Shown: one piece after another, positions 1 to 64,000 of the stretch
How the letters are laid out: every line of letters begins with the position of its first letter
Numbering within the stretch: the stretch's first letter is position 1
Source of the DNA: Siphonodentalium dalli
Lineage: Eukaryota > Mollusca > Scaphopoda > Gadilida > Siphonodentaliidae
DNA: 64,000 bases
Direction of reading: 5' to 3'
Assembly (NCBI GenBank): GCA_032622095.1
Contig: CP136066.1
Coordinates: forward strand, 175,831,164 to 175,895,163
The notes under the pieces: generated by a model
Databases searched by the model: none
What the model saw: only the letters and a program-made list of their open reading frames with translations
Told to the model about the DNA's origin: nothing
Made by a program: the position numbers and the translations under genes

Positions 1-346
1 GCATGAGCCTGATTGTGTTACAGAAGACAGCACAATGCAACTGGCTAATCACACACAAATGGCATAAACGCTCTTTATTAGTTCCATATAAGGAATTCAC
101 CAACAAAGAACGCTCTTTATGTTAGCCATCATAATATAAACAAACACCAGAAAAGTAACTTTTTATGCTTTTGTTTACATAACAATGGTCAAACATTTGA
201 CAATAACATACTGTTTATGCAATATTTCTTAGTTGTATACGGACAAAGTCTGTCTACATTTTGATGTTCTTTCTGTTTGTGGCGGTTTTTGACGGGTGAA
301 AATATTTTCACAGGATACCCACCGCCAAGGCCAACCGTACCTTTAA
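1..346 (-). mobile_element. TTAA-target MITE, copy 1, cut by the window edge
   Basis: This matches, in reverse orientation, the elements at 22251-22751 and 59512-60003. The shared end carries a GGCGGTGGGTA segment and closes with CCTTTAA. The inner part, with the AGCGTT/CTCTTTAT stretches, also matches. The end abuts satellite sequence at a TTAA that is normally part of the 60-bp unit, so it inserted into the satellite. No coding capacity is seen. Confidence 0.75.
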
Positions 347-1735
347 TAAGAGATAACTCATCACAATTATAATAATGAGAATCAATGAGACCCACACAAT
401 ACTTAATAAGAGATAACTCATCACAATTATAATAATGAGAATCAACGAGACATACACAATACTCAATAAGAGATAACTCATCACAATTATGATAATGGGT
501 ATCAACAAGACCTACACAATACTTAATAAGAGATAACTCATCACAATTATGATAATTAGAATCAATGATACCTACACGATACTTAATAAGAGATAACTCA
601 TCACAATTATGATAATGAGAATCAATGAGACCTACACAATACTTAATAAGAGATAACTCGTCACAATTATAATAATGGGAATCAACAAGACCTACACAAT
701 ACTTAATAAGAGATAACTCATCGCAATTATGATAATGAGAATCAATGAGACCTACATAATACTTAATAAGAGATAACTCGTCACAATTATGATAATGAGA
801 ATCAATGAGACCTACACAATACTTAATAAGAGATAACTCATCACAATTATGATAATGGGAATCAACCAGACCTACACAATACTTAATAGAGGTAACTCGT
901 CACAATTATGATAATGAGAATCAATGAGACCCACACAATACTTAATAAGAGATAACTCATCACAATTATAATAATGGGAATCAACAAGACCTACACAATA
1001 CTTAATAAGAGATATCTCGTCACAATTATGATAATGGGAATCAACCAGACCTACACAATACTTAATAAGAGATAACTCATCACAATTATAATAATGAGAA
1101 TCAATGAGACCCACACAATACTTAATAAGAGATAACTCATCACAATTATAATAATGAGAATCAACGAGACATACACAATACTCAATAAGAGATAACTCAT
1201 CACAATTATGATAATGGGTATCAACAAGACCTACACAATACTTAATAAGAGATAACTCATCACAATTATGATAATTAGAATCAATGATACCTACACGATA
1301 CTTAATAAGAGATAACTCATCACAATTATGATAATGAGAATCAATGAGACTTACACAGTACTAAATAACAGATAACTCATCACAATTATTATAATGAGAA
1401 TCATTGAGACATGCACAATACTTAATAAGAGATAACTCGTCACAATTATGATAATGAGAATCAATGAGTCATACACGATACTTAATAAGAGATAACTAAT
1501 CACACCTGTGATAATGAGAATCAATGAGACCCACAGAATACTTAATAAGAGATAACTCGTCACAATTATAATAATGAGAATCAATGAGACCTATACACAA
1601 TACTTAATAAGAGATAACTCATCACAATTATGATAATGAGAATCAATGAGATCCAAACGATACTCAATAAGAGATAACTCATCACAAGTATGATAATGAG
1701 AATCAATGAGACCTATACACAATACTTAATAAGAG
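347..1735. repeat. 60-bp satellite, block A (about 23 units)
   Basis: Near-perfect 60-bp period. Each unit carries AATAAGAGATAACTCATCAC, then ATTATGATAATGAGAATCAA and TGAGACCTACACAATACT. A run of variant units at about 361-600 recurs at about 1080-1320, giving a higher-order period of about 719 bp, or twelve units. Because 60 is a multiple of three, the array gives long false ORFs on the - strand. The same satellite occurs at 35691-38399 and 45688-46245. Confidence 0.95.
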
Positions 1736-1811
1736 AGAAGTAAGTAGTAGAACAAAATGGATAAATATGCTTTTCGAAACAACTACTGTCTGATGAAACC
1801 GAAGTAACTAA
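1736..1811. other. Left part of the cGLR upstream flank, next to a transposon insertion
   Basis: This stretch matches 46240-46316 upstream of cGLR copy 2. It includes an AACAAAATGGATA segment and ACTGTCTGATGAAACC. The match breaks at TAA (1809-1811), where the Harbinger-like element starts, and resumes at 5451. Confidence 0.85.
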
Positions 1812-2179
1812 GGCCCGTTCCAAACGACGGATTTTTGTCGACTCGAATCTAATTGTATTAAATCCGTCGGTGATGCGTCTGCGGTCGATATTGTTACAGA
1901 CGGACGCATCTTTGTCGCGTCGAATCTAATACATCGGTCGATTTATTTAAAGGTGGATTCCCGGTTACCGTCAACAATTGGTCACGCGTAGATATAGAGG
2001 CCTATATATACCGGTATATGTTATACATATATATACTAAAATACAGTATAAATTATGTATATATATATGCGCGACTGCAGCGCGAATATATGTGCTCATG
2101 TATATGAGGATGTATATAGTACATACATATATATAATATACTATAATAGGCGCTACAAATAAATGTTATATCGTGCAAC

Positions 2180-2887
2180 CAATTGCCATCTATATATGTG
2201 TATACCATGCATGTAAATACCGGTATACAAGAATTATTATAAATCAGAGACTACCACCCCCTATCACTTATAATAAGGATTACCGGAATATATTAATTAT
2301 TATAAATGATAGGCTACCACCCTATATCCTTTATAATAAGGAATACCGGTATATATGAATTATTATAATTCATAGGCTACTATCCATATCCCTCATAATA
2401 AGTAATGCTGGTTTATATGAATTATTATAAATCTGAGGCTACCACTCTGCCCCTTATAATAAGGAATACCGGAATATATTAATTATTATAAATCATAGGC
2501 TACCACCCTATATTCTTTATAATAAGGAACACCGTTATCTATGAATATTATAAATCATAGGCTACTATCCCTACCCCTCATAATAAGTAATACCGGTATA
2601 TATAAAGTATTATAAATCATAGGCTACCACTCTGCCCCTTATAATAAGTAATACCGGAATATATGAAGTATTATAAATAAGAGGTTACCACCCATATACC
2701 CCTCATAACAAGTAATGCCGGTATATATGAATTATTATTAATCAGTGGTACCACCCCTACCCCTTATAATAAGTAATATCGGTATAATTATTATACACCA
2801 GGGACTACCACCCCTATCCCTTACAATAAGGAATATCTGTCTATATGAATTATTATAAATCAGTTGCTACAACCCATATCCCTTATA
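2180..2887. repeat. Minisatellite of about 60 bp inside the Harbinger-like element
   Basis: About eleven diverged units, each with GAATTATTATAAATCA, then GGCTACCACCC, CCTTATAATAAG and TACCGGTATAT. The array is interrupted at 2888 by the palindromic element and a remnant continues at 4942-4990. Confidence 0.85.
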
Positions 2888-4941
2888 CCGGTGTAACACG
2901 ATATCTCCCCCCTGGGTATCTTCCCCCGCGGGGGAAGATACCCCGGGGTATCTTCCCCCCCCGCAGGGGAACATGCCCCGGGGTATCTTCCCCCCCATCC
3001 TGGGTATCTCCCCCCCCACTCGTACATTTTTTTTCCCTCACTTATTTTATATTATTATGGTAAGAAATGCCGAGAAAACTATTAATTTTTTTTTTTTTGT
3101 GGTTATTTTGAAGTTTAACTTAACCCAGTAATAGCATAAATATGTCAAAATATTACCTTATGATTCTATTGTTTAATTTGCTTTATATAGTCATGAAATG
3201 GCGAGAAATTAACTTTATATGAGCAAAATTTGATAAAGTAAGAATTTGGGGTGGGGGGGGGGGGGAAGATACCCAGGCCTGAGTATCTCCCCCCCCCCCA
3301 CCCAGCGCCTACATATGACAAAAATTAAACGTATGATTTTATTGCTTAATTTGCTTTATATAGTCATGAAATGGCGAGAAATTAACTTTATATGAGCAAA
3401 ATATGATAGAGTAACAATTTGGGGTGGGGGCGGGAAGATACCCAGGCCTGAGTATATTCCCCCCCCCCCCCCCCACCCCCACCCAGCGCCTACATATGAA
3501 AAAATTAAACGTATGATTTTATTGCTTAATTTGCTTTATATAGTCATGAATTGGCGAGAAATTAACTTTATATGAGCAAAATTTGATAGAGTAAGAATTT
3601 GGGGTGGGAAGATACCCAGGCCTGAGTATCTTCCCCCCCACCCAACACCTACATATGACAAAAATTAAACGTATGATTTTATTGCTTAATTTGCTTTATA
3701 TAGTCATGAAATGGCGAGAAAATAACTTTATATCAGCAAAATTTGATCGAGTAATAATTTGGGGTGGGGGGAGATACCCAAGCCTGAGTATCTCCCCCCC
3801 CCCCACACAGCGCCTACATATGACAAAAATTAAACGTATGATTTTATTGCTTAATTTGCTTTATATAGTCATGAAATGGCGAGAAAATAACTTTATATCA
3901 GCAAAATTTGATCGAGTAATAATTTGGGGTGGGGGGAGATACCCAGGCCTGAGTATCTTCCCCCCCACACAGCGCCTACATATGACAAAAATTAAACGTA
4001 TGATAAAATCATACGTTTAATTTTTGTCTTATGTAGGTGCTGGGTGGGTGGGGGGGGGGAGGGAAGATACTCAGGCCTGGGTATCTCCCCCCCCCCCACC
4101 CCAAATTCTTACTCTAATCAAATTTTGCTCATATAAAGTTAATTTCTCGCCATTTCATGACTATATAAAGCAAATTAAGCAATAAAATCATACGTTTAAT
4201 TTTTGTCATATGTAGGCGCTGGGTGGGGGGGGGGGAAGATACTCAGGCCTGGGTATCTCCCCCCACCCCAAATTCTTACTCTAATCAAATTTTGCTCATA
4301 TAAAGTTAATTTCTCGCCATTTCATGACTATATAAAGCAAATTAAGCAATAAAATCATACGTTTAATTTTGTCATATGTTGGCGCTGGGTGGGGGGGAAG
4401 ATACTCAGGCCTGGGTATCTCCCCCCACCCCATATTCTTACTCTATCAAATTTTGCTCATATAAAGTTAATTTCTCGCCATTTCATAACTATATAAAGCA
4501 AATTAAGCAATAAAATCATATGTTTAATTTTTGTCATATGTAGCCGCTGGGTGGGGGGGGGGAGGAGATACTCAGGCCTGGATATTTCCCCTCCCTCCCT
4601 CCCACCCCAAATTCTTACTCTATTAAATTGTTCTCATATAAAGTTAATTTCTCGCCATTTCATGACAATATAAAGCAAAATAAACGATAAAATCGTAAGG
4701 TAATATTTTGACATATTTATGCTATTGGGTTGTTAAGTTAACTTCAAAATAAAAAAAAATTTTAATTTTTTTTTTAATAGTTTTCTCGGCATTTCTTACC
4801 ATAATAATATATAATAAGTGAGGGAAAAAAAATATATGAGTGGGGGGGAAGATACCCAGGGCGGGGGGGAGATACCCCGGGGTATCTCCCCCCCCCGGGG
4901 GGGGGAAGATACCCAGGGGGGGAGATAAACTGTTACACCGG
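2888..4941. mobile_element. Giant palindromic TA-target element, 2.05 kb
   Basis: The ends are CCGGTGTAACA and its complement, flanked by TATA on both sides (TA or TATA duplication). The interior is two facing sets of units of about 175 bp containing TTGCTTTATATAGTCATGAA and ATGGCGAGAAA. About five units run forward up to 4004, then about four run in reverse from 4008. The centre of symmetry is near 4006. C- and G-runs join the units. A 326-bp relative with the same ends lies at 17221-17546. No ORF of interest is seen; the 138-codon ORF is made of repeat units. Confidence 0.85.
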
Positions 4942-5453
4942 TATATATGAATTATTATAAATCATTGATATTATATCCATTATAAGATGTGAGTCAGGGA
5001 CATGCCATGTTCGTTGAGAAATCCAACTGCCATAATAATTAAAATTTTCACAATGTTACCTAAGCAATTTTTATAGATATATCTTTCTTTACAACAAAGA
5101 GAGCGTGCGACAAATGACGTCATGTGGGTATTTCCGCAGATAAGGGGAACTCCCTCATTATTATACCATTATCATATCATTATCATAGCATTTGCATTCG
5201 TTATTCGGAAACTTTCGGCTCTTATCGTCACATGTATTACATTCGAGTCGACAAAAATCCGTCGTTTGAAACCAAGACGGATTTCAGACGCATCACCGAC
5301 GAAGATTCGTCTGAATTGGACGGAGATTCGTCTGTGGTGCGTCTGACACGGATCTAATTGTTTCAAACGTCGCATTTTAGACGCATTTAATACAATTGTG
5401 GGTCTGGTATTAGATTCGAGTCGACAAAAATCCGTCGTTTGGAACGGGCCTAA

Positions 5454-6081
5454 CCAGTACAGCTAGCCACGGGATTTTATAAAGTGTAATGTATATCCAA
5501 CCCCATAAATGTTGATACACAGTCTGCTCCATTCAAACAGGGGGGTAATCAACTGGAAATAGACCACAGTGTTTATATATAGTGATCAGCTGGGAATTGG
5601 ATACGGATACATGATCTTGAACTCATCTCAGCCCAATTTCCATTGATCAACATGCGTGGTATGGACATTCTCAGATATAACAAATATTTTTGGGTGGCTT
5701 AATAGTTTAATTTCTTGAATCAAGAACAAAATAAGTTTACATGGAAGTCCACTTTTGAAAAGATGTCTGTTTTACAGAATCTGATCTTATTGTGCATGAG
5801 AACAGTGAAGTTAACAATAATTTGAAAATGGGGTTATAATTTCCTTTAAATGGTTCTTCAATATCGTGTCACAGTAATCGACAGTACTAAATTAAAAAAA
5901 ACTAAATTAGAGACAGATATTATATATACTGATTATCCCATGCACCCCGAATTACAATAGGCCATCATTAACACCCCGTTAAGTAATCTCCGTTATATTC
6001 ACGAACGCTATATATTCTACCCGTCATATCAAAACCTGATAAAATCCAAATTACATTGTTATATTCATTTCTTATTTTCAG
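5454..6081 (+). other. Upstream region of cGLR copy 1 with a predicted 3' splice site
   Basis: The segment aligns with 46317-46650 and 47420-47457 upstream of copy 2. Both copies end in a pyrimidine-rich stretch plus CAG (TTATTTTCAG here) followed by AAAGACGACATG. This is a good 3' splice site, so the end of a 5' UTR intron is inferred. The first exon was not located. Copy 2 has a 700-bp CAT expansion that is absent here. Confidence 0.6.
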
Positions 6082-6215
6082 AAAGACGACATGTTATTTA
6101 TTTCCCACTCACGTGAACTGAACAAAGTCTTGGATGTCCAACATTGACAAGTGGATTAATAATGGCACCATCTTCTTAAAATGGTTCGTCTGAGTAAGGT
6201 ATCTATTTATTAATT
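6082..6215 (+). promoter_or_regulatory. 5' UTR of cGLR copy 1
   Basis: Sequence between the inferred 3' splice site and the start ATG. It matches 47458-47603 of copy 2 closely, apart from short indels, and carries a short upstream ORF. Confidence 0.5.
6091..6147 (+). CDS. Conserved upstream ORF, 18 codons, copy 1
   Basis: It begins MLFISHSREL and ends DVQH. The matching position in copy 2 (47467-47523) has an ORF of exactly the same length that ends DVRH; the differences are substitutions, with no indel or premature stop. It stops 68 bases before the main ATG. A short upstream ORF of this kind often limits translation of the main ORF, but that role is inferred here. Confidence 0.4.
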   Translation: MLFISHSRELNKVLDVQH

Positions 6216-8168
6216 ATGGAGTCCTTGTCACGAAGTTATAACCGGATTCTGCTGCAAAGTCATGCCAGTAGAGAAACAACACGTCTGTCGACTGATCGTT
6301 ATCAAGTTACATTAGTAGGGAGCGCCGCGAGCGGAGTTTATATTACAGGAAGCGATCGAGATATTCTGATCGAACCTCGAAACATAATAATAGATGAATC
6401 CAGCTTGAGATACCGACATGACCTCCCATGTTATGTCCGGATATCTACTGAGGGGTTAGCTGGGCTCGTACCAAGCGTTCTCTTGGGTGACGGGGAATAC
6501 GTGCTGGCTGATCCCATCAGAGACATGCGTGAAGAGATCTTTGGAGGAACTATAGAGGCTGATGGATTATCAAAGGTTGGTATGATACTCGAAGGTGGAT
6601 CCATCACAACCGACGTTGTTCCACAACTAAGAATAAGTAGAATACCACAGACAGCACGCTTATTTTCCACACGTGACCGGTCATGGCCATCGGACCACAT
6701 TATATCGCTAATTAGCTCCGGGGAATTCCACCTTGCGGCACGACCTGCTCCATCAGACCCGGACAGTGGGCACGATTTCTGTCTGTCGTTCGCTAAGGCA
6801 GAAGTCGTGCTGTTGAGAACAATGTCAGTTAACCAGATACTCAGTATAAAGCTTTTGAAAGCAATCCGACACGACATTAATTTTGGCCGGGTAGTGTTGA
6901 CGTCCTACCATCTGAAAACGTCAGCTCTCTGGCATTTCGAGCAGACGGACGCTCGATTCTGGGAAAATGACGTATCAGTAGTGGATATATTAAAGAGACT
7001 TGATCAGTATTTAAAAGGAAGATTCCTACCTCATTATTTTGTTCCTGAAATGAACTTGTTGACTGGTGTCTCGGAATCTGATCTTATATATATCCGGATA
7101 CGTCTGTGGTCTCTTCTCGGGTTGTTTATCATCACTGATGATATCGCGGGAATGACACCACACACAAGGCTGAATCTCACATGTTTTATATTTGATAATT
7201 TAAGTAGACAACTCTCTGAAACAAAGCCTGCTATCACGCAGACGGTTCATATGTCTCATATCAGGAACACCATAGAAGCAGCAGAGGTCATGTATGGAAC
7301 CGGCATTCTATCCCATGACATGAAACAACGAGTATCCGCATCTTTATTGGTGAGGTTTTCAATCCATGCAGTCAGTAGCCAGCATATAGACGAAGTTAAA
7401 TCATGTCTGACGTCAGTTAATAAGACGGTTGATCTTTGGATGTATTCTAGACAACATGAATATAGTTCATATGCCGACTTTGTTGCATATATGTCTATAA
7501 TTGTGGATTCAAATAAGGACCCTTTAAAAGATTTCTTCGTGATAACATCGACAGGTAAAAATAAAGGAGGCCGTCGTGCCGCCAGAAGAGCATTACGAAA
7601 ATCAGAAAAAATAATGAATAAATGGTTGGCTTTTGTCGATGATGTCATTACCAAGTTACAATCATACGGGAACATTGTTGCTGATCAAGTGTCACGTGAT
7701 ATCTCACACAAGTCACGTTGTGACAGCCGCATGAGCGGCAATCGATGCGAGGAAAATGTCGACCAACTTTCCTATAAAATTACCAAAGAGTTGCTAACGT
7801 TTGCATTCGATCATATTGGAAAGTTCAGTTATCCTCTCGATAATGACACTTATTCCTTCAGGCCGGAGCCAGTCGGCGACTTCGGTGGAAACATTGTCAT
7901 ATTATATGATGTTATCGAGAGAATGTTCCTCAACGTTGAGTATGCTCTCGTTATGAGCGCTCGGGCCAAGACATCTCGCGGATCATGTGATCAGACGGGA
8001 AGAATAAAGCGAACGATGAATCCTGAGAGTCTAGAATATCGATGTTACTTGGCGTTGTTAGCTTTAATCAGGGTGCTGGGTGAATTCTACATGTTGTGTT
8101 CTGTGTCAAGTGAGCATCACGGATGGAATTACTGGCCGCCACATTCCGCCGAGAGAATTGTTAGGTAA
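6216..8168 (+). CDS. Mab-21/cGAS-like nucleotidyltransferase (cGLR), copy 1
   Basis: A 650-residue single-exon ORF. The N-terminal half is a nucleotidyltransferase core: a short helix (about 5-20), the G35-S36 motif in LVGSAASG, acidic pair D47 and D49 in SDRDILIEP, and the third acidic residue D133 in TTDVVPQL. A Mab-21 helical half follows, with SFAKAEVVLL (191-200), SYHLKTSALWHFE (230-242) and LPHYFVPEMNLL (271-282). These are hallmarks of the cGAS/cGLR/Mab-21 family, which make cyclic dinucleotides after binding a nucleic acid or other ligand. With all three acidic residues kept, an active enzyme is plausible, but product and ligand cannot be read from sequence. No cGAS-type H-C-C-C zinc thumb is evident. 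Residues after about 310 match no domain I recognise; a basic patch lies at 448-465 (GKNKGGRRAARRALRK region). The start is supported by alignment with copy 2. Confidence 0.88.
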   Translation: MESLSRSYNRILLQSHASRETTRLSTDRYQVTLVGSAASGVYITGSDRDILIEPRNIIIDESSLRYRHDLPCYVRISTEGLAGLVPSVLLGDGEYVLADPIRDMREEIFGGTIEADGLSKVGMILEGGSITTDVVPQLRISRIPQTARLFSTRDRSWPSDHIISLISSGEFHLAARPAPSDPDSGHDFCLSFAKAEVVLLRTMSVNQILSIKLLKAIRHDINFGRVVLTSYHLKTSALWHFEQTDARFWENDVSVVDILKRLDQYLKGRFLPHYFVPEMNLLTGVSESDLIYIRIRLWSLLGLFIITDDIAGMTPHTRLNLTCFIFDNLSRQLSETKPAITQTVHMSHIRNTIEAAEVMYGTGILSHDMKQRVSASLLVRFSIHAVSSQHIDEVKSCLTSVNKTVDLWMYSRQHEYSSYADFVAYMSIIVDSNKDPLKDFFVITSTGKNKGGRRAARRALRKSEKIMNKWLAFVDDVITKLQSYGNIVADQVSRDISHKSRCDSRMSGNRCEENVDQLSYKITKELLTFAFDHIGKFSYPLDNDTYSFRPEPVGDFGGNIVILYDVIERMFLNVEYALVMSARAKTSRGSCDQTGRIKRTMNPESLEYRCYLALLALIRVLGEFYMLCSVSSEHHGWNYWPPHSAERIVR

Positions 8169-8712
8169 ACTTCTACGCCATTGAAGCTGAATGCGAAACA
8201 TGATCACACATAAACTCGAGGAAGGAACTAACTGTTTTCCAAGGCGACAATGTTTATACCATGCATTTGTCGATGCTGTTTAGAACATACATCATTTTGT
8301 GCAAAAAAATCAAAACAGGCTGTATATAATACAAGTGGATATGCTTCGAGTCAGAACTGTATCTTGTCAAACTCAGTGATTTTGATACTGCCCTCAGATT
8401 TACACCAGATTTGACTACCAACATTCACAGGTACCATAAATGTATATACGATTCACAGACAACCTGAATCGACAGAATCATGATATAGATTACAGAAATC
8501 AATAGAATATAAAGAATATTTTATTTCACCAGAAATTTCTTACTCATAGTATCACCCAATCAACTGGCAGTGTTTTATGTTGGTTCGAGATACCCTGTAA
8601 ATTTAATAAGGGGCATATTTCACCTTATAGAGTAACCATAGTTACCACACACACGCACACGCACACCCACTGCATCGAGTTGGACAACTATATCCATCAA
8701 CAGGTATCAAAG
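8169..8712 (+). other. 3' flank of cGLR copy 1
   Basis: The first 50 bases match the region after copy 2 (GATCACACATAAACTCG). Further homologous pieces are GTTGGTTCGA, ATACCCTGTAAAT and GAGTAACCATAGTTACCACA. Copy 2 has these pieces too, some of them duplicated. A CACACGCACAC microsatellite lies at 8650-8670. The 3' end of the transcript probably lies in here, but no clear polyadenylation site was chosen. Confidence 0.5.
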
Positions 8713-9105
8713 ATGGATGGAACTCATGTTCTCACGTTTCATGGTCCGAGAGCAAAAAAATCCTTATCTCGCAATGTGCCTATACGTTTGGCACAACTAT
8801 TGAACAAAACATCATACGATAACCAAACAACGTGCTCCCACTGCCGCGAAACATTCTCCAATCTAGTGTTGCACATGTACAACGACTTTTCCATCTTCGC
8901 TCAGGAAAGACGCAACTCATTCTGGTACTTTGTTATTGCTTGTTATATAATTGATATGTTCAATATTTTGGAAAGATTGAGTGATGAAACGTTTCTTGCG
9001 TACTGTTTTGATGGATGCATAAGCACTGCGGTTAACTTAGTTTGCAACGAAGAACAACTCTTCAGATCCTGCATTCGATTTATCTTCGAATTATGGGCGA
9101 GTTGA
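8713..9105 (+). pseudogene. 130-codon ORF, possible reverse-transcriptase C-terminal tail
   Basis: Open from ATG at 8713 and also open upstream to 8680. The middle has C-x2-C-x9-H (CSHCRETFSNLVLH), followed about ten residues on by a RRNSFW segment and LERLSDETFL. The spacing recalls the zinc-knuckle tail after the polymerase domain of some non-LTR retrotransposons. The final cysteine of that motif is missing and no polymerase lies upstream. The ATGGATGGAAC start region recurs near 50180 and 50342 after copy 2, so it belongs to the duplicated unit. It could also be an unrelated small gene. Confidence 0.3.
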
Positions 9106-10139
9106 CTCAGTTGAGTATTCTTTCATCTCCCGTCGATACGGTCTGGAGTGAATAGTTAACCTCTACATACACATATTCCGGCTTTCCCCAAGTCACTAAA
9201 TTCCGTTTAATCATTTACGTGATTTCTCAGGAATATAATTATACAGCTTATTACTATGATATAATCTAGAGGGGGGGGGGGTCTGCAAAATAATCTTCCG
9301 TATATAGGGCCGGGGTGGGTGGGTGGTCCAGTGGCCGAAAAAATAGTGCTTGTAAATATTTTCCAAAATGGGTTTTTTTTCAAACAATTTACAAGTACTG
9401 ACCATGTAATGTTGTATATAGGCATGTTAGTACCATGCTTGTTGGTATATGGCTATATATGCAGCTAAACTGACTCTTTAGCCTCAGATTTAGCAACATT
9501 CTGGATTTTACAGGATCCCGGACCACTTCACAGTGGACCACCGTAATATCGTTCAGGAAACTTATGATCAATGGAAGAAATATTTAGTAACAAAATTAAT
9601 ATATTACCCAGTTGTATACCTGAATAAAAGTAATAAAACAAATAAACTGTATCACAAATTGGATACTACATGATGAATATTCAATGATGACTAGATATCA
9701 TTAACCTGATTGTTGCATAACATGCAATTGAAAAGGGTATCTCATAAATTTCTAATGTCTGAAATACTGTCTTGTTCTGGCATGTAATCAAATTAATTCC
9801 TTCTGGTTATTTCTCATATTGAATGATTGCAAGTAATGTTAATTTGCAACAATTATCCAAATAAAACTGAATTGGTTATGATGAATGACCGTTACTGTTT
9901 ACTGCTCAGACAATCCCAACTGAAGGTGACGCTATTCTCATTGAATTTCCGAACTTTATCTTGGAGCTTTACTGCTCAACAAGACTAAACTAAAATACTA
10001 ATTGTATACTGTTATCACTTACAAATAGATGAACTGAAATAATGTGATGCATTCAGATGCATTGAGAAATGACATTCAATTCTTCATTCTGGTCTATCAC
10101 CATTCCAAACCACATCAAAATTCGACAACCGACACTTTA
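9106..10139. other. No gene seen; one G/C-rich repeat fragment
   Basis: At 9265-9360 a G-run and GGTGGGTGGGTGGTCC resemble the C/G-rich repeats at 15780, 16610 and 23800. The rest is AT-rich sequence without recognisable genes or arrays. Confidence 0.5.
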
Positions 10140-10362
10140 CTTATATTGCAAAAACGTTGTACGGACTAAATTTCATAAAGTCGAACAGGGCCCATAACTC
10201 TGGTAGGCATTGATGGTCACAACCCGTGATATTATGCATATTCGTTCCCCATTTCTGGCCCGTCACCATGCCATAGGGCATCAAAATATGACAACCGACT
10301 CTTGAGTTATAATGCAAAATGTTTGTACGGACGGACGGCTCGAAACGACAACTATATACCCG
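10140..10362. repeat. Dispersed invertebrate repeat tail
   Basis: Contains two diverged tandem copies (ATTGCAAAA, then ATAATGCAAAATGTTTGTAC) and ends in ACGGACGGACGG. Repeats with this kind of ending are common in mollusc DNA. The assignment is by style only. Confidence 0.4.
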
Positions 10363-10365
10363 CAC

Positions 10366-10690
10366 TGCCAAAAATAATTTCTTAATAAGATAAAATATCT
10401 TGAAACAAGAAAAACTATTTCCTGAAACAGGAAAATAAATCTTATTTTGGGAAATATTCCCCCCAAGTCTGCTACATCAAGAAAATTTAAGAAACTCCCA
10501 CCAGACAAGAGATAGTTTTCTCAAATAAGATAGATTTTAGTCTTGAAACAAGAAACAATTTCCTTACTAAGAAAATGACTTCAAAAATTAAATATATATT
10601 TCTTGTTTCAAGATTTTTTTTCTAAGTTAAGAAATACTTAAAGAAAATATTTCTAAACCAAGAATTAATTGTTATGTAGAAATTACTGCT
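10366..10690. repeat. TTCTTG/CAAGAA-rich element with CACTGCCAAAAAT end
   Basis: It begins CACTGCCAAAAATAATTTC and then holds many short inverted motifs such as CTTGAAACAAGAAA and TTCCTGAAACAGGAAA. A related block at 22860-23405 ends in ATTTTTGGCAG, the complement of this start. It probably belongs to a DNA transposon family with these ends. Confidence 0.55.
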
Positions 10691-10734
10691 GTATTGGAAT
10701 AACTAAAAGTCCAACGAGAGCAAAATTGTGATCA

Positions 10735-11045
10735 AAATTTTATGGTAAACATTGAAAAAGGTCCAACCAGACCAACCTGTTGATTAAATATTCTGAAAAT
10801 TCATATTCATACTTAAATATTTGAACTACATGTAATACTACAGCTATAGGATTATATAATTGTTGACAAGTCACTCACTGTAACAGTTTTGTTTACATAA
10901 CATTGGAAAAGGTCAAACCTGTTGATTAAATATTCTGAAAATGTTATTCATAGTTAAATATTTGAACTAATAATACAGCTAGAATTATATGTTTGTTGAC
11001 AAATCACTGTAACAGTTTTGTTTACATAACAATAGTTTCAACAGA
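10735..11045. repeat. Tandem repeat of about 150 bp, two copies
   Basis: CTGTTGATTAAATATTCTG, TAAATATTTGAACTA and CTGTAACAGTTTTGTTTACA occur twice in order. A third, more distant copy is at about 19560-19700. Confidence 0.7.
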
Positions 11046-11082
11046 TGTAATTTTGTTGTTGGCAATCTGTCAGTAAGTGTTT

Positions 11083-11290
11083 TTATCTATTTCTCAATGC
11101 TCTTAGGGCATGCTGACCTTTATACAATTTTAATAAAATTTTGTTTGCACAATATAGTGGGTCGCCATTGAGGAGATCTAGAGCTCCCTTGAAATCTCCA
11201 AATGGCGGTTTGCCACACCATCCCGAACTAGACAAACCTCTCTGGTGGCCCCTTGCATTGAACCTATTAATTAAACCGGTATATACCCCT
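11083..11290 (-). CDS. Unidentified ORF fragment
   Basis: The last part of a 109-codon - strand ORF lies in a less AT-rich stretch and reads like protein (GWCGKPPFGDFKGALDLLNG, ending ALRALRNR). I do not recognise a family. The upstream codons run into the 383-bp repeat array, so only this portion could be genuine. It may be a pseudogene fragment or chance. Confidence 0.15.
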
Positions 11291-11299
11291 CTTATATAA

Positions 11300-13160
11300 G
11301 GATGGAAGATGCTACCAATTTCAAACCGATGGTATTTATTCAGAGTTGACTCTCTTGTATTATGAAAGCAAGCACAATGAGGCCATGCACCTATTGTATG
11401 TTTATAACACACAAAAGACTATATAATAGCAGAATGCTAATATCTCTGATGATACAAACAATAAAATATCCAATTTATCCATAGTTGAATTTCATTTGGC
11501 TATATAGGAAAGCATACAATGTGGCTTTTATGTAGTTTCCACAAAGTATTTTAAGTAAAATATCCATCAAGTGATGTATTCTGCCTTGTCCTATATATTA
11601 AAATGCATGCAATGGTCATGAGAAATGCTTAATTTGTGGTAGAGATGTCCATCTGATAAGAAATACTGACATTTTAGGTTTGATACACCATTTCAGCCGG
11701 CTTGGCATCTTTTAAATTTGAAACCTAAGGGAATTTATTCAGCTTTGACTCTCTAAATTATGGAAGAAAGCCCAAATGAAGCCACTATGTGCATGTTAAT
11801 AACATGTATAAGGCTATATATCTCAACAGAATACATGTCTCTGATAAAATGCACAATAAAATATCCATAGTTCAATTGCATTTGTCTATAGAGGGATGCA
11901 TACAATATTGCTTTTATGTAGTTTCCACAGACTATTTTAAGTAAAATATCCATCAAATGATGTTTTCTACATAGCCTTGTATATTAAAATGCATGTAATG
12001 ACCATGGGAAATGTTTAATTCATTAGTTGATATGTCCATCTGATAAGAAATACTGACATTTGAGGTTTAAAATACCATTTCATGGGATTATGGGATCATA
12101 AATATAAAACTAAGGGAATTTCTTCAGATTTTACTCTCTAAATAATGGAAGAAAGCCCAAATGAAGCCACAATTTGCATGTTAATCACATGTATAAGGCT
12201 ATATCTCAACAGAATACACGTCTCTGATAAAATACACAATAAAATACCCATAGTTTAATTTCATTTGGCTGTAGAGGGATGCATACAATATTGCTTTTAT
12301 GTAGTTTCCACAGACTATTTTAAGTAAAATATCCATCAAATGATGTTTTCTACCTTGGTCTATATATTATAATGCATGCAGTGACCATGAGAAATGTTTA
12401 ATTTATTGGTAGAGATGTCCATCTGATAAGAAATACTGTCATTTGAGGTTTGATACACCATTTCAGCTGGCTTGGCATCTTGTAAATTTGAAATAAGGGA
12501 ATCTCTTCTGGTTTGACTCTCTAAATTATGGAAGCAAGCCCAAATGAAGCCACTATTTGCATGTTTATAACATATATAAGGCAATATCTCAACAGAATAC
12601 ATGTCTCTGGTGAAATAAACAATAAAATATCCATAGTTTAATTTATTTTGGCTACACAGGGATGCATACAATATGGCTTTTAGGTTGTTTCCACAGACTA
12701 TTTTAAGTAAAATATCCATCAAATGATGTTTTCTACCTTGTCTTGTATATTATAATGCATGCAATGACTATGAGAAATGTTTAATTTATTGGTAGAGATG
12801 TCCATCTGATAAGAAGTACTAATATTTGATGTTTGTGACATCAACTCACAGGGCCAGGCATGCTACAACTTTCAAACTAAGAGAATTTCCTCACGTTTGA
12901 CTCACTAAATGATGGAAGTTAGCCCAACTGAAGCAACTATTTGCATGTTTATAATGTATAAGGCTATATCTTTGCAGAAGGCATGTCTCTGATAATAAAA
13001 ATAATAACATGTCTATAGTTCATAGTTCAGTTGGTTAGACAGGGTGCATAAAATATGGCTTTAAGTATAGTTTTCACAAACTAGAAATTCTAGAATATCT
13101 ATAAAATGATGTAACCTGCCTTGCTGTGTATTTAAAATTCATGCAATAGCCTGATAACTG
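11300..13160. repeat. 383-bp tandem array, about five units
   Basis: GTAGTTTCCACA or a variant recurs at about 11531, 11918, 12301, 12683 and 13060, a spacing of 377 to 387 bases. Units share GGAAGAAAGCCCAAATGAAG, TAAGTAAAATATCCATC and GATGTCCATCTGATAAG. Copies differ by substitutions and small indels, with the last most diverged. ORFs on the - strand inside it are repeat artefacts. Confidence 0.9.
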
Positions 13161-13186
13161 TTCAGTTCATTGGCAAGCCTTGTAAG

Positions 13187-13252
13187 CCAGTGCATTCTTT
13201 TATATATGATACGAGGCTTCATGTGGATGACTCACATATATAAGAGAATGCT
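13187..13252. repeat. Small dispersed hairpin, copy 1
   Basis: CCAGTGCATTCTTTTATATA pairs with TATATAAGAGAATGCT across a short loop. Four related hairpins occur in the window (19346, 19426, 32209 and 32496). Confidence 0.7.
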
Positions 13253-13344
13253 CTAGCATATGGTCTGTTAAGACTTTAATGCTGCACCAGCGCAATTCCC
13301 GCCATGGTCATATATATATATGGGGGAGGCCCTTTTCACATTTA

Positions 13345-13505
13345 TTATTTATTTACGCTTGAGCGAAAATATTTGCGCTTAAGCACACATATTTGCGCTC
13401 AAGCACACATATTGCGCTTAAGTTCAAATAACCTCTATCATTTGGGCTTAAGCGCAAATGTTTATGCCTAAGCGAAAATCATTTGCGCTTAAGCGCAAAT
13501 GAAAA
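13345..13505. repeat. Array of palindromic GCGCTTAAGCGC motifs
   Basis: About seven spaced, mostly imperfect copies of TTTGCGCTTAAGCGCAAAT or half-copies, at intervals of about 22 to 25 bases. Each full copy is its own inverse complement. A C-run follows at 13520. Confidence 0.75.
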
Positions 13506-13705
13506 ATAATATGCATTGACCCCCCCCCCCCCGAATTAATTTTAAATGACACAGGCCAAAACACATCACTCAAGTCTATATAGGCCCACCATCTGAGTAA
13601 TCCCTAGATACCTTTTATGAACATGCAAATTATATAGGTCTGTGTGCAGAACATGTCCCTTTTATAAAATATACTAGATTTCTGGGATGGACGAAATTGA
13701 AAATC

Positions 13706-13859
13706 ACAACTACACCTTTTACTGAACTCGGACTCGGACTACAACTTTTATTGTGTCCGCCATTCGGTCACGCCTGTCCTGTTCGTCAGCCATTTTGACA
13801 AAATACATTTTTCGAGATCGGAAATGAACAGATGAACTCCATTTGATCTGATTTTTCAG
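13706..13859 (+). other. Possible non-coding first exon with strong splice donor
   Basis: A locally less AT-rich stretch ends in TTTTCAG followed by GTAAGTA, a near-ideal 5' splice site at 13859/13860. Only tiny ORFs lie in it. Part of the sequence (ACACCTTTTACTGAACTCGG) resembles 34655-34680, so it may be repeat-derived. Downstream exons are not established. Confidence 0.25.
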
Positions 13860-14486
13860 GTAAGTAAACTGTTGTAAAGTGTTTTCTCTTTACGAAAATG
13901 TTGTTACGAGTGATATACTTAATTGAACTACGATTACACGTGCGTGATTTATTCATATTTTACAAATGAAATGATGGTGAATTTTAATGTCGGTGAAATA
14001 TGTACGAGATTTTAGAATTCGCTCAATCTGCTTGTATTTGTTATGATTTCTCATGTTAAAATAGTAACATCTGATGGACTATGATTATATGGCATTGATC
14101 ATTCGTATATAAATGTACCCATCCACAATATTCGCAAAACTGGGAAACTTTGCAAAATCGGTTTTTATTAAATCATATTTTGTGCTTAATTTCTACGATA
14201 AATAAAAGTAAAGTATTCCGTAACCCGCGTGAGTGGCAAATTTTACTCTGCAAAAATCAAATTTTGGCATAAAGCTATGCATAATTGCTCTGAATTATCG
14301 GTCGAGATTAATATGACAATAGTTGGAAAACAGAAAGGTCACAATTATTGAAAATATAACTTAAAAGGCAATTGTATATAAAGGTACTTCTTCATAGAAT
14401 AATTTTTAACAAATGTGAACCTGATAATATTAAAAATAAAATGCCCATTCATTCTAGTTATTGTGTGGCCAATTCAACACTACATG
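13860..14486. other. No gene seen
   Basis: AT-rich sequence after the possible donor site. No array, long ORF or transposon end was recognised. Confidence 0.5.
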
Positions 14487-15240
14487 TAAGTGTACGTTCA
14501 GACGACCACGATTCATTTGTAAGTGGAGGAATCAGGCCCGACAAGATCGTGGATAGTTTGTTCACACAATTGCGATGCGGCATCGTACATGATTATACCG
14601 TAGGTTGAACATCCTGAAGCATGTGATTGACTACACCGGGCATTTTCAGCTACAATTTTTATGCACACACCACTGCGAATCTTTCGTCACAAGTGGAGGT
14701 ATAAACCAAGAATACGCCTCAATTTGGCATCTAAAAATAGTAAAATCAAACAGTGCTTGATATTATTTTTGACCTACGATTTCGATGTGAGCATGCGCAG
14801 TCCAATTATCAGTTATTTCCTACGACGGAAAAGTTTCCACAAGTTTACGATTGAATCGTGGTCATCTGAACGTTCACTAAGTGAATGTTCTGATGATCAC
14901 GATTCAATCGTAAGTGGACAGATTTTGTTGTGGGTAGTAACCGATACAGTGATAGTTGTACTGCGCATGGTTGCGCATTGTCGCGAGTGATAAAATGTAG
15001 TATCAAGCATTTTAGATGCGAAATTGTGGCGTATCCTTGGTTACCTCCACTTGTGACTGCATCAGAACTGTGTGTGTATTTAAAAATTGTACAAAGTAAA
15101 TAAAAAAACATAGGGTAGTTAATCACATGGTTAACCGCCGACAATATACTCATATGTGATGACATCGTAATCGTGTCAACAAACTATCCATGATTTTGTC
15201 AGGCCATGGTCATCTGAATTGCCGAGAACGCTTACATTGT
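14487..15240. mobile_element. Large imperfect palindrome (fold-back element)
   Basis: Arms of roughly 370-390 bp face each other about a centre near 14879. Landmarks paired across it include GTGGATAGTTTGTTC with its complement near 15175, TCACAAGTGGAGGTA with its complement near 15045, and TACGATTGAATCGTGGTCAT with ATGATCACGATTCAATCGTA. Arms have many mismatches, so the element is old. No transposase is present. Confidence 0.75.
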
Positions 15241-15764
15241 TGGTTGAATGAACTTTACACTTTGTTTATAAATATGTTTGCAAATTATAAAAATACATGT
15301 ATCGATATCACATACATGTATATGCAGCATATTTTTCTTCTTATTACAGAAATGCCAGATTCATTAGCCACGGTCATTGTTATGGAACTACAGTACCGTG
15401 TAGTTATGATACACCAAAAGATATCACACCAAAAGTTGAAAATTAATACAACCACACGGATATCGTTAAATTAACTTATATATGCATGAATAGACGAATC
15501 ACTATCTTGTATTTCCATGCCTGTTGGTGTAATGCCAATCAATGCGGCCTGACAACAGGCGATGGGTGGAGTTTAAAAATTGACACCATAAACAATGTCG
15601 GCAACTTCAAAGTTCATGGTGTGCTACATTTAACCCCCTACTTGTATATACTATTTACAAATTTTCTATCAAGCATTCCCATTGCTTATAGAAAGTATAG
15701 TTGGAAAAATAGACGAAAATGGCCATATTATGATCAGGGGGTCAGAAAATATGTTCCGGCATGT

Positions 15765-17095
15765 ATGCTGATTTTTTTCGTTCGACCCTTGTTGGGACCC
15801 ACCCACCCCCGCGTCCAAACATCCACCCCCACCATTTTAGCAATAAAACAGATTTGCAGGGGGGGTGGGAGATTCACTGTAAACAGCTGTATATGAATTT
15901 CTGTGAATACTATTTGTCATGGATGTTAACATTGACATGTAAATAGGAACGACTCATTTTGGGGTCATTCAGCAAAAAACATAGCTGCCGGTCACCAGAC
16001 GGTGGCCATCTTGGAATTCAAAATTCAATCCATTAGCATGAGCTACAAGCAATACTGTTTGTCTGATCATCATGAAATTTGTCATTTCTGTTTTATAAAT
16101 ACCGGTATTTCTCTTATTGTAATGAGTTTTAAGCCAAACTCATTGCAAAAACAGTCAAACGACTTGCAGGAAAAAACATTTTAGTTGCGGAAAAAAATGT
16201 TTGTTGGTCCCATCAAGTTCAACCACCCATCCACCCCGGCATACGTGCCCGGAAATCCCCCCCTGATATGATGGCCAATATTTTTAAAGAAGTCACTCTG
16301 CAGTATAAGTGGTATATACTGGTATGTGTGATATTTGACATGCAGAAGTACTAGTTTGTGCTGCTATCTTCTAGTATACATAATTATGCTTGTATATTAT
16401 ACAGTATAATTTGTTCAATTCCCCAATGATTATGTATAATTGTGTTTACTAGTATATGCATGGAAATAGAGTATTTATGAACTCACCTATTCAAGTAAAG
16501 ATGATAAAATCAAATGTTGTATTGACATTTGGTGTGCCACATTGCCCCCCCCCCCCCCGTAAACAAATTTCAGGCATGTATGGCATTTTTTCCCTTTCGA
16601 TCATTTTTTGTACCCACCCACCCCCACCGCCAAATTTTTTTCCGTTTTCGGCAGTTTTTTCCGACCATTTTTTTTACACCCACCCCCCCTTTTAACACTA
16701 AAACAGAGATTTGCGGGGGGAAATTCACTGTAAACAGCTGTATATGAATTTCTGTGCATACTATTTATCATGGATGTTAACATGGACATGTAAATAGGAA
16801 TGAGTCATTTTGAGGTCATTCGGCCAAAAAAACATGGCTGCCAGTGGCCATCTTGGATTTCTAAATTTGCAACAAAATACAACACGATAACTGCTTGCAG
16901 TCAGTTTACCAGTTAGAATTACATTATTTCTCTCATTCAAAGTGGTTTTGAAGCCCAACTCATTGCCAAAACACTAAAAAAACAAGCAGGAAATTTTTGT
17001 TTTAGTTGCGGAAAAAATTCCTTGTTGGTGGCTTTGACCACCCACCCACCCCGGCATATGTGCCGGAAATATTTTTTTCACCCCCCCCTGCCCCC
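15765..17095. repeat. Direct repeat pair rich in CCCACCC
   Basis: Segment 15765-16260 is repeated at about 16608-17090. Shared landmarks in order are ACCCACCCACCC, ATTCACTGTAAACAGCTGTA, ATGGATGTTAACAT, ACATGTAAATAGGAA, GGCCATCTTGGA and CACCCCGGCATA. Between the copies lies AT-rich filler with a C-run at 16545. Confidence 0.8.
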
Positions 17096-17220
17096 CCCCA
17101 AGCTGTTTAAATTGCCTTAAAATATTTACAAATATATGATATTTACAAGACCAATATGATATCATACCGGTACCTATATACATGTATCTGGAATGTTTTT
17201 GGGAGTATTTGGTGCAGGTA

Positions 17221-17546
17221 CCGGTGTAACACGTCACCTCCTCCTGTCTGGATATCTTCCTCCATGGGGGAGTGTATTTGCGAATGTCCTCAGATATCTC
17301 ACTCGCACACCCTGGGCATTTTCCCCCCATGTATGACTAAAAGAAAATTCACTCATTTAATATCGTTTGACCCTGAAATGGCCAGAAAGAAATGTTTTAT
17401 GAGATTTAAGTTTGTTTTTTTATATTTAATTTTTGTTTGTTCAAGTAACATATATCAAATGAGTGAAATTTTAATTTAGTCATTCATGGGGGGGGGGGGT
17501 ATCCAGAGTGGGGGATATATCCAGGGGGAGATATATGTTACACCGG
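17221..17546. mobile_element. Short TA-target MITE related to the palindromic element
   Basis: The ends CCGGTGTAACA and TGTTACACCGG are identical to those at 2888-4941, and TA flanks both sides. The interior has GATATCTTCC and G/C runs near the ends and AATGGCCAGAAAG, similar to the ATGGCGAGAAA of the larger relative. Confidence 0.8.
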
Positions 17547-17733
17547 TATATGATACCGGTACATGTATTTGTAGCTGTTTCTGACCATCATGCAGCATTT
17601 GAATGGATATAATTTACTGTTATAACTCGGCCCCCGGGTGATCAATTTGGATGATGTATCTTAATAATATGTATATGATCAGTCATTCCTCTTTTCTGAT
17701 GTCATTACAAGCATTAAAATCTTTTTTTTTCAG

Positions 17734-17800
17734 ACAGGAGGAGCTGCTTGACTGGATTGAGACATCAAAATTTCATTCAAGGCCTGATATGATTATCTGA
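17734..17800 (+). CDS. Possible last coding exon of an unidentified gene
   Basis: A T-run and CAG make a strong 3' splice site at 17733. The following 22 codons read QEELLDWIETSKFHS and end at TGA 17798-17800. Composition is protein-like but short. No upstream exon with a matching phase was confirmed, so this is a candidate only. Confidence 0.22.
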
Positions 17801-19345
17801 TAACCAATCATAGAATCATGTTTCCTGTCAGAGTGCTTCTTGCAGACACTGCATGGTGACCCTTAATACCAATATTATTAATTCTGTCCAAGACTGGATG
17901 AGGAAGGATTTCAAATGTTATTCGGTGTACATGTACTGGATACATGTACTGTATACATGTACTGTAGATGTTATCGGTATTCGTCCATGCATGGCATGTG
18001 TGTTGTTGCTGTGTGACAGTGAGTCATGAGTCTCCTGGATATACACATGTACCATATGTATACCTACGGACGGTATGCACTGAATCCAGTACCATGCTTA
18101 CCTGGTAACTAGTGCACACTACAGCGAAGGGGAGGCTTTAATTTATAACCAAATGACGATCAATGTGTTCATCAAAGGCAAAAATGACACATATATGTAT
18201 GCATTCCTTCCTTGATGGAGACCGATCAGTGACCTCTACATTTTATCAGACTTATGTGGTGAAAATCTTGGCAAGTGAAGTTAGTGAATTCAATTCTACA
18301 ACAGACATGTACTTGTATGCTTCATCGAGTCTCAGAAAATGTGCACTATGGCATCCAGCGTATGCATAAACTTTTTTATATTTCATACTACATTGACCAG
18401 AATTTGGAGGTGTACCAGTTTCAAATCTCCACACAAAGCACAACAGTACCCATGGAACAGTCTCAAGCCTTGTTTCTGAGCTTATCTGAAGGATATGAAC
18501 TTTTAAGTGACATATTATTGCAGTATGTCAATATAATCAGATTCATGTACACATACAGGCCTTAAAATCCATAACAGAATCAAAATATTCTAATGTTCCT
18601 TTATCTTTGTCAACCTGCTGTATCACCAAGTAATCTGTACAAGGAGCTTAAAGTGGCTTATACATGTACCATACATGCACATTTAAAGATATAGAATCCG
18701 AGTTCAGGCTCCTCAATTACTATTTCTTTGGCTTCGGGGGTAAAAATAATTGATTCGAGTCGAGGAACACACCCTTTAAAGTTCTGAGTTACAAAATATA
18801 AATTTTTGAAATCTGTTATTTTTCACCGCCTTGAATATTTCCCGGCCTAGCAAATATTCAACGAGCCGACTGAGTCGACTGACCTAATCTTGATACCAAG
18901 TTGCGATGAACAAAATGTTGATATATAACATGTTTTGGAAAATGTTACACTAGAGTTGACAGTAGTTAGCATTATGTTTTGGTATTTAATCGATTAAGAA
19001 ATGTTGTTCTTGGAATCTGATGGTATGGAGACCATCAATTCAGATTGTTTACCTTTAATTGTCCATGTTGACTTTAAAGCATAACATATGTTATCTTTAT
19101 TTTTTGTATCCCTGCATAAAATGGGGTGATAAATTTATATTATACTCACATCTGGTCTTTCGATATTCTGTGAGTTAATTAATTTATATTAAAGAATGTC
19201 ATTGCATGCTAGCAATTCTGATAAACATCACTGTTACAGTGACATTACCATCCAATGTTGAATAAGTCCAATAAGATGCCAAAGTTTAATAAAAACTTAA
19301 CCCTTCCATGACTGGAGATTCTTGAAATGTTGCTAAAACCCTGCG
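17801..19345. other. No gene seen; small repeats
   Basis: ATACATGTACTG-type motifs are repeated at 17930-17965. A dispersed repeat with TTTGGCTTCGGGGGTAAAAA and TTCGAGTCGAGGAAC at 18680-18790 has an inverted relative at 56765-56880. Otherwise AT-rich and featureless to the eye. Confidence 0.5.
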
Positions 19346-19397
19346 CCAATGCATTCTCTCCAAAATGAAGCCTCACATATATAAGAGAATACATGGC
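19346..19397. repeat. Small dispersed hairpin, copy 2
   Basis: CCAATGCATTCTCT pairs imperfectly with AGAGAATACATGG. It is the shortest member of the family. Confidence 0.6.
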
Positions 19398-19425
19398 CAA
19401 ACATTATTTACCTTGACCTTGTAAT

Positions 19426-19492
19426 CCAGTGCATTCTCTTATACATATGAGGCTTCCTATGTGAGACTTGCATATATACAAGAATTCACTGG
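19426..19492. repeat. Small dispersed hairpin, copy 3
   Basis: CCAGTGCATTCTCTTATACA pairs imperfectly with TATATACAAGAATTCACTGG. It is 67 bases long, the same length as the two copies in the 32157-32615 element. Confidence 0.65.
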
Positions 19493-21061
19493 TACATGAT
19501 CTTTAATGCTGTACCAGCGCAGCTCCCATCATGAAAGGGTTAAACATTGCATGGCCAAAGCATTGAAAAATATTCTGAAAATAATATTTTAATAGACTAA
19601 TATGTTTAACCTTCTACGCGATTACTAGTAGCAATGTTTGTTGACAAATCACTGTAACAGTTTTGTTTACATAGCAATGGTTCCAACAGGAGAAATTTCG
19701 TTATTGGAAAACTTTCAATAATTAATATAGGAATCAGGAATTCATGTTTTTCTGAGTGGTGATGTTTTTACGAACTGTTGTATGTTATATGTTTGGCATA
19801 TTTACTCACTATGAGTGCCTTGGGTCCCTTTAAAATGATTTGAAACACTCAATGAAATATCTGCACACCAGTAGATTATTTTGTAGGGATTTTAGTGTGA
19901 TGAGAGTCAGAATCATGATTCTTCGTTTGAGTCTGGTAAAAAGCAGCTGATTTGATGTAGAAATGCTATAGTTTGATTCTTGCAAAATTTTAAGGCCTGT
20001 ATACATTCGCTTTTATCCATCAAAGGTGCTCCAGACACTTCATACCGCTATAATCATAGTATGTACATGTACCTTGTTTTACAAACTTTTATGTTATTTT
20101 GCATGACCGCACTTCAAAGAACTCTAAAGCCGCTCATGCACTTAATGCATCAATTTAAAATTCTGCAACTTAATGCATCAATTTAGAATTCTGCACTTTT
20201 ATCCGCATTTTTATCACAAAAAGTCTGGAAATACTAGTGAGTACTAGTTCTATACTATTAAACATGTAGACTATATACTGTGAAAAGACTTGATAAAGTC
20301 TTAATAAATTTAACAGTTGTTTCCAGTAGAAGATAGACAAAAGCTCTTTAAGTTCCATATTTGCAGTGTTTTACACTGAGCATTAAGAGCATCTCCTTTT
20401 ATTCTCAGCAGAATATATGCAAACAACATGGTATAAATTATAATGAAAATGAATTTATGACTCCAGCCAATAATTCATTATCATTATAAATACCATGTTT
20501 GCATTGTTCATAGAGCACACAGGTGTTGCACTTATCCATGGGCCAAATTCATTCATTTGTTGCATATATTCTGTTGAGTATACAAGGAGATGGTCTCATA
20601 AATGGCCGGATTTAGTGTACCCTTTAATACTTGTAATACATGCATGTACTAGTACCTGTTTAGACCAAGTTTTCCCTGTCCACAACTTGTGGTATCGGTT
20701 GGGTTGATGCTGTTTTGGACCGAGTCCCATCCCGATACTCTTCTATAATGGACTTTACGCCCAGAATTGTGGGTTGAAGTTATCTTGATTGTAGCACTAC
20801 CAGTATTTCGTCAGATTAGGTCAAAGTGACGCTTTTTTATAAGAACATAGAGGGCAGCCTTTCCCAAGCGTGATGATTTCAAACCTGCATATACTTAAAG
20901 TAATTGACCATCTCTAACGTGGTGTTACCCAGGTAATGCTGTGGTATTACACTGCAGTAATTTCCAACACCATGGTAAGGTTGTCACTTGAACACAAAAC
21001 AGCACCACGATGGATGCGGTATGCAATTAAGATGCAGTGATTCTCCTTATATCTTTGGAAC
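19493..21061. other. No gene seen
   Basis: At 19560-19700 is a relative of the repeat at 10735-11045. At about 20410-20510 an inverted pair (CATGGTATAAATTATAATGA with TCATTATAAATACCATG) makes a small hairpin. Short ORFs here look random. Confidence 0.5.
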
Positions 21062-21330
21062 TTAAAGGAATGGATGGCCTTCGTTATAGGTTATAATTTA
21101 TAAATAACATTTACAAAAAGTTTCCCAAGAATATACTAATAGTATAGGATAATGTTCATATGAATGCGTTATTATCCACAAAACACACTTTGTGTGAGTC
21201 AATCGTTTGTTTATATACAGCAGTAAATAGTGAGCGATAAGCAAAACACTCAACACCGTTGCGATTGTTTAATTGAGCGATTCATGGTGACCCATTCAAC
21301 ACTTCAAAATCTTGAGAGGTTATAGAAGAG
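21062..21330. repeat. TTAA-type MITE arm
   Basis: It begins TTAAAGGAATGGATGGCC and aligns with 27475-27740 over GTTATAGGTTATAATTTA, TCCACAAAACACA, GTTTGTTTATATACA and GAGCGATAAGCAA. The right end was not located; a large hairpin follows. Confidence 0.65.
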
Positions 21331-21367
21331 TAGCCGGACAGGACTCGATCCAAAACATTTTCAACTG

Positions 21368-21580
21368 CAGTAATGCTCTAAGTAATCAACTCCTTAACCA
21401 CAGCAGAATTATGGGTAACTTTTCAGGATTTAGTCGGAAATATGGCTTGTTGCCATTCATCGGAAAGCTCTCAGAGAGCTTTCCGATGAATGGCAACAAG
21501 CCATATTTCCGACTAAATCCTGAAAAGTTACCCATAATTCTACTGTGTTTAAGGAGTCGATTATACTCGGAGCATTACTG
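21368..21580. repeat. 213-bp hairpin with 68-bp perfect inner arms
   Basis: Arms meet at 21473 with almost no loop (AAAGCTCTC-A-GAGAGCTTT). The inner 68 bp of each arm are exact complements; the outer 35-40 bp carry several mismatches. It could be a fold-back element, a double-stranded RNA source or, less likely, an assembly artefact. Confidence 0.9.
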
Positions 21581-22250
21581 TATTCGATATCTCAAGCTGT
21601 TGCATACCGAAAAGACTTGGGCTAGTACCTGAACAGTAAACCTGCAATCTGCATGATTCATGAAACAGCTATTGAAACCATGCTGTATATACACAGAATT
21701 ACACAATTTTGTTTATGGGTTTGTTGATATGACACGAGTGCTAGCGCACAATGACGGAATGAACAGCACACCCTAGAGTTCTATCTTTCCTCAATGGCAC
21801 AAGTGCCGTATCAACAAATCCATTAATACAAGTGTCTTTCTGTGTTTATTACACATCACCCGTCCTAGAATATGTGCATTTAAAAATACAGGGTTACGAT
21901 GTTTATTAAGGCACATACAGTGCTTGTTTTGTCATGTGTGATGATTTTTTTTGCCATCGTTTGAACTGGATACTCAAATAACAGAAATTGTTATATATTT
22001 TTTTTGCAACCGACAGATTTGAGGTAACTGTTTCTATAAATATATTGAAAATCATGTGTCGGGATGTAATTATTAGCAATCAATATATTTTTTGTTGCGT
22101 ATATAGGTTTATACAATTTTAAGAGGCAGAACAAGATACAGGTACTTTGTATAGTTTCATTTCGCGAATGTACACAGTATCTTGTTTGGCCACTTGAAAT
22201 TTTAGAAACCCATAGCTGTAACGAGAAATTGTTGCTTGTATATTTAAAGT
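21581..22250. other. No gene seen
   Basis: AT-rich stretch between the hairpin and the MITE. Nothing recognised. Confidence 0.5.
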
Positions 22251-22751
22251 TTAAAGGTACGGGAGGCCTTGGCGGTGGGTATGCTGTGAAAATATTTCCA
22301 CCGGTCATAAACCGCCACAAACAGAAAGAATATTAAAATGTAGACAGACTTTGTCCGTATACAAATAAGAAATATCGCATAAACAGTATGTTATTGTCAT
22401 ATGTTTGACCATTCTTATGTAAACAAAAGCATAAAAAGGTACTTTCCTGGTGTTTGTTTATATTATGATGGTAAACATAAAGAGCGTTCATTGTTGCTGA
22501 ATTTAGATATGGAACGAATAAAGAGCATTTATATCATTTGTGTGTGATTAGCCAGTAACACTGTGCTGCCTTCTGTAACACAATCAGGCTCCTGCTTAGG
22601 TAAAATATAGTAGGTCTTTATGATAGCATGCTGTTTACGCGATGGTCATGGTATATATGAACAAAACTGTATGCGTTTTAATGTTTTTCTGTTTACGGTG
22701 ATTGAAACAAATATGAATATTTTCGACAACTAAGGCCTCCCGTGCCTTTAA
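22251..22751 (+). mobile_element. TTAA-target MITE, copy 2 (complete)
   Basis: TTAA lies at both ends with inverted repeats AGGTACGGGAGGCCTT and, read inward from the right, AGGCACGGGAGGCCTT. The interior aligns along its whole length with 59512-60003 and with 1-346 in reverse. No ORF is preserved. TTAA duplication is a piggyBac-like feature, but these ends do not look like standard piggyBac ends, so the superfamily is left open. Confidence 0.85.
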
Positions 22752-22859
22752 GCTCCCTTATTGTCTCTATTATACATTTAACAATGATATTTACAAAGAA
22801 GTTTTTATATTCAGAATAAATGTCAATTGTATATTTTAAAACACAATTGAAATTATATA

Positions 22860-23405
22860 TTAATTTAAAATTAAATGTTTTTCTTAATTAAGAATTGTTT
22901 TCTAATATATCTTTCCTAATTGGGGAAAATATTCCTAGTTAAGAAAACTTGTTTTCCTTACTTAGATTTATTTTCCTGCTTGAGAAAATCTCATTCTAGA
23001 AAAAATTGGCATCACTTAAGAAAAAATATCTTGACGATATTTCTAACCATAGAAAATATAATTTCTTGTTCTAGATTAATTGTATAGCTTTCTTAAATTT
23101 CTAGCTATTCTCCCAAGATAATCGCAGTATCTTAAACTTATCTTATTTCAAGAAAAATAAACTTATGTGAGAAAAACAATCTTTCCTACATTAAGAAAAA
23201 AAAATCTATACTAAGATTTTTTTACTAGGATTTTCTAACTAAGATTACTGTGTTTTCTTAAAGAAATTTTCTCAGACAAGAAATTTTCCCACCCTTTCAT
23301 TTCTTGACCTAGAAAATATGTTTTTCTTATTTTTCTAGCTATTCTCCCAAGATAATATCTCATTTCAAGATTTTTTTTTTCCTGAATTGAGAAAATATTT
23401 TTGGC
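22860..23405. repeat. TTCTTG/AAGAAA-rich element ending ATTTTTGGCAG
   Basis: Dense TTAAGAAA, TTTCTTG and CTAGAAAATAT motifs throughout, with CTAGCTATTCTCCCAAGATA occurring twice (about 23100 and 23335). It is related to 10366-10690. Confidence 0.55.
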
Positions 23406-23409
23406 AGGG

Positions 23410-24772
23410 CGCCGACTAATATCGGGCAGTAAAATAACCATATATCTATGTGTATATCTAGCCAAAAACAATTCCCCTCCCCCACCCCGTTGGATAAGAC
23501 TAAAGAGTTCTTTGGCCATGCACAAATAATTGTGGAACCCCTGACCTGTTTACCACTATTTACACTGGCCAGTGTTCTCTGTCAGACACAACACACTCGA
23601 TATATTAAGGCTATAGTGGTCTAGGGTGATTTGTGACATATAGTGTACCTACACAATGCTTTACTATTGTTGTGGAAACACATGGAAATACAGTTTATTT
23701 TTCGTTTTTCTGATCTGTGTTTACCAATAAGTAAGGCAGTTAACACAGTTATTGAAGAACGGCTAAAAAAAACTCTGAAATTTTGATAAAAAAATTAGAA
23801 AGGGGGGTGGGTCCCCAAATATTTTTTGTGCACAAATGGGGTGGTGGGTCCCTCGGGGTCGGAAAAAACTTTTTGGGCCCTATATGTGCAATTTTTTTCC
23901 AGACCCACCCCCTGTATAACCCACATATATTATATGATGTCACATTTGAATATTTTGTAATCAATACTACATATCTTCTGTACCACCTATACCTACCATT
24001 GTACCTGTATATTGTTTGTATATACTTCATCTCCAATAATGGAGGAATAAAATCATATGTTTGTCTGTCTGACGGTAAAGTTAGAAGTTTTTAATCTAAA
24101 CCTCCATATTGAAGCTCGTGTGGAACACGATTTCTCACATACGAAGCACTAACTCTGTGCATTGTGTATCCAGATCTGTGTTGGGCTATCGCGCATGGCG
24201 ACATTGGGTTTTGGGCTGTGATGCCCCCCGCTCCCATAACTATATATGGTCAGAATTTTCAAGTTGAAAATAATAGGTTTTATTTATTTAACCAGCAGTT
24301 AGTGCGAACTTTGTTGTTTTGGACAAAATGTGGCATGTTTTCTTACTTTCGGTCAATATTTATACTGACAGGGCCGTCAATGAGGGTGTGTTTTGACGTT
24401 CTAAGTTGGACACCCCCAAACGGAAACCCTCTAGTCGCGTCCCAGCTTAGAAGATGAAATTGTAGTTACTCACAGATGGAACGAGTAACCCATATTACGG
24501 TATATATCAATATTTCAATTGGCGCCAAGTCGATGAAATTAATGGCAAACTTATCATATATTAAAGTTGCCCTGCCAATTTGACAGCATAAAAAGACAAT
24601 TTCTACTTCTTCAACATCAGATAAAAGGCCGCTTAACCACACGTCTCTCGAATACGGTGGCTTTATTTGTCCAGTGACTTTTTAGAAATGAAAAATTTGA
24701 TTCTGGGAAAAACCATTGAATCAAGCTTTGTTTCTAACTGTCTATGTTGATAACACGCATAGTTTTATTATA
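23410..24772. other. No gene seen; repeat fragments
   Basis: At 23800-23915, GGGGTGGGTCC near the start faces AGACCCACCCCCT, suggesting a short MITE. At 24055-24150 is a fragment with AATCTAAACCTCCATATTGA, shared with 27185, 50742 and 51059. Two ORFs of about 100 codons here show no recognisable protein features. Confidence 0.45.
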
Positions 24773-25020
24773 TTAGACATCAGAATAATCAGTAAATTCT
24801 AAGTCGAGAAGGGCCACAACTCCGCTAATAATATCAAACTTGACCTTTATTGTCATGTGAGACATCCATATACCAAATTTGCAAACAATCAGATAACTAA
24901 AACTAATGTTATCATCCGGGAAATCATTCGGAAACCATATGGGGCGGATGTACACATGGACGGGCGGACACCGGTGATTTATATAGTCCCCCGAAAAAGT
25001 GACAAAATTATCGACTTTCA
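24773..25020. repeat. Dispersed mollusc-style repeat
   Basis: AAGGGCCACAACTCCGCTAA, TGTCATGTGAGACATC, ATACCAAATTTG, ATCCGGGAAATC and ATATAGTCCCCCGAAA occur in an order I associate with repeats in bivalve and gastropod DNA. It supports the lineage guess. Confidence 0.5.
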
Positions 25021-25364
25021 AATGAGAAACATTCGTTTTGAACTTTTGTCAGCCCAGCAAAAATTCCAACAATCGCCTCGTGTAAAAAACAACAATATTT
25101 CCTTCGTCCAAAAGAGGTAGGTAATAAAGAGCGTTTTGAATTATGATTTTGTTTATATTAAATATGTTCCAACGTTAAACTGACGGATGCTTTTGTAGAT
25201 TTTCGCGACGCTTGGGTCATACAAATGATGATGATTGCAAGTTGGTGTTTTCTACATTATAGCCTGGTGAGCAGAAAATAAACTCTGGAAAGTTTTACTA
25301 ATTTGGTACCAAATAGGACCGTAGATCTTTAAACTTTTCTTAACATATTTCTTAATATATAATG

Positions 25365-25445
25365 TAACATATTATCGTATGGGATGGTACGTATATCAAT
25401 ATATAATGTAACAGATTATCGTATGGGATGGCACGTATATCAATA
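25365..25445. repeat. Short tandem duplication
   Basis: ATATAATGTAACATATTATC and GTATGGGATGGTACGTATAT occur twice, about 43 bases apart. Confidence 0.8.
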
Positions 25446-25596
25446 ATTGTGTTTGGCGATATTGTGAGCTGTATGTGACTATAAATAGATGCTGGCTGTA
25501 AAAGCCGTTGGCAACAGGCTATGCAGCGTTACACATTACTCGCTGTAATTACTCTGAAACATTACTCGCTGTGTAATGTCGCACAGCCTCTTGAGA

Positions 25597-26217
25597 CCAA
25601 GGTGGTCCACTCGGCAGAGTGCTCAGTGCATTACGCCGTCATATATAGGCTGTCGAGTCGGTAGAGTACTCAGTGCTTACGCCGTCATATATAGGATGTC
25701 CAGTCGGTAGAGCGCTCAGTGCATTACGCCGTCATATACAGGCTGTCCAGTCGGTAGAGCGCTCAGTGCATTACGCCGTCATATATAGGATGTCCAGTCG
25801 GTAGAGCGATCAGTGCATTACGCCGTCATATATAGGCCGTCCAGTCGGTAGAGCGCTCAGTGCATTACGCCGTCATATATAGGCTGTCCAGTCGGTAGAG
25901 CGATCAGTGCATTACGCCGTCATATATAGGCCGTCCAGTCGGTAGAGCGCTCAGTGCATTACGCCGTCATATATAGGCTGTCCAGTCGGTAGAGCGCTCA
26001 AGCATTACGCCGTCATATATAGGCCGTCCAGTCGGTAGAGCGCTCAGTGCATTACGCCGTCATATATAGGCCGTCCAGTCGGTAGAGCGCTCAGTGCATT
26101 ACGCCGTGATATATAGGCCGTCCAGTCGGTAGAGCGCTCAGTGCATTACGCCGTCATATATAGGCTGTCCAGTCGGTAGAGCGCTCAGTGCATTACGCAG
26201 TCATATATATATAGGCC
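25597..26217 (+). repeat. 47-bp tandem array with a tRNA A-box-like core
   Basis: About thirteen units, each with CCAGTCGGTAGAGCGCTCAG followed by TGCATTACGCCGTCATATA. The core resembles the D-arm/A-box region of tRNAs (AGCTCAGTCGGTAGAGC). No B-box or tRNA body lies within the unit. It may derive from the head of a tRNA-type SINE. Confidence 0.85.
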
Positions 26218-26500
26218 GTTCAGCGTTGACGAAGCTGGTACTAACCCCGACAAGCGCGGATTCCTGATCCACGCTAAGGGAGTGTAATCAGATTCCTGTA
26301 TCTGGGTAAGTTTGTCATTTGCTTTCCGAGAGTCAGTGGTTTCTACTCGCGGTGAATGACCATATTCGTGGTCTTTCCTGCACCCGTAAAACTGACTACG
26401 TCGTGATATGGCATACCGACTGTAACGACGATACCCCCCCCCCCGCAAACAACCAACCAATAAACATAGTGAGTTTGTTAGTCGTCAGTGATAAACGAAA
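26218..26500 (+). other. Less AT-rich tail after the 47-bp array, possibly SINE-derived
   Basis: Contains GGTACTAACCCCGACAAG and TTTCCGAGAGTCAGTGGTTT before a C-run at 26433. It could be the body of the element whose head was amplified. No B-box consensus was found. Confidence 0.25.
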
Positions 26501-26879
26501 CGTGTCATAATAAAGTCGGCATTAAATATTTACATACAAAGTGTGATTATCACCAAATACAGCATTATGATTGGTCGGCGCCCACGTGGCTAGTTCCAAT
26601 TATTTCTCGGTGAACGCGCAACAGCTCATAACTGCAGCCTCATAATTACATCGACGCGTCATAGGTTTTGGAAAGACGAACGCGTAATGTTTTGGGCGCA
26701 TTTGGACTCGCGCAGGAATGACTTAATAAATCATCGGGTTTCAATATAAAGAGAAATTGTTCCTGTTAACTTTTGCCAAGGGTGCTATGGGATATTTTGG
26801 GCTGGTTTTGTCACGATACACTTTTCGATTTAAATACATTTACAAAAGTGACTTTTTCGCTAAATGTTTATAAATATAA
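26501..26879. other. No gene seen
   Basis: Unremarkable sequence between the array tail and the large hairpin. Confidence 0.5.
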
Positions 26880-27031
26880 GGATTAACTGTCATGTGGACT
26901 GTTTTTATGGAGATGTAACCGTGAGATAAGTGGTCATAACTTGTATGTAAAAACCCTTCGGGTTTTACACAAGTTATGACCACCTACCTCACGGTTACAT
27001 CTCCATAAAACAGTCCACATGACAGTTTAAC
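26880..27031. repeat. 152-bp hairpin closed by a C(TTCG)G loop
   Basis: Arms of about 74 bases are nearly perfect complements: CATGTGGACTGTTTTTATGG pairs with CCATAAAACAGTCCACATG, and GTGGTCATAACTTGT with ACAAGTTATGACCAC. The centre reads AAAACCCTTCGGGTTTT; as RNA the loop would be a C(UUCG)G tetraloop, among the most stable known. Confidence 0.9.
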
Positions 27032-27037
27032 CTATAT

Positions 27038-27265
27038 AAGGCTGTGTCTCGTGTGTACACTTCACACTCGGTGTTATGTGGAGTTTATCAACATACTCTT
27101 AATGTAGTTGTTCCACCATTGACGATCTCACACCAAACCGTGGATAAAAGTATCGGCTTATATTGCTGGACGGGCAGGCTTTTATATCTAAACCTCCCTA
27201 TTGATGCTGGGCGTGGGACACGGTTACTCACAAACGAATCATACGATAACGGTTTATGAAGGTCA
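27038..27265. repeat. Dispersed repeat sharing AATCTAAACCTCC
   Basis: Aligns with 50605-50770 over CACACTCG, GGTG-TATG-GGAGTTTATCA, GACGATCTCAC and TATATCTAAACCTCCCTATT. Smaller fragments lie at 24055 and 51020. Confidence 0.6.
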
Positions 27266-27474
27266 TGTCGTCAGATTTCTTTTAAAATCGATTGTCGACA
27301 ATTTGGGAGATAAATATTACCTATATTTTATCAAGTTAATCGTTAATTATATCTAAATAAATCTCAAATAATGATAGCAGTAAATTTCCTTTTTGCACAG
27401 ATTTTATTTTACAAGCAGCGATAAATGTGGGAACTCTAAAACTAAGGTAAATGTTGGGGTAGGTTTAAAGGGAC

Positions 27475-28023
27475 GGATGGCCCTCGTTACAGGTTATAAT
27501 TTAGAAATAACAGTTACCACATTATGAAAAATTCCCCAAGAATATAACAATAGTATTGTATAATGCTATAGTATGAATGCGATCATATCCACAAAACACT
27601 CCCTGTGTGAGCAGAGCGTTTGTTTATATACATCACGTAAATTATGAGCGATAAGCAACACACTCAACACCGTGGTAATTTTTAGGAGAGTGACTCAGCG
27701 TGACCAATTCAACACCGAAATTATGAGAGGCGGAGATTAGCGAGTGCTATACCGGTATGTTGTAAACAACTTGGTGGCATTTTAAAGTTCATTAGTAGGC
27801 CAGTGTTCTGCTTATCGAATACTCTTTACGCACTATTTGTTTACATAACATGGTGTTTGTTTACATAACATCGAGTACAAACATGACAATAACATGCAAT
27901 GTACGCGATACTTATGATTGGTATAAGAACCAATTTTTTTTATAATATAATATTTTTTGTGGCGGTTTTACAAATGTGACTTTTAACAGCAATACCCACA
28001 ACCAACACTTACCGTGTATTTAA
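27475..28023. mobile_element. Composite TTAA-type MITE
   Basis: The left end TTAAAGGGACGGATGGCCC aligns with 21062. The right end (GTGGCGGTTTT to TTACCGTGTATTTAA) aligns with the end seen at 270-346. TTAA lies at both limits. It therefore joins arms of two related MITE families. Confidence 0.6.
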
Positions 28024-29384
28024 AGAAACATCCACCGTGATAGTCGACAAAACGCTTGTAAACTGTTATTATTGGCTTGCAATGTTTTAGTTTTTTTTTA
28101 GTTTCTTTAAGAAATGGGAAAATCCATTTTTCAGCCTTTTCACAGATTTTCAGTCCAAAAGTTATAAGATATCTCATAGTATCTGTATTTTTAGAATCTT
28201 CTTTGTTTATTGTCGTTAATGGTATAACTACAGCAATATGGTGAATTTTACACGAAAAGACTCATCCGATCATCATAAAACTTCATACGGATGTTCGGGG
28301 TGACTTTTAGATGGCAGCTATAATTTTTCCCCCCGAAATTCGTTTAAAAACATGACCGCCAGCATCCATCTTTGATTTAAAATTTGAATCCTTCTACAAC
28401 AGTGAGCTGATCGATGCTCCTTCAATAAAGAAGAAGATTTAAAATTACGTGTGTGTAACTTATATTCTAAACCAGCGGATTTCATTCTTGATTTATGGCG
28501 AAAACCATCTATGAGCAGCAAAAATAAGCCCACACCTTCTCAGAGTCACAAAAACTTAGTTGAATAATTGAATGACTTCACTAAACCAGAAATCGAACAC
28601 AAACTACCAAGGGATTAAAAGAAAATTCTATAATGATGTGCATGTATATGTTGTAAAATCGCAATTGGAATCTGTCCCAATATATACATAAACTAGCATA
28701 TTTGTTCTGTCGATGGTGTCTTTTAAAAATACTAACTCAGAGAAAAGAGCAGTCATTTGAGAGTAGAACATATTTTAAATAAATATCTTCATTTAGTTCA
28801 TTCATTCTTTGATATTCACGATTAACGAGACGCGAATCAGCATTTTGCGGCTCCACTGTAAAATGTTTTAAATACCTTATAAAACAAAACAGATTTCAGT
28901 GTCATTCTATTAATCCTATAGCTTATACTCCTAAAAGAAAAGTTCGTTAATGGTTTGAAAAGACTTAATTTATGATAACACATATTGTAACTTGCATCCA
29001 TGAAAAGGGACCCAATCTTCAACCACCACAATTTATAATCTGTTTTGTTCTATGAGCTATCAATCGCAGGATATTATGCACAACAACTGGGTTGAAACTA
29101 CTGTACTTGACGACGGAGAGGAATAAATAAATCCGATACGTAGGAATAATGCACAATAGAGTAGAAGTGGAGTGTGCTCTCTAGTTAATCCACGATTAAC
29201 ACAAAAGTAAATTGAAATGTCATGATTCGGCATAAATGTAATTCGTTGGTGAAATAGCGACCATGAGGTAGTGATTGGTATTCACCGGACCATGCTTGTA
29301 AGACTGACCACACATTTAATTGGTAACAGAAACTCATCACTCACTGATTGTAAGTTTCTCGGGCTGATTGGGTGTCATAAATAT
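28024..29384. other. No gene seen
   Basis: At 28320-28400 a reversed fragment (AAACATGACCGCCAGCATCC) resembles the modules at 57530-58130. The rest shows no array or recognisable ORF. Confidence 0.5.
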
Positions 29385-29489
29385 GTTATAAGCACGGCGT
29401 CCGATTTATAAGTGAAATAAACTCCACGCGCGCCATCCGGGCGCTTGTGATCTTTATTTCATTTATAAATCGGACGCCATGCTTATAAC
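29385..29489. repeat. 105-bp hairpin
   Basis: GTTATAAGCACGGCGTCCGA with TTTATAAGTGAAATAAA pairs with TTTATTTCATTTATAAA and TCGGACGCCATGCTTATAAC. The loop is about 30 bases and GC-rich. Confidence 0.85.
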
Positions 29490-30729
29490 GGATATATAGA
29501 AACTAGATATTAAAATAATGATTGGCGTCGATATGAAGCAAGTTCAATCAATAAACAGTTCAATGTCAAATAATATAGTTTCTTTCATCATCTTTGAAAT
29601 TCAGACTGTTTCGACAATAAAGAGTTGCCTGGGGAGACATACATTTGATTTGATGGCATTAATATTTTTTTTCTAACAAAATAATTTTGTTTTGCAAATT
29701 ACACAGGTACAAGCCTAACATAACGCGGGAGTTATCATTGACTTTAATTAATAAATTCGCCACTCAGTAATATCAGTATACATCGGAATGGTTTAATATT
29801 CGCTTTGATGGATGCTCGGGAAAGTGAAGCAGACAATAGACAGCATACACAATAATACAAGTACAGAAGGGTTCGTATTGATTGGCGAGATAACATGGTG
29901 AATAAGGAAACTACTTGTCAATGTGGTAAAGAAATTGTTAAAAAACTATATAAATACAGGCACGATATTTACAATTAGTCTGTGCAATTTAAGAAAGAAC
30001 ATTACATAGAACAATGGCCCAAGTTAGTTCAACATTTCATCAACCGAAAATCAAAACCTTATCAAAATTACACTGCATACCTATCCTTCATTTGTGTGGA
30101 AACAGTATTTTGAGGGCTTATATATAAGGAAACGCTCTATGGATATGCAACATTCTAATTGACTAAACTATCACACCACACTGTGTGACTTTATTGGACC
30201 ATAATGTCGGATGGGAAACCTTTCCATGTTTCGTGACTTCATACACCAATAGTATACACATCCAACTAACAAGAGCATTGGTTCCATTTATTTAATATGA
30301 CAAATACGCTGATGTGGTAGTCAATATTTAATGGTAGTATGGCACGTCTATAAAAATACACAAAACTAGTGTTTTCTGAAACAAAATACAAAAGAACAAT
30401 ATGTATCACAACTCATGGTTTCGCCAACTCACAAACTTAAAAGCGTTCCCGAAAATAGAGGATTCGAGTTTTTTAGTGAATCAATTACGTCATGGCGCAG
30501 TGCTGAACATATACTAACATCGGCAGTATAACAGGTTCACACTTCTAGAGTTGAATACCGATATGTACATCCATATGTCTGTTTGCGTTTTCATGTACGT
30601 TCGTGGCTAGCAATGCAGTCATTAAGTAATCTTCGGTATTGACATATACATTTATTTGATTTATACCTGCATACTTATTCAACACTTTATAAATCTAGAT
30701 ATATACATCGTTGGCGTGACCTTATTAAT
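29490..30729. other. No gene seen
   Basis: AT-rich, no repeats of note and no convincing ORF. Confidence 0.5.
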
Positions 30730-30737
30730 GTCAGTAT

Positions 30738-31916
30738 CAGGGTTGGGGCGATTACATGCCAATGTAATCGATTACGATTGCAATTACTTTTGATTTACAT
30801 GATTACGATTACGATTACTGATTACATTTTTTCCAATGTAATCGATTACGATTACAATTACTTTAGTAAATGTAATCGATTACTTTTTGATTACATCTGA
30901 TTACAATTGTTAGTTTCCAACCATTTTGATCGCATAGGAATAAATAATGAAATAATTCAAATTAACATTACAAATTTGATTGAATAAAGACATCACTGCA
31001 TAACATGGAAACAAGAAACGACAGAAACTATCGAAAGATGAAAGCAATAAAATAAACATATCAACTTTTTTACATTTACATGTATTGGAAAGGTTTCATC
31101 ATGAAGTTATGCACCAATTTATAGGGAATACATTATGTTTTATGTGTATTTATTTATGGAAATATATTTTAATATATTTTAAATTTTCTAACATGTATTC
31201 AAACTAACGCATAATATTTATGAAAATATCACCAGAAACAATTATAAATTATTTGCATGTTCTGTTAGATTCAATACCCAACACAATGAAGATAACACTA
31301 AGATTTATTTGATGATCATCCATTGTTAATCCTGATGAGGATTAAATGAGGCTTAACTCCATGAGTGCAGTAAATGACAAAGCAGCTAATTAGGTCTACC
31401 GATGTACATCACACCTGCTTTGTTCAGTTAATTAGCCCTATTGTACCAATGTGACTCTACAGCCATTGTCTGCAGCAGTCCCAATTCAATATAATCATAA
31501 TTGAAGTTGGCTAGCCTATTTATTCATATTTGAACATTTCATTGTCTGTATCACAAGTTTATTGCCATTCATGTTGTATTCAACAATTGTGTGTTGTTAT
31601 CTGTTTCCACTGCCAGAATATACATACACACTGTACCACTAACATAACACATGACATAATTGTACTAACTTTCTAATATGTTGTTTGTATCTTTGCACAC
31701 TCCACAGTATGAGACTATGAGTATCCAATAGCCATCCATATGGATATTTTAGTAAAAGTAATAAAAAAGTAATCAAAATGTAATCATGATTACAGGTACA
31801 TTTGAAAGATTACTTGTAATCAAGAAATGTCACGATTACTGATTACAGACGATTACTCCAAATTTTGTAATCGATTACTTTGATTACGATTACAGATTAC
31901 GATTACCCCAACCCTG
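30738..31916. mobile_element. hAT-type non-autonomous transposon, 1.18 kb
   Basis: The ends are CAGGGTTGGGG and its complement. The flanks GTCAGTAT and GTCAGTAA are an 8-bp duplication with one mismatch. Both are hAT hallmarks. The first and last 150 bases are full of GATTAC/GTAATC motifs, likely subterminal transposase sites. No transposase ORF is left. Confidence 0.85.
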
Positions 31917-32100
31917 GTCAGTAAATGTCCAATGTCACAAGATTGTTATGAGTAAAGCTACTACATGTACATGTATATAGAGATAACATGGGACGAATAT
32001 ATTTACGCTTGTTGACAATGTGATAAATCACTATCTGATATTGACACGGCCACCTGTTGTGTGTGTAAATACATTAAGTGATAGACGTTTGGAATATAGG

Positions 32101-32740
32101 ATGAAGTTATCTCCAGATTTCCTATTTAGATTACATCAGATCGTAAGTATTATATATGTGACCCGCCATATCAAATCCAGTCGTAAGTCGGGATTTTTTT
32201 ACCCTGTTCCAATGCATTCTCTTATATATGCGAGTCGACCACAGGTCGCCTCGCATATATAAGAGAATGCATTGGCCTAACAATTTTTTACAATTTTAAT
32301 AATTTGTTCTTGTATTCTTTAACAATTTTATAATTTCACCCATACAGAGCCCCAGACAAACATGAGCAGACGACACTCTTCTATATGCTTCTATACATGT
32401 GTGGGGCTCCCTGCAGGGTAATGAATGTTTTTTATTTTATGTCCTAAAAATTGTAAGAAACATTTATTTAAAAAACATGATAAAAAATTGTTAGGCCAAT
32501 GCATTCTCTTATATATGCGAGGCGACCTATGGTCGACTCGCATATATGAGAGAATGCATTGGCACAGGGTAAAAAAAATCCCGATTTACGACTGGATTTG
32601 ATATGGCGGGTCACATATAGTATATGGATAATTAGCTAATAATCAGCTTCCAGTTGGACTTTGATGTTTTCTGATTTTCTTATTTCTGGCAGGCCTCCAT
32701 GTCGGAAATCATCAAAGGCCAACTGTTAACAGAGAAATGA
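32101..32740 (+). CDS. Possible small two-exon gene or gene end (32101-32142, 32693-32740)
   Basis: Exon one ends CATCAGATC before GTAAGTATT, a strong donor at 32143. A pyrimidine-rich stretch with TTATTTCTGGCAG gives a strong acceptor at 32692. Joined, the frame continues and stops at 32740; from the ATG at 32101 the product is 29 residues, starting MKLSPDFLFR and ending GQLLTEK. The frame is open upstream to 31987, so this could be the end of a longer exon. The intron holds a complete MITE; without it the intron would be about 87 bases. No family is recognised. Confidence 0.25.
32209..32275. repeat. Small dispersed hairpin, copy 4
   Basis: CCAATGCATTCTCTTATATA pairs with TATATAAGAGAATGCATTGG, with CGAG/CTCG continuing the stem. 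Confidence 0.85.
32496..32562. repeat. Small dispersed hairpin, copy 5
   Basis: Same stem as 32209-32275, lying in the opposite inverted repeat of the MITE. Confidence 0.85.
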
Positions 32741-34161
32741 ATTATATCGATAGTATTCAGTGTTACGTTTGCATTTCATCACCCCTGATCAAGTGGTCCT
32801 GCTAATTTGCTATGATGTTGGTATGGTAAAGTGGAGCTGTTCAGAAAAAGCACCGTTATTTTATATAAAGTTGTCATTATCGAGATGTTTGGCTGATCTG
32901 TATAAATTAGAGAAACAATTTAAAACATGCATCATGTGTATTGTGAAATATATTTAAATTTAAATGGTAGCTCGTTTTATACAGACACCAGCGCCACCAT
33001 TATTAGAATATTTAAAACTATACTATATCTTAAATGTTTCGCATAGACACTGGCTTTTGCTCAAATCGATCGGATAGCCAAGCACCGCAAAATGACTACT
33101 TGACCGAATATTTTATTTAACCAGCAGAAGGAAAGATCATAAAGTTGCTATGGATGCGAATCGAAGATGGTCTATTCGATTTTTGGCACAAAAGAGTAAC
33201 TTTGTCAGAAAAGGATTTCAAATTGGTTGACATTTGTTATTGATCTATCGATCTCACAACTAAATTAATCCGATGTTATTGGTTGAGCTAGCCTATGTGC
33301 CGATGATACATTTCTTATGGACACTAACTCTGATCTACACACATTAAAATCGTCGGTATTACGAATTGCTGAAAATCAGAGAATGGGTTGAAAAGTGGAT
33401 GGTCAAATTCAATAAAATCTAAAAGCCCCACATACATCTCCCCTGTTTCGGTAAAGTTCATTGGTGGTAAAATGAGATCCATGTGATATAGCTCAAGGTT
33501 GATAGAATTTATACTTTATCTCGTTGTCAAAACATACACATCATTCAAATCCGAACGTTGAGCAGTATGTTAACACCCATGTTGACAGCCCACTCAGCAG
33601 TAGCCACCCTGATATTGTGATGACACTACTCTCACGTGTGCAGTCTCAATAGGCGAATTAACCGATCCATTTGACTATTGTTTTAATCGCGGAACTCAAA
33701 TATTGCATGGCCGTTTAAAACTCAAACGCAGTAATCTTTATCGAGACCTTCATGGAAACAACTAACGCGATTCTGACAAATGATAATGCGGGAAAGTAGA
33801 AAGCGCAGGACACTTTCTAATATTCTTTCCAAGATATACTCAACTCAGATCTGACTCATTCTCAAATATTGACTCGACTTTCTTAAATACCAAGATCTTA
33901 CTTATAGGAAAGACGCAAAACGTTATCAAACAAAGCTGTCGTTTCAAACAATATACTAACAATCAACGGCATATCACCAATATCCCATGGAGTTCTTATC
34001 GTTCGTTTCAAAACAACCCGTTCCAGAATAGTTCGTTTCATGTATACTTTATTGAGAATTGAGGAGATAGATATTGTTTTAATTAAATAACCGAGACTCT
34101 TATAAAGACCTCAAACGCAACAAAGCTATTGTAATTAAAATATACATATACCCCTCCCAAT
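32741..34161. other. No gene seen
   Basis: AT-rich, with only short chance ORFs. Confidence 0.5.
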
Positions 34162-34470
34162 ATGAAGAAGGGCATTATCGTACCTGTATTCAAAGGTGAC
34201 ACAAGTCCAGCACACGCCCAGAATAGTATCCACACAAGCACGCTCATCCCAGTCCTTTACAAGCTATTTAAGATCGTTGTTCTCGAGAGACTCCGGGGTA
34301 GTCAGATATTCAAACATTTCCCGACCGCCATGCAAACTTGACTTCGTCACATTGAGCCTTAAAATGATGTACAGGGATGAGAGGAGACAAGGGGGTCGGA
34401 GCACAAGTTACTCCACTTGCAGAAGCTCTATAATTGATACAAGAAAACCAATGTCAGAAATGGTAACGCT
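34162..34470 (+). pseudogene. Non-LTR reverse-transcriptase relic
   Basis: A 59-codon ORF from 34162 to the stop at 34341 begins MKKGIIVPVFKGD and continues with TLIPVLYKLFKIVVLERL. This matches the start of a non-LTR polymerase domain (KKGIIVPVFKGD, then the conserved YRGITL-type block, here damaged, then LYKLFEKIVLERL-like). In another frame, TPLAEAL at about 34413 then a stop and LIQENQ look like the next conserved block. Frameshifts and stops show it is dead. No 5' end or poly-A tail was located. Confidence 0.6.
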
Positions 34471-35690
34471 CTCAAGATAATATATTATATACCCATAACT
34501 ATAGAATATAAAATATATTGGTTTCACGAATGACCAACTCATAATTCCGTTAAAACAACTAATCCTTTCAAAGTATTACAACTATTTACGACTTATCACT
34601 GAAAGTTCATGCATCTCACCAGAATTCATGCATCTCACCAGAATTCCATACACCTTTTACCGAACTCGGCCTCCTGGTCGCAGTTCGACTTTTAATCCGT
34701 CCCAAAAATGTCCATTTCTATAAATAAAATGCCCATGGCCCATGTATACAAAGAATCAGCGAAACATTATACAGGCGGAGCGCGAAATAACTAATTGATA
34801 TAACTAGAAACAAGAGCCATTACTCTATTAAGATATAGCGGCGATGTTCTTTGTGGTGCTGTCGCACATGTTATACAATCACATACCAAACAATTGTCAA
34901 AAGCCACTAATACACCGCTATGTTACCGACGATTAAGGCTGGACACCGGATGAAATATGTACGAAGAGCGACAAATATGAGCGCGAACTAATAATGATAA
35001 TAAATGTCCACATGTAAGTGTTTGCGCGACTGCTTGGTTCTCGTTCTATCAATGAGCACCGTCATTGTCACGTGATTATGTTTTCAGATGTTGCTGGAAT
35101 GAATCATTCATCAACGTGCATCGCTCCATTTAAATCACCAATTGGATTTCCCATTTGTTTGAATAAAAATGTCAGTATACGAAAATCTCCATGCATGTTC
35201 CATAAAGTATTTCAGCCAGTTTACAAGTGTTTAAAATACAAAATCGTGGATATAATTGAGACTATACTATTCTTCTTTCTCGCTAAAATCTATTGGCAAC
35301 GCAACTGAGTTCAACCAGAATTATTATATGTAGTTGTTTGAGTTGCACTGGCCTCATTCAGCCTACATGCAGTTGGTTGACTTGCTAAGATTTCAATTTA
35401 TTAATCTAGAAGTGAGAGTAGTATATTTTTCCACAATCAACTTCTACCAAACTATATTGGTTTAGAAACAAGATGAATATAATTTACATAGACATCAAAC
35501 ATAGGACATACATAATGCTATGAATATTCTATTTTAAAAGTGGACAACTTGGGTCAGAATTCGTTCTTGATTCCATGCATCCGCGGGTGAGGTTTCTATT
35601 CCTATATGTTAAAAAAAAAATTCCAAGAGTTTTTGTCAGGAAAACAAGACGCTGTGGCAAATGGGTAAAAGTAATTCGATGAGAATCAAT
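34471..35690. other. No gene seen
   Basis: Contains a duplicated CATGCATCTCACCAGAATTC (34610-34645) and a stretch similar to 13706 (ACACCTTTTACCGAACTCGG). The rest is unremarkable. Confidence 0.5.
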
Positions 35691-38399
35691 GAGACGTACA
35701 CAACACTTAATAAGAGATAACTCATCACAGTTATAATAACGAGAATCAATGAGACATACATAATACTTAATACGAGAAAAGTCGGCACAGCTATGATAAT
35801 GAGAATCAATGAGACCTACACAATACTTAATAAAAGATAACTCGTCACAATTATGATAATGAGAATCAATGAGATCTACACAATACTTAATCAAAGATAA
35901 CTCGTCACAATTATGATAATGAGAATCAATGAGACATACATAATACTTAATAAAAGATAACTCGTCACAATTATGATAATGAAAATCAATGAGACCTACA
36001 CAATATTTAATAAAAGATAACTCATCACAATTATGATAATGAGAATCAATGATACCTACACAATATTTAATAAGAGATAACTCATCACAGTTATGATAAT
36101 GAGAATCAATGAGACATACATAATACTTAATAAAAGATAACTCGTCACAATTATGATAATGAGAATCAATGAGACATAAACAATACTCAATAAAAGAAAA
36201 CTCGTCACAATTATAATAATGGGAATCAATGAGACCTACACAATACTTAATAAGAGATAACTCATCACAATTATGATAATGAGAATCAATGAGACCTACA
36301 CAATACTTAATAAGAGATAACTCATCACAATTATGATAATGATAATCAATGATACATACATAATAATTAATAAGAGATAACTCGTAACAATTATGATAAT
36401 GAGAATCAATGAGACCTACACAATACTTAATAAGAGATAACTCATCACAATTATAATAATGAGAATCAATGAGACCTACACAATACTTAATAAGAGATAA
36501 CTCATCACAATTATAATAATGAGAATCAATGAGACATACACAATACTTAATAAGAGATAACTCATCACAATTATGATAATGATAATCAATGAGACATACA
36601 TAATAATTAATAAGAGATAATTCGTAACAATTAGGATAATGAGAATCATTGAGACCTACACAATACTTAATAAGAGATAACTCATCACAATTATGATATG
36701 AGAATCAATGAGACCTACACAATAACTAATAAGAGATAACTAATCACAATTATAATGATAATAAATGAGACCCACACAATACTTAATAAGATAATAACTC
36801 GTCACAATTATGATAATGATAATTAATGAGACCTACACAATACTTAATAAGAGATAACTCATCACAATTATGATATGAGAATCAATGAGACCTACACAAT
36901 AACTAATAAGAGATAACTCATCACAATTATAATGATAATAAATGAGACCCACACAATACTTAATAAGAGAAAAGTCGTCACAATTATGATAATGATAATC
37001 AATGAGATCTACATAATACTTAATAAGAGATAACTCATCACAATTATAATAATGAGAATCAATGAGACCTACACAATACTTAATAAGAGATAACTCATCA
37101 CAATTATAATAATGAGAATCAATGAGACCTACACAATACTTAATAAGAGATAACTCGTCACAATTATGATAATGATAATCAATGAGACATACATAACAAT
37201 TAATAAGAGATAATTCGTAACAATTAGGATAATGAGAATCATTGAGACCTACACAATACTTAATAAGAGATAACTCATCACAATTATGATATGAGAATCA
37301 ATGAGACCTACACAATAACTAATAAGAGATAACTCATCACAATTATAATGATAATAAATGAGACCCACACAATACTTAATAAGATAATAACTCGTCACAA
37401 TTATGATAATGAGAATTAATGAGACCTACACAATACTTAATAAGAGATAACTCATCACAATTATGATATGAGAATCAATGAGACCTACACAATAACTAAT
37501 AAGAGATAACTCATCACAATTATAATGATAATAAATGAGACCCACACAATACTTAATAAGAGAAAAGTCGTCACAATTATGATAATGATAATCAATGAGA
37601 TCTACATAATACTTAATAAGAGATAACTCATCACAATTATAATAATGAGAATCAATGAGACCTACACAATACTTAATAAGAGATAACTCATCACAATTAT
37701 AATAATGAGAATCAATGAGACCTACACAATGCTATATAAGAGATAACTCATCACAGTTATACTAATGAGAATCAATGAGACCTACACAATACTTGGTAGA
37801 AGATAACTTATCACAATTATGATGATGAAAATCAATGAGACCTACTTAATATTTAATAAGAGATAACTCATCACACCCATGACAATGAAAATCAATGATA
37901 TATACACAATAATTAATAAGTGATAACTCATCACAATTATGACAATGAGAATCAATGAGTCCCACACAATAATTAATAAAAGATAACTCGTCACAATTAT
38001 GATAATGAGAATCAATGAGACCCACATAATACTTAATAAGAGATAACTCATCACAATTAGGATAATGAGAATCAATGAGACCTACACAGTGCTTAATAAA
38101 AGATAACTCGTCATAATTATGATAATGAGAATCAATGAGACATACACAATACTTAATAAGAGATAACTCGTCACAATTATGAAAATCAGAATCAATGAGA
38201 TCTACACAATAGTTAATAAAAGAAAACTCGTAACAATTATAATAATGGGAATCAATGAGACCAACACAATACTTATTAAGAGATAACTCGTCACAATTAT
38301 GATAATGTGAATCAATGGGATCCAATCAATACTTAATAAGAGATAACTCATCACATTTATGATAATGAGAATCAATGAGTCCTACACAATATATATATA
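35691..38399. repeat. 60-bp satellite, block B (about 45 units)
   Basis: Same unit as 347-1735. A variant cluster with TTCGTAACAATTAGGATAAT at 36621 recurs at 37214 (offset 593), and shortened units with TTATGATATGAGAATCAA recur at 36691 and 36868 (offset 177). These nested higher-order duplications show recent local expansion. The block is split from 45688-46245 by the Helitron pair. Confidence 0.95.
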
Positions 38400-38420
38400 T
38401 CTATATATATAAAACCCGTC

Positions 38421-38461
<41 letters not shown>

Positions 38462-39689
38462 TGTGTGTATAACTCGGTCACGCTTTTGGCGCATTTATAA
38501 CTTTTCAACCATGCGTCCAATGTGGTCCAAATTTGTACCACGGCCTATAGTGTGTCATAAAAGGCCACTCGCCAAATTTCACGCCGATTGGTCAAAGCAA
38601 ACCTGAGATCTAACATGGTCCCCAATTGCAGTATTTGCACTCAAGTAGACACTATTTCTTATGACGTTTGTCGAAATGACGTCATTGACGTCGAACGCAA
38701 ACCAACACTTGCCTTGCTATTGTAGGCGAAACTTCCATGCGCTCTATCAAACACTGTGTAGGAACTGTTACATCGGAAATCGTTATATCGCCGGTAGTGT
38801 GAAGGTTCTTGTCTGATTTGTTACGGTTCCTGATGATTGAAAATAATCATTTTTGTGACAAAATCACGCATAATTATAGATATCTTGAATATATTAAACT
38901 TTCCTGAATGAACAGAGGCTGCAGAAGTGCCGTGTTATCGAAACCTGAACTCTAGACCACAATTAACTCGGTATTAGCGAGTTAACGCGTAAATATCAAC
39001 ATGTTACCACTGAAAATCAAGCCACGTGGACGCAATTTCTTTGTTTTTCGTGGCGTATAAAATATGAAACGCATTCTGAAGACAAACACTGACTATAAAG
39101 TGTACCCGTGTTATTATTTTGTAAAATAGCTCAGAAAGTATCCCGATAGGGGTTGATAATTGGGAGCTGTGACCTCGTAATCAACACGGGTGCGTGTTAC
39201 GGTTCTATTTCAAACCGATCGTGGCTGTGACGGTTCTGTCCATGATATTTATTCGAACGATTTATGCACTTGGGTCCGAAAATCGTCTTGTGTATCTGAT
39301 ATTTTAAACCAGATAATGACTGTAGCTTGTGTAATTTGCATAATAGAACAGGTATATTAAGAAATAGCACAATAAATACCTAATACGGGAGATTAAGTGA
39401 CATTAACAGGCAGAAATAAAATATTGAAAGTCCCGATGAGTATAGTATCACAATCATGCCCGCCTATATAAATGACCAATGGTAATATAAATATACCCTC
39501 AGGAGAATATGATATGTTATATTCATTTACTTAATCTGGGCATTATTGAAAGATCCAGGTGTGACAATATTCCAATGCCAGCACCATCATATTTCCTCCT
39601 CTGAAGTCCGCATGAGGGACATTTACACATGTTTGTCGCCCAGACAAGAATATAACTTATGAAATCACGTTCAACTGAATCACTGATAT

Positions 39690-39905
39690 GTTATGACGTG
39701 ATTGTGGTGGTGGGGGGGGGGGGCTTGGGGAGGGGGTGCTTAATTGGTGTATATCCCCAACTTTGGTCAAAATGTTCAACTGTTACAAATTTCTTATCTT
39801 ACAATAGATTGGTTTGAAATTTAACACCAACAATATGTTGAAATTGTTCTCTTAATTTGATTTGACAACAATTTAATAGTGGGGATTTTGTCGTTCTTAG
39901 ACTAA
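39690..39905. repeat. Dispersed repeat shared with 54985-55140
   Basis: A G-run, then CCAACTTTGGTCAAAATGTT, CAACTGTTACAAATTTC, TTGAAATTGTTCTC and AGTGGGGATTTT. The same order appears near 55000. Confidence 0.6.
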
Positions 39906-40494
39906 CATTTGCATACTTTCCAACACTTTAAACATGTAATCAACCATGTTTGACATATACAAATGGACACCTCTTCCGTTTAGAGTTGATCCAAAACTCA
40001 TGATGGGTGGACATGAAGTAGGGAGCAGGTGTGATCTAGTTTTCTATATCACATTTATGTTGTGGGGGTGTGGGCGCCAGGTTGGAAACTTCCAACACTT
40101 GGGAATCTTGAAGCCAGTCAATTTTCAGGTTCAGATATCCACATTTTATCACTGGGCCCATGTATCCTGAGTTTCTCCCCCAGTTTGCATGGTGGCCAAT
40201 CAAAGGCTACTGATCAATTCACTTCAGAATGGTATACACTCTAGAGCTTTTATGTGTCATGCAGTTGGGGAAAACTAAAGCCCAGGCCTTGTGCATGAGT
40301 TTGGTCTGTTTCAAGGGGATAGTGCGGTTGGAAATTCCAAGGTGGACGCCCCAACATTGGATACCCTCCAGCCCATGTCCCTGCTCACTTGACACGTTAG
40401 TAGCGAGGAATAATAATGTGCCTTGTAATAGCCAGGTTCAGACACCCATAACACTAATTTTTAATGATTCATTTGCATGAATGTTTAGCTAATA

Positions 40495-40830
40495 ATTCAA
40501 ACAATATGTTACTGCATGTTGAATTTAATAGCTGAGCATTCCTACAAATGAATCAATAGGATTCAAGTCGCTGCTCTTTATAGCACATTTAGTCATCAAA
40601 GAATTAACATCCATATAATAATATTTGTAACTGCATGATTCTTTTCTCATTTTTTATATGTTACTGCTTGTTGAACTTAATAGCTAAGAATTCCTACAAA
40701 TTAATCAATAGGATTCAAGTCAATTCTCATTACAGCGCATTTAGTAACCAAAGGTTTAACATCCATATAATAATATTTGTAACTGTAGGATTCTTTGCTT
40801 TTTTATATCTTCTATTAAAAAATCAGAGAT
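40495..40830. repeat. Tandem duplication of about 160 bp
   Basis: ATATGTTACTGC, ATTCCTACAAA, AATCAATAGGATTCAAGTC and ACATCCATATAATAATATTT occur twice in order. Confidence 0.85.
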
Positions 40831-41149
40831 CCCTAGTCAATCTAAAATATGATTGAATGGAAGATTACCGTGCTTGTATATGCTTTAATAGCTGCATATT
40901 CTAGAATTCTAGAATTTAACCTAGATAATATAGCATCCAGCAAGCGGGTGCCCGACATAAACTTCATAAACTGCGTAATCAGAGCATTGTATGGGTGTCA
41001 ACTAACTTTTAACGTCTTATTTTTGGCCTTTTGTTGAGTAAAATACGTCTACGAAAATAGAGAACACTAGCCGATGTGCCCGGCCCTCTTCGTCCGGGCT
41101 ATGTAGGGATTTTTTTGTGATCGTCTCCGCCTGGGCAAACTATTGTTCG

Positions 41150-41590
41150 ATCGGCCCGGAAACATGTCTATATGAGCGAATATGGTCAAGGTCAAGGACA
41201 TGGTCGCACGTGAAATTGGACCCACCCATATTGTTCCCGGGATCAAAGTAGGCCTACATTATACCAAATTTGAGTCGGATTGGTCGAGGTCCAGAAACAT
41301 GCCTATATGAGCGTATATGAGCGAGGTCAAGGCCAAGGACACGGTCGCAAGTGAAATTGGACCCGCCCATATTGTTCTCGTGATCAAAGTAGAACCAGCT
41401 ACCAAATTTGAGTGGGATCGGCTGAGGTCCAGAAACATGCCTATATGAGCGTATTTGAGCGAGGTCAAGGACACGGACGCACGTGAAATTGGACCCGCCC
41501 CGGATCAAAGTAGGCCTACACACCAAATTTGAGTCGGATCGGTCGAGCAGTTTTTCGAGTCTATAACACAGATACATACATACAGACAGA
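41150..41590. repeat. Tandem repeat of about 125 bp, three units
   Basis: AGAAACATGCCTATATGAGC, TGAAATTGGACCCGCCC and ACCAAATTTGAGTCGGAT recur about every 120-130 bases. The block ends CAGTTTTTCGAGTCTATAAC then GATACATACATACAGACAGA, a tail style seen in many invertebrate repeats. Confidence 0.8.
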
Positions 41591-43902
41591 AGTTCCAAAA
41601 TATATAATAGCTAAAATACACGACAGATAACTCTATATATCCCGTCTACGCTCACGCTTTACGAAGTCCAGCGCAATGAAATTTCACTATTGTTAACCGG
41701 CTGTTGTCTCATGGAAATGTCAGGCCTGTAAAACGAGCTGGCGACTTTCTGAATTTTTATAGGCGTAACACAGCCTATTGGATAAGCATAGAAAGGCAGT
41801 GTAATTCGTCGAAATTAATGACAAGTGGTGCAAATTTCAACTTAATGCATAGTTTGTTGTGTTTATCTTTGTATACTTTCACAAAATTGGCAGTTTGAAC
41901 CATGTACCATGGCAAATATTAGCAATAGTTTTACCCGTATAGAACGATTAATGAGGATAGAACCGACTCGATCAGGAGAGAACCCAAACAATAATCAAAA
42001 TTCGCGGTTCTTGTCGTTGTTATGACTCGCACAGTGAATTTTTCGTTATTAACACGCTCATTGGTGCCACAGATTGTTATGGGATCGAAAATAACTAATC
42101 GAATTATCACCTGGATGCCTCAAAATTGCGTTTTAACTGTCAAAAAGTCGTGAAAATGTATAATTTCGATCAGCAAGAACCGTCACAAATCAGGCAAGAA
42201 CCATCACAAACCGGCGATAGAACGATTTCCGATGTAACAGTTCCTACACAGTGCTATCAAAGTGGTGTTGGAAATAGGCGCTAAATTAATGTGTCAGTTC
42301 AGGTTCAGTGTGAATTTAGGTAACGAATGTTGATTTTATCGCGGAAGTGCATGTATAGTGGGGTGTAGAGTGAAGACTCGAACGTTCTACCGTCGTTGGG
42401 AATGGGTGGATGTAGCGGGGTGCAGAGTCAAGACTCAAACGTTCATCGTTGGGAATGGGTGCTAATATGGTATTTTAATTTGCCAGTTGGGTTTGAACAT
42501 AAACATGTGTATTGAGTGTGGAATCGAATGAGTACCGATATACACGGAAGATGGCGAATGGACACAGTCTGACCTCCCGCCAGTGGGTAGCGTGAACTCA
42601 GTAAATTCACCGGAACTCAGTTAGAAAAATCACATTCCCGGGACAGGCCTAATAATAGGGCACACACAGTGTAAACAATACTGCCAACACTAATTAATGC
42701 TCTGTTAATCTTTCGGTTGAGTGTAAATCTGATAAAAGAATAAATGTTTAAAAGATCAAAATGTGCGCGAAGCGCACGCAGTTTAAATCCATATATAATG
42801 TGCGCAAAGCTCACTGCAGACCCCCCCGCTATATAAAGGTTCCGAATTGAGCCTGTTTCAGTTAGAATAGATAAAGTAAAATATCTTGATTGTTGCGTTC
42901 CATATGTGCATGCATATACGTGGGTTGGGGAGATGATGGTGGGGGCAAAAATACAGATTTATTGAAATAAAATGTTCATAAAAATGGGCCGCGCAGTTCA
43001 GGGCGTGTGATCATTAGGCTGCATGCTGAATACAGGTTCCAAAGGGGTCCGTTTAAAATGTGATGCAAGCTCCCTATATCTGCGCGAAGCTCACGCAGTT
43101 TAAGATCATATAATGTGCGCGAAGCGCAGAAAGGGGCTGTAGGCCCCTCCCCCGCTAAATAAAGTCTCCCGAATTTAGCCTGTTTCAGTATAGATAAAGT
43201 AAACTATTTTGATTGTTGCCTTCCATATGTGCATGCATATACATGGGTTGGGGAGATGGGGGTGGGGGTAAAAATACAGTTTTATTGAAATAAAGTGTTC
43301 ATACAAAGGGGCCGCGCAGTGCAGGCGTGTGCTCATTAGGCGGCATGCTGAATACAGGTTCCAAGGGGGTCCGTTCAAAACGTGAAGCAAGCTCCCGAAT
43401 GAAGGTTCCTGAATTGAGTATGTTTCAGTTGGTGCATAGTAGCATTTAAATAATATACTGATTTTGTTTCGTTCAAAATGTGCATGCGCACATGTGGACT
43501 TGGTATGTAGAAATACAATTTTAGTGAAATAAAGTGTTCATACAAATGGGCCGCGCAGTGCATGCGTGTGCTCATTAGGCGGCATGCTGAATACAGGTTC
43601 CAAAGGGGATCCGTTCAAAACGTGAAGTAAGCTCCCGAATGAAGGTTCCTGAATTGAGTATGCTTCAGTTGGTGCATAGTAAATAATTTTAAATAATATA
43701 CTGATTTTGTTACGTTCAATATGTGCATGCGCATATGTGGACTGGGCATGTAGAATTACAGTTTAGTAAAATAAAGTGTTCCAACTCGCATCCAGTAACA
43801 AAAAAGAGAAGCATGACCATTCCATGTGTCCATGAACGCGAACACTAGAAAATAACAAAGAACATTTATATACCCGTCATTTTGTGACGGGCAACCCCCT
43901 AG

Positions 43903-45687
43903 TATATATATACAACCCGTCGTCTGTGTGTGTGTATGTGAGGGTGTATCTGTGTGTGTGTGTGTGTGTATAACTCGGTCACGCTTTTGGCGCGTTTATA
44001 ACTTTTTAACCATGCGTCCAATGTGGCCCAAATTTGTACCACGGCCTATAGTGTGTCATAAAATATATAGTGTGTCACCAAATTTCACGCCGATTGGTCC
44101 AAGCAAACCTGAGATCTAACATGGCCCCCAAATGCAGTATCTGCACTCAAGTAGACACTATTTCTTATGACGTTTGTCCAAATGACGTCATTGACGTCGA
44201 ACGCAGTACAACACTTGCTTTGCTATTGTAGGCGAAACTTCCATGCGCTCAACCAAAGCGTTGTTGGAAATAAGCGCTAAATTAATGTGTCAGTTCAAGT
44301 TCATTGTGAATTTAGATAACGAATGTTGATTTTGACGCGGAAGTACATGTATAGTGGGGTGTAGTCAAGACTCGAACGTTCTACCGCCGTTGGGAATGGG
44401 TGGATGTAGTGGGTGCAGAGTCAAGACTCGAACGTTCGTCGTTGGGCATGGGTTGGTATTTTAATTTGCCAGTTGGTTTTAAACAAAAGTAAATAATACT
44501 GTCTTTGATACGAAAGTTGTGCATTGAATGTAGTATCGAAGGAGTACCGGTATACACGGAAGATGGCGAATGGACAGTCTGGCCTCCCGCCAGTGGGTAC
44601 CGTGAACTCAGTAAATTCGCCAAACTGAGTTAGAAAAATCACATTCCCGGGACAGGCCTAATAATAGGGCATACAGTGTAAACAATACTGCGACGCTAAT
44701 TAATGTTCTTTTAATATTTCGGTTGAGCGCAAATCTGATAAAAGAATAAATGTTTAAAAGATCACAATGTGCGCGAAGCGCACGCAGTTTAAATTCATAT
44801 AATGTGCGCGAAGCTTACTAAGGAGCTGCAGACCCCTCCCCCGCTAAATAAAGGTTCCGAATAGAGCCTGTTTCAGTTAGTAGGCCCTATAGATAAAGTA
44901 AAATATCTTGATTGTTGCGTTCCATATGTGCATGCATATACGTGTGTTGGGGAGATGATGGTGGGGGCAAAAATACAGTTTTATTGAAATAAAGTGTTCA
45001 TACAAATGGCCCGCGCAGTGCAGGGCGTGTGATCATTAGGCTGCATGCTGAATACAGGTTCCAAAGGGGGTCCGTTTAAAATGTGCTGCAAGCTCCCTAT
45101 GTGTGCGCGAAGCTCACACCGTTTAAGGTCATATAATGTGCGCGATGCGCAGAAAGGGTTGTAGACCCCTCCCCGCTAAATAAAGTCTCCCGAATTGAGC
45201 CTGTTTCAGTAGGCCTATAGATAAAGTACAATATTTTGATTGTTGCGTTCCATATGTGCATGCATACACATGGGTTGGGGAGATGTGGGTGGGGGTAAAA
45301 AATACAATTTTATTGAAAAGTGTTCATACCAATGGATCGCACAGTGCAGGCGTATGATAATTAGGCGGCATGCGGAATACAGGTTCCAAAGTGGGTCCGT
45401 TCAAAATGTGCAACAAGCTCCCGAATAAAGGCTCCTGAATTGAGTATGTTTCAGTTGGTGCATTGTAGTATTTAAATAATATACCGATTTTGTTTCGTTC
45501 AATATGTGCATGCGCATATGTAGACTGGGTGTGTAGAAATACAGTTTTAGTGAAATAAAGTGTTCCAACGAGCATAAAGTAACAAACAAAGAGAAGCATG
45601 ACCATTCCATGTGTCCATGAAAGCGGACACTAGAAAATAACAAAGAACATTTATATACCCGTCATTTAGTGACGGGCAACACCCTAG
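43903..45687 (+). mobile_element. Helitron B, 1.8 kb, directly after Helitron A
   Basis: It starts at the base after the CTAG of Helitron A with TATATATATACAACCCGTCG and ends with the same hairpin and CTAG at 45684-45687, followed by T. Its body aligns with Helitron A without the hAT-like insert. It contains the same internal units of about 300 bp with GTGCGCGAAGCGCAC. No Rep/helicase is encoded. Confidence 0.8.
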
Positions 45688-46245
45688 TAAATAATAAAAG
45701 ACAACTCGTCACAATTATGATAATGAGAATTAATGAGACCAACACAATAATTAATAAATGATTACTCGTCACAATTATGATACTGGGAATCAATGAGACC
45801 TACACAATACTTAATAAGAGATAACTCATCACAATTATGATAATGAGAATCAATGAGACCTACACAGTACTTAATAAGAGATAACTCATCACAATTATGA
45901 TAGTGGGAATCAATGAGACCTACACAAATCTTACTGAGAGATTACTCGTCACAATTATAATAATGAGAATCAATGAGACCTACACAATACTTAATAAGAG
46001 ATAACTCAACACAATTATGATAATGAGAATCAATGAGACCTACACAATACTTAATAAGAGATAACTCAACAAAATTATGATAATGAGAATCAATGAGACC
46101 TACACAATAATTAATAAAAGATAACTCGTCACAATTATGATAATGAGAATTAATGAGACCTACACAATAATTAATAAAAGATATCTCGTCACAATTATGA
46201 TATTGAGAATCAATGAGACATACGCAACACTTAATACGAGAGAAG
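45688..46245. repeat. 60-bp satellite, block C (about 9 units)
   Basis: Continuation of block B on the far side of the Helitrons. The last unit runs into the cGLR copy 2 flank in the same way that block A runs into the copy 1 flank (GAGAGAAGTA). Confidence 0.92.
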
Positions 46246-46689
46246 TAGGAGAAGAACAAAATGGATACATATGCTTTTTGAAACAATTACTGTCTGATGA
46301 AACCAGAAGTATCTAACCAGTGCAGCTAGTCACGCGATGGTATACAGTCTAATATATCACACCCCATACATGTTAATATGCAGTATGCAGTTCACATTTG
46401 AAACCACGTCTGTTTTACAGCATCTGATCGTATTGGTGCCTGAGAACGGTGAAGTTAAAGATAATTTTCATGTTAACAAAGTTTAGAAAATGGGGTTATA
46501 ATTTCCAACAGGTCGATGGTTCTTCAATATATATTCACAGTAATCGATAGTACTAAATTAAAAAAATAAATTACAGACATATATTATATATACTGATTAT
46601 CCCACCCCGATTCATAAAAGACCATCGTTAACACCCTTAAGTAATCTGATGATATGAAATTAGAGATGAGTAGGAAACATATATACACT
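46246..46689. other. Upstream flank of cGLR copy 2
   Basis: Aligns with 1740-1811 plus 5451-6000, apart from missing pieces. The TAA at 46314-46316 is the empty site of the Harbinger-like insertion. Confidence 0.8.
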
Positions 46690-46714
46690 ATTTACAACAT
46701 AGTCATCTTCATCG

Positions 46715-46746
<32 letters not shown>

Positions 46747-47400
46747 GTCATCATCATCGTCATCATCATCATTGTCAACTTAATCAACACAATAATCGCC
46801 ATCTGTATCATGCTAATCGTCATCATTATCATCATCATCCATCATCATCATCCTCATCATCATAATCATAATCACCATAATCATAATCAACATCATCATC
46901 ATCATCAGCATCACCATCGTCGTCTACGTTGTCATCACCACCATCATCATCGGCAGAACCCGCCATCGGCATTATCGTCATTGTCATCGCCAATATCACC
47001 ACTATCCTGCAGTAGTCATCGTCATCACCATCATCATCGTCTTCGTCGTGGTCGCTGCCATCATCGTCCTCAACTATCTCCATCAGGACCATCGGCGTCA
47101 TCAACACACGTCGATCGATCATCGTCATCATCATCATCATCAGCAGCAGGAGCCGAAGCATCGTCATCATCATAATCATCACCATGCATCATCATCTTTA
47201 TCATCACCACTATCATTCAATCATCATCAATGTCAACGTACTTGCCATTTCATGCATCACCATCGTCCTCATCTTAATCATCGCCATCATCGTCATCGTC
47301 GTTATCATCATCTTTGTTATCATCATCGTTTTTGTCATCGTCATTATTATCGTCATCGAGGTCATAATCCTCGATATCATCACCGTCGTTATTAGTCGAT
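46690..47400. repeat. CAT/ATG trinucleotide repeat region
   Basis: About 700 bases of imperfect CAT/ATC repeats with CGT and CAC variants. ORFs of up to 173 codons in several frames (poly-Ile, poly-His, poly-Ser or Asp-rich) are artefacts of this repeat. It lies just upstream of the inferred 3' splice site of copy 2 and is absent at copy 1. Confidence 0.9.
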
Positions 47401-47457
47401 CCTTTGCAGTCCTATGTTAACATCCAAATATCATCGTTATATTCATTTTTGTTTCAG

Positions 47458-47603
47458 AAAGACGACATGTTATTTATTTCCCACTCACGTGATCTGAAAA
47501 CAGTATTGGATGTCCGACATTGACAGGTGTACTAATACTGACACCATCGTCTTAAAATTGACACACCAAGGGGTCGTCAGAGTAAAGTATCCATTTACCA
47601 ATT
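47458..47603 (+). promoter_or_regulatory. 5' UTR of cGLR copy 2
   Basis: Follows TTTTTGTTTCAG, the inferred 3' splice site. It matches 6082-6215 apart from a short insert near 47560. Confidence 0.5.
47467..47523 (+). CDS. Conserved upstream ORF, 18 codons, copy 2
   Basis: It begins MLFISHSRDL and ends DVRH, the same length and frame as 6091-6147. The stop lies 80 bases before the main ATG. Confidence 0.4.
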   Translation: MLFISHSRDLKTVLDVRH

Positions 47604-49592
47604 ATGGCGTCCTCGTCACGAAGTCTGTGCAGTGAGGACTCACATGAGCTATCTCTACGTTATAAACGGATTCTGCTGCAACATCATATCAGTAGACGTG
47701 CGGCACGTCGGTCGACTGATCGTTATAAAACGACATTAGTAGGGAGCGCCGCGAGCGGAATTGACACTACAAGAAGTGATGTAGATATTCTGTTCGAACC
47801 TCGAAACATAATAATAGATGAATCCAGTTTGAGATACCGACATGACCTCCCGTGTTATGTCCGGATATCTACTGAGGGATTAGCTGGTCTCGTACCAAAC
47901 GTCATCTTGGGTGACGGGAAATACGTGCTGGCTGATCCCATCAGAGACATGTGTGAAGAGATCTTTGGACAAACTAACGATGCTGATGGATTATCAAAGG
48001 TTGGTAAGGTATTCAATGTGCTACACATCACCAGCGACGCTGTTCCACAACTACGAATCAGTGGTATTCCACAGACAGCACGCTTATTTTCCACACGCGA
48101 CCGGTCATGGCCATCAGACGATATTATATCGATAATTAGTACCGGGGAATTCCACCTTGCGGCACGACCTGCTCCATCAGACCCGGACAGCGAGCACGAT
48201 TTCTGTCTGTCGTTCGCTAAGGCAGAAGTCGTGCTGTTGAGAACAATGTCAGTTAACCAGAAACTCAGTATAAAGCTTTTGAAGATAATCGGACGCGTCG
48301 TCGATTTTGGCCGGGGAGTGTTGACGTCCTACCATCTGAAGACGTCAGCTCTCTGGCATTTCGAGCAGACGGACGCTCCATTCTGGGAAAATGACATATC
48401 AGTAGTGGCTATATTAAAGAGACTTGATCAGTATTTAAAAGAAAGATTCCTGCCTCATTATTTTGTTCCTGAAATGAACTTGTTGACTGGTGTCTCGGAA
48501 TCTGATCTGATATACCTCCGCAGGCGTCTGTGGTCTCTTCTCGGGTTGTTTATCGTCACTGATGATATCGCGGGAATGACATCAGACACAAGGATGTGGC
48601 TCGCTTGTTTTGTCAGTAACTGTTGTCATCTCTTTGAAACCAACCAGAACAATACGCAGACGGGTCATATGTCTAATATCGGGAACATACTCGAGGCAGC
48701 AGAGGTCATGTATGGAATCGGGATTGTATCCCATAATTTCATGAAACATCGAATATCCGCATCTGTAGTGACGAGGATCCCAACCTGTGCAGTCAGACGC
48801 CACTATGTCGACGAAGTTAAATCATTGCTTCTGCCATTTAATAAGACGGTTGATCTTTGGATTCGTTCTAGACAATTTGACTATTTTGGATTTGACCAAT
48901 TTGTTGACGCTTTGTCTGACATCATGACTTCGACTGCGGAACCTTTAGAAGAGTTCTTCGTGATCAGATCGGCAGGTAAAAATAAAGGGGGCCGTCGTGC
49001 TGTACAAATATTGCGAAAACCAGAAATTATAATGAATAAATGGTTAGATTTCATCGATGATATCATTACCAAGTTTCAACGATACGGGAACATTGTTGCC
49101 GACCAAGTTTTACGTGGTATGTCACATAACTCACGTGGTGACAGCCGAGTAAGCAGCAATCTGTGCGAGGAAAACATCTACAAAGTTCTTAATAAAATTA
49201 CCAAAGAGTTGCTAACGTTTGCAGTCGGGCATATTGAAACTTTCAGCTATCCTCTCGATAATAATGACAACTATTCATTCAGGCCGGTGCTAGTCAGCGA
49301 CTGTCGGGCAAACAATTTCATAATACATGATGTTATCGATAGACTTTTCCTTAACGTCGAGTACGCTCTCGTTACGAGCGGTCGGATCAAGGCATCTGGT
49401 GGATCAGGTGATCAGAAGGGAAGAATAATGCGAACGATGAATCCTGAGAGTCCAGAATATCGATGTTACTCGGCGCTCATATGTTTGTGCAAGGTGATTA
49501 ATCAATTCGACGTGTTGTGTTCAGTGTCAGTTGAGCAACAAACTTGGATGGAATTCATTGCCGCCACATTCCGCCGAGAGCATTGTTCGTAA
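47604..49592 (+). CDS. Mab-21/cGAS-like nucleotidyltransferase (cGLR), copy 2
   Basis: A 662-residue single-exon ORF, paralogue of 6216-8168. It keeps G47-S48, D59 and D61 (SDVDILFEP) and D145 (TSDAVPQL), the Mab-21 segments SFAKAEVVLL and SYHLKTSALWHFE, and LPHYFVPEMNLL. It has twelve extra residues near the N-terminus (a 36-base in-frame difference after MASSSRS). The first 320 or so residues are very close to copy 1; the C-terminal half differs much more but keeps KGGRR and the end region. With all three acidic residues kept, it could be active. Ligand, product and partners are unknown, and the sequence divergence could mean different ligand preference. Confidence 0.88.
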   Translation: MASSSRSLCSEDSHELSLRYKRILLQHHISRRAARRSTDRYKTTLVGSAASGIDTTRSDVDILFEPRNIIIDESSLRYRHDLPCYVRISTEGLAGLVPNVILGDGKYVLADPIRDMCEEIFGQTNDADGLSKVGKVFNVLHITSDAVPQLRISGIPQTARLFSTRDRSWPSDDIISIISTGEFHLAARPAPSDPDSEHDFCLSFAKAEVVLLRTMSVNQKLSIKLLKIIGRVVDFGRGVLTSYHLKTSALWHFEQTDAPFWENDISVVAILKRLDQYLKERFLPHYFVPEMNLLTGVSESDLIYLRRRLWSLLGLFIVTDDIAGMTSDTRMWLACFVSNCCHLFETNQNNTQTGHMSNIGNILEAAEVMYGIGIVSHNFMKHRISASVVTRIPTCAVRRHYVDEVKSLLLPFNKTVDLWIRSRQFDYFGFDQFVDALSDIMTSTAEPLEEFFVIRSAGKNKGGRRAVQILRKPEIIMNKWLDFIDDIITKFQRYGNIVADQVLRGMSHNSRGDSRVSSNLCEENIYKVLNKITKELLTFAVGHIETFSYPLDNNDNYSFRPVLVSDCRANNFIIHDVIDRLFLNVEYALVTSGRIKASGGSGDQKGRIMRTMNPESPEYRCYSALICLCKVINQFDVLCSVSVEQQTWMEFIAATFRREHCS

Positions 49593-50405
49593 AATGCTAC
49601 GTCATTGAAGCTGAATGGGAAGCATGATCACACATAAACTCGTGGAAGGTACCATGCATGTGTATACGATTCACACATAAACTCGAGGAAAGTACCATGC
49701 ATGTGTATACGATTCACACATAAACTCGATGAAGGTACCATGCATGTGTATACGATTCACAGACAACCTGAATGGACAGAATCGCGAACATCGTTAAAAT
49801 GAATTACTAGAATACAAATTGCTTACTCATATTATCATCCAATCACCTGACAGGGTTCTTTTATATGTTGGTTCGATATACCCTGTAAATATAAAAGGGG
49901 TATATTCCACCATATTTATATATATAGTTCAGTCTAACCTCCATCGAGTAACCATATAATTACTAGAATACAAAGCATATTTTATTTCACCACAAATGTC
50001 TTGCTCATAGTATCATCCAATCACCTGACAGTGTGTTTTTAATGTTGGTTCGATATACCCTGTAAATATAAAAGGGGCATATTCCGCCATAGTTAGTTGC
50101 TTTTAACCTCCAGCGAGTAACCATAGTTACCACACACACTGCATCGAGGTGGATAACAATATCCAGCAACATGCATCATATATGGATGGAACATAATCTC
50201 CAACGCCCGCAAGCATAAAACCGTTCGTAAGGTTTACTTCTTAGAACATAGATATGAATCGCGATAACTAATAAACGAAGTGAGTAAACACAGACTCGAT
50301 GTGTCGAGGTGAATATCACTATTCAGCGACACATATCAAAGATGGATGGAACTCAGGGTTTCCAAGTTGCGACAACCGCGATCATAAACGCCGTTCGTGA
50401 ACGTT
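49593..50405 (+). other. 3' flank of cGLR copy 2 with local duplications
   Basis: A 44-base unit with CACACATAAACTCG and GTACCATGCATGTGTATACG is repeated three times at 49630-49760. A unit of about 165 bases (TTACTAGAATACAAA, ATCATCCAATCACCTGACAG, GATATACCCTGTAAATATAA) occurs twice at 49800-50110. ATGGATGGAAC appears at 50180 and 50342, matching the start of the ORF after copy 1, but neither reading frame here is long. Confidence 0.7.
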
Positions 50406-50410
50406 ATACG

Positions 50411-50756
50411 TCAATAGGGAGGTTTAGATTGAAAAAAAAAATTCAAAATTCGCACGTAAGACATAACATACTATAATTCGAGAGAGCCCAGTCAGCTATA
50501 TATTATTTTTAAACGAACATAAAGCGGTTTCGTTCCCTATCAATGAGACACGCAACGTGTCGTACTATAGTCAGCAGTAAATAGGGCCGCTACTCGCGTC
50601 TATCAATTCACACTCGATCGGTGCTATGCGGAGTTTATCAGCAGACTATAGTTGGTCTATCACTGACCACGATCTCCCGCCGTGAGGAACAGTATAATCT
50701 GATATTGCTTGACGGGTAAAGTTTGAAGTTTTCAATCTAAACCTCCATATTGAAGC
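50411..50756. mobile_element. Short MITE with GGAGGTTTAGATTG ends
   Basis: GGAGGTTTAGATTGAAAA at the left faces TTTTCAATCTAAACCTCC at the right, with ATA next to each end. Related fragments occur at 24055, 27038 and 51020. Confidence 0.65.
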
Positions 50757-51223
50757 CTACCATTGACTAGGACCTGATAACCACACAATTACGTACAAAC
50801 TAATCACACCAAACATAATCATATCACCTTACTGCGAGTGGCAAAACTATTTTAAACCACACTATTTTCTAACAAACGGACTCGTAGTCTTCAATTCTGC
50901 GAAAAATGTTTTTGGACCGTACGAAAATGTACGACTTGTATAAGCCATTCTTAGTCTATCAGTGTTATTTTATTGTGAAATAATTCAAACTTCACACGTA
51001 CGACATAACAGACTATAATACCATGATGAATAGTATAATCTGATATTACTTGAAGTTTTCAATCTAAACCTCCATATTGAAGCTGGTGTGGGACCTGATC
51101 ACACACACACGAAGCAGTATGTCTATAGTATATACATTGTATATATATTTGATTAGATCATTGCTTGTCATGAATCTCTACTCTGATTACATCCGTATAT
51201 ATCATAATCCACCAGCTCAAATC
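50757..51223. other. No gene seen; one MITE fragment
   Basis: TTGAAGTTTTCAATCTAAAC and CCTCCATATTGAAGC recur at 51050-51080. The rest is featureless. Confidence 0.5.
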
Positions 51224-51362
51224 ATAGGAACGTGTTCATGTTCTGACAGGGAAGTTTATAACATTAAATTATAGGAACGTGTTCATGTTCTGACAGGGAA
51301 GGTTATAACATTAAATTATAGGAACGTGTTCATGTTCTGACAGGGAAGGTTATAACATTGAC
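51224..51362. repeat. 47-bp tandem repeat, three units
   Basis: AGGAACGTGTTCATGTTCTG and ACAGGGAAGGTTATAACATT recur at 51226, 51273 and 51320. Confidence 0.92.
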
Positions 51363-51949
51363 TAAACATTTCAGCTATATTATATCTCCAAAAGTTGCAA
51401 AACATGCAATCTGGAGTTGGTACCATGGCCCCTTATTATGAAATAGATTATTAAGGAACATGTATACTGACAAATTAATATATTCCCTGTTTTGTGTGTT
51501 GAATGCTATAAATGTCCCCGTCAGGACGTCAACATGTTCCCATATTTTAAACGGATGGAAGATACCCTCTACGTGCGTAGCCAGAGCAGAAATTCACGAC
51601 ATGATCTAATACTTGTCGACCCATTCATATATTCTATAAGAGAGAGAAATATATTCAGCACATGCTTTGGAAACAGACAATCGTATATTTTACAACCATA
51701 TATAGGCTTGAAATACAAAGGCATCTCAACATAATTATTTTTTATTATATTATTATTATCATTTTTATGTTCCTGTCTAAAAAAAACCTGAACTATAAAT
51801 GCAATTGTAAAATAACCACCAAATTATTGTCAACATTTTGGGACCACTATTATCACAGGGACACATAAGATCCAACAGAAACGCCGTATCACGCATCGCA
51901 AAAGATAGCGACGTTGGAAAAGCTTGCGGGACAAATACGCCTTATCAAA
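51363..51949. other. No gene seen; possible promoter at the right end
   Basis: Mostly AT-rich. From about 51840 the sequence becomes less AT-rich and CpG-bearing up to the ATG at 51950, as expected for a 5' UTR or promoter of the candidate gene there. Confidence 0.4.
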
Positions 51950-52559
51950 ATGGCGGCGCTTCCGGTCGAGATGGGCGATTCACTTATTGTATGGCTATCG
52001 CGGAAGGATGGAATCCATGGCTTCGGACATACCATCGTAGATACACGTGTGAGGTGAGTTGCATACACTCCCTTGTAGGTTGCAGCGTCCACTGTTCGGG
52101 AAGTTGTGGGTTCAAGGCCAAATTATAGTGATGAACGATACATCTCTTTTTGATAATACAAGACAACACCATTAGCATCTCAGTTGAAGCATGGAGTTAA
52201 TATGATAAACATGAAGTTTTGTGTCAGTTTTGACATGATGAGAATCCATAGCATCAGGGTCAAACTGTGGTGTCAAATTCTGAAGTGGTGTTGACAAATA
52301 TGATACACCTTAGATGCACATTTCAATGCACACGGATTGGTTCAAGTGATGTCACCTGATATATATATACGTATAAATTGTATTCGCGAGGCAAGGAAAA
52401 TACACGCATTCTGGTTGGATATCAGCGTCCATTTGAAATGGACAACGTTTTATATTTATTTTCAGTTGTGAGCCGAAAAACAAAATCCAACCCTATCTCA
52501 GTAAAATGTGTTTGCTTCTCGCAAGTGCATGTATAACAACTCAGAAATACCTCAATTGA
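51950..52559 (+). CDS. Possible two-exon small gene (51950-52053, 52466-52559)
   Basis: The ATG sits in a good context (TCAAAATGGCGGCG). Exon one encodes MAALPVEMGDSLIVWLSRKD and onward, 34 codons plus two bases, and ends GAG before GTGAGT, a strong donor at 52054. A T-rich stretch and TTTTCAG make an acceptor at 52465. Joined, the frame is kept through 30 further codons (starting CEPKNKIQPYLSKM) to TGA at 52557-52559, giving 65 residues. Phase agreement and strong splice sites support it; no family is recognised. Exon two may have another end if more exons follow. Confidence 0.35.
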
Positions 52560-52774
52560 CATCAGAAGTGTATCTATGGGGGAGTATGTCCACCACCGCG
52601 ACATACACACCATTGGCATGTATTTGGCATCTGATGCACATCGTGCTGGTAAATGAATAACAAGCGACGATTGTCGCCCCCCTCAAAAACCGGTTTAATT
52701 GAAATTTAAAAAAAATATATATAATTTAACATTCTGTTTACCACGATGGCAGAGATATAAAACAATTTCCAATA

Positions 52775-52870
52775 TGCGTTAGCAATACATTAGTCGATAG
52801 AATGTTAATACATTGGTCGATATACTGTTTTTCAATCCATTGGTCGATAGAATATTTTTCCAAGCAATTG
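52775..52870. repeat. Short repeat around ATTGGTCGATA
   Basis: AATACATTAGTCGATAGAAT, AATACATTGGTCGATATACT and AATCCATTGGTCGATAGAAT follow each other at spacings of about 27 bases. Confidence 0.75.
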
Positions 52871-52872
52871 CG

Positions 52873-53406
52873 TCACGAAAACAACCCACTTCTCGAATTG
52901 ATAAGAAATGTTGATATCTTTTCGATATTAAAGTTAACTTTATGTAAATGTGGTGCGCATTGGATGTCGACGTCTTTCTGGAGAAATAATTTGTTTGTCG
53001 GATTCCGTAAAAATTGGGAAAACATATCTTTTCGTCCCTTTACAGTCGAAAATATCGAAGTTGTCCAACAGTGTGTTATAATGTTATTCGGAAATGTATG
53101 CCCGTAGCTCTCAAATAACGATCTCACTCGCAATCTTCTGTTAGAGAATACATGTTTCAATTTTATAAATGTGTGGTCACAATAAAATCTTTGTTTTAAA
53201 GATTTACAACTTTGTTTCCTTCCGCTCGATGTAGTTATCGAAAAATGCTTTAAATTATTGTGGTAGTTTATGAAGTCTTCTCCTATTAATTGATTATTAA
53301 AGTATATGTTGATTTTACTGGATATGTTGTTGTTGTGTCGGTTGTAATAGGTGTCGTTGGCGACCATTTGATTTCTTGCTGTTAGGTCGCGTTCACAAGC
53401 TCGCAC
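52873..53406 (-). CDS. Unidentified 177-codon ORF
   Basis: The longest ORF outside the two cGLR genes and repeats. It has mixed composition (basic segment near SSGRKQSCKSLKQRF, then VFSNRRLRVRSLFESYG), with no signal peptide, membrane segment or motif I recognise. A 101-codon ORF overlaps it on the + strand, so chance or an old transposon fragment are both possible. Confidence 0.2.
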   Translation of the reverse strand: MRACERDLTARNQMVANDTYYNRHNNNISSKINIYFNNQLIGEDFINYHNNLKHFSITTSSGRKQSCKSLKQRFYCDHTFIKLKHVFSNRRLRVRSLFESYGHTFPNNIITHCWTTSIFSTVKGRKDMFSQFLRNPTNKLFLQKDVDIQCAPHLHKVNFNIEKISTFLINSRSGLFS

Positions 53407-54984
53407 ATTTGCCTGTCATTTTAGCAGGAATTTCGATACAGAAATCTGGAATGTGCCAGAAAACGAACGCAAACATGCTAAATGCATCGGTACCACGTGA
53501 TATCGATACCACGTGACAGTGTACCACATATAACTATGTGAGAAGTCAAAACGAACGCAAACATGCTTGTAAATGCATCGGTACCATAGCTAACTGTATC
53601 AGAAGTAAAAACTTTGTAATTCCACGATGCTACCGACATTTGCCTATAAATAGCATTATTTTTTTTCTTCACAAGAATAAACCATAAAGGTAGTTGCATC
53701 ATTACATGTGGAAGTACAGGAATTTTACTTATCTTTGCGTTAGCTTTGATAAGGTAGTTTTCTATGACGATATGCCTGAAAAAGATATCACACAAATGTG
53801 CCAGTGTGTGCACGCAGCCTTAGGAGCCTCTGTTCATCGGAGTCGAGATCTCTAGACGAACTTAAGACTTAGGACGTGTAATCGGCGTAACTGTTGTTAT
53901 ATTTACATTCAATAACGAATTCTACACATCTTAGTTTCAGTGTGCTGTTCAACAATAGACACCTTTCGCACAATGAACACGTGACTGATAACGATTACAG
54001 ATGGCTAATAATAGTAGTAAATTTGTTGGACGGTCAAATTATTTTCTCTCGCAGAATTGACTATATACTAGTCCGTTTGTGAGAAAATCGTTGCGTTCAA
54101 ATTTCTTGCCACGCACCGTAAGTTGATATGATAATGTTTGCCGTGATTATTTTGTACTTTATTATGTTGTTATCGGGTCATAGTCAGTGGTAAGATCGAT
54201 GTGTTATTAAAGCCAAATGGCGATTTGCGCTCCTAGGTGCACATGGTATTATTCACTTTTGAATTGTTCCCAGTATGGAAATAGGTCGATACATATCTGA
54301 ACTACTTTTCTTCGAGCATTCTGTAACCCAAAAAATACGCATTGCAGTTATGAAAAATACAACTATGAACACGGTGTTTGGGTCCCAAACAAAAAACAGC
54401 CAATTGCATGACATGGAACGGAACAGAGCGTTTTGTGTTAGTCTATTCCTGATATAGTAGAACTAAAGAGCGGTTGTCTGATTTCTGGATAAATTTTTAA
54501 AACAGCATTGAAAATGGTATGTGAGCATATGAAGCCGGTATATCAATATTTGGTGCATTTATCTACATCTTGTATCCGCCCCTTCAAATTACGTAGACAC
54601 GATTTGGCGGTTCGAATGAGCCATGTCCGTTTAATTAATATCATAGACATAAATAAACATACAACCAATTAACATAGTATACTGTTAAGAGATGCTGGTG
54701 CAGACGGGTTCCGAATTTACCGAACAAAGAAGAGGATTATGGTAATAGAGAGGTTTCGCAACTGACGGACGGATAGAATAACGGATGCGAATAGCTATTC
54801 GAATCCGTAAAATTCACGTGGAGCAAAAAAAAAAACGATTAAGATTATTGAACAGTTTGGATTTTATAAATAATAAATCGATCTAGATTACACGAAACGC
54901 CAAATGAGTTAGCACTAATATCGTTATGTATACAGCAGAAGGAGAACATGCAGTGACTCAGTGACTCAGTGAGGTGCAGTGACT
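53407..54984. other. No gene seen; small duplications
   Basis: AACGAACGCAAACATGCT and AAATGCATCGGTACCA recur at about 53460 and 53550. A TGACTCAG cluster lies at 54950-54985. Short ORFs show no recognisable features. Confidence 0.5.
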
Positions 54985-55140
54985 CACACCCTCAACTTTG
55001 GTTAACATTTTCAACAGTTGGAAATTTCATACCTGACACAACATTAGCTGGAACATTCACACAGCAATACATTGAAATTGTTCTCGTAGTTTGATATTCA
55101 GACAGTTAATTAGTGGGGATTTTTTGACTAAATTTTTTTA
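54985..55140. repeat. Dispersed repeat shared with 39690-39905
   Basis: CCCTCAACTTTGGTTAACAT, TCAACAGTTGGAAATTTC, TTGAAATTGTTCTC and TAGTGGGGATTTTTT in the same order as at 39750-39905. Confidence 0.6.
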
Positions 55141-55556
55141 ATGATTGGTCTTTTGAAGAAACACTTCTCTTTAATAACGCTCTTTACAGAAATCTTTTAT
55201 TAATTTATGATTATCTCAGTTATATTTAGTCCATATAATCATCCCAAAAGGGAGTTTATTTAATATTGGCTTGTTGGCTCCGGTTATTCCCCCTCCGAAT
55301 AAATAATGATAAACATTTTAACCACGTGTTACTCAGATTGAATACTAATCGCACGTTTCGTGATTCATTTACGAGATCGCTGCCCAATATTGCACGGACT
55401 TCGTTTGGAAATAGAACATAGCTATCTGACCATGCACATGATTGTGTACTGGATAAGAAGTTCCCGCATCGGAAACAGAGATGTATAGTCTGTCACGTGA
55501 CGTTAGAAGTTGTTCGATCTTCACTTCCTTATATTGATCCCTGAAATCGGACCAGA

Positions 55557-56157
55557 GGCCTGTACTATAGATTTACAATTGCCGTGTTTGAACAGGTATA
55601 CAAAGTTATGGGAGGTACACAGGAGGCGTGAAGTGTAATTGACCACTGTATTGTAATAGAGTAGATTATACCCGTGTGCTCATTACCGATGGGTGATTGG
55701 GTTTGATCAGAATGGTATTCAATATATTACTCCAGCGATTTTGCATGACAACCCAACTAGAAATTGAAATACATCTTAAAACTTGAAAAGTTGGAACAGA
55801 CGATAACCATTGATGACATATAACACAATGCACGAACGGTTGCGGCGTACTCACTGAGCGATTATTTAAAGGATACCGATTAACACTAATACAATTGAAC
55901 ACGGATTACCCATGCACTAGCGATAACATATCAATGAGTGTCTCCGAGGAATATTTTTTTTCAATGGTCCATCAAGTCACATGTGGTAAACCTATTATTT
56001 TATGTGTCACCATGCATGTAAACGAGGCGTTGCAAGAAATCGCATTTTCACTGTAAGAATAAGAGTGGAGGTCTATGGTAATCGACACCGTCTGTATGCC
56101 CCACATAACCTTGTACACGTGTTCAAACACGGCAATTGTAAATCTATAGTACAGGCC
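55557..56157. mobile_element. Element with 53-bp inverted ends, 601 bp
   Basis: GGCCTGTACTATAGATTTAC and the following bases through AAAGTTATG pair with 56105-56157 with about four mismatches. No clear target duplication was seen. The interior has no convincing ORF. Confidence 0.7.
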
Positions 56158-57529
56158 CCTGGATGTAACACATTTATAGATACTCAATGTTGTATCCACA
56201 TTCTTGATCTTTGGAACCAGGACTGAGGTCATAGTATCTTGCTCACCATGGCGATAATGACCGTATGACATCACCTGTCCAGCAGTTTAGAAGTGACGAC
56301 TTTAACTTCTTCGACTTAGGAAACTGGTGAGCCCGTTATTATATAAATTAAAATATATGCCACAAAAAGAAAACAATACATACACAATCAGTGCTAGGTT
56401 CGTGTTACGATGCATGGATTATGGATATAAGACTGTCTGACACTTTATGTTAAAGTTACTCAATCCGATTCGATGGTCCCCATATCATCACATTCCAACA
56501 ACAACAACAACAACAACATTTTTTGAAATGCCGCTTCAGTTATCAGAATCTAAAAATTGCCCAAAAATAATGAAAAAGCTCAATCAACTGTAGTATAAAA
56601 TCGACGAAATTTTGCCGGTTTGTCAGATAGCTTACACAAAAAGCCACTTGGTTTTAGAGTGATCCATCTTTACCCTCAATTTGGTCAAAGAAATTCTTCT
56701 CGTTGACTGTCTATTGGGTCACTTAAAATTAAAATAATAGATTTTAAACATCGATATCTGATCACTCTGAGCTGTGATGGGTGGGTTCCTCGACTCGAAT
56801 CAAATATTTTTTACACCCGAAGCCAAGGAAATGGTAATTTGCGAGCGTTAATTCGGATTGAGTACCTTTAAACGCGACACAGTTACTAAAAATCTTGTAT
56901 AGTGTAGAATCCGGGATCCATGTTTGCGTGCACATATCATACACCCTGGATTTGGCTTTATACATTGATAGCAGAATGGTTTGTAATTGATTTTTATCTA
57001 GACTTCTATTATTTTGGAAAATTCACCGTGTTTTACTTAATCGGTCAAATGTGCCGTCACTATGGAGGCACTATCCGACAAAAATAATTTGATAATTGTT
57101 CACATATTTGCTCTTTATTCACATTGGGTAAATTCAATTTTTCTTTCTTTTCGTATTGCAGAAGATTCGACCGATCTATAATATATGAGTGTAATATTTG
57201 GTCAATCAAAACTGATCCTTATTATTGTAACAATTTTGGGCATTTGGATGATTGTTCCAAACTACATTGTTCATGTAGTAACACAAATCTGAATTACTAA
57301 TTTTATGATTTGAGAGAAAATATAAATGAGTGGGGATAATTCCATACATAGTCAATGGAGCGATAAGGACCGAGCAAAGGTTATGTTCAAATATAATACC
57401 AGAGGCCAAATCGAAGAGCCATATGGAGTTTGGGATCAATCAGATTTAAAATAATTATGTTGACTGCATAGGGCATGTGGAACTATTTATTAGTGCAAAG
57501 TGTTAAATGGTAGATGGCTGCCAGCAGCC
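56158..57529. other. No confirmed gene; one repeat fragment
   Basis: 56765-56880 is an inverted relative of 18680-18790 (TTCCTCGACTCGAATCAAAT). An ACA-repeat lies at 56500-56520. A strong-looking acceptor (CTTTTCGTATTGCAG, 57163) opens a 46-codon frame containing RFDRSIIYECNIWS, but nothing further supports an exon. Confidence 0.4.
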
Positions 57530-58200
57530 ATGTTTTTATCAAACCCATTTAGAGATGATCATAAACATGCCTGTAAATATTCAAAACAGTTTCCGATAAA
57601 TGCGGGCTGCAGAGCTTTTTAACGAATTTCTCCCATCTAGAGGTCAACCAAAGATTCATATGAGGTTAAGTGACGATCAGATCAGGGGTGTAGCCTGTTT
57701 TGGTATGCTGAAGGATTTCGTCGTGCAAGGAATAAAGTCTAAGATGGCCGGTGGCGGCCATATTTTAAAACAAAAGTCATAAACAAAATTACACCTCCTC
57801 CCACCTCCCCAGTGGTCATCCAGAAGATCAATATAAGTTTGGTGACGTTCGGATGCGGGATATGGTCTGCATATATGGTACATGTATGCCAAAGCATTTA
57901 TTAATGCAAATAGTAAACTATTCTCTCATCTATGGGTAATTCTAAACTTGTCTGTGCATTTTCAAAATATTTCTCCGATAAATCCGGCTGCATTGTGTGC
58001 ACATGGATTCAAATTTTAAATCCAAGATGGCGGCATGTGGCTATGTTTTTAAAAGAATTTCGGAAAAAAATCTACCGCTCACATTTAGAGATCACCGGAA
58101 GATCCGTATGGAGTTTGGTGAATCGGATGAGAGGTGTGATATGCAGAGTGAGCTAAAGGAAATTGTTGATGGATGAATTACGAACGGACAGACGGACAGA
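57530..58200. repeat. Dispersed repeat with AAGATGGCGGC modules, about three units
   Basis: Units of roughly 230-250 bases share AAGATGGC, GGCCATATTTTTAAA-like, AATTTC-C, AGAAGATC-ATATG and GTTTGGTGA segments, and the block ends ACGGACAGACGGACAGACG. This ending is typical of invertebrate dispersed repeats. Confidence 0.6.
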
Positions 58201-58244
58201 CGAACCACGGAATGTTGATCAGGACGGTGGTATTATATGTATGT

Positions 58245-58440
58245 CATACATGGTACGTGTATTATATGTATTGTATACATGGTACGTGTATTATATGTAT
58301 GGCATACATGGTACGTGTAATATATGTATGGCATACATGGTACGTGTATTATATGTATGGCATACATGGTACGTGTATTATATGTACAGCATACATGGTA
58401 CGTGTATTATATGTACAGCATACATGGTACGTGTATAGTA
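58245..58440. repeat. 29-bp tandem repeat, seven units
   Basis: CATACATGGTACGTGTATTA and TATGTATGG recur every 29 bases. Three overlapping ORFs here are artefacts. Confidence 0.92.
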
Positions 58441-58499
58441 CACATAAAACAAACATGCAAGCGTGTATACTTATCGTGGACAACCCCAACTCAGTTCAT

Positions 58500-58640
58500 A
58501 TTAAAGTCGAGTCGCATCAATCGACCAGACCAGAGCAATACAGATTAAAGTCGAGTCGCATCAATCGACCAGATCAGAGCGGTTCAGATTAAAGATGAGT
58601 CGCATCAATCGACCAACTCAGATCGGTTCAGGTTCAAGTC
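58500..58640. repeat. 44-bp tandem repeat, three units
   Basis: ATTAAAGTCGAGTCGCATCA and ATCGACCAGA recur about every 44 bases, the third unit diverged. Confidence 0.9.
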
Positions 58641-59511
58641 GAATCCACAATCCGCCGAGGCGTCACATCGATCACCGGACTGGTTCCGTGGACACATGGA
58701 GCGATTTGAACAGACCGGCGATCAAAGCTCGCCGATTTCGAAGGGGTCAACTGCTATATGAGCTTTAATGCGGGGCAGTGGGTTGCCCGAAGTGACCCAT
58801 GTTGCGTAGACTAATGTGCCGAAGTTACCGAGCGAGACGATGAGCTAAAATAAAAAGCGGTGCCCCTGGTGGTTTACTGAGGTTGCGCACAAAGTTTGCA
58901 GGGAAACTGATAAAATGTTCATTTTGTCAGAATATAAAACAGAGCTGATATTATTTTGGTTGTGGAGCGTTGCAAGTATTATTTTGTTTAATTACATGCT
59001 GATAGTATATGCCTTTAATGTTATCTTACGTTTCCAGACAAAAGTTAACGGGACGTTACTCTATACTCAAGTATGCCTGGCTGCTTCTATTTAGTATAGC
59101 TTTGTTAGCATTTTGAATACTGGTTAATGTTACAGCCAAAAAATTATTTTATTTGCCCAAGTATGACGAAGACGTGAAGTCATACCAGTGTAAACTGTCG
59201 CTAAATTGTCGCCTTGACTTTGTGAACCGAAAACACACACTGTAAAGTAAATGCGAGGGATCAAACTTAATATTAATTTCATATCAACAGGATGCACCAA
59301 ATATATACTGAGACATATATATATGCCCTAAGGTAAGTAAGGAATTCGGAATTTGTTATCATTTTATACAAAAATCCAGTTTTTGTATGTTAACGTTCGT
59401 TTTAAACACCGCGGTCTGGGTCAGGGGATGAAATGGATACTAAAATACGTCAAATAGCTACACTGATACAACTCTCTGATTGATGAAATGCTTTTATATA
59501 TTTAAAGATAC
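58641..59511. other. No gene seen
   Basis: The first 220 bases are less AT-rich but have no long ORF. GTAAGTAAGG at 59331 would make a good donor, but no exon could be defined. Confidence 0.45.
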
Positions 59512-60003
59512 GATTGGCCTTGGCGGTGGGTATCCTGTGAAAATATCTCCACCCGTCAAAAACCGCCACAAACAGAAAGAACATCAAAATGTAGATATAC
59601 GTTGTCCGCATACAAATAAGAAATATCGCATAAACAGTATGTTATGGTCATATGTTTGACCATTGTTTTGTAAACAAAAGCGTAAAAAGTAACTTTTCTG
59701 GTGTGTGTTTATATTATGATGGTAAACATAATGAGCGTTCTTTGTTGGTGAATACCTGATATGGAACTAATAAAGAGCGTTTATGCCATTTGTGTGTTGT
59801 TAGCCAGTAGCATTGTGCTGTCTTCTGTAACACAATCTGGCTCTTGCTTAGGTAAAATATAGTAGGTCTTTATGATAACATGCTGTTTACGCGATGGTCA
59901 TGGTATATATGAACGGAACTGTATGCGTTTTACTGTTTTTCTGTTTACGGTGTTTGGAACAAATATGAATATTTTCGACAATTAAGACCTCACGTGCCTT
60001 TAA
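59512..60003 (+). mobile_element. TTAA-target MITE, copy 3 (complete)
   Basis: TTAA at both ends; the left end AGATACGATTGGCCTTGGCGG and right end CTCACGTGCCT match copy 2. The body aligns with 22251-22751 throughout. Confidence 0.85.
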
Positions 60004-60039
60004 GGCATATATATACCCTTCATGGCGCCCGACGCATGA

Positions 60040-61110
60040 ATATTATATCTCCCTCACACTCCCTTCGCGTGTCTACATCTCTCACGATATCCATCCCTCC
60101 CCTTCGGCTACATGTATATATCTCTGTCGCGATCACACTCCCTTCGCGTGTCTATATCTCTCACGATATCCATCCCTCCCCTTCGGCTACATGTATATAT
60201 CTATGTCGCGATCACACTCCCTTCGCGTGTCTATATATATCTCTCACGATATCCATCCCTCCCCTTCGGCTACATGTATATATCTCTGTCGCGATCACAC
60301 TCCCTTCGCGTGTCTATATCTCTCACGATATCCATCCCTCCCCTTCGGCTACATGTATATAACTCTGTCGCGATCACACTCCCTTCGCGTGTCTATATAT
60401 CTCACGATATCCATCCCTCCCCTTCGGCTACATGTATATATCTCTGTCGCGATCACACTCCCTTCGCGTGTCTATATCTCTCACGATATCCATCCCTCCC
60501 CTCCGGCTACATGTATATATCTCTGTCGCGATCACACTCCCTTCGCGTGTCTATATCTCTCACGATATCCATCCCTCCCTTCGGCTACATGTATATATCT
60601 CTGTCGCGATCACACTCCCTTCGCGTGTCTATATCTCTCACGATATCCATCCCTCCTTCGGCTACATGTATATATCTCTGTCGCGATCACACTCCCTTCG
60701 CGTGTCTATATCTCTCTCACGATATCCATCCCTCCCCTTCGGCTACATGTATATATCTCTGTCGCGATCACACTCCCTTCGCGTGTCTATATCTCTCACG
60801 ATATCCATCCCTCCCCTTCGGCTACATGTATATATCTCTGTCGCGATCACACTCCCTTCGCGTGTCTATATCTCTCACGATATCCATCCCTCCCCTTCGG
60901 CTACATGTATATATCTCTGTCGCGATCACACTCCCTTCGCGTGTCTATATCTCTCACGATATCCACCCCTCCCCTTCGGCTACATACATGTATATATCTC
61001 CGTCGCGATCACACTCCCTTCGCGTGTCTATATCTCTCACGATATCCATCCCTCCCCTTCGGCTACATGTATATATCTCTGTCGCGATCACACTCCCTTC
61101 CCATTCGGCT
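60040..61110. repeat. 79-bp satellite, about fourteen units
   Basis: Units read TCTGTCGCGATCACACTCCC, TTCGCGTGTCTATATCTCTC, ACGATATCCATCCCTCCCCT and TCGGCTACATGTATATA. Several units have small indels (83, 78 or fewer bases). It begins right after the MITE at 59512-60003. All three + frames stay open for long stretches because the unit has no stop codon in any frame. Confidence 0.95.
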
Positions 61111-62494
61111 ATCTATATCGTTTGGTTTTAATGATATTGTATGTGGTACAATTAAGTAGAGATTACCTATGAGTTTTGGTTTAATATCCGGAATATCTCA
61201 TGAGTGGCTACAAAGAAATTATGTATTTCCATGTAGCCACGAATGAGATAATCCGGGTATTCAACCAAAGGCCGTATAGACAGTCACACTGTGGAACAGC
61301 AGAGACCGGAACAAATCCGTCCAACCATGTCGGAGAGTAACAAACTGAAACACATATCAAAATGTTCGTCTCGATTGAGCGGATAGCATGCCGATGTTGC
61401 CTTTTTGTGAGATGTTGCGTAATTCAACGGTTTGTGGTTTATTTTGGGGTAAAACTCACTTTTTTGGGTGAAAATGAGAGAATTTTGGAATCTATCACAA
61501 GTTATATATTTATAATTAATGCATATTTTTATCGAGTTATAAATTAAGTTTTTGAGGTAATTAATAGATGTATGACTGGAATAGAGGCCTTTGTGTCAGT
61601 TTTGTTCTACGTTTGTATTGGTTAAATGGGGGATGTCTTGGACATAAATTGAATGTCGAAATGCACTTGAGTAAATAAATGGTTGTTCCAAGCAGGATCC
61701 ATGCATGGACAGGGTGTATTTTTTAAGTATCTCAAAAGTCACGGTTGTAATGTAACATGTTTTCAAGAGATGTTAGGTTAAACCAGCCGAATTAAAGATC
61801 TGTTTGGTCAGGAAGATGCACACTATACGTGTAAATAGGAAATTCTCTGCATATGCATCTGTCGAGAAATCATAAGGTATCACTACTCTATCGAGTCGCC
61901 ACAGGGGGGGGGGGGGGGTCAGTACGAAACATTTATATACACTATTTGTTTATACATAAATGAGTTTATTTTTATGCCAGGTTATGTATGTATAGGCTTA
62001 TTTGCTTGGTTCTTGGATTGTCTACATTGTTTCAGACTGATTTTTCATTTCTTGATGACTTCACCAATATTTTACAATTGAGGGTGAAATAATTTAGGCA
62101 AGAATTAACTTAAGTAAGGGTGGAAACAGGCTTTTGTGTTCTTTAGATCGTGGTAATATGAAATTTTTTCAGGTTGCAGCCAGTTGCTGTTTCTGTAAAA
62201 CAGGCCAAAACTTATTTTTATGAAATAAATAATTCAATGTCAAAACATAAGCATTAAGTGAAGTTTTGCTATATATTAGGCCAACAACCTGCATGCCGAA
62301 ACTCAAATACATGAACACATCTAGTTGTAGGTTATGTAACCTTGATACTTGTGTAACTTAAAATATTCTTTGCCAAATCATGCAAACGACACACACCTCT
62401 TCCACTAACCTCATAACAATGAAAATCGGGCTCGCAAATTACGTTTACGTTTGCTCATATATTACAGCTATAATTTAAGTGTTCTGTGTAATAA
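61111..62494. other. No gene seen
   Basis: At 61165-61265 an imperfect inverted pair (AATATCCGGAATATCTCATG with ATGAGATAATCCGGGTATT) surrounds about 50 bases. A G-run lies at 61905. Nothing else recognised. Confidence 0.5.
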
Positions 62495-62698
62495 ATGTCG
62501 CAGATAGTGTACTGCGATTTGGTCGTGAATGGAATTAAGATGGAAAGCAATATTTTGATTGAAGGTCGCACAATTGTTGCATGTAAATCAGTGACAACAG
62601 GAATTGGAATTCAAGAAGAGCTGCGTGCAGAGTTGTGGTCATCCGTGAACTCTGTCAACCATTATCGAAACATGAGATACACTAAAATAAAGCAATAA
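62495..62698 (+). CDS. Unidentified 67-codon ORF
   Basis: Reads CDLVVNGIKMESNILIEG and QEELRAELWSSVNSV, which looks protein-like. There is no recognised family, no clear splice sites and no neighbour to support it. It may be chance. Confidence 0.2.
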   Translation: MSQIVYCDLVVNGIKMESNILIEGRTIVACKSVTTGIGIQEELRAELWSSVNSVNHYRNMRYTKIKQ

Positions 62699-62756
62699 TG
62701 GAACTGAGATAACCAGACCATAATCTGTGCGAGCCCAGATTTTTGGGGAAATAACT

Positions 62757-63300
62757 TTTTAGCTCAACTGAGATGAAATCTCCGGTGGAGCTATTGTCAT
62801 CACTCTGCGTCCGTCGTCCGTCCATTCGTCCATCCGTCCGTGTGGATATTCCCTCGGTGTCTCACATTCAAATTTGTTCAATTGAGGTCACTATGTCATA
62901 TAGTTGTGAAGCCAGGACCATAGTAATTCTTAAAACGACTTCTCCTCAATAACTATCAGAGCTATTTATCTTATATATGGTATGGATGGTCCGTGTGTGA
63001 CTGGGTCAAATATGGTCGGAGCCAAGGACATAACTCTAAAAAAATTGTTTTAGGATTGAACAACTTGCTCAATTTAACCAAAAAGAAAACAATGAAATTC
63101 TTTCTTTTTTTCTTCTGTTTTTTAAATAGTAAAAAAAAACCAATATTTTAAATATGATATTTTTTTCATTTTTGTTTTCAAATTAAATTTTCAAAAACTA
63201 TCGCTCTTATAACATCCACTGGGGTACCCAGAATCACATCAAATTTCATTGAAATCAGTCCGGGCGTCTGGGAGAAAAATTAGGAAGAGACAGATTAGCC
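62757..63300. repeat. Dispersed mollusc-style repeat
   Basis: AGCTCAACTGAGATGAAATC, GGAGCTATTGTCATCACTCT and GTCCGTCGTCCGTCC, followed by AAAACGACTTCTCCTCAATA and CCAGAATCACATCAAATTTC. This order is familiar from bivalve and gastropod repeats and is the best lineage hint in the window. Confidence 0.6.
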
Positions 63301-64000
63301 TTGCCATTTGAAGGGTTAAACACCCCTATTACCTTGTTATTTCACATTCCCAATGAAACTTAATATCTTTGACAAATCATGGGACACCGTCACAGGTTCA
63401 TATGATGTGTACCGATCCCCCTTGGGCATCCACATTCCTGACTGTCAACCTAAACTATAATTTCAGATTATATGCGCGAGCGTATCATCGTAACTCTAAA
63501 GTCATTATTGGTGAACAATGTGTAATGATAGAAGACGCCAAGACAACAATAGATGGAATACTGGCGTTAGTTTATTTGTGATATCGTGTTTATGTAAGGG
63601 ATTTCGTTTCAAATAATGATCAAAGTGAGGGTATCAGATTGGTCTCGGTTCAATTGATTGTGTCACCCTTTCTACGTATATGGGTGTATAATTATGGTGT
63701 CAGGTACATTTGACCTAGCTGTATGCAACACCATGCATACAGACAAAACACGTATGCGCAGGTCGCTAAGAAGGAACATTGCATGGAGCCGGTTCGTTCT
63801 GTAGTACATTTGTACAACAGCCTCGTGCGCTCTTCTGGTGTACATCGAAATGTTTTAGCTGGCATTCGGTGACTGGCTTCAATGTCATATACATGGGCAC
63901 TTAAATGCCAAAATTAAGTTAAATTCTGACCTTCATATATTTTGGGACATTCCTCCGATCAGAATATTAATATGGCGAAAACTACTTCAGATATACTAAT
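63301..64000. other. No confirmed gene
   Basis: A 70-codon ORF at 63369-63581 shows no recognisable features. The rest is ordinary AT-rich sequence up to the window edge. Confidence 0.4.

Follow-up and report, generated by a model that had tools for sequence, protein, structure and literature searches.

A pair of Mab-21/cGAS-like genes with a long, fast-diverging C-terminal extension

The cGAS family consists of enzymes that, in some animals, produce small signal molecules when an infection is sensed. Two related open frames lie on the same strand of a 64-kb window, i.e. the whole stretch of DNA analysed here, and the question is whether they are working members of this family, and what they might do. 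The two copies are real and probably functional paralogues of a known family that is hugely expanded in some animals, and a tail of about 345 residues is the unusual part of these otherwise ordinary members.

Gene pair, flanking DNA and open frames

The original prediction described two full-length paralogues with an intron-free coding part, and both frames were recovered exactly where it had placed them (Table 1). The proteins are 71% identical across 636 aligned columns. The pair had also been called tandem; two related copies do share a strand, but their coding parts are separated by 39,436 bases and a third copy was not found within the 64-kb window (tblastn, E<=1; all seven matches fall inside the two copies). 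With a spacing of 39 kb the two genes are not an array. As to STING in the window, 20 further open frames out of a list of 73 (a list that includes both genes) were scanned, and none of these 20 had a Pfam match above cut-off.

Table 1. Coordinates of the two genes, their parts and their surroundings in the window
Feature	Position	Strand	Remark
Copy 1, Mab-21/cGAS-like gene, single coding exon	6216..8168	+	650 aa
Copy 2, Mab-21/cGAS-like gene, single coding exon	47604..49592	+	662 aa
Copy 1 core (nucleotidyltransferase half and Mab-21_C helical bundle)	6216..7127	+	residues 1-304
Copy 2 core	47604..48551	+	residues 1-316
Copy 1 C-terminal extension, 346 aa	7128..8165	+	without known domain
Copy 2 C-terminal extension, 346 aa	48552..49589	+	without known domain
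Splice-acceptor-like AG, copy 1, TTATTTTCAG / AAAGACGACATG	6080..6081	+	conserved in both copies
Splice-acceptor-like AG, copy 2, TTGTTTCAG / AAAGACGACATG	47456..47457	+	conserved in both copies
Upstream ORF, 18 codons, putative leader of copy 1	6091..6147	+	conserved in copy 2
Upstream ORF, 18 codons, putative leader of copy 2	47467..47523	+	conserved in copy 1
Duplicated block around copy 1	5746..8723	+	homology, gapped, extends past both coding ends
Duplicated block around copy 2	46389..50192	+	homology, gapped, extends past both coding ends

A putative intron in the 5'-UTR would end at the acceptor-like AG, so that the coding part would form one exon. The homology between the copies runs past this site in the upstream direction and past the stop codon in the downstream direction, and we therefore prefer a DNA-level duplication that included the flanking DNA and reject a retrocopy origin. 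A stretch bearing a TCA microsatellite, from about 46648 to 47414 in the block around copy 2, has no counterpart in copy 1. A bacterial, phage or viral origin was rejected, as scans of genome_contigs, viral_contigs and phages confirmed no relative; the first two scans used two and six short peptide patterns that would miss distant relatives. The family itself and the animal proteins that appear in the PDB search point to an animal origin.

The open frames are kept by selection. Chance is excluded as an explanation because the remaining five frames of each coding sequence contain 19-58 stops, because random substitution simulated at the 341 sites never left a frame free of stops (0/4000 for each copy; mean 12.6 stops in copy 1 and 11.7 in copy 2), and because the five gaps in the aligned coding part, which extends to about codon 634, all have lengths divisible by three (36, 6, 3, 3 and 3 nt). 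When the drift was confined to a single lineage (170 changes), the mean was 6.9 or 6.3 stops, and about 0.1% of the 4000 runs per copy were stop-free. Beyond the aligned part, a 4-nt difference at 8119 places the final 13 or so residues of the two proteins in different frames.

Family membership and the putative catalytic motif

Both copies belong to the Mab-21/cGAS-like family, an assignment that the profile matches make firm. The membership was examined with the Pfam models PF03281 and PF20266 at their curated gathering cut-offs, and both Mab-21 domains were above the cut-off in both copies, in agreement with what had been predicted: Mab-21_C at 1.2e-13 and 3.1e-13 and the Mab-21 nucleotidyltransferase domain at 5.4e-6 and 3e-5 in copies 1 and 2, respectively, the PF03281 match of copy 2 passing barely (24.6 vs 24.1 bits). 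Very similar values were obtained with the cores, whose boundaries were set by eye where the profile matches end (Mab-21_C 6e-14 and Mab-21 2.1e-6 in copy 1; 1.3e-13 and 1.3e-5 in copy 2). The best match in the PDB is cGAS-like receptor 1 (8gjy), at 1.9e-9, or 6.6e-10 with the core of copy 2 and 1.2e-11 by profile search. It is followed by MB21D2 (9e-8), another cGAS-like receptor 1 entry (8gjw, 3.2e-5) and Mab-21-like 1 (4.2e-5).

The N-terminal part of the core is less well covered. The best match to the Pfam Mab-21 profile begins at position 121 or 125 of 197, leaving some 119 leading profile positions outside it in both copies, and the N-terminal part by itself gave nothing beyond chance matches in the PDB. 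The stretch from GS to DxD is matched in register, below cut-off, by general nucleotidyltransferase profiles (PF22600, 6.4e-4, in copy 2; PF01909, 4.2e-3, in copy 1). Since the AlphaFold model of copy 2, built from an alignment of the two copies only, is poor (pLDDT 30.6, too low for a fold search), what can be said about the fold around GS comes from the motif and from weak profile matches. The same stretch of copy 2 also gave weak matches to PADLOC PDC-S09 models (best E = 0.003) and to the NCBIfam MntA antitoxin (E = 0.16), both of which agree with the general nucleotidyltransferase motif.

The motif itself is as the prediction had it, with GS and three acidic residues at the same spacing: G35/S36, D47, D49 and D133 in copy 1, and G47/S48, D59, D61 and D145 in copy 2, with 10 residues between the serine and the first aspartate and 83 between the second and the third in both. 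The third aspartate aligns with an Asp of 8gjw (IDVDLVPAI) and with one of 8gjy (SVDLTL). The copies differ between the first two acids, where copy 1 has Arg48 (D-R-D) and copy 2 has Val60 (D-V-D). In the methods wording of a survey of cGAS-like receptors (cGLRs), the pattern is G[S/G] with an [E/D]h[E/D] X50-90 [E/D] triad (PMC9980059); copy 2 conforms to it (GS, D-V-D, 83 residues, D), and copy 1 has the GS and the three aspartates without the hydrophobic middle residue. The results section of the same survey gives a stricter form, h[QT]GS [X8-20] [DE]h[DE]h [X50-90] h[DE]h (PMC9980059). Neither copy has it, as both read V-G-S in place of [QT]-G-S and carry T or S before the third aspartate, and copy 1 departs further with its D-R-D; we therefore do not claim the cGLR label in the strict sense. 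As to the proposal that both proteins could be active, the conserved GS and acids speak for it and the lack of the stricter form in either copy speaks against it. The case is weaker for copy 1 because Arg48 occupies a position that is hydrophobic in the published pattern. This arginine may impair copy 1, and copy 2 is the stronger of the two as a candidate enzyme.

The C-terminal extension and its divergence

The C-terminal half had been predicted to match no known domain, and this is what we found: Pfam gave no match above cut-off in either copy, and in copy 2 no PDB chain was matched by sequence. Only three library models reached the tail at all. Two are weak matches in copy 1, i.e. PADLOC PDC-M10B (E = 0.007, residues 319-406) and phrog_31855 (E = 0.027, residues 373-444), and since neither recurs in copy 2 we read both as chance. 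The third is a Xin repeat (E = 0.12, copy 2), which was the single match to be weighed for a tail of TPR or ankyrin repeats such as has been reported for some cGLRs, and this possibility was rejected with nothing above the Pfam cut-off. A fusion of several cGLRs, in which the tail would be a decayed second nucleotidyltransferase, was rejected as well: the best match of core against tail has E = 0.46, and blastp found no internal repeat in the tail. Hydropathy over 19 residues peaks at 1.9 and 1.7 close to the two C-terminal ends, which we do not take as a membrane span. The tail was helix-rich in the AlphaFold model of copy 2, which was discarded as evidence given its pLDDT of 30.6.

The two halves diverge at different rates. 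Residues differ between the copies at 54/304 positions of the core (18%) vs 141/343 of the tail (41%; Fisher p = 8e-11). The dN/dS ratio between the copies is about 1, with no significant departure from 1 in any of eight overlapping partitions, and a value near 1 would also fit proteins under loose constraint. Codons 401-450 have an omega of 2.8, and with p = 0.10 against omega 1 we do not claim positive selection there. Gene conversion of the core was considered in view of its lower dS (NG86, 0.15 for codons 1-310 vs 0.28 for codons 311-650), yet fourfold sites do not differ significantly (10/103 in codons 51-310 vs 13/81 in codons 311-650, Fisher p = 0.26; codons 1-50, with 1/15, were left out), and it was not retained.

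Proposed function and comparison with known systems

We hold with moderate confidence that the two genes are Mab-21/cGAS-like paralogues, derived from a DNA duplication that carried its flanks along, which most likely work like cGLRs. In each protein the nucleotidyltransferase core would span residues 1 to about 310, and the extension of about 345 residues would come after it. Once a trigger from a microbe or a virus is bound, the core would link nucleotides into a cyclic dinucleotide, and this product would signal to a receptor, either STING or one like it. The tail, which changes fast, might serve trigger recognition, complex formation or control of the enzyme. To our knowledge, trigger and product are not known for most cGAS-like receptors. 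We speculate, and only tentatively, that the tail is a sensor or partner domain not described before, fused to a catalytically competent core, and that pathogens drive its diversification while the enzyme remains unchanged. If so, duplication would yield receptors that differ in specificity and share one output. Two paralogues whose cores are conserved and whose additional regions diverge fast would offer a handle on how cGLRs gain new specificities. For now, they enlarge an already large known family by two members, the tail of which is unexplained.

A different role is conceivable, albeit unlikely. The proteins could be non-catalytic Mab21 adaptors that keep the nucleotidyltransferase fold and enhance a kinase of the IKKepsilon/TBK1 type through protein-protein contacts, for which the C-terminal half would be the interacting part. 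There is a published example, as the shrimp proteins LvMab21-1 to -3 are described as binding neither dsDNA nor dsRNA and synthesizing no cGAMP, and as activating IKKepsilon instead (PMC12928593). The long extra region, the D-R-D of copy 1 and the departures of both copies from the strict motif would agree with such a role, but GS and the three acids are kept at equal spacing despite 29% amino acid divergence, and conservation is stronger in the core than in the tail.

It is even less probable that function is being lost in one of the two, presumably copy 1, which would persist as a decoy or without enzyme activity while copy 2 is active. Arg48 within the acid-x-acid strand, the dN/dS near 1 and the frame difference over the last 13 or so residues, whichever copy carries the derived state, are consistent with this; against it, there are zero stops where 170 changes would be expected to bring 6.9 or 6.3, and the copies stay in frame with each other up to about codon 635. 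Mab-21-like developmental proteins without an immune role are a very improbable reading, for although the PDB search did match Mab-21-like 1 (4.2e-5), both 8gjy and MB21D2 score better and 8gjw scores about the same, and duplication with rapid divergence (71% identity, dN/dS near 1) would be ill-suited to a conserved developmental regulator.

It remains to compare the favoured cGLR-like proteins with known systems. Vertebrate-type cGAS carries a zinc thumb of the His-Cys-Cys-Cys type. Unlike it, copy 2 lacks a Cys-rich thumb: residues 213-241, which we take to be the expected place, contain neither Cys nor His. The profile match to vertebrate cGAS, located in the Mab-21_C region, is weak and at E of about 2 not significant by sequence. 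MB21D2 (PDB 7lt1) matches copy 2 at residues 143-311, a match limited to the second half of the core. The shrimp proteins LvMab21-1 to -3 are likewise invertebrate Mab21 proteins, described as lacking the zinc ribbon, and one of them (1,042 aa) also far exceeds the length of the core (PMC12928593). They are said to lack the canonical ligand-recognition residues, whereas our two copies have GS and the three acids, a comparison made by description (PMC12928593).

Another close parallel is with the cGLRs, which according to the survey have thousands of members in animals, including 15 new active ones reconstituted there; certain bivalves and corals have very many copies (PMC9980059). Like 8gjy and 8gjw, both copies combine the Mab-21 core and the Mab-21_C helical bundle with GS and three acids, the third in register. 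They differ from the published pattern in the valine before GS (both copies) and in the D-R-D (copy 1), and they carry the C-terminal extension of about 345 residues, whereas 87% of the cGLRs surveyed are given as single enzymes without appended signalling domains (PMC9980059).

Two paralogous genes and their family

Seven closed, ATG-started open frames of at least 150 codons are found in the window, and the longest two, on the same strand, encode the proteins called here copy 1 and copy 2 (see table). The two are 71% identical across 636 aligned columns, which bears out the paralogous pair of the original prediction; the "tandem family" amounts, however, to a pair of genes with 39 kb between them. 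A tblastn of the window with both proteins placed all seven rows at E<=1 inside the two genes and so revealed neither a further copy nor a fragment of one.

The catalytic residues, said to be intact, are literally so, as GS and three Asp are present in both copies at identical spacing. The last of these three lines up with an Asp in 8gjw and 8gjy that, going by the family motif, would be catalytic in those proteins. As motif filters we used a shorter and a longer pattern for cGAS-like receptors (cGLRs) from a cGLR survey (PMC9980059). Copy 2 conforms to the shorter pattern, while copy 1 departs from it at a single residue, the non-catalytic Arg48 (CGA; GTA, Val, in copy 2), and both depart from the longer one at the residues preceding GS and the third Asp. 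The proposal that both could be active therefore agrees with the catalytic residues, but the odds are unequal: given Arg48, predicted activity is less probable for copy 1 than for copy 2.

The profile check against Mab-21 was positive, with both Pfam domains above curated cut-offs in both copies: Mab-21_C (1.2e-13 in copy 1, 3.1e-13 in copy 2) and the Mab-21 nucleotidyltransferase (5.4e-6 and, barely, 3e-5). Among PDB chains, copy 2 is best matched by cGAS-like receptor 1 (8gjy, 1.9e-9; 1.2e-11 with a two-sequence profile) and MB21D2 (9e-8), followed by cGAS-like receptor 1 (8gjw, 3.2e-5) and Mab-21-like 1 (4.2e-5). The Pfam and PDB matches start around residue 128 in copy 1 and around 142 in copy 2, and they stop near 291-313. 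For the N-terminal ~120 residues, which include GS and two of the three acids, the matches are to general nucleotidyltransferase profiles only, below cut-off and with the motif in register, and the N-terminal part of copy 2 alone gave chance rows only against PDB. Since the published cGLR filters are matched only in part, the pair is filed, on sequence grounds, as Mab-21/cGAS-like and not as cGLR in the strict sense.

Features of the window
Feature	Position	Remark
Copy 1	6216-8168	650 aa
Copy 2	47604-49592	662 aa
GS and three Asp, copy 1	residues 35-36/47/49/133	
GS and three Asp, copy 2	residues 47-48/59/61/145	
Homologous block, copy 1	~5746-8723	gapped
Homologous block, copy 2	~46389-50192	gapped; interrupted upstream of copy 2 by TCA microsatellite stretch
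Splice-acceptor-like AG, copy 1	6080-6081	conserved context; 135 nt upstream of start codon
Splice-acceptor-like AG, copy 2	47456-47457	conserved context; 147 nt upstream of start codon
Upstream ORF	6091-6147; 47467-47523	18 codons
~500-bp element	22250-22752; 59501-60004	90% mutual identity
~500-bp element, partial inverted copy	1-346	
60-bp minisatellite, one unit	343-1736; 35679-38391; 45692-46241	
~2-kb inverted array, ~165-bp repeats	2941-4919	listed arms 83-99% complementary; ~1.3 kb upstream of copy 1
47-bp tandem array	25605-26209	~13 copies
1.3-kb direct duplication	42258-43539; 44254-45565	88% identity; ~2 kb upstream of copy 2
79-bp tandem array	60054-61100	after element copy at 59501

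Putative leader, reading frame and surrounding repeats

In each copy the acceptor-like AG would fit a putative leader joined by splicing to one exon that holds the whole coding part. Between AG and start codon both copies keep an upstream ORF (14 of 18 residues identical) that could throttle translation of both receptors. Additional upstream ATGs occur in both putative leaders.

When random substitution was simulated to the observed divergence, copy 1 gained 12.6 stops on average and copy 2 gained 11.7; stop-free outcomes were 0/4000 per copy (~0.1% with half the changes on one lineage). Up to codon ~634 the coding parts are separated by five gaps, each a multiple of three in length; the last residues of the two proteins differ because of two further gaps, one of 4 nt at 8119 and one of 1 nt at 8163, the latter adjoining the stop. 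Pairwise omega for the whole coding part is 0.98; the core (codons 1-304) has 0.77 and the C-terminal tail (305-650) 1.07, and in no case among eight overlapping partitions does it depart significantly from 1. NG86 gives 0.92 for the whole, 0.71 for codons 1-310 and 1.01 for 311-650. Fewer residues have changed in the core (54/304) than in the tail (141/343; p = 8e-11). The kept frames and an omega near 1 would fit a functional protein that is diversifying rapidly, a reading that two sequences do not separate from loose constraint.

The ~500-bp element, whose inverted ends read TTAAAGGTACGGGAGGCCTT / AAGGCCTCCCGTGCCTTTAA in the 22250-22752 copy, is a predicted MITE-like transposon. A 60-bp array follows its piece at 1-346. 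Two of the three places of the 60-bp minisatellite precede receptor copies 1 and 2, so this array may have travelled along with the gene duplication. The unit of the 47-bp array holds a tRNA-like stretch, GTCGGTAGAGCGC; ARAGORN and Rfam (gathering thresholds) reported nothing over the window.

The tail, the predicted role and the place of the pair beside cGAS-like receptors

The C-terminal half had been described as matching no known domain, and indeed Pfam gave nothing above cut-off for the tails of both copies (residues ~305-650 and ~317-662), and PDB gave no match for that of copy 2. Repeats or convincing likeness to the core were looked for in both tails and none were seen. Two weak rows, PADLOC PDC-M10B (E = 0.007) and phrog_31855 (E = 0.027), fell in the tail of copy 1 and had no equivalent in copy 2. 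A structure model from the two-sequence alignment reached pLDDT 30.6 and pTM 0.23, too low for use.

From family knowledge, the copies would be trigger-dependent synthases of a nucleotide second messenger that would act on STING or another receptor downstream, and we consider this predicted role likely. The strongest rival is that they are non-catalytic adaptors, because three shrimp Mab21 proteins, according to PMC12928593, neither bind nucleic acid nor work through cGAMP, and act on IKKepsilon instead.

Of the cGLRs surveyed in PMC9980059, 87% lack any appended signalling domain, and in some of them TPR repeats, ankyrin repeats or more than one cGLR unit occur; the tail of our pair is by sequence none of these three. 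No description of such a tail was seen in the sections consulted of PMC9980059 and PMC12928593 or in the opening lines of further abstracts. The survey counts 3,020 cGLRs whose active sites are putative, and single bivalve genomes can hold >200; the pair is therefore two more of an already known kind, adding two paralogues to that family.
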